Translations under genes and position numbers: made by a program | In this document: positions 1 to 25,711 of the stretch, piece after piece | Layout of the letters: the number at the start of each line of letters is the position of its first letter | Numbering within the stretch: the stretch's first letter is position 1 | The notes under the pieces: model-generated | What the model was told of the DNA's origin: nothing | What the model saw: only the letters and a program-made list of their open reading frames with translations | Databases searched by the model: none | Source: a virus | IMG/VR virus record: IMGVR_UViG_3300050821_011919 | Location: 1-25,711 of that record | Direction: 5' to 3' (one strand) | Length of the DNA: 25,711 nt

Positions 1-222
1 CTTAACTCGCTGCCTGAGAAATCCACGGGCGCGAGCGTGAATCTAGAGGATGCTGATTTCAATTACGCCGTTTCCTGCAGTCGGACCGTGAGCTATCCGG
101 AGGTCTACACTCCGGAGCCATGCGGGGAAAACTGGAATCTGCAAATCAGCGCGTGGCCCAAGCCGAAACCCGCCGAAGTCGGGGAGATGACGCCCATCGC
201 GGGGCTGGGAGAGTCACGGTGA
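1..222 (+). CDS. 3' end of an unidentified phage gene (partial)
   Basis: The reading frame is open from the first base, so the gene begins upstream and only its last 73 codons are visible. The piece has a Pro/Tyr/Glu-rich middle (SYPEVYTPEPCGENW) and ends in GLGESR. I recognise no family. Its TGA overlaps the GTG start of the methyltransferase (GTGA at 219-222), so the two are probably translationally coupled in one operon. An internal GTG at 37 could serve as a start, but nothing favours it over an upstream one. Confidence 0.6.
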   Translation, partial: LNSLPEKSTGASVNLEDADFNYAVSCSRTVSYPEVYTPEPCGENWNLQISAWPKPKPAEVGEMTPIAGLGESR

Positions 223-803
223 AACTCCTCAAGCAACGCTCGGCCGATCACGGCATACAAGTTCACGCGGCAGTCAAGCCGCGCATCTACGAGCAGGACG
301 ACGTGCAGAAAGACCGCATTGGGCGGGCGAGGAAGATGGTCGAGGCTGCAATCGGCGGGCGCAAAGGTATCCGCATCGTCGAACTCGGCTGCGGGACCAT
401 GGATATCTCGGGCCCGTTCTCGTCCGCCCAGCACGTCTACGGCGTCGAATGCAATCCGGAATCCGTGGCGATCGCGACCGAGCGCTACCCGCATGCCCAC
501 CTGAATGTGATCTCGCTTCAGCCGGAGGCCTGCGACGTGCTCATTCTCTGCGAGTTTCTGGAGCACATCGAAAATCCCAGCGAACTCGTCTCGAACTGGC
601 TGCCGCTGGCCAAGCAGTGCGTGATCTCGCACCCGCTGAACGGCGATCTGAAAGAGGACCTGAGCGGCGGAGAACATCAGTGGTCGTTCTCGCAGGAAGA
701 TTTTGACGGCTGGTTCCAGCTCGGCGGCCACAAACTGGTCGCGCACGAAGTGTTCAAGATGGAGGGGTATCAGATCGTCATGGGACGAGGAGCGAGGAAC
801 TAG
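219..803 (+). CDS. Class I SAM-dependent methyltransferase
   Basis: This 194-aa protein is a small Rossmann-fold methyltransferase. Motif I is VELGCGTMD (about residues 48-56, the SAM glycine loop). The acidic residue after strand 2 is in YGVECNPESV (ribose contact), and CDVLILCEFLEHIENP is the motif IV/post-IV region of the Methyltransf_11/23 type. No DPPY/NPPF motif is visible, so a classical DNA N6/N4 methylase is unlikely; the substrate may be a small molecule, sugar or protein. I prefer the GTG at 219, which sits behind GGGAGAG and overlaps the upstream stop, over the longer frame opening at 120. Phages use such enzymes for DNA hypermodification, glycan decoration or evasion, and nothing here tells which. 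Confidence 0.85.
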   Translation: MKLLKQRSADHGIQVHAAVKPRIYEQDDVQKDRIGRARKMVEAAIGGRKGIRIVELGCGTMDISGPFSSAQHVYGVECNPESVAIATERYPHAHLNVISLQPEACDVLILCEFLEHIENPSELVSNWLPLAKQCVISHPLNGDLKEDLSGGEHQWSFSQEDFDGWFQLGGHKLVAHEVFKMEGYQIVMGRGARN

Positions 804-1043
804 ATGGGATTCGGACACGGAATCCAGGCGCGAACAAGCCCAGAAGAGTCCCACGTTTGCATCTTCAACCACGAGCTAGTCGGGGAAGGTGGCATCTTCC
901 GTTTGTTGGGCTCCGGCGGGGTCCGAGTCCGCGTTGACGAAGACTTCGTTCGCATCGGCTGTGTCCGCATGAAGCGGAATACATGGCGCAAACTGGTCGA
1001 GCGTGTGGAAGCCCTGCTCGGCAGCGACAAACTCTCGGCCTAA
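804..1043 (+). CDS. Small conserved-looking hypothetical protein, 79 aa
   Basis: The ATG follows the methyltransferase TAG directly, with a GGAG-type site (gacgaggagcgagg) just upstream. The protein reads as an alternating beta-rich domain (HVCIFNHELVGEGGIFRLL, then VRVRVDEDFVRIGCVRM) ending in an amphipathic helix (WRKLVERVEALLG). No family is recognised. Its TAA overlaps the next ATG in a TAATG junction, the coupling seen elsewhere in this operon, which supports it being real rather than a shadow. Confidence 0.65.
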   Translation: MGFGHGIQARTSPEESHVCIFNHELVGEGGIFRLLGSGGVRVRVDEDFVRIGCVRMKRNTWRKLVERVEALLGSDKLSA

Positions 1044-1726
1044 TGTCTTTCCGTGACCCATCGCAGCGCGAACATATGCGCGCCGGCCACCTGGCCGCAC
1101 TGAGAAGCCCGAACACGCCGAAGCACCTGAAGCCGCACCTCGAACGACTCTCGCAAAGCCCGCAGAAATTCCAAGCCCGGACCAACCAAGGAGCCCAACC
1201 CATGCTACCGCCCAGCCCGCAACGCAGCCGTAAGTTCCGCGCCCCGGTCCCACCGCGCTCGCCCGATGCCAACAATGCTTCTCCGCGCGGCGGCACTGTT
1301 CCGCCGAACCAAGTCTGGAGCCCGGGCACCAACGAATTCGAAAACCCCGGCGACGCGGAGTCCTTCGAGCAGCAGGGCACCGACACCACGCCCATGGGCC
1401 GCAAGGTCAAGACCACGACCGCGCAGCCGAAGCCCGCGGGATCGCGGCCGATGAATGTCACCGCGTCGCGGCCGATGCGCAAAGGACCGGGCATCGTGCA
1501 GACGCAAACGGCGACGGTGCGGCCGCCGAAGGCTCCGGGACTGAATCAGAACTTGCCGCGGGTCGCGCACGCCCAACCAAGCGCCACCGGGCTGAACAAA
1601 ACCCTCAACCCGGTGCGGAAACAGCCGAGCGCCTCCGGCCTTTCGAAGAGCATCTCCGTCGCGAAGACGCGCAACATGCGCGGACCGGGCGCGAACCCGG
1701 CCTTCTACGGCGACTTCGGGATGTAG
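1043..1726 (+). CDS. Low-complexity basic Pro-rich protein ending in an AFYG tag
   Basis: This is a 227-aa, strongly basic protein rich in Pro, Ser, Arg and Lys with little predicted structure. The first 30 residues (MSFRDPSQREHMRAGHLAAL...) may form a helix. The remainder contains loose Pro/Arg/Gly repeats, including ASRPMRKGPG, QPSATGLNKTLNPV and QPSASGLSKSISV; the last two are clearly related units. It ends NPAFYGDFGM, so AFYG lies four residues from the C-terminus, a motif shared with four other small genes here. The ATG at 1043 (TAATG overlap) is chosen over an in-frame opening at 983, which would lie inside the previous gene. Function is unknown; a DNA- or virion-associated disordered protein is a guess. 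Confidence 0.7.
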   Translation: MSFRDPSQREHMRAGHLAALRSPNTPKHLKPHLERLSQSPQKFQARTNQGAQPMLPPSPQRSRKFRAPVPPRSPDANNASPRGGTVPPNQVWSPGTNEFENPGDAESFEQQGTDTTPMGRKVKTTTAQPKPAGSRPMNVTASRPMRKGPGIVQTQTATVRPPKAPGLNQNLPRVAHAQPSATGLNKTLNPVRKQPSASGLSKSISVAKTRNMRGPGANPAFYGDFGM

Positions 1727-1761
1727 TTTTATTCCGACCAACGCAAAGCCGAAGCTCTCTC

Positions 1762-1919
1762 ATGCCGCAGTTCACTTCGAACACCCCGCCAAGGGGAAGG
1801 ATCGCTGCTCGCTCTGCGTACACTTCCTGCCCGGAGAGCGAGGAAGAGGAACTCACTGCCGCATCGTCGCAGAGCCGGTTACTGCTGTTGATTGGTGTGA
1901 ACGATTTAAGGATCGTGGC
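1762..1919 (+). pseudogene. HiPIP-like Cys4 segment with no canonical start in its frame
   Basis: Frame 3 between the neighbouring genes reads VHFEHPAKGKDRCSLC, then VHFLPGE, HCRIVAEPV and AVDWCERF. The cysteines (codons at 1806, 1815, 1857, 1896) are spaced C-x2-C-x13-C-x12-C, and the end closely matches the high-potential iron-sulfur protein signature C-x(6-9)-[LIVM]-x3-G-[YW]-C-x2-[FYW], with Asp in place of Gly. No ATG, GTG or TTG opens this frame. The obvious start, ATG at 1762 behind a pyrimidine tract, is in another frame and would need one extra base within about 15 nt to join. It may therefore be a frameshifted gene, a sequencing error, or a product of ATT (1731) initiation. The frame continues without a stop into the next gene. 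Confidence 0.6.
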
Positions 1920-2135
1920 ATGGCAAAGCTGACCAGCAAACAACGCAACGCGCTCCCGGCGAAGGATTTCGTTTTTCCGAAGTCGCGGAAGTTCCCGATT
2001 GAGGACGCAAATCACGCGCGGGATGCGGAGTCCCGAGCCGCAGCCAAAGGGCCGGGTGTTGAAAAGAAAGTTCGCGCCGCGGTGCACCGGAAGTTTCCGT
2101 CAATTGGGGCGCGGGCGTTTTACGGGGAGACGTAA
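1920..2135 (+). CDS. Small phage protein of the KLT..R.ALP..DF type, AFYG tag
   Basis: A 71-aa basic protein begins MAKLTSKQRNALPAKDF and continues with RKFPIEDANHARDAESR and VRAAVHRKFPSIG. This pattern (ALPxxDF, then FPIxDxxHARxAxxR, then a VRAAVxRKFP helix) is common in small phage proteins and at the ends of some phage head proteins; its function is not established. The start is supported by AAGGA seven bases before the ATG. It ends ARAFYGET, with AFYG two residues from the C-terminus. Its last 16 bases overlap the 3' end of the antisense gene 2120-2392. The frame is open upstream into the HiPIP-like segment, so a fused form is possible. Confidence 0.8.
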   Translation: MAKLTSKQRNALPAKDFVFPKSRKFPIEDANHARDAESRAAAKGPGVEKKVRAAVHRKFPSIGARAFYGET

Positions 2136-2392
2136 GGATGACGGGTGCCCATTGAATCGTATAGCGATTTGTAGCGCTCACCGGTCCGGACGAAGCCGTG
2201 GCCGTCCACGAATACCACACGGTAGACCCAGAAGGGTTCGGGATCAGGCTCCATGTTGAGCCATTCAATGTCAGCAGCTTTGGGCGCGATGATCTCTTTC
2301 GGGAAGCTGTATACGCGGAACGGAAAGGTTCTCACCGCTGCTGATGCCGCAACGCCACCGATAGCGAGCCGTAAGAAACCGCGCCGGTTCAT
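2120..2392 (-). CDS. Small Tat-type signal peptide protein, antisense moron candidate
   Basis: This 90-aa protein starts MNRRGFLRLAIGGVAASAAV, a twin-arginine-type signal (RRGFLR followed by an Ala/Gly/Val-rich hydrophobic stretch). The mature part includes RTFPFRVYSFPKEI and WVYRVVFVDGHGFVRTGERY. I recall similar RTFPFRVYSFP proteins in metagenomic phages, but know no function; export across the inner membrane is the inference. It is the only leftward gene in this part. Its TAA overlaps the + gene ending at 2135 tail to tail. A TATAAT hexamer lies six bases before the ATG, so the transcript may be leaderless. A self-transcribed cargo gene is a reasonable reading. Confidence 0.75.
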   Translation of the reverse strand: MNRRGFLRLAIGGVAASAAVRTFPFRVYSFPKEIIAPKAADIEWLNMEPDPEPFWVYRVVFVDGHGFVRTGERYKSLYDSMGTRHPYVSP

Positions 2393-2398
2393 GGCCGA

Positions 2399-2404
2399 AT
2401 TATA
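2399..2404 (-). promoter_or_regulatory. TATAAT -10 box for the antisense gene 2120-2392
   Basis: Read on the - strand, a perfect TATAAT is followed by TCGGCC and then the ATG at 2392. With the usual 6-7 base spacing, transcription would begin at the start codon itself. No convincing TTGACA-like -35 is seen 16-19 bases further upstream. Confidence 0.5.
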
Positions 2405-2435
2405 GCGCCGGCGTTTTTACGAGGAACCCTGACTC

Positions 2436-3293
2436 ATGCGATTTCACGCACAAAACCTGAACGAAAAGAATGATCGCGTCGTCGGTCCGATGTGGCGGCA
2501 CGGCCGCTGCTGGATCAACGTTCTGCGCTCACAGTGGCGCTTTGAGTGGCTGATCTTCCTGCGGTCGTCGATCGGCATCGTGCTCGACCTGGCTGACTAT
2601 GACGAGGACGCGATCGGCGGCCACGTCGGCATCGGGTTCCTTGCCCTGCATTGGGGCTTTCAGAATCGCAGGCTTCGTCAAGTGATGGAACGGCTGACCT
2701 CGCGGGACAAAGCGCCGCGCGTCCTCGACTGCTGCCAAGTCTGCCGCCATCCTCGATCGGACGGCCGTCACGAACTCCACCCGTTCCAACCGATAACATA
2801 CTGGTCGACCAACGGCCGCAATATCGGACTGCGCTGGTTCGAAGGTTCGCTCTGGGTCGATCTCTGGAACGATCCGATGGAAAGTCGCAGCGTCGATCCG
2901 TGGTGGTGGCATCTCTCGATCTGTCCGATGGATCTGCTGCTGGGTCGCACTCGCTACGAACAAACGGAACTCACGAAAGAGCGCGTCGTCGTTCCCATGC
3001 CCGAGGGCGGCTATCCCGCGACGGTGGAAATTTTCGAAAGCGTCTGGCGCAGGCCTCGCTGGCCCGGAGTCTGGCGGCGGATGATCCGGTCGACAGTCAC
3101 GCCGGACACGCCGATTCCCTTCCCCGGCAAAGGGGAAAGCGAGTACGACTGCGGGGAAGATGCGACTCACTCGATGACTGGCGCATACGACACCGCGCTC
3201 AAAGCAGCGATGGGTCTGAGCGAAAGCGTGATGCGCCGCCGAATCCGGTACGGCGCCGGGTGGAACTATCAGCCCGAAGCTCTGCGTGTCTGA
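2436..3293 (+). CDS. Conserved phage hypothetical protein, 285 aa
   Basis: The sequence is rich in Trp and Arg. An N-terminal part (WRHGRCWINVLRSQWRFEWLIFL, with DLADYDEDAIGGHVGIGFLALHWG) looks beta-rich. Further along come LRWFEGSLWVDLWND, LLLGRTRYEQ, VPMPEGGYPATVEIFESVW, PIPFPGKGESEYDCGEDATHS and a short C-terminal tail. I recognise the set 'lllGrt.y / PMPEG.YPAtv / W.RPRWP / PIPFPGKGE..wDCGeDa' as a family carried by many phages near the terminase or portal; no activity is established for it. The ATG has GAGGA about ten bases upstream and lies 43 bases from the divergent antisense gene. Cytoplasmic, no signal or membrane segment. Confidence 0.8.
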   Translation: MRFHAQNLNEKNDRVVGPMWRHGRCWINVLRSQWRFEWLIFLRSSIGIVLDLADYDEDAIGGHVGIGFLALHWGFQNRRLRQVMERLTSRDKAPRVLDCCQVCRHPRSDGRHELHPFQPITYWSTNGRNIGLRWFEGSLWVDLWNDPMESRSVDPWWWHLSICPMDLLLGRTRYEQTELTKERVVVPMPEGGYPATVEIFESVWRRPRWPGVWRRMIRSTVTPDTPIPFPGKGESEYDCGEDATHSMTGAYDTALKAAMGLSESVMRRRIRYGAGWNYQPEALRV

Positions 3294-3299
3294 ATTTTC

Positions 3300-3497
3300 A
3301 TGCCAGCCGTTTCCCAGAAGCAGCAAATCGCGATGGCCATTGCGGAACACGCGCCCGATAAGCTCTTCGCGCGGAATCGAAGCCTACTCGGCATGAGCCA
3401 TCAGCAGCTTCACGAGTTCGCGTCGACGCCGCGGAAGAATCTGCCGAAGCGCGCACCGAAGGCCAAATCTCGCAACCAAGCGTTCTACGGCGCATGA
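3300..3497 (+). CDS. DUF3008-like small phage protein, AFYG tag
   Basis: The 65-aa protein starts MPAVSQKQQIAMAIAEHAPDKL and has MSHQQLHEFASTPRKNLPKR in the middle. The pairing of an N-terminal MPAxSxxQQ helix with a later L-x-x-F-A-S-T-x-x-x-x-L-P motif matches DUF3008-type small proteins, whose role is unknown. It ends KSRNQAFYGA, putting AFYG one residue from the C-terminus. The ATG lies behind ATTTTC rather than a Shine-Dalgarno site, six bases after the previous stop. The ATG of the next gene overlaps its TGA (ATGA at 3494-3497). Confidence 0.8.
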   Translation: MPAVSQKQQIAMAIAEHAPDKLFARNRSLLGMSHQQLHEFASTPRKNLPKRAPKAKSRNQAFYGA

Positions 3498-3721
3498 GCG
3501 TTCTCCGCCCTCTCGGCTTCTCGAATCCCGGTATGCCCGCGGTGGGCGTCGCGCTCGAAGTCGATTGCCCCGTGTGCCAAGTTCCGGCCGGAGCGAAATG
3601 CGCCGTCAGTAACGGCGAGCGTATTGTTTTGCGCCCGCCCCACGTCGAGCGCGGCCGCAACGCCCGCTGGTCCTCTATGTTCCCCAGCGAGACGATGTAC
3701 CCGAGCGAGAAGACCCTGTGA
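3494..3721 (+). CDS. Phage zinc-finger protein (CPxC...H type)
   Basis: This 75-aa protein has VDCPVCQVPAGAKCAVSNG followed by PPHVERGRNARW. The arrangement CPxC-x6-C ... H-x2-R is the small phage zinc-finger domain often annotated as DNA-binding. The ligands would be Cys-Cys-Cys-His, giving one zinc knuckle; the remainder is short and polar. It is translationally coupled on both sides (ATGA with the upstream gene, GTGA with the terminase gene). Its position directly before the terminase nuclease suggests, but does not show, a role in packaging or in recognising DNA. Confidence 0.75.
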   Translation: MSVLRPLGFSNPGMPAVGVALEVDCPVCQVPAGAKCAVSNGERIVLRPPHVERGRNARWSSMFPSETMYPSEKTL

Positions 3722-4776
3722 ATCCGGCCAATACCAGCTTCCCGCACCCCGGCATCCAGGTGCACAAAAACCAGCACGGCATCACGTGCATGCGCCTGCA
3801 CTACGACGCCGACCCCAATAAGGGCAAAGGGAAAAAGACCTTCGTTCCGGCCATCAACATGGAACTCTCGCCCTGGGCCCTGAAGCAGTACGAGCAGATG
3901 ACCGACCCCACGCTCTACCTGCGCGAGTACGAAATTCAGGCGGAGGCCACGCTCGGCTCGCTGATCTACCAGATGGACGACGAAGCCACGCTCGAAAAAA
4001 GCTTCCCGATCCCACCGACCTGGACCCGGCGCATGTCGCTCGATCCTCATCCCAGCGTGCCACATGCGTTTCTTTGGTGCGCGACCGACCCCTGGGGCGA
4101 TCGCTGGTACTACCGCGAGCTGTGGCCCTCGAAAGTTTGCTTCCGCTATGACGGCCTGCGACTGCTCGGGGCAAGCGGGCCGTGCCCTCCGGACGATCCC
4201 GTGGTGCGCATCAAGGATTATGTCGAAACCGTGAAGTGGCTGGAGTCTTCGGAGAATCCGGAGAACGTCGACGCCAAGGCCAACCGCTTCGACGAAACAA
4301 TCTTCGCCCGCGTCATCGACTACACCGCGCGCGCCTTCGGCAAAGGCACCAACGACGATCCCGAGCAGCCGAACTTTCAAACCCGCTACGAGCAGTACAT
4401 GAGCCTGCCCGACACACGGCTCTCCTGCCCGCTGTTCCAGGATGCGAAAAAAGACCACGACGTGGGCTTCGAGATGGTCAACGCCGGGCTGAAGCCGCGG
4501 CGGACGGTCGGTTCCGACGACAAGCCGCGGAAACGCTCGGCGATTCACATCTTCGCCGACAAGTGCCCCGAATTGATCTGGCAGATTCGGAATCTGCGCC
4601 GCGCCCGCCTCACGCCGGCGCAAGCGACGCAGAAAGACCCCAGCGGCAAAGCGGTCCAGGTCCGCGCCCACCAGTGCGACAACCTGCGCTACATCGAGAT
4701 GTCGAACCCGATCTACATCGCGCCCTCGAAGCCGTGGCCGAAGCAGAGCCGGCTGGCGGAAGGGTTCAGCTACTAG
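3718..4776 (+). CDS. terL (C-terminal domain): Terminase large subunit, nuclease domain only
   Basis: The 352-aa product corresponds to the part of a large terminase after the ATPase. It opens with the linker typical of TerL (ITCMRLHYDADPNKGKG, then LYLREYEIQAEATLGSLIYQ) and continues into an RNase H-like nuclease: LWCATDPWGDRWYYRELW (Asp about 124), RVIDYTARAFG (Asp about 201), SAIHIFADKCPELIWQIRNL and HQCDNLRYIEM (Asp about 321, the usual third acidic position). There is no Walker A, Walker B or coupling motif, and complete TerL proteins are usually 450-650 aa. The GTG start overlaps the zinc-finger stop, so the gene is genuinely short here. The ATPase half must lie outside this window or be supplied separately. 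Function: cutting the DNA concatemer during packaging. Confidence 0.8.
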   Translation: MNPANTSFPHPGIQVHKNQHGITCMRLHYDADPNKGKGKKTFVPAINMELSPWALKQYEQMTDPTLYLREYEIQAEATLGSLIYQMDDEATLEKSFPIPPTWTRRMSLDPHPSVPHAFLWCATDPWGDRWYYRELWPSKVCFRYDGLRLLGASGPCPPDDPVVRIKDYVETVKWLESSENPENVDAKANRFDETIFARVIDYTARAFGKGTNDDPEQPNFQTRYEQYMSLPDTRLSCPLFQDAKKDHDVGFEMVNAGLKPRRTVGSDDKPRKRSAIHIFADKCPELIWQIRNLRRARLTPAQATQKDPSGKAVQVRAHQCDNLRYIEMSNPIYIAPSKPWPKQSRLAEGFSY

Positions 4777-4779
4777 GAC

Positions 4780-4983
4780 GTGGGGATAATCCAACGACAT
4801 TTCGGCGATCTGGTTTTCGTGGTGTCGGTCTCGGAAGCGCCACGCAGGTCGCGGAAACATCCGAACGACGTTCTCTCGCGTTCGTGGTCTGGGGTTCGAC
4901 TCTCGGCCCATTGCGCGAAGGACAAGCACTGGCAATGCACAGCGAAGCGTTGCGTCTGCCCGTGCCACAAAAGCGGCCATTGA
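4780..4983 (+). CDS. Small Cys/His-rich protein (CVCPCH tail)
   Basis: The predicted protein is 67 aa from a GTG three bases after the terminase stop. The C-terminal third, HCAKDKHWQCTAKRCVCPCH, has five Cys and three His in about 20 residues and is a plausible zinc site. The first half is featureless and basic. The next gene starts five bases after its stop, as expected in a packed operon. No Shine-Dalgarno is obvious and competing antisense frames exist, so confidence is moderate. Confidence 0.5.
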   Translation: MGIIQRHFGDLVFVVSVSEAPRRSRKHPNDVLSRSWSGVRLSAHCAKDKHWQCTAKRCVCPCHKSGH

Positions 4984-4988
4984 TAGAT

Positions 4989-5156
4989 ATGCCTGAAATA
5001 ACCAAAGAACTAGCGTGCGCCGAATTCGTCGTCGTGAATGGAATCAAGGTCGTCTGTGGCGAGGCGGAAAGTAAGCACACGCCCGAGGCGGCCCGGGCGG
5101 ACGTCGGGATGGATCACAGGTTCGTCCCCGCCACGTGGGACGCTGAAGACGATTGA
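4989..5156 (+). CDS. Small acidic hypothetical protein, 55 aa
   Basis: The ATG at 4989 opens MPEITKELACAEFVVVNGIK, followed by VVCGEAESKHTPEAARADVG and ending in an acidic tail (WDAEDD). The short beta-strand-like core and acidic end look like a genuine compact protein. Only the segment from 4989 makes sense; the open frame extends far upstream through the terminase gene but that part is a shadow. No family recognised. No clear ribosome site; it probably relies on coupling with the gene before. Confidence 0.6.
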   Translation: MPEITKELACAEFVVVNGIKVVCGEAESKHTPEAARADVGMDHRFVPATWDAEDD

Positions 5157-5169
5157 ATTCTTAAATCGC

Positions 5170-5304
5170 ATGAGCAACTCGAACCGACACACCTGCACGA
5201 AAGCCGCGGCTGGCTGGCAAAAGCCCGGCCCATGCCGCGAGTGTGAATCCGAGAAACGCTCGCAGGAATTCTTTTCGAAGCTGTTTCGTAAGCCCACCGA
5301 ATAA
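5170..5304 (+). CDS. Tiny Cys-containing protein, 44 aa
   Basis: The product reads MSNSNRHTCTKAAAGWQKPG, then PCRECESEKRSQEFFSKLF and a short basic end. The pattern C-x12-C-x2-C with a nearby His could bind a metal. It lies six bases before the portal start and leaves almost no unused DNA, which is the main argument that it is translated. Function unknown. Confidence 0.55.
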   Translation: MSNSNRHTCTKAAAGWQKPGPCRECESEKRSQEFFSKLFRKPTE

Positions 5305-5310
5305 CTTCTC

Positions 5311-7554
5311 ATGGCCACACCAACAGGCAGCTCCGGCGTCGTCTCCGACATCATCCAGCGTCGCGACGAGTCCAAAAAATGGCTCCGCTACAACTACTGG
5401 GATGAGTGGGTCGAGACCTGGCGCATGATCAAGTGCCGGACCAAACCCCTGCGCAAAACCGATTCCGCCGGCAAAGAGACCAACGAGGAAGACAAATCCC
5501 GCACCAACGTCGAATCCGGTCTCGCCAATCTGATCTACCGCAAGAACGTCGCCCGCCTGAGCGCCCAGCCCTACACTCTCCGCGTGCGCGGCGGCAACGA
5601 TCCCTCTGCAGCTCCACGCTTGAGCTCCCTTCTCTCCCATCAATACGACCGCTCCCAGGAACGAACTGAAGACGTCCGCGTGCGCATGGCCGCGGAGTCG
5701 CTCGGCATCGGCATCTCGAAGCTGTACTGGGATTTCATCTCGCGCACGATGGTGTTCCGCCAGGCGATTTTGAAAGAGGGCAAGATCGTCAATCGCGACC
5801 GCGCCGCCATGATGCGCTTCCGCCAGGCGCCCGACGCCGAGATTCAGCAGGCGGTCGAAGAGTACGGCGCGAACATGACCGACGACGAAGTGAATGAGTT
5901 CATGGCGAAGTCCGGCGCCGAGATCACCGTCCCGCAAGTCGTCGACAAATACGAAGGCCCGCGGCTGAAGTGCTGCTTCCCCGGCGACGTGTACTGGGAG
6001 CCGTTCGCGCGCACCCTGCGCCAGTCGAGCTTTGTGACCGAGTGCTATCGCGAGTCCGACCTGTGGCTCAAGAAAATGCTGGGCGTGAAGTACAAGGACC
6101 CGGAGACCGGGCAGCAGACGCCGGCGTTTGATCCCGACGCCGTAGCCGGCCTGGTGCGGCTCGATCCGGAGCCGGTCGTGGTCAAAGGCGAGTTCCAGGA
6201 GCTGAAGGATTTGTTCCGCACCGCGGTGGGCAAGCAGGACCAGGTGCAGTATCAGTTCCCGCGCAACCTGCGCGTCCGCAAGATGTACGACATCCTCGAA
6301 GAGCACAAGCAGGATGACGACGGGCGGATGTGGATCACCTGGGTTTCGGAGAACTATCGCGACAAGGTTCTGGGCAAGATGCCCTACCCGTTCAACTTCT
6401 ACGGCGATACGGCCTTCACCGACGAAGTGCCGCTGCCCGATCTGATCGACGCGATCGGCGACTCGACGCCGCGCCTGCTGCGCTTCATGTTCATGCTGTT
6501 CAACCTGCAGCATTGCCAGAATTTTGATTACGTCACCAACCTGATCCGCGTGACCTATCTCGCACCCGCGGGACTCGACTTCGATACCGACATGCTGGAG
6601 CGCGGCATCTTCCGCCTAGTGCGCGTCTCGGGCGGCAATCCCGCATCGCTGCAGCCCGTTCCCACGCCGCCGCTGCCTCCCGGAGCGATGGAGCGCGGCG
6701 CCTCGATCATGCAGCTGATCGGCATGTTTGAACCCTCGTTGCAGACCACCACGGACGGAACCACCTACAGCCCGCAGTCTTCAAAGACCGCCACCACCGC
6801 GGTGTTGAACGCGAAAGCCGCCGACGTGCTGCTCGCCTTCAAGATGGAATCGCGCAACTTCTATCTCTACCAGCTGGGCATGAAGAAAATCTGGATGAAC
6901 CAGCAGATGGCGGACATGGACAAGAGCTGGGAAATCCCGTCGAAGTTCTTCGGCTCGCAGATGCGCGATTACTTCCAGTCGAAGGGAATCGATCCCAACA
7001 AGTTCCTGGAACAACAGCAGCAACAGGCGGCACAGATTCCCTGGATCATCACCGATCAGTCGGGCGTGATCTCGACCGTGAAGCTCGATCCCATGGAAAT
7101 TCAGGAAGACTTCGAGGTCGAACCGGAGTCCGGCTCCTATATGGCCGTGGACGACGATCTGCGCCGGCAGGCCGCGGTCGAACTGGACCAGGTCGCGATG
7201 CAGGCTCCGGACGTGCTCGATCGGCGCAAAGTCGTGACCAATCACCTGAAGACCATCAAGGGCATCGACAATCCGGAAGACTTCCTCGCCCCGGTGAAAA
7301 CGACTCCACCACCTCCGCCGGTGAAAGTGAACGTCAGCCTTACCGGAAAGATCGAGGACGTGCCGGGCGCCATGAACGCGCTGCTGCAGGAGCTGGGCCT
7401 GCCGCCCTCGCCCGATCTTGACGAGATGCAGCAGACCAACACGCTGAAGCGCATCAGTGAATCCGCGGATCACGCGAGCAACCTGCTATCGACGGGGCAG
7501 GAAGACGAAGAGGGCAGCACGCCGGAGCACGAAGCGGAGACGGTGACGGCGTGA
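5311..7554 (+). CDS. Portal protein, podovirus/P22 size class
   Basis: At 747 aa this is close in length to the P22 portal (725 aa). Position (after the terminase nuclease, before scaffold and capsid) and general features support the call: an N-terminal helical part beginning SDIIQRRDESKKWLRYNYWD, a conserved-looking core (TNVESGLANLIYRKNVARL, PGDVYWEPFARTL), the segment PYPFNFYGDTAFTDEVPLPDL, a long helical region with SSKTATTAVLNAKAADVLLAF, and a Gln-rich helix (FLEQQQQQAAQ). The last 100 residues are Pro/Glu-rich and probably flexible. Twelve copies would form the vertex ring through which DNA enters and leaves. The start ATG follows CTTCTC, not a Shine-Dalgarno. The stop overlaps the next GTG. 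Confidence 0.87.
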   Translation: MATPTGSSGVVSDIIQRRDESKKWLRYNYWDEWVETWRMIKCRTKPLRKTDSAGKETNEEDKSRTNVESGLANLIYRKNVARLSAQPYTLRVRGGNDPSAAPRLSSLLSHQYDRSQERTEDVRVRMAAESLGIGISKLYWDFISRTMVFRQAILKEGKIVNRDRAAMMRFRQAPDAEIQQAVEEYGANMTDDEVNEFMAKSGAEITVPQVVDKYEGPRLKCCFPGDVYWEPFARTLRQSSFVTECYRESDLWLKKMLGVKYKDPETGQQTPAFDPDAVAGLVRLDPEPVVVKGEFQELKDLFRTAVGKQDQVQYQFPRNLRVRKMYDILEEHKQDDDGRMWITWVSENYRDKVLGKMPYPFNFYGDTAFTDEVPLPDLIDAIGDSTPRLLRFMFMLFNLQHCQNFDYVTNLIRVTYLAPAGLDFDTDMLERGIFRLVRVSGGNPASLQPVPTPPLPPGAMERGASIMQLIGMFEPSLQTTTDGTTYSPQSSKTATTAVLNAKAADVLLAFKMESRNFYLYQLGMKKIWMNQQMADMDKSWEIPSKFFGSQMRDYFQSKGIDPNKFLEQQQQQAAQIPWIITDQSGVISTVKLDPMEIQEDFEVEPESGSYMAVDDDLRRQAAVELDQVAMQAPDVLDRRKVVTNHLKTIKGIDNPEDFLAPVKTTPPPPPVKVNVSLTGKIEDVPGAMNALLQELGLPPSPDLDEMQQTNTLKRISESADHASNLLSTGQEDEEGSTPEHEAETVTA

Positions 7555-7862
7555 AGGTTGTTCTCCGGAAGAACGCCCTCTATTTCGAATGTCCGGCACA
7601 GAACTGTGGCAATGTCCGCGTCCCACTGGACGGAGAGCCTCACTGGAACTGGAATGGATCACTCGATAAACCGACGATCACGCCCTCGGTAAAGATTCAA
7701 TGGGACTTCGGCGAAGAACCGAACCGTACGCACAATATTTGCCACTTCAATGTCATCGACGGAGTGCTTCACTTCTGCGCCGACTGCACGCATGAGCTGA
7801 AGGGACAGAAGATTCCCATGCCCGATGTGGCCCCGGATTTCGAGAAGTTCTTAGCAGATTGA
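7551..7862 (+). CDS. DUF6527-like small phage protein
   Basis: This 103-aa protein contains ECPAQNCGNVRVPL, HWNWNGSLDKPTITPSVKI, HNICHFNVIDGVLHF and CADCTHELKGQKIPMPD. The sequence W.W.G..dKPT.tPSv, then CH..v.dG...f..DCtH.L.Gq...mPd is the pattern I associate with DUF6527 proteins, which recur next to phage head genes and have no known activity. The Cys pairs and conserved CH/CTH suggest a metal-stabilised beta fold. GTG start overlapping the portal TGA (GTGA), so translation is coupled. Confidence 0.8.
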   Translation: MKVVLRKNALYFECPAQNCGNVRVPLDGEPHWNWNGSLDKPTITPSVKIQWDFGEEPNRTHNICHFNVIDGVLHFCADCTHELKGQKIPMPDVAPDFEKFLAD

Positions 7863-7863
7863 G

Positions 7864-8097
7864 ATGGACCTGACCGACATCGAGCGCCAGACCCTCGCTA
7901 CCTTTCTGGCCACCCCCGGTCCGGTGCGATCCGCGATCACTAAATTTGCCCAGAACCAGCGCGCCCACTGCGAACGCATGAGCGCCGACGCCTTGCGCAC
8001 CATCCCGCGACAGATCGAAACCGCCTGCGATCAGGCGGCCAAAGCGGAAGTTTACGCGACGCTGATCGATGAGCTGCAGCGCTTCGCGGAGAAATAG
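7864..8097 (+). CDS. Small helical hypothetical protein, 77 aa
   Basis: Almost the whole protein can be drawn as amphipathic helices (TDIERQTLATFLATPG, RSAITKFAQNQRAHCERM, IETACDQAAKAEVYATLIDELQRF). It starts one base after the previous stop, in the sequence TGAGATG. No domain recognised. It may be a small head accessory or regulatory protein; only its place between portal and scaffold speaks for this. Confidence 0.65.
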   Translation: MDLTDIERQTLATFLATPGPVRSAITKFAQNQRAHCERMSADALRTIPRQIETACDQAAKAEVYATLIDELQRFAEK

Positions 8098-8098
8098 A

Positions 8099-8136
8099 TT
8101 TCGAGTTTCATTCCGAGCTTCGGGTTTCGAGTTTCA
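8099..8136 (+). repeat. Direct repeat TTTCGAGTTTCA
   Basis: Two exact 12-bp copies, 8099-8110 and 8125-8136, stand in the short gap before the gene at 8164, with a related GAGCTTCGGGTTTC between them. Function unknown. Confidence 0.6.
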
Positions 8137-8163
8137 GAAAACGAGAAAAGGGGAACTGATTGT

Positions 8164-8493
8164 ATGGCAGAGAAAATGAAAAAAGGTGAGTTGCGCCACA
8201 TCCGGATCGAGCCATCGGAAAACGGCGGCGCCGTGGTGACCGTGCACAAGAAACAAACCTCCGCCAAGGCCCAGAAAGGCCCGTGGCTTTCCGACTCCAC
8301 CGAAGAGATTCACACGCATCCCACGCCGCAAGCCGCGGGCGTGCACGTGAAGAGCCTGCTCGAACAGCACTTCGATAAAGCCGCGCCAGCCGCCAGCGAT
8401 CGCGCCGCCGACAAAAAGCAGTGGGGCAGCAAGACAGCCACCGGCAAAAGCGAGCCGATCTCGGACGACGGCCCGGACGCGCAGCAAGCTTAA
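8164..8493 (+). CDS. Hypothetical basic protein, 109 aa
   Basis: The ATG is preceded by AAAAGGGGAAC, a fair ribosome site. The first 60 residues (KKGELRHIRIEPSENGGAVV, TVHKKQTSAK) appear to form a small beta-sheet domain with a Glu/His-rich stretch (EEIHTHPTPQAAGVHVKSLL). The C-terminal 40 residues are Ala/Lys/Asp-rich and likely disordered. I have the impression of a small family found beside phage portal genes, but cannot name it. The TAA overlaps the stop of the antisense gene 8490-8648. Confidence 0.7.
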   Translation: MAEKMKKGELRHIRIEPSENGGAVVTVHKKQTSAKAQKGPWLSDSTEEIHTHPTPQAAGVHVKSLLEQHFDKAAPAASDRAADKKQWGSKTATGKSEPISDDGPDAQQA

Positions 8494-8648
8494 GACTTGT
8501 CGCGGACGTCGGGAACTATAGCTTTCCCGCACTTCCGGCACGCGAGTCGCGGCTTGTCCACCGGACTCGGCATGCCGATCTGAAAAAAGTCGTGCTCGTT
8601 GTACTGACATTCACGCGGCGGCGATGAAACGCTTTTCTTGTTTTTCAT
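8490..8648 (-). CDS. Small antisense zinc-ribbon-like protein, 52 aa
   Basis: Reading the - strand from 8648 gives MKNKKSVSSPPRECQYNEHD, then FFQIGMPSPVDKPRLACRKC and GKAIVPDVRDKS before TAA. The set C14, H19, C37, C40 (CRKCGK) forms a plausible single zinc-binding site. The start lies behind a TAAAAT box six bases upstream, and its stop overlaps the + gene stop within TTAA. It is the second of three leftward single genes with the same layout. Fully intergenic position and a coherent metal site make it likely to be real; function unknown. Confidence 0.65.
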   Translation of the reverse strand: MKNKKSVSSPPRECQYNEHDFFQIGMPSPVDKPRLACRKCGKAIVPDVRDKS

Positions 8649-8654
8649 GCGCCC

Positions 8655-8660
8655 ATTTTA
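8655..8660 (-). promoter_or_regulatory. TAAAAT -10 box for the antisense gene 8490-8648
   Basis: On the - strand TAAAAT is followed by GGGCGC and the ATG at 8648, the same six-base spacing as at 2399-2404. No clear -35. It would give a transcript with little or no leader. Confidence 0.4.
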
Positions 8661-8673
8661 GACCCAAGTTTCG

Positions 8674-8693
8674 CCGGAGAAACCACGCTCCGG
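8674..8693. other. Short hairpin CCGGAG / CTCCGG
   Basis: A 6-bp perfect inverted repeat with an 8-base loop lies between the antisense start at 8648 and the scaffold gene at 8726. No T-run follows. It could separate the two divergent units or sit in the scaffold mRNA leader. Confidence 0.35.
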
Positions 8694-8725
8694 TATTCAC
8701 GCACCAAGCAAGTTAGGAGAACATC

Positions 8726-10033
8726 ATGACGCCTGTTGAAACCGCACCGGTAACCACCCCGGAAAGCGCGCCGGCAACCACTCCGGCCGCCGACGGCTTC
8801 AGTAGCTTTTTGGGAGTCGAAGCTGAGACTCTGCCCTCGCTCCAGCCGCGCGAAACCCCGGCACCTGGCGGCGCTGAACCCGAAGGCTCGCAAGAGTCCA
8901 CGGAAGAAGCAGGAGCGGGCGAAGAACAAGCTGAACTTCCCGAAGAGACCATAGACGGCGAACCCGCAACTGAACTCGAACCCCAAGGCGAGGAAACGGA
9001 CGACAACTGGCTCCCCACCGAGCAGGCGAAGGAGTTTCCCCTTGAGGTTCTGCAGCAGTACGCGGAAAAGCGCGGCTATGACTGGGCAAAGATTTCCGCC
9101 GATCCCACACTTCAGCGCCTGCTGAAGGACAAACTCAACACCGACATCTACGTCGAGCAGATGCGGCAGGAGACCGAGAATCAGGGCTTCGAGGAAACCA
9201 CGCCCGAAGAGACTGAGCTACCGGCCGATCCCGCAGCAGCTGCCGATCCGCGCGCCGAGTATCGCCAGCGGGTCGAGACCATCGCCCAGAAAATTGACCC
9301 CGCGGCCACCGAAGCGCTGGGCAAGGAGCTGCTCGCTGCTTTTGGCGTCACCACCGACGTCAAGAAGCTGGAGCAGATGCTCGCCGATCCCAAGTTGACG
9401 CCCGAGGCCCGGCAGGAAGTCCAGTCTGCCATCGCCTTGTCGCGCAACGCGGGAGTGGTGGGCACGACCCTCGCCAAAGGCGCGATCGACCTGATCCTGA
9501 CTTCCCTTCCCGAAATTCTTCCCGCGGTCATGGAGTCGGTTGCTCCCGGACTGCTCGGAGCCTACCAGGGATGGAGCCAGGTGCAGGCCGCCAGCGGCGC
9601 CTGGAACGAAGTCAGCCAGGCACGCGACGGCCGCGGTCAGCCCGTGTATTCCAACCTTCCGCAGTATGGGACGAAGGAATTTGCGCAGCTGACGGTGCGG
9701 GCGGAGCAGCAGTTGGGTCTGGCCAAGGGCGCACTCGGCGAGATGGCGGGACGGGGATTCATCCGCGAGGCCTACACCATGGTGGCGCAGGTCGCCAGCG
9801 GTCAGAGAGTCTCCCCGCAAGCGGTGTCAAGAGCGGTGAGTGTGGGACGGCAGCAGGAACGCAATCAGCAGGAGCGCCGCGCTACCGGGCGCGCACTGGG
9901 AGCCGGGCAACAGAGCCGACAGTTTGGACAGGAAGAACCGGCGGATGCGGTTCGCGACGAATTGCGCAGGGCGATCGCGGAGCAGAACTCCACCTCGACC
10001 CCCTTCGCGGGCGCAAGAACCGTAGGGTCGTAA
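8726..10033 (+). CDS. Probable capsid scaffolding protein
   Basis: The 435-aa protein directly precedes the major capsid gene, the standard place for scaffold. Residues 1-100 are acidic and Pro/Thr/Glu-rich (EEAGAGEEQAELPEE and similar). A helical part follows (KEFPLEVLQQYAEKRGYDWA, VETIAQKIDPAATEALGKEL). A more hydrophobic segment comes at about 250-290 (TTLAKGAIDLILTSLPEILP), and the last 90 residues are Gln/Arg-rich and helical. Scaffold proteins are typically acidic, helical and poorly conserved, with a basic C-terminal capsid-binding end, and this fits. AGGAG stands eight bases before the ATG. No protease motif is seen. Confidence 0.72.
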   Translation: MTPVETAPVTTPESAPATTPAADGFSSFLGVEAETLPSLQPRETPAPGGAEPEGSQESTEEAGAGEEQAELPEETIDGEPATELEPQGEETDDNWLPTEQAKEFPLEVLQQYAEKRGYDWAKISADPTLQRLLKDKLNTDIYVEQMRQETENQGFEETTPEETELPADPAAAADPRAEYRQRVETIAQKIDPAATEALGKELLAAFGVTTDVKKLEQMLADPKLTPEARQEVQSAIALSRNAGVVGTTLAKGAIDLILTSLPEILPAVMESVAPGLLGAYQGWSQVQAASGAWNEVSQARDGRGQPVYSNLPQYGTKEFAQLTVRAEQQLGLAKGALGEMAGRGFIREAYTMVAQVASGQRVSPQAVSRAVSVGRQQERNQQERRATGRALGAGQQSRQFGQEEPADAVRDELRRAIAEQNSTSTPFAGARTVGS

Positions 10034-10098
10034 GCGACCTTCCGAAACTCTTACCATTTTCCCCCTCCAAATGAGGACGGCAGAAAAGGAACCTTTCC

Positions 10099-11343
10099 TT
10101 GGCTGAGCAAAATATCCGCACCTTTCAGGACTATCAGACCGAAGGCACGCTGGTTCGCGACGTAGCGATCGACATGCTGCTGCTCGAACCCGACCGCACC
10201 CCGCTGTACGTCCTCACCAACAATTCGAAGCGCAAAAAGACCGTCTACAACCCGATCTTCGAATGGCCCGAAGACCAGGATCTCCCGATGCTGGGCACGG
10301 TCTCAAACGGCACGACCAACCTCAGTTCGGTTGCCACCAACATTCCCGTCGTCGATGTCACCATCTTCGGCGTGAACGATATGGTGCAGATCCCGACCGG
10401 TGGCGACATCGGAACCGGTATCGAGGAAGTGGCGCTGATCACCGCCGTCACCATCGGAACCGGCACCCCGTCGACCACCGCGTATCAGATCGGCGCCGTC
10501 GCCGGCACGATCACGGTCACCCGCGGCTTTGCCGGAACCACCCCGGGCACGGTCGGTGCGACCCAGTCGCTGCGCATCATCGCCACGGCCGCAACCGAAG
10601 GCGGAGCGATCCAGACGCCGCGTTCGCCCTATGTGACGCTGAAAACTTCGGCGGCTCAGATCTTCGAGCAGCCGGTGCAGATCACCCGCATGGGCGCGTC
10701 CACCCGGACCTACTACGACCGCAACGAGCGAGCCCGACTGCAAATGCTCGCCATGCGCCGGGCGAAGCTCGAAATCGAGGACGCCGGCATCTTCGGCGTG
10801 TACTCGCAGACGGTCAACGGGACTTCCACCCGCCTGACCTCGATGGGCGTGCGCTCGATCATCTCGCCGTTTGTCACCGACATGGGCGGGACGGTCACCT
10901 ATCAGTCCTTCCTGCAGGCGAATGAATTCACCTTCCGTTACGGTTCGCCGCAGAAATTGCTGATCGCCTCGCCGCTGGTCAAGACCGCGCTCGACTACTA
11001 CGCGGCCAACAAGCAGCTGGTGAAACCGGACATCGATCTGTTCGGCGTGAGCCTGAAGAAGTTCGTGACCTCGAACGGTACGTTCCTGATCGCCAACAAC
11101 TTCAACATGGGCGATTTCAACGCTTCGACCAACTACAGCTACGAAGCGCTGGCGATCGACCTGCCGTCGATCGAGTTCTGCCCGCTGTCCGACAACGGGA
11201 TCTCAAACGACACCCAGCTGATCACCAACTACGACACGACCAATCCGAAGCTGATCAAGGATCTGGTCTACACCCAGGCGGGATGGAGAGTCCGGCATCC
11301 GGCAAGGCACGCAAGATTTACTAACTGGACGGCGTTCCAATAG
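10099..11343 (+). CDS. Major capsid protein (SU10/HK97-fold type)
   Basis: This 414-aa protein starts at TTG (10099) behind AAAAGGAA. The beginning (RTFQDYQTEGTLVRDVAIDM, then TPLYVLTNNSKRKKT and FEWPEDQDLP) matches the N-terminal pattern of the SU10-type capsid family: TPL..ll....k......EW.eD. A Gly/Thr-rich insertion with FAGTTPGTVGATQ follows, then FEQPVQITRMGASTRTYYDR, RRAKLEIEDAGIFGVYSQ, the P-domain-like SPQKLLIASPLVKTALDYY, and a C-terminal TNYDTTNPKLIKDLVYTQ. Hundreds of copies would form the head. Scaffold lies upstream and two strong hairpins lie downstream, consistent with a highly expressed transcript end. Confidence 0.85.
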   Translation: MAEQNIRTFQDYQTEGTLVRDVAIDMLLLEPDRTPLYVLTNNSKRKKTVYNPIFEWPEDQDLPMLGTVSNGTTNLSSVATNIPVVDVTIFGVNDMVQIPTGGDIGTGIEEVALITAVTIGTGTPSTTAYQIGAVAGTITVTRGFAGTTPGTVGATQSLRIIATAATEGGAIQTPRSPYVTLKTSAAQIFEQPVQITRMGASTRTYYDRNERARLQMLAMRRAKLEIEDAGIFGVYSQTVNGTSTRLTSMGVRSIISPFVTDMGGTVTYQSFLQANEFTFRYGSPQKLLIASPLVKTALDYYAANKQLVKPDIDLFGVSLKKFVTSNGTFLIANNFNMGDFNASTNYSYEALAIDLPSIEFCPLSDNGISNDTQLITNYDTTNPKLIKDLVYTQAGWRVRHPARHARFTNWTAFQ

Positions 11344-11351
11344 TTTACGAG

Positions 11352-11385
11352 TGGCGTGCGGGGTGCTCGTGTGTCCCGCACGCCA
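11352..11385 (+). terminator. Strong GC hairpin after the capsid gene
   Basis: TGGCGTGCGGG (11352-11362) pairs perfectly with CCCGCACGCCA (11375-11385) across a 12-base loop, nine bases after the capsid stop. No T-run follows, so it may protect the mRNA 3' end or act with the next hairpin rather than terminate alone. Confidence 0.6.
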
Positions 11386-11396
11386 TAGCGTAAAGA

Positions 11397-11466
11397 GAAG
11401 CTTGCCGCGCGTCCCAAGGGTTTTCGGGGGAGGACTCCAAACGACGCGCGGCAGGCTGCTGTTTTT
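11397..11466 (+). terminator. Rho-independent terminator after the capsid gene
   Basis: GCCGCGCGTC (11404-11413) pairs perfectly with GACGCGCGGC (11443-11452). Pairing extends outward through CTT/AGG and AG/CT with a single mismatch. TTTTT follows at 11462-11466. The loop is long (29 bases) and contains GGGTTTTCGGGGGAGG. Placed at the end of the head block, it probably stops or attenuates transcription after the capsid gene. Confidence 0.65.
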
Positions 11467-11490
11467 CGATTCACGACGTCTCTATGTGGA

Positions 11491-11760
11491 TTGCAAGTCA
11501 TAAAGTCGCTGGCTTCATACGCCACAGCCCAGGATCCCAGCGAGATCGGATTGGTCGAGGTGCCCATTTTTCTTCTGGCCAGGGCTTGTCTCCGGGTGCA
11601 GATGGCCTACATCTTTTTGCGCCGCGGCGAATTTCGGAAGGCTCGGACTGAGCTGATCTCGGCCGATCCGGTGAGAGCGGCGATCCGAGAGCAAATCAAA
11701 ATACAAAACGAACACGCGCGATTTTTGGCGCAGCAAGAGAAGGAGCATTTATGCACGTAG
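11491..11760 (+). CDS. Small helical hypothetical protein, 89 aa
   Basis: Codons from a TTG at 11491 give a helix-rich protein (FLLARACLRVQMAYIFLRRG, EFRKARTELISADP, REQIKIQNEHARFLAQQEKE). No ATG is available upstream in frame and no ribosome site is obvious, so the true start is uncertain; an in-frame TTG or GTG further in, at about codons 21-23, could be used. It is the first gene after the terminators. Its end overlaps the next ATG by 10 bases and carries that gene's AAGGAG site. Function unknown. Confidence 0.55.
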   Translation: MQVIKSLASYATAQDPSEIGLVEVPIFLLARACLRVQMAYIFLRRGEFRKARTELISADPVRAAIREQIKIQNEHARFLAQQEKEHLCT

Positions 11761-12284
11761 CAGCGGAAAACTGGAAAGCGAAATGCCTCGCCTGTGGCGA
11801 AGAAGTCACCTTCACCCGCGACGAGCAGCACCCGAACGGCAACTGGCAGTGCTCGAAGCTGCCCAAACATCACAAGGTCCAGGAGCGCACCTACTTCCAC
11901 CTGGGCGGCGCGCATATTCAAAACTGGCGCGAGCGCCGCGGCTGGGGGCCGCAGATCATTCTCCGGGCCGGTTATTCGATCACCGATCCGCGGACCGGCG
12001 TGTCCTCGCTTGAGCCGACGGTGCGGATCTGGTTTTCCGGGCAGCAGCTCACCACCGAAGATCCGGAGATCCAGTTCTTGCTCGAGACCAAAAACGATGC
12101 CTGCATCGCCTGGGGCGAAGAAGGCAAAAAGAACTGGCAGCGCATCTATCTGACGCAAGAGCAGCAGAAGGATCTCGCCAACGCCGAACTCGAGTCGCTG
12201 AACCGGCAGATCCGGGACGGCAATGCGTTGCTGGCCGACGTCCAGTCGCGCACCAAGTCGAAGCAGACCGCCGCGGCCAGTTAG
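11751..12284 (+). CDS. Hypothetical protein with N-terminal zinc-ribbon-like site, 177 aa
   Basis: A good AAGGAG site precedes the ATG. Residues 12-15 are CLAC, and a Cys at about 34 in GNWQCSKLPKHHK with two adjacent His supply further possible zinc ligands. The middle (HLGGAHIQNWRERRGWGPQI) is followed by beta-rich sequence, and by a C-terminal coiled-coil-like helix (EQQKDLANAELESLNRQIRDG). This may be a virion accessory protein, but no family is recognised. It overlaps the gene before by 10 bases. Confidence 0.7.
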   Translation: MHVAAENWKAKCLACGEEVTFTRDEQHPNGNWQCSKLPKHHKVQERTYFHLGGAHIQNWRERRGWGPQIILRAGYSITDPRTGVSSLEPTVRIWFSGQQLTTEDPEIQFLLETKNDACIAWGEEGKKNWQRIYLTQEQQKDLANAELESLNRQIRDGNALLADVQSRTKSKQTAAAS

Positions 12285-12296
12285 TCGTCTTCCTCT

Positions 12297-12485
12297 GTGC
12301 CCGTGCCGAAACTGAAGATCGATCGCGCGCACTCGCTCGCGCTGCTTGCGGGCAAACCTGTCACCGTGAAGATTCCGCCCAACGCGAAAGCGATCACGCT
12401 TCTCCTTGATATGCCGAACGTATCCGCCGATCTCGACAGCCTCGCCAAAGTGATCGACGTATTTTTCAACGGGAGGAAAGCTTAA
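12297..12485 (+). CDS. Small hypothetical protein, 62 aa
   Basis: GTG start at 12297, with a second GTG at 12303 also possible; the sequence before it (GTCTTCCTCT) is pyrimidine-rich without a Shine-Dalgarno. The product (KLKIDRAHSLALLAGKPVTV, then KIPPNAKAITLLLDM and LDSLAKVIDVFFNG) looks like a compact alpha/beta protein. It abuts the next GTG directly (TAA then GTG). No family recognised. Confidence 0.65.
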   Translation: MPVPKLKIDRAHSLALLAGKPVTVKIPPNAKAITLLLDMPNVSADLDSLAKVIDVFFNGRKA

Positions 12486-12881
12486 GTGTCTACCTGCCGT
12501 GGATGCGGGGCCGACGCGCTGCGAACCTGCGCGCGTTTCGGCCCCGATATGCAGTTACTCAAGGAAGTCTGCCCTGCCTGCAAGCCGGAAGTGTTTCAGG
12601 GCGTGAAGGTGACCGCGCCGTCGGACAAAAAGATCTGGGACGGCTACGAAGTCGAACCGGAGCGCTACTACTCCCGCGACGGGGAAAATGTCGTCCGCGC
12701 CAAAGACGAGCTGCGCCAGGACGTCTGGGACGAATTCAACCGGGATCCGGACGAAGAAGCGCGAGCGAAAAAGCGCGCCACACGGAGAACTGAGCCGCTG
12801 TCCGCCACTGAGATCGAGAACGCGAACGCCTGGGGACAGAACGTGCTGCGCCCGGTGCTCGAGGAAGTGGCCAGGAGCTAA
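12486..12881 (+). CDS. Cys-rich protein with two CxxC pairs, 131 aa
   Basis: GTG start immediately after the preceding TAA, with GGAGG about ten bases upstream. The N-terminus, STCRGCGADALRTCARFG, and the later VCPACKPEVF give a CxxC-x7-C ... CxxC zinc-ribbon-like site. The rest is acidic and charged (DEFNRDPDEEARAKKRATRR) with a C-terminal helix. It overlaps the antisense gene 12878-13066 by four bases at the stops. A nucleic-acid-binding or structural zinc protein is possible; there is no direct evidence for either. Confidence 0.65.
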   Translation: MSTCRGCGADALRTCARFGPDMQLLKEVCPACKPEVFQGVKVTAPSDKKIWDGYEVEPERYYSRDGENVVRAKDELRQDVWDEFNRDPDEEARAKKRATRRTEPLSATEIENANAWGQNVLRPVLEEVARS

Positions 12882-13066
12882 GTCGGCTGCCCTCGATTGC
12901 GCATCAGCCAATCGAGGCGTTTCAGCCAACCGTCAGCAAATGCGTAAACCTCTTCAAGAGCGTCGTAAGCGTCCGGTCCTTCCACCTTCCGAACCTTTTC
13001 GAAGATGATCTTCGCGTCCATCAGAAGGCTGTTTTCCGTGCATTGCAAAACATTGTCGCCGTCCAT
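12878..13066 (-). CDS. Small antisense helical protein, 62 aa
   Basis: From the ATG at 13066 the - strand reads MDGDNVLQCTENSLLMDAKI, then IFEKVRKVEGPDAYDALEEV and YAFADGWLKRLDWLMRNRG. It is acidic to neutral, helical and hydrophobic-patterned, the composition of a true small protein. The longer frame opening at 13258 runs through the glycosyltransferase and is not favoured. A TAAAAT box eight bases before the ATG, and a stop overlapping the + gene, repeat the layout of the other two antisense genes. Function unknown; moron-type cargo is the inference. Confidence 0.7.
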   Translation of the reverse strand: MDGDNVLQCTENSLLMDAKIIFEKVRKVEGPDAYDALEEVYAFADGWLKRLDWLMRNRGQPT

Positions 13067-13074
13067 AGCTGCCG

Positions 13075-13080
13075 ATTTTA
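13075..13080 (-). promoter_or_regulatory. TAAAAT -10 box for the antisense gene 12878-13066
   Basis: On the - strand TAAAAT, then CGGCAGCT, then ATG at 13066. A start point 6-7 bases downstream of the box would leave a leader of at most one or two bases. No good -35 seen. The box lies only nine bases from the divergent glycosyltransferase ATG. Confidence 0.4.
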
Positions 13081-13088
13081 TCTGACCC

Positions 13089-14189
13089 ATGCCCCTGCGT
13101 CCTGAAAATCTCGAGATCGCCGATTCGGTTCGCCTGCTCGACAAACTGAAGAGCGAGAGCCCGACCGGATTGAACAAGCTCGACGTCATCGACGCGGAGA
13201 AGCGGCTCACGCGGATCCTGAAAACTTCCGAAGGCCGCGAAGCGCTCAAGCGCGTCACCGGATTGCACGAAGCCGTCTTCGCCGCCGACGTCGAGCAGGA
13301 GCAGGAAAAGCTTCCGATCGTCGCCGTGCTGATGCCAAGCTACCGCCTCCCTGCCCCGCAGGCCTGGGAAGGGCTGAACAAGATGCTGCGCGCCAGCATG
13401 AATGTCTGCCGGCCGTTCATGGAGCCGACGATCCGCCAGTCGGTCGTGCACTGGTCGCGCAACTATTGTTTGTCGCTGCTGCTGAAGAGCATGAAGCCGT
13501 GGGATTACGTGCTGTTCCTCGATGACGACATCGTCATGCCGATCGATGGGCTTGCGAAGATGCTGGCGCACAAGAAAGACGTCGTCGCCGCGGCCTGCAC
13601 GGTTCGCGTGGATCCGCCGATGCCGAACTTCCGCACCTACGATCCGGAGCAACGGTTGTTCTGCCCCTGTCTTGACTGGTCGCGCGAAGGCCTCCTCGGA
13701 GAAGACATTCTGCTCGGCGCCGGCACGGGCGCGATGCTGATCTCCAAAGCCTGTCTGACGCGGGTAGCGGAGTATTACATCAACTGCAAGTACGAACAAA
13801 AGTTCTATGGTCTCGCCGGCCAGGCACTCGACAAGTTGCAGACCGGCCGGCAGCGGATCGCCAAGCAAACGTCCGACTTCTGGTGGTTCGAGTTCCTGAA
13901 GCAGCCGGACGGCATGGGCGAATTCGGCGAGGATATTTCGTTCTGCTTCAAGTGCATCGAGCTGGGGATCCGGATCCACGTCGACACCACGGTGCGGCCG
14001 AAGCACATGGGCGACTACGGCTTCAACCTGGACGACTACCAGGACTGCCGCGCGGACTTCAAAGAGCAGCTCGCCGCGCGCGCCACGCCGATGGTCAACT
14101 CGGAACTGATCGTTTCCCCGATGCAGCCTGCCCCGATGCAGCAGCCGGTCGTTTCTGAGCTGGAGAAAGAGGAGCCATGCCCGGCATAG
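13089..14189 (+). CDS. GT-A fold glycosyltransferase
   Basis: The 366-aa protein has a 70-residue helical N-terminus and then a GT-A-type catalytic domain. This starts with PIVAVLMPSYRLPAPQAWE (nucleotide-sugar strand) and includes YVLFLDDDIVMPIDGLAKML, where Asp145-147 supply the DxD metal/UDP-sugar motif. Further conserved-looking parts are LGAGTGAMLIS, FWWFEFLKQP and GEDISFCFKCIELGIRIHVD followed by PKHMGDYGF, typical of the acceptor/catalytic end. The last 35 residues are Pro/Met/Gln-rich. Its position among head-tail genes suggests a role in glycosylating a virion protein or a host surface or DNA target; the acceptor is unknown. No Shine-Dalgarno precedes the ATG. Confidence 0.85.
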   Translation: MPLRPENLEIADSVRLLDKLKSESPTGLNKLDVIDAEKRLTRILKTSEGREALKRVTGLHEAVFAADVEQEQEKLPIVAVLMPSYRLPAPQAWEGLNKMLRASMNVCRPFMEPTIRQSVVHWSRNYCLSLLLKSMKPWDYVLFLDDDIVMPIDGLAKMLAHKKDVVAAACTVRVDPPMPNFRTYDPEQRLFCPCLDWSREGLLGEDILLGAGTGAMLISKACLTRVAEYYINCKYEQKFYGLAGQALDKLQTGRQRIAKQTSDFWWFEFLKQPDGMGEFGEDISFCFKCIELGIRIHVDTTVRPKHMGDYGFNLDDYQDCRADFKEQLAARATPMVNSELIVSPMQPAPMQQPVVSELEKEEPCPA

Positions 14190-14929
14190 GCGGCTTCAGC
14201 TGGGAGCAGGTCAAGCAGGCGGCGAACCGGCGCACGGAAAAGCGCGGAGCCTCGCTCGATCTGGACGCGGAACTCTTTGTCGCGCTGCAGGAGATCTGTC
14301 TCGAAACCCGCTGGTGGTGGCGCCGCCGGATCTCAAAGTTCACACTCACCGCGGGGACACCGCAGTACGATCTGACCAGCGCGACCGGCTTCAACGCCGC
14401 GGACCTGCAGCAGATCGCAAAAAACGGCCTGAAGCTTTACTATCCCGGCACGCCACCCGTACAGCCGCCGCCGAACCCGTGGCAGAACAATCCCTGGATC
14501 GGCCCGGAGCCGGTCTTCGATGCGGACGAGCAGGACCAGATCATTGCGCTGCAGTCGACCTACCCGCCGACCACACCTTGCCGCTACTTCCTGAATCCGG
14601 GCGCGATCACGACGCTGTGGTTCGATCCGATCCCGGATGCGCCCTACGTCGCGACGCTGGCCTACTGGGCGGTTCCGAACTACACCGCCGACAACGCGCC
14701 GCAGGTGATTCCGCTCATGCCGGCGTGGATGCAGCCGGCGCTGATCAAAAAGCTGGAGTCGCAGATCCTCGCCTTCCTGGGCGAAGAGTTTGCCGAGAAA
14801 TATGAAGCCTCGATGAAAGAGTACGGCCGCGACATCGAGCGGGCGAAGCTCTACCGGCAATTTGCGGACGGGTACGTGCAGCAGTTCAAATCGAACTCCG
14901 AGCAGGACGCGGTGCAGAGCACGCGCTAG
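14177..14929 (+). CDS. Head-tail adaptor-like protein
   Basis: The 250-aa protein begins 13 bases inside the glycosyltransferase gene, with an AGAGGAG ribosome site. It has an N-terminal helical part (FVALQEICLETRWWWRRRIS), then beta-type sequence (KFTLTAGTPQYDLTSATGFN, CRYFLNPGAITTLWFDPIPD) and a C-terminal helical block (LIKKLESQILAFLGEEFAEK). The order helix, the 'f.l.ag...YdL' strand, 'l.f.P.Pd' and helices is what podoviral head-completion/adaptor proteins (P22 gp4 and relatives) look like, and its place before the nozzle protein agrees. The call rests on pattern and position, not on a catalytic motif. Confidence 0.6.
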   Translation: MPGIGGFSWEQVKQAANRRTEKRGASLDLDAELFVALQEICLETRWWWRRRISKFTLTAGTPQYDLTSATGFNAADLQQIAKNGLKLYYPGTPPVQPPPNPWQNNPWIGPEPVFDADEQDQIIALQSTYPPTTPCRYFLNPGAITTLWFDPIPDAPYVATLAYWAVPNYTADNAPQVIPLMPAWMQPALIKKLESQILAFLGEEFAEKYEASMKEYGRDIERAKLYRQFADGYVQQFKSNSEQDAVQSTR

Positions 14930-14932
14930 AAA

Positions 14933-14970
14933 AGTTTCCTTCAGACTTTCCAGAGTTTCCGTCAGACTTT
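14933..14970 (+). repeat. Tandem pyrimidine-rich repeat before the tail gene
   Basis: AGTTTCCTTCAGACTTT (14933-14949) and AGTTTCCGTCAGACTTT (14954-14970) differ at one base and repeat with a 21-bp period. CCCTTCTCTCTTTCCTC then leads into the ATG at 14990 with no Shine-Dalgarno. TCAGACTT recurs at 19277-19284 before another gene. Confidence 0.65.
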
Positions 14971-14989
14971 TTCCCTTCTCTCTTTCCTC

Positions 14990-17668
14990 ATGCTGAAGCC
15001 AGTCGACACCTACCCCGCCGGGGGAGTGGATTCCCGCTCGAACCCGGTGAACATGCCGCCCGGGCGGTATCTGTTCGTGCGCGATTTCTGGCCGCAACAG
15101 GACGGCAGCTTCCGGCTTCGCGACGGCTACTCGCTCTACACCGCGGGCGTGCAGTCGAACGTTTCGATCTATTCGATCACGCCGGTCGTGGGCCCCGGGC
15201 CGGACTATAAGCCGCTGATTGTTTTCTGGCAGGACAAGGTTCCCTACACCTACGATCCGTTTGGCGGAACGATTACCTCGCCGACGGTGAAGGGCGCAGT
15301 GATCGCCTCCAGTGCACGCTGGACCTACTTCTATACCAACGGACACTTGCACGCCTTCAACGGCACCGATGCGAAGTGGTACGACGGGGTGTACTGGCGC
15401 GATATCGGTTTGCCCACGCTGACGGCCGCGCAGCTGGCGACCATCAACGTCGTTACCGGGCTTGAAGCCATTACGCCCACGGAGGCGGCATCGGCCACGC
15501 TGGCCTTTGGCGCGGGCGGCTCCTGGAGCGGAGTGACGGCCAGCCTGGTTTACTTCGCCTTCTTCGATCGCGCGACGAATCTGCTGATGGCTTCCTCGCT
15601 CCCGCTCAGCGCAGCGCTGATCAACAATTCCGCCAGCGGCCAGCAGTTGAACGTCGGCAACCTGCCCACCAATCCCACTGCAAGCGTGGTCGGACTTCTC
15701 GCGCTGAATGTGAACGGCGGACCGGGCGCGAGTTTCGTCATTCCCGCGCCCTCTTCGGTCGCAGGCAGTATGACCGCCGCGGGAACCACGGTCACCGTCG
15801 ATGCGCCCGGACACGGATACACCACCGGCGACGTCGTGGTCATCGACGAGTCCGGCTTCACCTGGCCCACCAACGGTCCCTTCGCCGTCACGGTGATTGA
15901 CGCCAATCACTTCAGTTTTCAGAGCCCGGATGCGGCCAGTTACGTCACGGGTTCCTCGATCGCCTTCGTCAAGCTGCAGGTGGTGCCGAACGGAACCACT
16001 TCGGCGGTCATCGCGGATAACCTCACGGCGCCTGGTCAGGGAACAGCGACCAGCGCCAGCGGAGAGATTCTCCTGCCCTACGAAGACGCGCCCGGCTCGA
16101 ATGGAATTCCGGCGTCTTCGATCGGCGGCGCGCAGCCCGGCTATCAGCTCTACGCTTCGATCTACAACCCGACGACGGGACACGTCGGCAACCGGCAACC
16201 CCTCGGGATTCGCATCGCAAACACGGGAAACGCCGTGTTCCTGCTCTCCGGCCTGCCTTCTCTTACGGACTCCGAGTGGGTGCTGCTGATCGGCCGAACC
16301 TCGGACGGCGCGGAAATTCCTTACGCGATCGACGACGTGAATGGCAACTGGATTACCACCGCATCGAACACGGCCACTTCGCTGAGCATCACGTCCTCGA
16401 CGATCGACGGCAATTCCGAACTGCCCTCGCGCAACTACCCGCCTCCGGGAACACTCGATTACAACTACCAGCTCTCGCTTTTACCCGGCGGATCGGCGCA
16501 GAATCCTCCGGTCTCGGGCACGTTCTTTGCAGCATGGGTGGAATCGGATCACTGCTGCGGAGTGTTCAACGGCCAGCCCACCATCTATCGCTCGGGCTCC
16601 GCGCTCGACATGCGCGAAGGCGTGTTTGTCGGACTGCCAGAACAGTGCTGGGACCCGGCCGACATCGAAACCTTTCCGACCGGCGCGCCGATCACCGGCG
16701 GACAAGGCTACCAGGGGGAGAGCTGGGTCTACAGCATCACCGATTGCGCCGTGCTGATGGAGCTTGCGGGCGAGACCAGCTGGCAAGGGCCGTGGAACGT
16801 GGGACTCGCGGGACAGTACGCCTGGACGCGGGGTTGGCAGAACATGCCGTTCTGGATCACCGGAGAAAAGCAGCTGGCTACGGTCTCCAGCGGCGGCTAC
16901 CTGCAGATGGGCGGCATGACGACGAACGCGGCCTCCGGTCCGATCATCATCTCCGACGAATACGAAGCGGCGCTGCTCTCGCAGATCGGCAGCAACTACC
17001 TGAGCGAGACCGAAGTTCTCTACATCCGCAAACCCGCCGAGCGCGTCGAAGTCCTGCGCATCCACGCCCGCGACGTCAACGGGAACCCGCTCACCATCAT
17101 CCATGATTTCAACTTGCGAGACGGCAACAGCCCCTACGGGCAAGGCTACATGGAAGCCTTTCAGGGAGAGCTGGGAGAGAATCCGGCCCCAACGTTTGCC
17201 GTGGTACGCGATCAGAGCTGGCAGCTGCAGGTCCTCGCCGGGGCGAAGGACGGCAACCTCTACGAACTGTATTCGGGCAGCAGCGACGACGGCACGAACT
17301 TCACCGCGCAGGCCCTGGGCCTGATCTACATCGGCCCGGAGCGGACAGCGATTAAATATCTCGAATGGTACGGCGACCAGAACGCGGAATTTTTCATCAC
17401 TTCGGATTTAACCATCCCGTTCGATTCCTCGCAGATGGAAGCGCTGTGCGTCGACACGCCCGATGCAGTCCAGGGAGACGAGAAAGCCCAGCACTGGACG
17501 GTTGACATCTCGAAGCCGGAGATGATTCACGCCTACCTGCTGCTGCAGCTGAAATCGCATCCGGCGGATGGCAGCGTAGCCTTGAACTCGCCGCCGCATA
17601 TTCCGCTCGAAAGCTACGGGAGAGTATGGCTGGTGACTCCGCTGGCAGGAGTCAGCCGGGGAAAGTGA
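14990..17668 (+). CDS. Tail nozzle / DNA-stabilisation-like protein, 892 aa
   Basis: The start, PAGGVDSRSNPVNMPPGRYL followed by FVRDFWPQQDGSFRLRDGYS, is the pattern of podoviral tail proteins of the P22 gp10 / T7 gp12 kind (GG...n...l......N......G.l..R.G). The protein is beta-rich throughout with repeated W/Y-containing blades (WTYFYTNGHLHAFNG, WVYSITDCAVLMELAGETSW, MPFWITGEKQLATV), consistent with a beta-propeller platform. About residues 255-330 carry an inserted module (APGHGYTTGDVVVIDESGF, then PFAVTVIDANHFSFQSPDA) of the 'HG..tGD.V.i.G' type seen in many tail proteins. The ring it forms would close the tail tip. No Shine-Dalgarno; a pyrimidine-rich leader precedes it. Confidence 0.72.
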   Translation: MLKPVDTYPAGGVDSRSNPVNMPPGRYLFVRDFWPQQDGSFRLRDGYSLYTAGVQSNVSIYSITPVVGPGPDYKPLIVFWQDKVPYTYDPFGGTITSPTVKGAVIASSARWTYFYTNGHLHAFNGTDAKWYDGVYWRDIGLPTLTAAQLATINVVTGLEAITPTEAASATLAFGAGGSWSGVTASLVYFAFFDRATNLLMASSLPLSAALINNSASGQQLNVGNLPTNPTASVVGLLALNVNGGPGASFVIPAPSSVAGSMTAAGTTVTVDAPGHGYTTGDVVVIDESGFTWPTNGPFAVTVIDANHFSFQSPDAASYVTGSSIAFVKLQVVPNGTTSAVIADNLTAPGQGTATSASGEILLPYEDAPGSNGIPASSIGGAQPGYQLYASIYNPTTGHVGNRQPLGIRIANTGNAVFLLSGLPSLTDSEWVLLIGRTSDGAEIPYAIDDVNGNWITTASNTATSLSITSSTIDGNSELPSRNYPPPGTLDYNYQLSLLPGGSAQNPPVSGTFFAAWVESDHCCGVFNGQPTIYRSGSALDMREGVFVGLPEQCWDPADIETFPTGAPITGGQGYQGESWVYSITDCAVLMELAGETSWQGPWNVGLAGQYAWTRGWQNMPFWITGEKQLATVSSGGYLQMGGMTTNAASGPIIISDEYEAALLSQIGSNYLSETEVLYIRKPAERVEVLRIHARDVNGNPLTIIHDFNLRDGNSPYGQGYMEAFQGELGENPAPTFAVVRDQSWQLQVLAGAKDGNLYELYSGSSDDGTNFTAQALGLIYIGPERTAIKYLEWYGDQNAEFFITSDLTIPFDSSQMEALCVDTPDAVQGDEKAQHWTVDISKPEMIHAYLLLQLKSHPADGSVALNSPPHIPLESYGRVWLVTPLAGVSRGK

Positions 17669-17679
17669 AGAGTCACTAC

Positions 17680-17695
17680 GCGGCGAGCGCGCCGC
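17680..17695 (+). other. Short GC hairpin after the tail gene
   Basis: GCGGCG-AGCG-CGCCGC forms a 6-bp stem with a 4-base loop, 11 bases after the stop at 17668. There is no T-run, so a terminator call is weak; it may be an mRNA processing or stability element between the tail gene and the ATPase gene. Confidence 0.35.
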
Positions 17696-17711
17696 TTGAT
17701 ACCCTTCAGTC

Positions 17712-18752
17712 ATGAGCAGCGACGAAGACCAACTCAACGAATTACTGGCGAAGGAACCGGAGCCGCGCAAACCGCGGCGGGGCGACGAGCCGAACAAAGA
17801 GGACGTAGTACAGCCGTCGACGCCGACCGCGAGCATGGCGCAAGGTGTGGACTATTGCCAGTGGAGCTCCGGACCAAATGACACGTTTCGTCCGAGCGGT
17901 CCGCGGCGGGAAAAACTGCCGAGCGGCATCTACACCGTCGACAGCGATCAGATGGGACCCTACTTCATTCGCACCAAGGTCGTCACGGATAACCTCATCG
18001 AACTGGACGATGCGGCAACGGCGCGCGTGCTCTCTTCGCTGCGAAAGTTCTGGAAGTCGCGCGCGCAGTATCAAAAGCGCGGCGTGCTCTACAAGCGCGG
18101 CCTTCTGCTCTGGGGCCCGGCGGGAAGCGGCAAGACGGCGACTCTCGGCCTTTTGATGGCGGAACTGCTGCGCATGGATGGGCTGGTTTTTATCTGCCAG
18201 AATCCGGCGCTGCTGAGCACAATGCTTTCAGTCCTTCGGCGCATCGAGCCCGAGCGAAATCTGATCGTGGTCCTCGAAGACATCGACGAGCTGGTCCAGC
18301 GCTTCGGCGAACATGATCTGCTGGCGCTGCTCGACGGCGAAACCCAGATCGACAATGTCGTGAACATCGCGACGACAAATTATCCGGAACGGCTGGGCGC
18401 GCGCATCGTGAACCGTCCCAGTCGCTTCGACGAGCGCATCCTGGTCGGGATGCCAAACCCTCCAGCGCGCGAGAAATATCTGCGCCACATCACGCGGCAC
18501 GAGAACATGCCGGATAAGATGCTCGCCCACTGGGTCAAGAAAACCGATGGCTTCAGCGTGGCCCACTTGCGCGAACTCGTGATCGCAGTGTTCTGCCTCG
18601 ATCAATCGTTCGAGGAAGTGCTGGAACGGCTCTCGAAGATGCAGTTTCAGCCGCGGCCGCTGAAAGAGTTTCTGCGCCCCGCACCTCCCGGATTCGCACC
18701 GCAGAATGAAGGCGGCGCTTTAACAGGAGCCGGCACAAGCGCCAGTCGATAA
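17712..18752 (+). CDS. AAA+ ATPase of BCS1-like type
   Basis: The first 60 residues of this 346-aa protein are charged and probably disordered. The AAA core then shows Walker A GPAGSGKT (135-142), Walker B VVLEDIDEL (about 187-194), sensor 1 NIATTNYPERL, an arginine-finger region VNRPSRFDERI and sensor 2-like GFSVAHLREL. The LEDID form of Walker B, rather than DEID, is characteristic of the BCS1 branch. The last 35 residues are Pro/Gly-rich. No protease, nuclease or membrane segment is attached, so it should be a remodelling or unfolding ATPase, probably hexameric. It sits between tail genes, an unusual place; roles in assembling or loading internal proteins, or in countering a host system, are only ideas. 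No Shine-Dalgarno before the ATG. Confidence 0.85.
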   Translation: MSSDEDQLNELLAKEPEPRKPRRGDEPNKEDVVQPSTPTASMAQGVDYCQWSSGPNDTFRPSGPRREKLPSGIYTVDSDQMGPYFIRTKVVTDNLIELDDAATARVLSSLRKFWKSRAQYQKRGVLYKRGLLLWGPAGSGKTATLGLLMAELLRMDGLVFICQNPALLSTMLSVLRRIEPERNLIVVLEDIDELVQRFGEHDLLALLDGETQIDNVVNIATTNYPERLGARIVNRPSRFDERILVGMPNPPAREKYLRHITRHENMPDKMLAHWVKKTDGFSVAHLRELVIAVFCLDQSFEEVLERLSKMQFQPRPLKEFLRPAPPGFAPQNEGGALTGAGTSASR

Positions 18753-18755
18753 GTC

Positions 18756-19253
18756 GTGAAGTCCTTCATCCAATCGATCGCGGGCGCCAACTACGCCCAA
18801 CGCGCCGTCGAGAAATACAACATGGCCGCGCAGATTCGCCAGCGCGGCACGCCGCAAAATGCGATGCCACCGCGGGATATCCAGGTGCAGTCCGCGGCCG
18901 GAGGGGTCCAGGTCAGCTGGAAGCTTCCCACCTCGCACGACAACATCGCCGGCTGGCGCATCTACGTGAACAACGAATCGAATCTCGCGGCGCAGATTCG
19001 CGACAAGGGTACGCGGCAAATGTTTATCCCGCTTGGATCGAGCAGCAGCCCGTCGCCGGCGAATATCATGGTTTCTTCGTTCACCACGCTCGGTCGGGAA
19101 AGCTCGAAAGTGGTGAAGCAGGGCACGCCGAACACGCAATCAGCAACGACAACGGTTCCAACGGTGCCACCCGGTTATGACGCGGAGTCGGCCGGCGGCG
19201 TGAACCGCGGCCTGATCCGCTTCAATGGCGAATCGCAGTACGTGCACTCGTAA
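18756..19253 (+). CDS. Fibronectin-III-like domain protein, 165 aa
   Basis: GTG start three bases after the ATPase stop. After a helical N-terminus (SFIQSIAGANYAQRAVEKYN) comes a single Ig-like beta-sandwich: PPRDIQVQSAAGGVQVSWKL, then DNIAGWRIYVNNES, GTRQMFIPL and IMVSSFTTLGRESSKV. The W of VSWKLP and the Y of WRIYV occupy the usual FnIII positions. The last 50 residues are Thr/Pro-rich and end near GLIRFNGESQYVHS. FnIII/Ig-like modules in phages decorate heads and tails and bind carbohydrate, so this is most likely a virion surface protein. Confidence 0.65.
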   Translation: MKSFIQSIAGANYAQRAVEKYNMAAQIRQRGTPQNAMPPRDIQVQSAAGGVQVSWKLPTSHDNIAGWRIYVNNESNLAAQIRDKGTRQMFIPLGSSSSPSPANIMVSSFTTLGRESSKVVKQGTPNTQSATTTVPTVPPGYDAESAGGVNRGLIRFNGESQYVHS

Positions 19254-19261
19254 CCCTCTTC

Positions 19262-19332
19262 CCCGAACGTTTCTCTTCAGACTTCTCACTTCGACTTCGA
19301 CCTTCGACTTCTCGCTTCGACTTCCGACTTTC
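19262..19332 (+). repeat. TTCGACTT-type pyrimidine-rich repeats
   Basis: The leader before 19333 contains three TTCGACTTC copies and several near-copies (TTCGACC, TTCCGACTT, TCAGACTT). There is no Shine-Dalgarno: the repeats run into TTTCATG. It resembles the leader at 14933-14989. Confidence 0.6.
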
Positions 19333-19764
19333 ATGCGCAGAGTGCTTCCTCTCGATTTCAACAGCGCCGGCGGCTACTTCATGCCGAAGGATCCGCACCT
19401 TCACCGGCTGGCCGTCCAGTTCGCGGAAAAAGAGCTGGCCGAGATGCCGAACTTTTCCGAGTACGCGCGCGTCTGGGTCTCGGCCGAAGTCGACGAGAAC
19501 GAAGTACCGGTTTCCATCCACGGCGCGATCGGCTTCGTCATGCGGCCGGACGTCGTGCTCTGCCGCGCGCTCGATCGCAAGGCCATGGTCGGGCTCTATC
19601 TGCGAACCAATTCCTACCTCGCCGACAACGGGGCCCGCGGCTACGACACGCTGGTCTATATCAACCCGGACGAAGCTCCGGAGCAGAAGTGCGCGCACCA
19701 GAAAGAAACACTCGAAGCGCTGAAGATGAAGCCGGCCAATCGCTGGCTGATTACCGTTCGATAG
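19333..19764 (+). CDS. Hypothetical protein, 143 aa
   Basis: Starts at the ATG at 19333 (MRRVLPLDFNSAGGYFM); the frame is open further upstream through the repeat region, which is not considered coding. The core (HLHRLAVQFAEKELAEMP, VWVSAEVDENEVPVSIHGAI, GFVMRPDVVLCRALDRKAMV) looks like a mixed alpha/beta fold, with a Cys/His pair near the end (EQKCAHQ). I half recognise the layout of a family of phage proteins resembling an N-acetyltransferase-like fold, but see no diagnostic acetyl-CoA loop, so no function is assigned. Confidence 0.7.
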   Translation: MRRVLPLDFNSAGGYFMPKDPHLHRLAVQFAEKELAEMPNFSEYARVWVSAEVDENEVPVSIHGAIGFVMRPDVVLCRALDRKAMVGLYLRTNSYLADNGARGYDTLVYINPDEAPEQKCAHQKETLEALKMKPANRWLITVR

Positions 19765-19796
19765 ATCAGGTTCGATAAACAAACGGGGAAACCACG

Positions 19797-20342
19797 ATGG
19801 GCGGCGGACCGAGCTCCACTCAAAAAGCAGCGCAGCAGCAGCAGCTCTCGAACGCGCAACAGGAAGGCCAGCTCGCCGGACAAAGCGGGCAGGAGTTCCA
19901 GTCCCTCTACGGCCAGACCTCGCCGTTCTACACCGGGGAGATGACCAACGGACTTCCCTTCTACAACAACCTGACCGACTTCGCTTCGGGAACCACGGCG
20001 CAAGCCTACGCGCCGGCGAAAGCCGCGTATCTGCGCAACGAGTCGACGATGGGCGCGCTGCCCTCCGGTTCGAAGGCCGCGGGCATGAACGACATCAACG
20101 AAGCGGAAGCGAAGAATTTCGACTCCACGTTGACCGGCAACATGTTCGCGCAGCAGCAGGCGAAGCAGCAGGGAGCCGCGGGACTCTCCGGGCTGATGCA
20201 GACGGTCAATCCGGCCGCGTTCTACGGCGGATCGAGTTCGGCCGCGCAGGGAGCGACGCAACCGCTGCAGGCGCAGCAGAATCCCTGGATGGGCATTCTG
20301 GGCGGCGCGATCTCGGGAGCGGCCAAGGCAATTCCGTTCTAG
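19797..20342 (+). CDS. Putative internal virion/ejection protein 1 (MGG family)
   Basis: The 181-aa protein begins MGGGPSSTQKAAQQQQLSNA and is Gln/Ala/Gly-rich and helical. It contains TSPFYTGEMTNGLPFYNNLT, AYAPAKAAYLRNESTMGALP, QQQAKQQGAAGLSGLMQTV and a Gly/Ala tail. I recognise the pattern 'MGGGP.stQ.aa......Q' with 'GLPFYn.LtD' from uncharacterised phage proteins downstream of tail genes. Composition and place suggest ejection (P22 gp7-like) proteins, but this is inference. The AFYG peptide occurs here internally (residues 141-144, NPAAFYGGSS). GGGGAA precedes the ATG. Confidence 0.65.
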   Translation: MGGGPSSTQKAAQQQQLSNAQQEGQLAGQSGQEFQSLYGQTSPFYTGEMTNGLPFYNNLTDFASGTTAQAYAPAKAAYLRNESTMGALPSGSKAAGMNDINEAEAKNFDSTLTGNMFAQQQAKQQGAAGLSGLMQTVNPAAFYGGSSSAAQGATQPLQAQQNPWMGILGGAISGAAKAIPF

Positions 20343-20391
20343 CAGTTTGGTCAAATCAATTTTCGGAAGAGCAGTTTCGGAGAACACAGTC

Positions 20392-20664
20392 ATGGGCGGA
20401 TCACTGGGCGGGGCTTTCAGCGGGCAGGGACAGGGCGCAAACGGCGGGGGAAGTTTCCTGCAGAACCTGATTCAGGGCACAACCAAAGGCGCGCTCACGG
20501 CCGCGGGCAACGGCTTGCAGAAACAGCCCACGCCACCGAACGGTGGTACGCCTCCCTCTCCGGCTCCCACTCCGGTCGATCCGCGGTTCTTTCAGCCCAC
20601 GGCGGCCCCGGCTCCTGCAGGCGGCGGGTACGGCGGTTCGCCCTCGTCCGCGTTCTACGGCTAG
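20392..20664 (+). CDS. Gly/Pro-rich small protein ending exactly in SAFYG
   Basis: Starts at ATG 20392 (MGGSLGGAFSGQGQGANGG) with GGAGA upstream; a TTG at 20347 is in frame but less likely. A short helix (SFLQNLIQGTTKGALTAAG) is followed by a Pro-rich linker (PPNGGTPPSPAPTPVDPRFF) and a Gly/Ala/Pro tail ending SPSSAFYG, the last residue being the Gly of the shared tag. 90 aa. It resembles 24298-24585 in composition and tail. A virion-associated small protein is the inference; no homology recognised. Confidence 0.65.
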   Translation: MGGSLGGAFSGQGQGANGGGSFLQNLIQGTTKGALTAAGNGLQKQPTPPNGGTPPSPAPTPVDPRFFQPTAAPAPAGGGYGGSPSSAFYG

Positions 20665-20705
20665 CTTTCTGATCGCGTAATTCCTTCGTCGCTTCAAAGA
20701 CTCTT

Positions 20706-22562
20706 ATGGGCGGACTCTCACTCACTAATCCCGGCCTCGCCTTTCCTGACGGCTCGATCGATCCCACTACCGGGCAACCGATCGTCAAGCCGCGGGTGCA
20801 GTTTTTCCCGAACAATGCCGCGCGCGCCCTTGCCTTCGCGAAGCAGCAGAATGCCGCGGTGCAGCCGTCGACCTCGGACGTCTCCGGAGGAATCGCCGCG
20901 CCGGGTGAGACGCCGAACAATGTGCCGTCGGTGGTCGCGCCGCCGTCTTCCCCCGTTCCGAGTTTCTTCAAACCAAGCTTCAGCTCGACGACCACTGATC
21001 CAACAACTGGGATGCAGGCTCCAGTCAACGCTGCACAGACCAAACTCGGCAAGCTAGTTTCGATTCTCGGGGCGGCCGCGCGGGGTGCAATCGCAGGATA
21101 TGGCTACGGCAACGCAGCGCAGGGAGCCGCGGCCGCGCGCGAAGTTCCCTTTCAAGAGGCAGAGCAACGCGCACAGCTGCAGCAGCAAGGGGCGCAGACG
21201 GCTCTCACCCGGGAACAGGCTTCGATGGTGCCGACGCCAATGGGTCCGATGCCGCTGGGAATGGCGCGATACATATTCCCGTCCCTGATCAACGCAGGCG
21301 CGAAAGTACAAAGTGCGAACATCGGGGCGCAGAGCCGACAGGCGGTGGCGCAAACCAACAAGCGATTCTTGACGGTGCCCAACGTGGGAGTCTACGACAC
21401 GCAAACTCTGGACCCGAGCGGCCGTCCCTCGCTGATTCCGGGTAGTGCACAAGGAATCACCATTACTCCCGATTTCGCGCAGGAACACGGATTGGGTGAT
21501 CAATGGGTCGGTAAGAACGTAAAGCTCTCTGACCTTGTGGCGATGGAAAACGTGGAATCGAAGTACGCGCCCACAACGACGAGCGAATCCTCTTCGACGG
21601 ATTTGATGGGGAACACCAGCACGAAGCGAACCCAGCAGAAAGTTGCTCCGGGCGGAGCTGCCCCGGCGACATTCGTGCAGCGCACCGCGGGCGGACCGCT
21701 GCTGCAGCAGGGCGGAACGCCCCAAACGCCGAACGCCCAGCCCCGCGCGACTTCTGCGACGGGTGTGATTCCGAAGGCAGCAGCATCCAGCTCCACGCCT
21801 ACACCGGTTCCGTCCGAGCTGCAGCTTGCTCCGGATGCGGAGCAACGTCTCGCGAATTCCGGACTAAACGCGCAAACGCAGTCTTATGTGCGCGGACTCT
21901 TGAACTACCGCGGACAGATGCCCTCGCCGCGCGCGAAGAATTATGCCGCCACGCTCGCAACGTTGACCTCGATCGATCCTAGCTTCGATGCGCCGAATTA
22001 CGACGCGCGCCGCAAGGTCGCGATGGACTATTCCGCGGGCGGTTCGGTCGGAAAACAAGCGATGTCGTTCAACACCGCGATCGCTCATCTGGGAATGCTG
22101 CAGGACGCGGCCGACGCGCTGAAGAACCAGCAAGTCCCGATCCTCAATCGCATCGCGAACTTCTTCAAGGTCCAGACGGGCGGCTCGGCCGTCACAACTT
22201 TCAACAACATCGCGGACGCCGTCGACGGTGAAGTCTCGAAGACGTTCAAAGGCACGGCCACCGAAGGCGAACTCGCGCGCGTAGGTGCACACTTCAATTC
22301 CGCGCTGGGCGCAGATCAGATTCAAAACAACATCAAATCGACCGTGGGACTGCTCAGCGGGAAAATGGGCGAGATGGAATCGGCGTATCAGCAGCCGCCT
22401 CCGGTTGGAATGGGAAAACCGATCAGCCTCGTCAGTCCGCAGGCGAAGCAAACGCTGCAGAAGCTCGCCGGATCGGGCGGCGGAAACGCTGGCGCGGTCC
22501 GCACCTATCAGGGTCATCAGTACGCGCAGCAGTCGGACGGAAGCTGGAAGCTGCAGCAATAA
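20706..22562 (+). CDS. Putative internal virion/ejection protein 2, 618 aa
   Basis: The protein opens MGGLSLTNPGLAFPDGSIDP. The first 100 residues are Pro/Ser-rich, with an Ala/Gly-rich helical stretch at 115-150 (VSILGAAARGAIAGYGYGNA) that could insert in a membrane. A low-complexity Thr/Ser/Pro section occupies the middle. Residues 395-565 are an ordered helical domain: YVRGLLNYRGQMPSPRAKNY, MSFNTAIAHLGMLQDAADAL, NFFKVQTGGSAVTTFNNIAD, VDGEVSKTFKGTATEGELAR and LLSGKMGEMESAY. I recognise that domain as recurrent in large uncharacterised phage virion proteins, often near lytic transglycosylases. The end (TYQGHQYAQQSDGSWKL) resembles a small beta hook. No catalytic motif is visible. Confidence 0.7.
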   Translation: MGGLSLTNPGLAFPDGSIDPTTGQPIVKPRVQFFPNNAARALAFAKQQNAAVQPSTSDVSGGIAAPGETPNNVPSVVAPPSSPVPSFFKPSFSSTTTDPTTGMQAPVNAAQTKLGKLVSILGAAARGAIAGYGYGNAAQGAAAAREVPFQEAEQRAQLQQQGAQTALTREQASMVPTPMGPMPLGMARYIFPSLINAGAKVQSANIGAQSRQAVAQTNKRFLTVPNVGVYDTQTLDPSGRPSLIPGSAQGITITPDFAQEHGLGDQWVGKNVKLSDLVAMENVESKYAPTTTSESSSTDLMGNTSTKRTQQKVAPGGAAPATFVQRTAGGPLLQQGGTPQTPNAQPRATSATGVIPKAAASSSTPTPVPSELQLAPDAEQRLANSGLNAQTQSYVRGLLNYRGQMPSPRAKNYAATLATLTSIDPSFDAPNYDARRKVAMDYSAGGSVGKQAMSFNTAIAHLGMLQDAADALKNQQVPILNRIANFFKVQTGGSAVTTFNNIADAVDGEVSKTFKGTATEGELARVGAHFNSALGADQIQNNIKSTVGLLSGKMGEMESAYQQPPPVGMGKPISLVSPQAKQTLQKLAGSGGGNAGAVRTYQGHQYAQQSDGSWKLQQ

Positions 22563-22565
22563 TTC

Positions 22566-24080
22566 ATGGGCGCTCCGCAAACACTACCGGCGAACTTTCA
22601 GGGCTGGGATAAACCGCCCGCGACGCTCCCTGCGGATTTCAAGGGCTGGGATTCGCCGCCCGCTGCAGCGAAGCCCACCGTCCTGAGCAATCTCGGCCTC
22701 ACCGAAGGACCGGACGTACAGATCACCGATTATCCGCACGCGACTCTTTCCGGCATTCAATCGATCGGCCGCGGCGTGCGCGGAGCCGTCAAAGGCGTCG
22801 GTCATCTGATCGCGCATCCGATCGACACCGCGAAGAGCCTGGCCGAACTTCCTTCCCAAGCTGCGCAGGTCCCGGCCGCAATCAGCGACATCAACGCCTC
22901 GCCCGATCCCGTGGGCACTTACGCAAAAGCCGCGCAGGAAACCGCCGGGCAAGGCGCAGGACAGGCTCTCGTCGCGCTGGGAACCGAAGGTCTCGCAAAA
23001 GCAGCTCCGGCGGTGACGAACGCAACCGGACCGGTGATCGGGAGAGTCGTGCGGGCCTCTGCGCGCGCGGCGAACAAAGCCCTGGAGAAAGCTCCCGCCA
23101 CGGTCGGAACTACGGTGGGCGGCGCGCTGGGCGCCGCCTCGCGCATTCCTTACGGCACGGAAGCCGGAGCCGCACTCGGTTCGATCATCGGCAAAGAATT
23201 GCTACCGAAAGTCCGCGTTCCCGGTGAAGGTTTCGGACTGCCCGACAGTGTGACTGGCGGACCCGCATCAGCTCCGCCCTACACTCCACCTGCGCCCGAA
23301 CCACCCGCGGTGAACCCCGGCGCGCCGATGCCCGAAGCGCCCGATCCCGCGCTCCTGCAGGCGAACTCCCTTCTGCGCGGACCGCAACCGGTGAGCAATC
23401 CAGCCGATGCGCTCGAAAGCCTCCCGGTTAAACGCGCCGCAACTGCTGCACCGTCGAACGTCCGCATTCCCGGCCAGATCGCCCCGGAGATGATCCGTCC
23501 TCGTGCTTTCACCGCGCGCACCGCCGAACCAATCCCGCCGCGCTCCGGACTCGCACTTCCTCCCGCTTCCGTTCCGGGCAGCCAGATTCCGATCCGCGGC
23601 TTCCGTCCGCTCAACCCGATTCCGGAAACGCCACCAACGGCTCCGGCAGCACCAGCAGCACCCGCGCCGAATCTCCTGCTCGAAGAACCTCGCCCGGCAT
23701 TTGATGCTCCGGTGAAAGCTCCCAAGGGACGCTCTGATCTTCTCGATGATCAAGCGATTCAGGAAGACATGCGCAACTACCTCGACCGGCAGCAGCGCGC
23801 GATCGACATGGACGCTTCCCGGAGATGGTGGGCCGCGAACGGACCGCAGACCACAAAAGGGGCGCTGATCGAACAGGCGGGCGGAAAACTTCCAAGCACT
23901 CAGACGGCCGCGGCGGCGACAACGCCAGCTCCGAAAGCCGCCGCGGCGAAACCTGCTACTGCACCGAATTCGAGCTTGCCGGAAACTGCAGCAACAGACG
24001 ATCTGACAGGGATTCTGAAGAAGTCTCTGGCCGCGGTGAAACGGGCGAAGGCGCAGGCGGCGAAGCGAGTTTCGAATTGA
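22566..24080 (+). CDS. Putative internal virion/ejection protein 3, 504 aa
   Basis: The N-terminus holds two copies of a 15-16 residue unit, LPANFQGWDKPPAT and LPADFKGWDSPPAA. Then comes a helical Gly/Ala region with amphipathic parts (IGRGVRGAVKGVGHLIAHPI, KSLAELPSQAAQV, VGGALGAASRIPYGTEAGAAL, GSIIGKELLP). A 200-residue Pro/Ala-rich section, a short ordered segment (LLDDQAIQEDMRNYLDRQQR) and a basic C-terminus (KKSLAAVKRAKAQAAKRVSN) follow. The G.W.xP repeats, amphipathic glycine-zipper-like helices and basic tail fit proteins expelled into the cell envelope with the DNA. The ATG lies four bases after the previous stop with no clear ribosome site. Confidence 0.65.
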   Translation: MGAPQTLPANFQGWDKPPATLPADFKGWDSPPAAAKPTVLSNLGLTEGPDVQITDYPHATLSGIQSIGRGVRGAVKGVGHLIAHPIDTAKSLAELPSQAAQVPAAISDINASPDPVGTYAKAAQETAGQGAGQALVALGTEGLAKAAPAVTNATGPVIGRVVRASARAANKALEKAPATVGTTVGGALGAASRIPYGTEAGAALGSIIGKELLPKVRVPGEGFGLPDSVTGGPASAPPYTPPAPEPPAVNPGAPMPEAPDPALLQANSLLRGPQPVSNPADALESLPVKRAATAAPSNVRIPGQIAPEMIRPRAFTARTAEPIPPRSGLALPPASVPGSQIPIRGFRPLNPIPETPPTAPAAPAAPAPNLLLEEPRPAFDAPVKAPKGRSDLLDDQAIQEDMRNYLDRQQRAIDMDASRRWWAANGPQTTKGALIEQAGGKLPSTQTAAAATTPAPKAAAAKPATAPNSSLPETAATDDLTGILKKSLAAVKRAKAQAAKRVSN

Positions 24081-24118
24081 AGATTCCGTTCCAGGGTTCG
24101 TAGATCGATGGGTCTTTC

Positions 24119-24199
24119 ATGCAACAAGTTCTCCTTCCGGGTTTCGGATTGAAAGTATGCACCCGCAAAAGCAGTTTGCCAATAGCACCGAGTAGCTAA
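24119..24199 (+). CDS. Possible micro-ORF, 26 aa
   Basis: In the gap 24081-24206 one short frame, MQQVLLPGFGLKVCTRKSSL plus six residues, opens behind TCTTTC at an ATG, as several genes here do. Nothing else supports it; apart from it I see nothing in this gap. Confidence 0.2.
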   Translation: MQQVLLPGFGLKVCTRKSSLPIAPSS

Positions 24200-24206
24200 T
24201 CACTCC

Positions 24207-24296
24207 ATGAAACTCCGTTTCTCTTCCCCGCTGATTTCCGGGCTGACCTTTGCCTTGATGCTCGTGCTCTGCGCAGTCTTTGCAGGAGGAAATTAA
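24207..24296 (+). CDS. Tiny single-span membrane peptide, 29 aa
   Basis: ATG at 24207 gives MKLRFSSPLISGLTFALMLV, then LCAVFAGGN and TAA. Positively charged start, a 17-20 residue hydrophobic run and a small polar end form a type I or signal-anchor pattern, too short for a complete secreted protein. The last codons (GCA GGA GGA AAT TAA) contain the AGGAGG used by the next gene, which suggests coupling. The role could be a small membrane or lysis-accessory peptide, or only a leader that brings ribosomes. Confidence 0.45.
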   Translation: MKLRFSSPLISGLTFALMLVLCAVFAGGN

Positions 24297-24297
24297 C

Positions 24298-24585
24298 ATC
24301 GGAGGAACCTTAGGTCCGAAGTCGTTTCCCTGGCCGTCAACGATCGGCGGATCGCAGGCTGCTTCCCCGCTGACTCAGTCCATGGCGCCGGGCCAGGTCG
24401 GCGGAACTTCCGCGTCTTCGAGTGCAGCTCCAACATCGACCCTGCAGCCGCGCGCGAGCATGCCGCAAGCTCCGCCCCAGGCGCCGCTCGCTCCGATCGC
24501 CGGACCGACCGCGCCGAATCTGCCCATCCGGAGCCCGCTTGCGGGCCTTGGCGTTCCACGCTCGTCTTCGGCCTTCTACGGATAA
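24298..24585 (+). CDS. Pro/Ala/Ser-rich small protein ending in SAFYG; apparent ATC start
   Basis: A perfect AGGAGG (24284-24289) is followed by eight bases and ATC GGA GGA, which would read MGG if the third base were G, the same beginning as three neighbours. The only usual start in frame, TTG at 24280, lies upstream of the ribosome site and gives a different N-terminus. The protein (95 aa) contains TLGPKSFPWPSTIGGSQAAS, an Ala/Pro-rich middle (MPQAPPQAPLAPIAGPTAP) and ends VPRSSSAFYG, the shared tag at the very end. An ATC (AUC) start, or a single-base change of ATG, is the likely explanation. Confidence 0.6.
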   Translation: MGGTLGPKSFPWPSTIGGSQAASPLTQSMAPGQVGGTSASSSAAPTSTLQPRASMPQAPPQAPLAPIAGPTAPNLPIRSPLAGLGVPRSSSAFYG

Positions 24586-24592
24586 TTCGAAC

Positions 24593-25711
24593 ATGAAACC
24601 GCCTTTCTTCCAAACGCTTCGCCTCAGCCTCGCCGGTGTGACCTGGACTCTGGTCGCCTGCGCTCTGTTCCTCTGCGCTCCGGAAGTTTTCGGGCAGACC
24701 GTCCCGGTGCAATCCACGCTCACCGACGGAAGCGGCAGCGCGCCCGGCGGAAAACTCTACCTGCATTTCGCGCTCTATAACTGCGGCGCAAATATTCCGG
24801 TGAACTCGTCGACGTCGTCGATCGTCAAGCGCACCTTCGACGTGGTCGCAAATTCGAGCGGCGTGGCCGCGGGCGCCGTCGTACCGAACGACCTGATCAA
24901 ATGCGGCAACGTGGTCTCGACGCAGTGGACCGTCTCGGTGATGTCGTCGGACAATTCCCCGCTGACCGAGGCGCAGACGTATTTCATCTGCTCATCCGCA
25001 GCTACGGGAGTCACCTGCGCGCAACCCTCGCCAGGCGCAACGTTTGATATCTCGACTGCGCTGCCTTCGAGCGTCGCTCCGCCGGCGCCGGGATTTATTC
25101 CGCTCTTCGACAATCCGGTCCAGAGCCAGACCCTCAATCAGCCCGGCGGAACGCAGACCAATTTTATCGGCACGATGAACTTCTGCTCGGCGACCGTGCT
25201 TTGCGGCGGTGGATCCGGATCGGCGGAGATCACGGTCAACGGCGGAAGCGCGCTGGCTTTCCCTGTCAACTTTCAGAACGGAAGCAACACAACCGTCACC
25301 AATCCCACCGGATCGAATGTGCAGTACAACGTCGCGAGCGCGACCAGCTCCGTGCTGGGCGTGCTCGAACTGACGGGCGATTTCGGGGGATCCGCGACAG
25401 CGCCGACCGTGGTCAACGGATCGAACATTGTCAACAATTCGATCACCAGCAGCGGTCTTTCGCATACGGGTATCACCGCGGGCAGCTACACCAACGTCAA
25501 CGAAACCGTCGATGCATCGGGACGGATCACAGCGATTTCGAACGGAAGCGGCGGATCCGGATGCAGTCTCGCGAGCACCGTCAACAACGCAATGGTCTAC
25601 GTCAACGGATCCGGCAACTGCACCTCGAATCTGGATCTCACCTTCACCGATAGCGTGAATGCGAAAGTCACGATTGGCAGCAGCGGAGGCAACCCCGGCA
25701 TCGTTGACCTG
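24593..25711 (+). CDS. Tail-fibre-like protein with signal peptide (3' end outside)
   Basis: The frame is open from ATG 24593 to the window end (373 codons, incomplete). Residues 1-35 form a secretory signal: basic start (MKPPFFQTLRLSL), hydrophobic run (VTWTLVACALFL) and a probable signal peptidase I site after EVFG (V at -3, G at -1, Q at +1). An Ig-like region follows (about 36-165, with KLYLHFALYNCGANIPV, VVPNDLIKCGNVVSTQWTV, TYFICSSAATGVTCA). Then come Gly/Ser/Asn-rich repeats ending in a fibre pattern: LELTGDFGGSATAPTVV, ITSSGLSHTGITAGSYTNVN and ETVDASGRITAISNGSG. That 'LtGD.gG.a.aPtv / aGsYTNv.vtVda.GRIta' signature is common in phage fibres. A signal peptide on a fibre is unusual. Confidence 0.75.
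   Translation, partial: MKPPFFQTLRLSLAGVTWTLVACALFLCAPEVFGQTVPVQSTLTDGSGSAPGGKLYLHFALYNCGANIPVNSSTSSIVKRTFDVVANSSGVAAGAVVPNDLIKCGNVVSTQWTVSVMSSDNSPLTEAQTYFICSSAATGVTCAQPSPGATFDISTALPSSVAPPAPGFIPLFDNPVQSQTLNQPGGTQTNFIGTMNFCSATVLCGGGSGSAEITVNGGSALAFPVNFQNGSNTTVTNPTGSNVQYNVASATSSVLGVLELTGDFGGSATAPTVVNGSNIVNNSITSSGLSHTGITAGSYTNVNETVDASGRITAISNGSGGSGCSLASTVNNAMVYVNGSGNCTSNLDLTFTDSVNAKVTIGSSGGNPGIVDL

Follow-up and report, generated by a model that had tools for sequence, protein, structure and literature searches.

Unrelated small late proteins of uncultured short-tailed phages share a C-terminal Phe-Tyr-Gly peptide

Why should five small proteins of one phage, with little else in common, end in the same four residues? 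The question is raised by the 25,711-nucleotide window analysed here, which spans positions 1 to 25,711 of the IMG/VR record IMGVR_UViG_3300050821_011919. The initial annotation had placed an Ala-Phe-Tyr-Gly (AFYG) sequence at the C-termini of five otherwise unrelated gene products, and each was confirmed at its position (Table 1). In the gene set produced by our home-made caller, AFYG lies in the last 14 residues of 5 proteins of the window, compared with 0.003 expected (binomial p = 1.6e-15). The gene order is of the short-tailed phage type. The portal gave no match among cultured phages and no relative in bacterial genomes, and all relatives found are environmental contigs in IMG/VR, that is, metagenomic fragments.

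Table 1 Tagged genes and head, packaging and putative ejection genes of the window, with the position of AFYG
Feature	Coordinates	Strand	Basis of assignment	C-terminal end	AFYG codons	Residues between AFYG and stop
Pro/Arg-rich basic protein, N-terminal HLRxHL-type segment	1043..1726	+		ANPAFYGDFGM	1700-1711	4
DUF6582-like small basic protein	1920..2135	+	phrog_16160, 4e-16	ARAFYGET	2115-2126	2
DUF3008-like small basic protein	3300..3497	+	weak match, below Pfam cut-off	NQAFYGA	3480-3491	1
Large terminase, C-terminal half	3718..4776	+	phrog_2 TerL positions 430-508, weak			
Portal, clade marker, candidate tag receptor	5311..7554	+	SU10_portal PF23899, E 0.006, below cut-off			
Putative scaffold, candidate tag receptor	8726..10033	+	position; no family match			
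Major capsid protein, SU10_MCP family, candidate tag receptor	10099..11343	+	PF17236, 4e-25, above cut-off			
MGG1, putative internal (ejection) virion protein	19797..20342	+	function by position only			
MGG2, small Gly/Pro-rich protein of the putative ejection operon	20392..20664	+		SSAFYG	20650-20661	0
MGG3, small Gly/Pro-rich protein, last in the putative ejection operon	24280..24585	+		SSSAFYG	24571-24582	0

A sixth AFYG, internal to MGG1 (20217-20228), had been counted as a further copy. It is truly present, but the segment that holds it reads NPTAYSG in more distant relatives; it is therefore the protein's own sequence and not a C-terminal tag, and we reject it as a sixth copy. As to the start of MGG3, the best ribosome-binding site (window 24284-24300) is directly 5' of an ATC at 24298. 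A homologue has its ATG aligned with this codon, and a non-canonical start at the ATC or a sequence error is possible.

The preference of the triplet FYG for C-termini is strong within the clade of relatives and flat elsewhere. In the clade, with genes taken from the home-made caller, 32 of 56 FYG triplets fall in the last 12 residues compared with 2.8 expected (p = 3e-27), a pooled value that, like the others of its kind, is optimistic because homologues share descent across genomes, the meaningful independence being that between families. Among 3559 proteins of other phage loci there is no enrichment (4 C-terminal FYG, 3.1 expected), and five permuted triplets show no C-terminal enrichment. 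The excesses in window and clade rule out chance or composition. At the DNA level, the 27 AFYG ends compared are encoded by about 20 different 12-mers. This free variation of synonymous codons argues that selection acts on the peptide; neither recent DNA copying nor a DNA element explains the repeat, and a promoter or ribosome site read as protein is excluded. Given the flat controls and the free codons, the probability that the tag is a coincidence, a matter of composition or a misread DNA element is negligible. Conservation, enrichment and codon variation together establish the proposed tag on unrelated proteins as real and under selection at the protein level.

How far the tag extends was seen in the relatives. 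The sequence [A]-F-Y-G-[E/D], followed by 0-7 residues, ends 64 proteins of 24 genomes, which fall into about 14 families as assigned by simple sequence patterns, so that some families may be distantly related to one another; DUF6582, DUF3008 and DUF6496 are among them. Counted over 66 proteins, the glycine is present in 66, the tyrosine in 62, the phenylalanine in 59 and the preceding alanine in 45; Glu or Asp follows the glycine in 42, usually as a single residue before the stop. The wider consensus is [N/G/S/K]-[S/P/A]-A-F-Y-G-[E/D]-end. The initial annotation held that homologues lacking the tag would speak against it; within the clade the homologues keep it. Close relatives retain it on the homologues of the window's tagged proteins and bear it on further families as well (DUF6496, KSQAQ type, HPGF...NPRLNKV type and IKPS type), and in distant relatives, with 34-46% portal identity, it is retained on yet more families. 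The Pro/Arg-rich protein has homologues in 10 more genomes of the tagged set, with [A/N/G/K]F[YF]G at their ends. The DUF6582-like protein has tagged homologues in G006, G009 and L307, and its homologues beyond the clade have ends that differ from the tag; the DUF3008-like protein has a tagged homologue in G001. For MGG3 the homologous ends are NAFYGA (G001), PVFYG (G004) and NPFMYGAQ (G006). Outside the clade, proteins of the DUF6496, DUF6582 and HPGF families have other ends. The tagged proteins are mostly basic: their median pI is 10.5, compared with 6.3 when untagged proteins of 35-250 aa are taken. Their families are patchily present across the relatives; the head genes are universal. Almost no matches to the small tagged families were found in cultured phages, and the open-access literature yielded no mention of the AFYG tag or of the DUF family names, although such mention may exist elsewhere. 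One tag context was also sought as a DNA pattern, which was too strict and gave no match.

Within a genome the tags change together. Three families all end in LYGD in L303/L307, and two families both end in RTKFYGG in L306/L315. In the portal tree the LYGD lineage branches within the FYG clade, where the RTKFYGG lineage also lies. Similarity of tag plus flanks between different families of the same genome is 22.97, compared with 20.51 (sd 0.55, p = 0.0005) when tags are shuffled between genomes within each family, a permutation that preserves the families. The difference persists without the two most divergent genomes (p = 0.006) and falls to p = 0.07 for the F-Y-G core alone, which places the concerted signal mostly in the flanks. 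From this concerted variation we infer one partner per phage, a single receptor common to its tags.

Two late loci hold the tagged genes, the terminase cassette and the putative ejection operon. Early genes of long contigs carry almost no tags, and the tags off these loci (on an HNH-type gene of G004 and a single ORF of G028) occur at about the chance rate. The cassette immediately precedes the gene that encodes the C-terminal half of the terminase. The homologue of this gene at L300:6479-7420 matches TerL 423-596, and ORFs of about 230-250 aa further upstream in the relatives match the ATPase part (phrog_2 218-396), in both cases with weak scores. By these matches the large terminase appears to be split into an ATPase and a nuclease gene with the tagged cassette between them; besides that homologue, apparent halves were seen in the clade at L007:12296-13060, L300:2512-3261 and L306:1524-2222. 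No first half was seen in the window, and it is probably located before the window's start. In the cassette region of two relatives there are ORFs that by eye resemble LAGLIDADG-type homing endonucleases (L304:3667-4140 and L310:5178-5603). The second locus, an operon, follows the putative nozzle; its MGG genes are, by position, putative ejection genes. MGG1 is found in all 10 long relatives, and the gene beside it ends in F[YF]G in 9 of the 11 genomes examined. Relatives with the tag on this gene are G001, G004, G016, G025, G026, G027, G029 and G030; the MGG2 homologue of G006 has lost the tag. AlphaFold models of MGG1 (pLDDT 44.5) and of the putative tail nozzle (pLDDT 42.1) were of low confidence and too poor for a structure search.

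A short C-terminal peptide with many clients could be a degradation or stability signal that tunes the turnover of small late proteins. ClpXP and Tsp recognise nonpolar AA-type C-terminal tails, whereas the tag ends in Gly or Gly-Glu/Asp; moreover, it varies in concert between related phages and is nearly absent from early proteins. A role in degradation is unlikely, and we would give this explanation a very slight chance.

All ten long relatives encode the portal, scaffold, capsid protein, terminase, an adaptor-like and a nozzle-like protein, MGG1 and a 618-aa protein, and the receptor would be sought among the portal, scaffold, major capsid protein, terminase and other genes universal in the tagged relatives. 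Scaffold, capsid protein and AAA+ ATPase had been named earlier as candidate partners. The first two are encoded in all ten relatives and, with the portal, are possible partners; the ATPase finds no support. This protein (window 17712-18752) resembles FtsH and proteasome-activating nucleotidases. Homologues of it could be detected in none of the ten long tag-bearing relatives, and because of this absence we reject it as the receptor; its gene is perhaps a recent insertion.

Our preferred model, to which we give about an even chance, takes FYG as a short linear motif at the C-terminus through which accessory late proteins dock on one conserved head component and so come to be loaded into the particle. 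The carriers would be a variable assortment of late accessory proteins, most of them small and basic; the peptide would attach them to that component while the head assembles; and the docked proteins would be loaded into the particle and exit together with the DNA when the next cell is infected. Newcomer small proteins in the terminase cassette appear to gain the local tag. Loading into the virion is suggested by the late-gene location, the small basic proteins and the neighbours in the ejection operon. The virion-packaging or capsid-targeting role is consistent with the late genes, the mostly small and basic accessory proteins, the ejection neighbours and the concerted variation.

The halves of the large terminase flank one of the two tagged loci. 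Together with the mostly basic nature of the tagged proteins and the presence of terminase, portal and scaffold among the universally conserved genes, this would suit a tag whose partner is the portal or the split terminase, its carriers acting while the DNA is packaged (as DNA-handling factors, for example) and not being carried in the finished virion. However, the putative ejection operon, where the other tagged genes lie, is distant from the packaging genes, and the clade terminases bear a different conserved C-terminus, GFSY or WKPxxxGxxY. This packaging-vertex role is in our judgement unlikely. With these ends, the terminase tail finds no support as the tag's source in this clade.

Other phage lineages seem to tag small proteins likewise with different peptides. 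For about a quarter of the distinct DUF6496/DUF6582 ends from about 235 loci, fetched with tag-free cores, the end of a neighbouring gene is closer than at least 98% of foreign ends, where 2% is expected; this quarter includes a few members of the AFYG clade. Clear cases in pairs of small proteins, with different codons, are GALRRA, KKGF[RK]I, KLSxLAR and GMKEY, and further clear cases are GKLYxR, GSM[IV]S, GVLT, GLMxGK and EAAEY. Some of the pairs obtained are simply Lys/Arg-rich and may be compositional. In one phage TRIPGTY ends both a 582-aa protein (L195:10510-12258) and a 118-aa protein (L195:14516-14872). The sequence RRIK, with mixed Arg codons, is near the end of 15 proteins of a 63-kb contig, compared with 0.009 expected (L279-L282, contig of L049), and of 11 proteins of a related phage (L283-L285, contig of L046), many more proteins than end in AFYG. 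Its carriers include the terminase, a DNA-polymerase-like protein in the first phage and a DUF6496 protein in the second. The RRIK on the two terminases had suggested the terminase-tail source mentioned above; the RRIK ends may be a separate phenomenon. We propose with some doubt, as somewhat short of an even chance, that many lineages have a head component able to recognise a C-terminal tag of their own, and that small basic proteins (DUF6496, DUF6582, DUF3008 and others) form a common pool which passes from phage to phage by exchange of tails, FYG[ED] here and peptides such as GALRRA or GMKEY elsewhere.

RRIK on a polymerase-like protein and a terminase is unlike a pure virion-cargo label. 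Replication-like and packaging proteins that bear the same end are what a hub ligand would give, and the tag could accordingly bind a phage chaperone or a host protein that gathers small late proteins in the cell without packaging them. A host partner fits poorly, however, with tags that co-vary within a phage lineage (LYGD, KFYGG), and the genes universal in the tagged relatives, among the window genes compared, are head and tail genes. Such a hub seems to us rather improbable. For docking on a head component we count the tag on 64 proteins and its retention down to 35% portal identity, the enrichment, the codon variation, the concerted variation, the two late loci, the tagged gene beside MGG1, the high pI, the universal head genes and the separate tags of other lineages; against it we count RRIK in the other lineage, the untagged MGG2 of G006 and the fact that no prohead protease gene was noticed close to the scaffold.

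These uncultured short-tailed phages place one end peptide on many unrelated small late proteins, which is most simply read as an address label for the new virus particle, and related phages appear to do likewise with other peptides. Environmental phages commonly encode small DUF proteins, to which no function has yet been assigned. Should the tag serve as a loading signal, it would mark the accessory proteins that a phage carries and open a route to their function; it would also provide a short C-terminal handle to put chosen proteins into phage heads. Were tag and receptor to fit as key and lock, the tag would tell which accessory proteins ride in the particle, and the same families with different tails in each lineage would let the rules of cargo selection be read from sequence.

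Comparison with known systems places the tag among short terminal peptides. Host C-terminal degrons (ssrA and the substrates of ClpXP and Tsp) are likewise short and C-terminal; the FYG tag differs from them in sequence class, in its phage-lineage specificity and in its restriction to late proteins. In SU10, five ejection proteins reside in the head (PMC9509320). The likeness to SU10 and T7-like ejection proteins lies in the two tagged proteins of the probable ejection operon and in the SU10-type capsid protein. We know of no report of ejection proteins that share an end peptide with unrelated small proteins. Encapsulin cargo is recognised by C-terminal peptides behind Ala/Pro/Gly-rich linkers (PMC8229669), and encapsulin shells and phage capsids have the HK97 fold in common (PMC8229669, PMC8346489). 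The FYG tag is also short and C-terminal, and by inspection Pro/Gly/Lys-rich stretches, which may act as linkers, precede it. In contrast, the encapsulin consensus is SDGSLGIGSLKRS and that of the tag xxAFYG[ED], and encapsulin cargoes are enzymes in a cellular compartment. The GALRR end of another lineage superficially resembles the GSLKR part of the encapsulin consensus. The internal proteins IPI-IPIII of T4 carry an N-terminal capsid targeting sequence (CTS) that is cleaved (PMC9026906), and DarB of P1 bears an analogous signal (PMC9024508). The CTS is N-terminal, about 10 residues long and removed by the prohead protease; FYG is at the extreme C-terminus, all its copies being 0-7 residues from the end. 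Because terminus or consensus differs, we have filed FYG under neither the T4 CTS nor the encapsulin peptides. These two are its nearest precedents, and in outline it would work as they do. The CTS is one short terminal peptide on different small basic proteins, which are themselves poorly conserved between phages; the FYG clade too has one short peptide on several small basic proteins per phage.

Follow-up and report, generated by a model that had tools for sequence, protein, structure and literature searches.

Putative self-promoted antisense units in a soil phage, one combining a Tat-type leader with an exchangeable, capsid-like tail

The sequence analyzed here, a 25.7-kb linear virus record from IMG/VR that represents a soil phage, was examined over its whole stretch of 25,711 nucleotides (hereafter the window), and a whole-window search of INPHARED revealed no near relative among cultured phages. 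Three minus-strand ORFs in the window, referred to as P1, P2 and P3 (Table 1), probably represent accessory, leaderless and self-promoted antisense units, of which P1 would consist of a constant Tat-type leader and an exchangeable tail resembling the major capsid protein (MCP). In the proposed mechanism, three moron-like units would have been inserted counter to the late operon, and host RNA polymerase would read each unit from its own promoter, with the -10 box located 6-8 bases before the start codon. The transcript would start right at the ATG, or no more than a few bases from it, and would be translated as a leaderless mRNA. The counter-orientation may uncouple the units from the late operon and permit early or constitutive expression, which convergent late transcription would later oppose.

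Table 1. Antisense ORFs of the window, their promoter-like boxes and related features
Feature	Position	Strand	Basis or comparison
P1, 90-aa ORF, Tat-like leader and variable tail	2120..2392	-	ORF and family
P1 conserved 34-aa leader, MNRRGFLRLAIGGVAASAAVRTFPFRVYSFPKEI	2291..2392	-	family alignment
P1 tail piece IEWLNMEPDPEPFWV; weak likeness to residues 24-38 of the MCP (IDMLLLEPDRTPLYV)	2225..2269	-	alignment, shuffle p 0.03
TATAAT, -10-like box, gap of 6 to P1 ATG	2399..2404	-	box scan
Convergent 16-base overlap of P1 with ORF 1920-2135	2120..2135	.	ORF coordinates
P2, 52-aa ORF, CxxC and upstream C/H pair	8490..8648	-	ORF
TAAAAT, -10-like box, gap of 6 to P2 ATG	8655..8660	-	box scan
P3, 62-aa ORF, alternative in-frame ATG at 13090	12878..13066	-	ORF and codon score
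TAAAAT, -10-like box, gap of 8 to P3 ATG	13075..13080	-	box scan
SU10-type MCP gene	10099..11343	+	PF17236, E 3.7e-25
Block of ~1.57 kb: ORF 1920-2135, P1 and ORF 2436-3293	1729..3298	.	L002/L003: ~10 bases instead
P2 interval	8481..8658	.	L002/L003: ~57 bases, unrelated sequence
P3 interval	12764..13085	.	L002: different rightward 139-aa ORF

All elements of the layout given in a preliminary description of this DNA were confirmed in the sequence, namely the three minus-strand ORFs with their ATG codons, the boxes at 6, 6 and 8 bases, and the stop overlaps of 16, 4 and 4 bases with plus-strand ORFs (P1 with 1920-2135, P2 with 8164-8493 and P3 with 12486-12881). The hexamer TAWAAT was absent from the plus strand and occurred four times on the minus strand, where three of the four were the boxes of P1, P2 and P3. 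TAWAAT followed by ATG after 5-9 bases was observed three times in the window, compared with 0.125 expected from a first-order Markov simulation. The fourth minus-strand hexamer, a TAAAAT at 25166, was located within a rightward ORF, and no start codon followed it after 5-9 bases. Because a -10 box lies 6-8 bases before each ATG, the transcripts are predicted to start at or near the ATG and therefore to be leaderless. No Shine-Dalgarno sequence (GGAG, GAGG, AGGA or AAGG) was found near the starts in the 70-base upstream regions of the three ORFs, and the antisense relatives in which P1 stands alone likewise showed none near the start. A consensus scan revealed no -35 element at any of the three, and no terminator-like site was found at their 3' ends, the window total of such sites being equal to the shuffled expectation.

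Leaderless bacterial genes carry TANNNT approximately 12 bp before the start codon (Zheng 2011, PMC3160421), and a -10 box adjoining the ORF has been described for leaderless genes of Deinococcus-Thermus (PMC12340547). The boxes of the window were similarly placed, at 12, 12 and 14 bases before the start when counted from the first T. In contrast to these systems, which are known for cellular genes, the arrangement here marks counter-oriented phage units, and no report of such a layout marking counter-oriented phage cargo was found in the libraries and papers searched. The stop overlaps were rejected as a special signature of insertion: the antisense units of the P1 family partly overlap their neighbors and partly leave gaps, which is the ordinary geometry of compact convergent genes.

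The box layout was found to recur in related phages. Besides the relatives first found with P1, the pattern RxxWPFRV gave a second set of 19 or 20, and the P1 family comprised 46 members; L125, a match to the WPFRV pattern, is not a member of the family. Units were assigned as antisense or co-directional according to the strands of their neighbors, with the contexts sorted by hand and some of the members related to each other. Where P1 stood alone against its neighbors, TANNNT was present 6-9 bases before the start in 9/9 cases (the window, L018, L019, L024, L025, L036, L041, L126 and L137). Where P1 was the second gene of an antisense unit, the box preceded the first gene and not P1 in all six cases (L021, L031, L033, L038, L127 and L138), a count in which the upstream search brings extra freedom; the first gene ended a few bases from the P1 start in five of these six units, and L038 contained an additional intervening gene. 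Altogether, the first start codon had a -10-like box 6-9 bases ahead of it in 15/15 antisense units, compared with 4/30 co-directional members (L015, L026, L037 and L043), with Fisher p values of 1e-8 for all antisense units and 3e-6 for the units of P1 alone. In L037, the box comes after an apparent intrinsic terminator.

Outside the P1 family, the enrichment was smaller than inside it, but it was present. In particular, TANAAT was found at 5-9 bases in 3/28 small isolated antisense genes, window P3 being one of the three, compared with 3/699 genes within runs (p 0.001). Additionally, 13 of the 560 antisense ATG starts fitting between genes carried the box, compared with approximately 2.4 expected per five-base bin, although this count takes in members of the P1 family. 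Isolated antisense ORFs not belonging to P1, with TANAAT 6-9 bases before the ATG, were also observed at L065:11822-12187, L072:12881-13132 and L078:14983-15288. The box statistics and the recurrence are in line with the earlier proposal of a repeated layout with independent promoters and leaderless or near-leaderless transcripts, and the predicted leaderless, self-promoted expression of the units is well supported at the level of sequence. Self-expressed cargo in uncultured phages may be recognizable by a simple, testable rule, in which the first start codon of a counter-oriented unit is preceded by a -10 box at a distance of 6-9 bases.

From its sequences, the P1 family is a previously unnamed phage protein family with a constant leader and an exchangeable tail. 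The leader contained RRxF in 46/46 members and PFRV[YF]S in 45/46, and showed 73% amino-acid identity, with identical codons at only 38% of the identical residues. Amino acids kept over saturated synonymous sites indicate selection at the protein level and an old leader; the same saturation ruled out the leader as a recently spreading DNA module. The leader reads as a Tat-type signal, and Tat targeting is suggested by an invariant RRxF, a weakly hydrophobic stretch and subsequent basic residues, as in Tat signal peptides (PF10518, TIGR01409). In contrast to those peptides, the 12 residues past the hydrophobic stretch (RTFPFRVFSFP) were conserved like the signal itself, the cleavage site was not clear, and most members scored under the curated cut-offs. 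The Tat-type label given earlier to the window protein therefore stands for the family and its RRxF motif; P1 of the window itself is below both cut-offs, with 13.3 of 22.7 bits for PF10518 (Pfam) and 12.2 of 16.7 for TIGR01409 (NCBIfam). No relatives of P1 were found in INPHARED, an alphaproteobacterial leader motif gave no match in a search with little power for queries of such length, and an AlphaFold model of P1 alone was uninformative (pLDDT 41). The libraries and papers searched contained no earlier report of the family, and literature searches found no phage Tat leaders with capsid-like tails.

Beyond the leader, P1 was unalignable across the family. Alignments within each phage indicate that the tails resemble short pieces of the MCP of the same phage and, in a few members, its terminase. 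For the window, a weak resemblance to its own MCP is suggested, as the tail ranked this protein first of 22 own proteins and first of 30 MCPs with a Z of 2.4-3.0. In profile searches, the tails matched an HK97-type capsid for L043 and, weakly, for L018, and clear matches to own capsid proteins annotated by profile were found for L021, L023, L026, L027, L031 and L046. The tails of L037 and L038 clearly matched own MCPs that were assigned by homology to profile-annotated ones, and in the second set the tails of L118, L122, L126 and L138 matched their own MCPs. The own MCP was the top match of the tail in 19/30 phages when own proteins of at least 100 residues were compared. The MCPs of 12 phages had served as seeds, several of them picked via tail matches, and were tested apart to limit circularity; among the 18 non-seed phages, the own MCP ranked first in seven (combined p 6e-5). 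The mean Z of tails was 5.6 against own MCPs and 1.1 against MCPs of other phages, with a permutation p < 5e-5 (0/20,000 as high, seeds included). Several members (L024, L030, L117 and L137) broke this rule.

The phages of L123 and L130 are approximately 97% identical around P1, and their P1 leaders and downstream flanks align at 88-100%, while P1 codons 33 to ~100 are unrelated. Because the whole tail was replaced and the leader and flanks were kept, the tail represents an allelic cassette. The MCPs of the two phages are 97.5% identical despite the different tails, and tail diversity is therefore not a simple reflection of the capsid of the same phage. In the same pair (L148 versus L160), further short blocks upstream of P1, at distances of ~1050-600 and 200 bases, were also replaced entirely. 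A partial second copy of the L036 tail, 91% identical in protein, was also observed just upstream of P1 (L078:5987-6127, L036:3420-3560) and perhaps reflects a recent copy event. In polymorphic systems, a constant trafficking N-terminus is joined to an exchangeable C-terminus (PMC3482391). The P1 family is similar in its constant leader and in the replacement of the whole tail at one locus; in contrast, its tails are like pieces of the own capsid and not like toxin domains, and no immunity gene was identified.

The most likely role of P1 would be that of a membrane- or envelope-directed capsid mimic acting against competing phages or against capsid-sensing host defences. Some bacterial defences are known to be set off by the MCP, as in capsid-sensing systems such as CapRel (PMC9712102), and MCP-like decoys would therefore have a purpose; the likeness to CapRel-type defences lies in the MCP as trigger, and no link between them and P1 was found. 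A broader reading, in which a widespread system joins the Tat-type leader to swapped mimics of the own capsid, or sometimes terminase, and expresses them from its own promoters as decoys or interfering proteins in phage conflict, is put forward only tentatively. The P1 family, with capsid-like tails swapped between near-identical phages, was missing from the libraries searched, and it would make capsid-based conflict, whether between phages or with host defence, directly testable.

Rather unlikely, in our view, is the alternative that the tails are functionless debris of the most abundant late gene, recombined behind a leader that works by itself, for example by occupying the Tat translocase. 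In its favor, the tail pieces derive from differing MCP regions, in an order that, as read by eye, is reversed relative to the MCP in L122, L128 and L135, and the terminase was instead matched by the tail of L015 (clearly) and by that of L137. However, the likeness was kept at the protein level, the frames stay open over 46-110 residues in nearly all members, and two independent tails at a single locus both carry the capsid-like motif HPxQA.

The predicted gain and loss of these loci between relatives was observed in L002 and L003, whose MCPs are 96% identical in protein to that of the window. The P1 and P2 sites were collapsed in both relatives and the P3 site was replaced in L002 (Table 1), and neither phage contained an antisense ORF with a box at the P1, P2 or P3 site. 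Because P1 and P2 are missing from close relatives and another gene occupies the P3 site, the units behave as accessory cargo. In the L002 record, TGCTAGAAT was found 6 bases before an ATG (L067:5089), which opens a short rightward stretch among the leftward genes of the early region. P1-P3 resemble phage morons in that they are small, gained or lost between relatives and predicted to have their own promoters. Unlike morons, they run against the operon with a leaderless -10 box at the start codon, and they showed no terminator and no sign of lysogeny.

This resemblance bears on a further alternative, that the units are morons of lysogenic conversion, silent in lytic growth and acting in the prophage state, for example by changing the envelope against superinfection. 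Independent promoters and an accessory distribution would match classic morons, and a twin-arginine leader would route the product to the envelope. We nevertheless consider this improbable, and the prophage-state expression suggested earlier was not borne out: a tyrosine integrase was missing from the window and from 46 of the 52 records, being present in six (the records are fragments, and the search covered integrases of the tyrosine type), and a search of ~85,000 species genomes with a few exact peptide patterns found no copy of the P1 leader or of this MCP. The suggestion of an acidobacterial host is guesswork and was given no weight as evidence.

Very unlikely is a role of the boxes as promoters of regulatory RNAs antisense to the late operon, with the open frames being incidental; promoter-like boxes opposite late genes and convergent overlaps would suit such RNAs, but all of the units are positioned where an ATG or GTG begins an open frame, the leader of P1 is conserved as protein with saturated synonymous sites, and the overlaps with neighbors extend over just 4-16 bases.

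Among all six frames, the minus frame scored highest for codons at P1 (7.3), P2 (3.3) and P3 (12.6). For P2, the margin over the next frame was narrow (3.3 versus 3.1), and the coding evidence is weak. A simple gene caller predicted P3 and missed P1 and P2, and the alternative start of P3 lies upstream of its TAAAAT box. P2 and P3 are orphans: scans of IMG/VR revealed no homologues, profile searches gave no family match, and comparison with the phage's own proteins showed no convincing similarity. Their earlier descriptions as a zinc ribbon (P2) and a helical protein (P3) are consistent with the sequences but gained no family match or relatives in their favor. Spurious ORFs beside spurious boxes, as the orphan status of P2 and P3 and the gene caller's omissions might suggest, are hardly credible as an overall explanation given the box statistics, the conservation of the P1 family and the recurrence of the layout in a second phage set collected with a different sequence pattern, while P2 alone may have arisen by chance.

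Two further features of the window were observed. The terminase large subunit (3718-4776), with 352 aa, is short, and its match to the PHROG profile is confined to a late part of the profile, with the ATPase part not located. Additionally, five window proteins, encoded by the ORFs ending at 1726, 2135, 3497, 20664 and 24585, contain a C-terminal tag of the AFYG type (PAFYGDFGM, RAFYGET, QAFYGA, SAFYG and SAFYG), often after a Gly/Pro/Ser-rich stretch, and the tag was also found in the SU10-type relatives L002, L070 and L086. FYG within the last eight residues was observed six times among 1180 called proteins, compared with 0.6 expected, and the tag is possibly a virion sorting tag.

Follow-up and report, generated by a model that had tools for sequence, protein, structure and literature searches.

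What is a gene for a chaperone-type AAA+ ATPase doing among the tail genes of a phage? The locus lies in the window, i.e. the whole stretch of DNA analysed, which is an entire IMG/VR record and a linear fragment of 25711 bases. The phage looks short-tailed, as judged by an SU10 adaptor match in Pfam. According to the original prediction, the gene encodes a Bcs1-type ATPase embedded among tail genes and tightly followed by an FnIII-like gene; it may belong to an assembly, loading or anti-defence mechanism, and could be the reader of an AFYG tag carried by other proteins of the window. The gene and its motifs are as follows:

17712..18752, plus strand: phage AAA+ ATPase, Bcs1/YjoB type, 346 aa (ORF, Pfam PF00004, PHROG 7485, AlphaFold2 model, Foldseek and VIA)
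17859..17981, plus strand: small beta region near the N-terminus (residues about 50-90), bearing the signature W...F.P....LP.G.Y of the family (model strands, alignment conservation)
18114..18137, plus strand: Walker A GPAGSGKT, residues 135-142 (G135, G138, G140 and K141 each 64/64)
18267..18293, plus strand: Walker B VVLEDIDEL with ED pair, residues 186-194 (E189 and D190 each 64/64)
18363..18380, plus strand: sensor 1 NIATTN, residues 218-223 (N223 64/64)
18414..18425, plus strand: arginine-finger region RPSR, SRH arginines R235 and R238 (each 64/64)
18687..18695, plus strand: C-terminal phi-G-F site at residues 326-328, which reads P-G-F in the window and lies in a tail modelled with low confidence (G 62/64, F 59/64)

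The ATPase ORF is open throughout, has an ATG start and scored 46 bits with Pfam AAA PF00004 (cut-off 21.2). The PHROG 7485 profile matched its residues 74-267 (8.2e-23, 82 bits), as well as all 64 members of a family alignment from which duplicates, proteins longer than 400 aa and the copies L003-L007 had been removed. The Walker A lysine, E189, D190, N223, R235 and R238 are invariant in this alignment (64/64), and the N-terminal signature is kept across two family alignments (A1 and A2). The AAA+ motifs are thus intact as originally described, no nuclease or protease is attached, and the place is indeed unusual for such an ATPase. In 62 of the 64 members, the Walker A lysine and the Walker B glutamate are separated by a short span of 47-48 residues, which hints at a Bcs1-like rather than a threading action. 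No compositional sign of recent foreign DNA was observed, since both GC (0.608) and GC3 (0.746) are within the values obtained for those other window genes that were measured (0.607-0.625 and 0.71-0.838, respectively).

An AlphaFold2 model calculated from the 64-member alignment (mean pLDDT 86.4) displayed an N-terminal beta region at residues 50-90 (strands E50-54, E58-62, E72-79 and E82-88), then the AAA core and, past residue 310, a tail with little order. With this model, the best Foldseek rows were Bcs1 (6u1y, 6.1e-14) and YjoB (7w42, 2.0e-13). In VIA, the Z scores of YjoB (18.7) and Bcs1 (18.0) were less than 1 apart and thus tied, and only modestly above those of other classical AAA proteins (about 16 for AFG2 and proteasomal ATPases); the alignment to YjoB covered 234 residues with an rmsd of 2.9. 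By plain sequence comparison, Cdc48, AFG2, YjoB and Bcs1 were all alike in similarity; YjoB was matched in a single stretch with 72.6 bits. With Bcs1 and YjoB ranked first by both Foldseek and VIA, the predicted kinship of the window ATPase with the Bcs1 branch was confirmed at the level of the modelled fold.

The structural match starts at residue 65-70 (VIA). Bcs1 (6u1y, 6sh3, 9gsn) shares with the window ATPase the AAA core fold and the Glu-Asp order of Walker B (E189-D190). In contrast to Bcs1, which has an N-terminal transmembrane helix, no transmembrane segment was evident in the window ATPase by hydropathy scan (highest 19-residue Kyte-Doolittle mean 1.56), and the Pfam family of the Bcs1 N-terminal domain was not found in it at E values up to 0.1. 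With no transmembrane segment evident, a Bcs1-like membrane translocase is not indicated. A 19-residue Kyte-Doolittle window above 1.6 was present in 9/64 family members, some of which may carry a hydrophobic stretch. Bacillus subtilis YjoB (7w42, 7w46), a chaperone and the best VIA match, has the same AAA core and the same ED Walker B. In the best alignment, in which model residues 65-309 were placed on YjoB 150-404, about 150 YjoB residues precede the matched part, compared to about 65, partly disordered, in the window ATPase; with chain 7w46, model residue 55 was aligned onto YjoB residue 47, at a lower Z (VIA).

Other phages also carry AAA ATPases. Those of Schitoviridae show PHROG 2376-like similarity; one of them, Erwinia phage Frozen gp37, is 26% identical over 60% of the protein, is encoded in a different genome region and has a tail without phi-G-F. 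Bcs1 orthologues from jumbo phages have already been reported (Iyer et al. 2021, PMC7824862). They are Bcs1-type AAA+ proteins occurring sporadically across phage groups, as does the window copy; the latter differs in lying on a 25.7 kb fragment and in a variable tail-region slot, the comparison being one of groups and not of single members. PHROG 7485-type relatives from phages of 462-595 kb can be aligned with the window ATPase over the N-region and the AAA domain. Phage Bcs1 orthologues are already in print (PMC7824862); the present analysis adds the occupied or empty slot, the spread of the gene to phages that are otherwise unrelated, and a phi-G-F tail in common with YjoB. The slot is delimited by two flanking genes:

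14990..17668, plus strand: large protein of the tail region (892 aa), flanking the slot upstream (70% identity in G003 and 58% in G006)
17669..18755, no strand: variable slot with the ATPase gene, 1087 bp (blastn against G003, slot lengths, FnIII gene positions)
18756..19253, plus strand: FnIII-like protein of 165 aa, flanking the slot downstream and also conserved where relatives have no ATPase
L096 12733-13137 and 13141 onward: contents of the G003 slot, a 134-aa ORF and a small ORF

As originally described, only 3 bases lie between the ATPase ORF and its successor, which begins at 18756. The FnIII-like label of this second ORF is weak (Pfam fn3 16.4 bits for a cut-off of 25; best solved chain E 0.11). 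The tail role of the 892-aa protein follows from its position, its family matches (Pfam, PHROG) being only weak. Relatives of the window phage were gathered through the major capsid protein (five contigs, 91-96% identity) and through the large tail-region protein. None of the five was matched in a search with the ATPase profile. Two of them, G003 and G006, both contig fragments, span the site, and the same two contigs alone were recovered with larger alignments of both flanking proteins. The FnIII-like gene is kept in both (86% and 69% identity). The slot of 1087 bp in the window is reduced to 622 bp in G003, where it harbors other small ORFs, and to 4 bp in G006, where the FnIII gene begins 4 bases after the end of the tail-region gene, i.e. 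the slot is empty. Consistently, blastn similarity between the window and G003 broke off where the upstream gene ends and was regained at the start of the FnIII gene. One small ORF of the G003 slot is akin to the window gene 12297-12485 (41%, E 6.6e-16 when just these two sequences were compared), indicating that small genes change places in this phage group.

The ATPase gene is thus physically embedded among tail genes, as predicted, but this arrangement is not ancestral: both site-spanning relatives are without it, and the gene is not in the tail module by descent. Coupling to the FnIII-like gene was rejected, since that gene is kept where the ATPase is absent. The slot between the two tail-region genes is a place to seek further accessory genes in this phage group.

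The AFYG tag could be examined in the same relatives. Its copies in the window are:

983-1726, 1920-2135, 3300-3497, 20347-20664 and 24280-24585: ORFs with AFYG at or near the C-terminus
20217-20227: internal AFYG copy

The AFYG coding pattern gave 6 DNA matches in the window compared to 0.11 expected, a number reached in 0/100 shuffles, and 5 of the 6 are at an ORF C-terminus. ORFs ending in xFYG were observed in 4 of the 5 ATPase-less relatives. Conversely, the flanks of the other ATPase loci (81 loci, 1.44 Mb in total, rather than whole genomes) contained no ORF with a C-terminal AFYG. The tag is real and independent of the ATPase, and a function of the ATPase as its reader was rejected.

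To what extent, then, is the gene shared with other phages? An alignment search of IMG/VR retrieved 399 places for the ATPase family, among which 80 were kept, with carrier contigs of up to 395 kb; a phage collection added three uncultured phages (462-595 kb) and Xanthomonas phage phiXF1. The closest relative among the matches listed is 71% identical and lies on a 4.2 kb fragment; the next closest among the best 80 of the 399 are about 45-53% identical. The major capsid protein and the portal of the window were absent from 23/23 of the nearest ATPase-bearing contigs, many of them fragments, in a search where both positive controls were found. The gene therefore moves between otherwise unrelated phages. 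When 2446 ORFs from 86 loci were clustered, no cluster beyond the ATPase occurred in more than 14 of the 86 loci (the ATPase ORF itself was recovered in 82, those of L015, L022, L029 and L070 being lost at the ORF-overlap filter). In a tree of 118 rows, the window ATPase grouped with L002 (100) within a 15-row phage clade (SH-aLRT 95). Of the counter-case named in the original prediction, a host ATPase acquired sporadically and not co-occurring with its neighbours, the lack of co-occurrence was borne out; the phage clade, in a tree with one cellular row only, does not show a host-derived ATPase. A pattern scan of genome_contigs with patterns of the window protein alone, which may miss close host kin, returned one relative.

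The immediate neighbours of the ATPase gene are mixed. Out of 122 neighbours, 100 were scanned, the ones omitted by hand being chiefly ORFs that were short or on the opposite strand; we found topoisomerase II (5/100), DNA polymerase PHROGs (up to 4/100) and glycosyltransferase (6/100). In L016-L021, the gene abuts a nicotinamide phosphoribosyltransferase gene just upstream (L016: NAPRTase 2e-49, NAMPT_N 2.2e-31). Structural genes surround other copies. In L025 (9131-10930, identical in L026), a single protein combines the AAA domain with a further domain (310 aa, unknown fold); its gene lies in a run of structural genes, after a terminase-like gene and ahead of the one for a major head protein. 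This 310-aa domain matched 0 Pfam families and one PHROG family of unknown function; outside the two identical contigs it had no relatives, and phage records gave no match. The idea, raised by eye, of a prohead protease in this N-terminal domain found no backing in these searches, and a single-sequence model was meaningless (pLDDT 34.8). In phiXF1_14 (L007 4764-8780), the AAA domain ends a protein of 1338 aa encoded beside tail-fibre genes, the first 1079 residues of which gave no PHROG match. In L002, the ATPase gene adjoins terminase-like ORFs, as judged by eye.

In the otherwise variable C-terminal tail of the family, [ILMVF]G[FL] was present in 55/64 members, compared to 2.3 expected by tail shuffling. 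An out-of-sample set (53 of the 80 kept members, sharing less than 90% identity with the first set and among themselves) gave 44/53, with 1.6 expected by shuffling. By comparison, 59 of 1070 control tails (last 25 residues of ORFs of at least 150 aa from the same loci) carried the motif. Its start is located 10-17 residues past the core in 97/99 cases. B. subtilis YjoB, which ends in KVGF plus one residue, has the same C-terminal motif. A literature search covering part of the literature returned no description of this tail. In the wider family, the tail probably docks a partner. The window ATPase itself carries P-G-F, in which the hydrophobic residue is lost, and fails the motif test. The motif resembles a known docking signal: that of Clp ATPases for ClpP is given as (L/I/V)-G-(F/L) (PMC8745299). 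The strict tripeptide [LIV]G[FL] was found in 32/64 and 28/53 tails compared to 43/1070 control tails, and in half of the family motifs the first place is occupied by Met, Phe or another residue. This likeness is a resemblance, not a demonstration. ClpP-family genes occurred in 18/49 carrier contigs, a count with no matched control and hence not evidence, because many phages encode prohead proteases that are ClpP-like.

We consider it fairly probable that the locus represents a horizontally acquired accessory gene in a variable tail-region slot, encoding a soluble, single-domain, ring-forming and ATP-driven AAA+ chaperone or remodeller. The gene sits between two conserved tail-region genes, where it would have arrived by horizontal transfer. 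Its motifs, its modelled fold, its place in a widespread phage family akin to Bacillus YjoB and mitochondrial Bcs1, the empty or otherwise filled slot of the relatives and its carriage by unrelated phages were all observed here. The product is presumably soluble and composed of a single domain. By analogy with this family, the subunits would assemble into an ATP-driven ring, which may chaperone or remodel a folded protein or complex, of phage or host origin, in the infected cell. Across the family, the phi-G-F tail at the C-terminus would dock a partner. A wrong link, that of a tail-module ATPase reading a phage tag, is in this way replaced by a testable picture, that of a mobile chaperone-type motor picked up by unrelated phages. 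Should phi-G-F serve for docking, a candidate partner would be at hand for hundreds of phage proteins as well as for a Bacillus protein of solved structure.

The main alternative is a virion-assembly factor, i.e. a Bcs1-like chaperone or translocase that would assemble or load virion proteins. We regard it as rather unlikely, though it has to be reckoned with. A membrane-proximal role of this kind in virion assembly was proposed for jumbo phages by Iyer and colleagues (PMC7824862), and the structural-gene contexts of the window, L025/L026, phiXF1 and, by eye, L002 favour assembly and speak against the accessory reading. It is opposed by the mixed neighbours elsewhere (topoisomerase II, DNA polymerase, glycosyltransferase, and nicotinamide phosphoribosyltransferase in L016-L021), by the absence of the ATPase from both slot-spanning sister phages, which have the same tail genes, and by the lack of a Bcs1 N-domain. 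Membrane-proximal translocation as put forward there (PMC7824862) is not directly supported for the window copy, because no transmembrane segment is evident. A defence or counter-defence ATPase akin to IetA is far less probable. IetA, of the IetAS anti-phage system, is the best PADLOC match (2.6e-10) and shares a classical AAA similarity with the window ATPase, and nicotinamide phosphoribosyltransferase, next to the ATPase in L016-L021, is a kind of gene implicated in counter-defence. Identity with IetA was rejected, however, since the NCBIfam IteA model gave 32.2 bits for a cut-off of 510 and generic AAA similarity is equally high; moreover, no subtilisin-like IetS-type protease was found among the ten window proteins scanned by Pfam, a subset of the window ORFs. 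As for an AFYG reader acting together with the FnIII-like protein, physical adjacency is what speaks for it; the tag and the FnIII gene both occur in relatives without the ATPase and the other 81 ATPase loci are without the tag, which leaves it with virtually no chance.

An unfoldase or decoy docking on ClpP, in which the phi-G-F tails of the ring would occupy the hydrophobic pockets of a ClpP of host or phage origin and proteolysis would be redirected or blocked by the phage, is improbable in our view, though less so than the IetA-like ATPase. The enrichment of the strict tripeptide, its agreement with the published motif (PMC8745299), the VGF plus one residue at the end of YjoB and the uncontrolled count of ClpP-family genes are consistent with it. 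The departures at the first motif position and the P-G-F of the window copy are not; in addition, the motif of Clp ATPases is an internal loop and not a C-terminus, the near-constant spacing of phi-G-F fits packing on the ring itself too, and the short Walker A-Walker B segment leaves room for a missing threading pore loop, as in Bcs1. A report linking YjoB and ClpP was not found in a literature search of limited scope. The broadest version, in which YjoB-type AAA+ rings of phages and Bacillus would be unrecognised ClpP partners or decoys, docking by the C-terminal phi-G-F instead of an internal loop, and in which phages would spread their genes as accessories that divert or inhibit proteolysis in the infected host, is a slightly longer shot still.

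Two further observations were made in passing. At 3718-4776 of the window, the nuclease half of a terminase appears, by eye, as a separate ORF; relatives have it too, as ORFs of 352-356 aa; no Pfam match was obtained, nor was an ATPase half located. On a Lindowbacteria contig (L003 11117-12178, minus strand), a YspA/SLOG-family gene is located just beyond the AAA gene, and 6 loci contain a cluster akin to it, in most cases at a distance of 1.3-1.8 kb from the ATPase.
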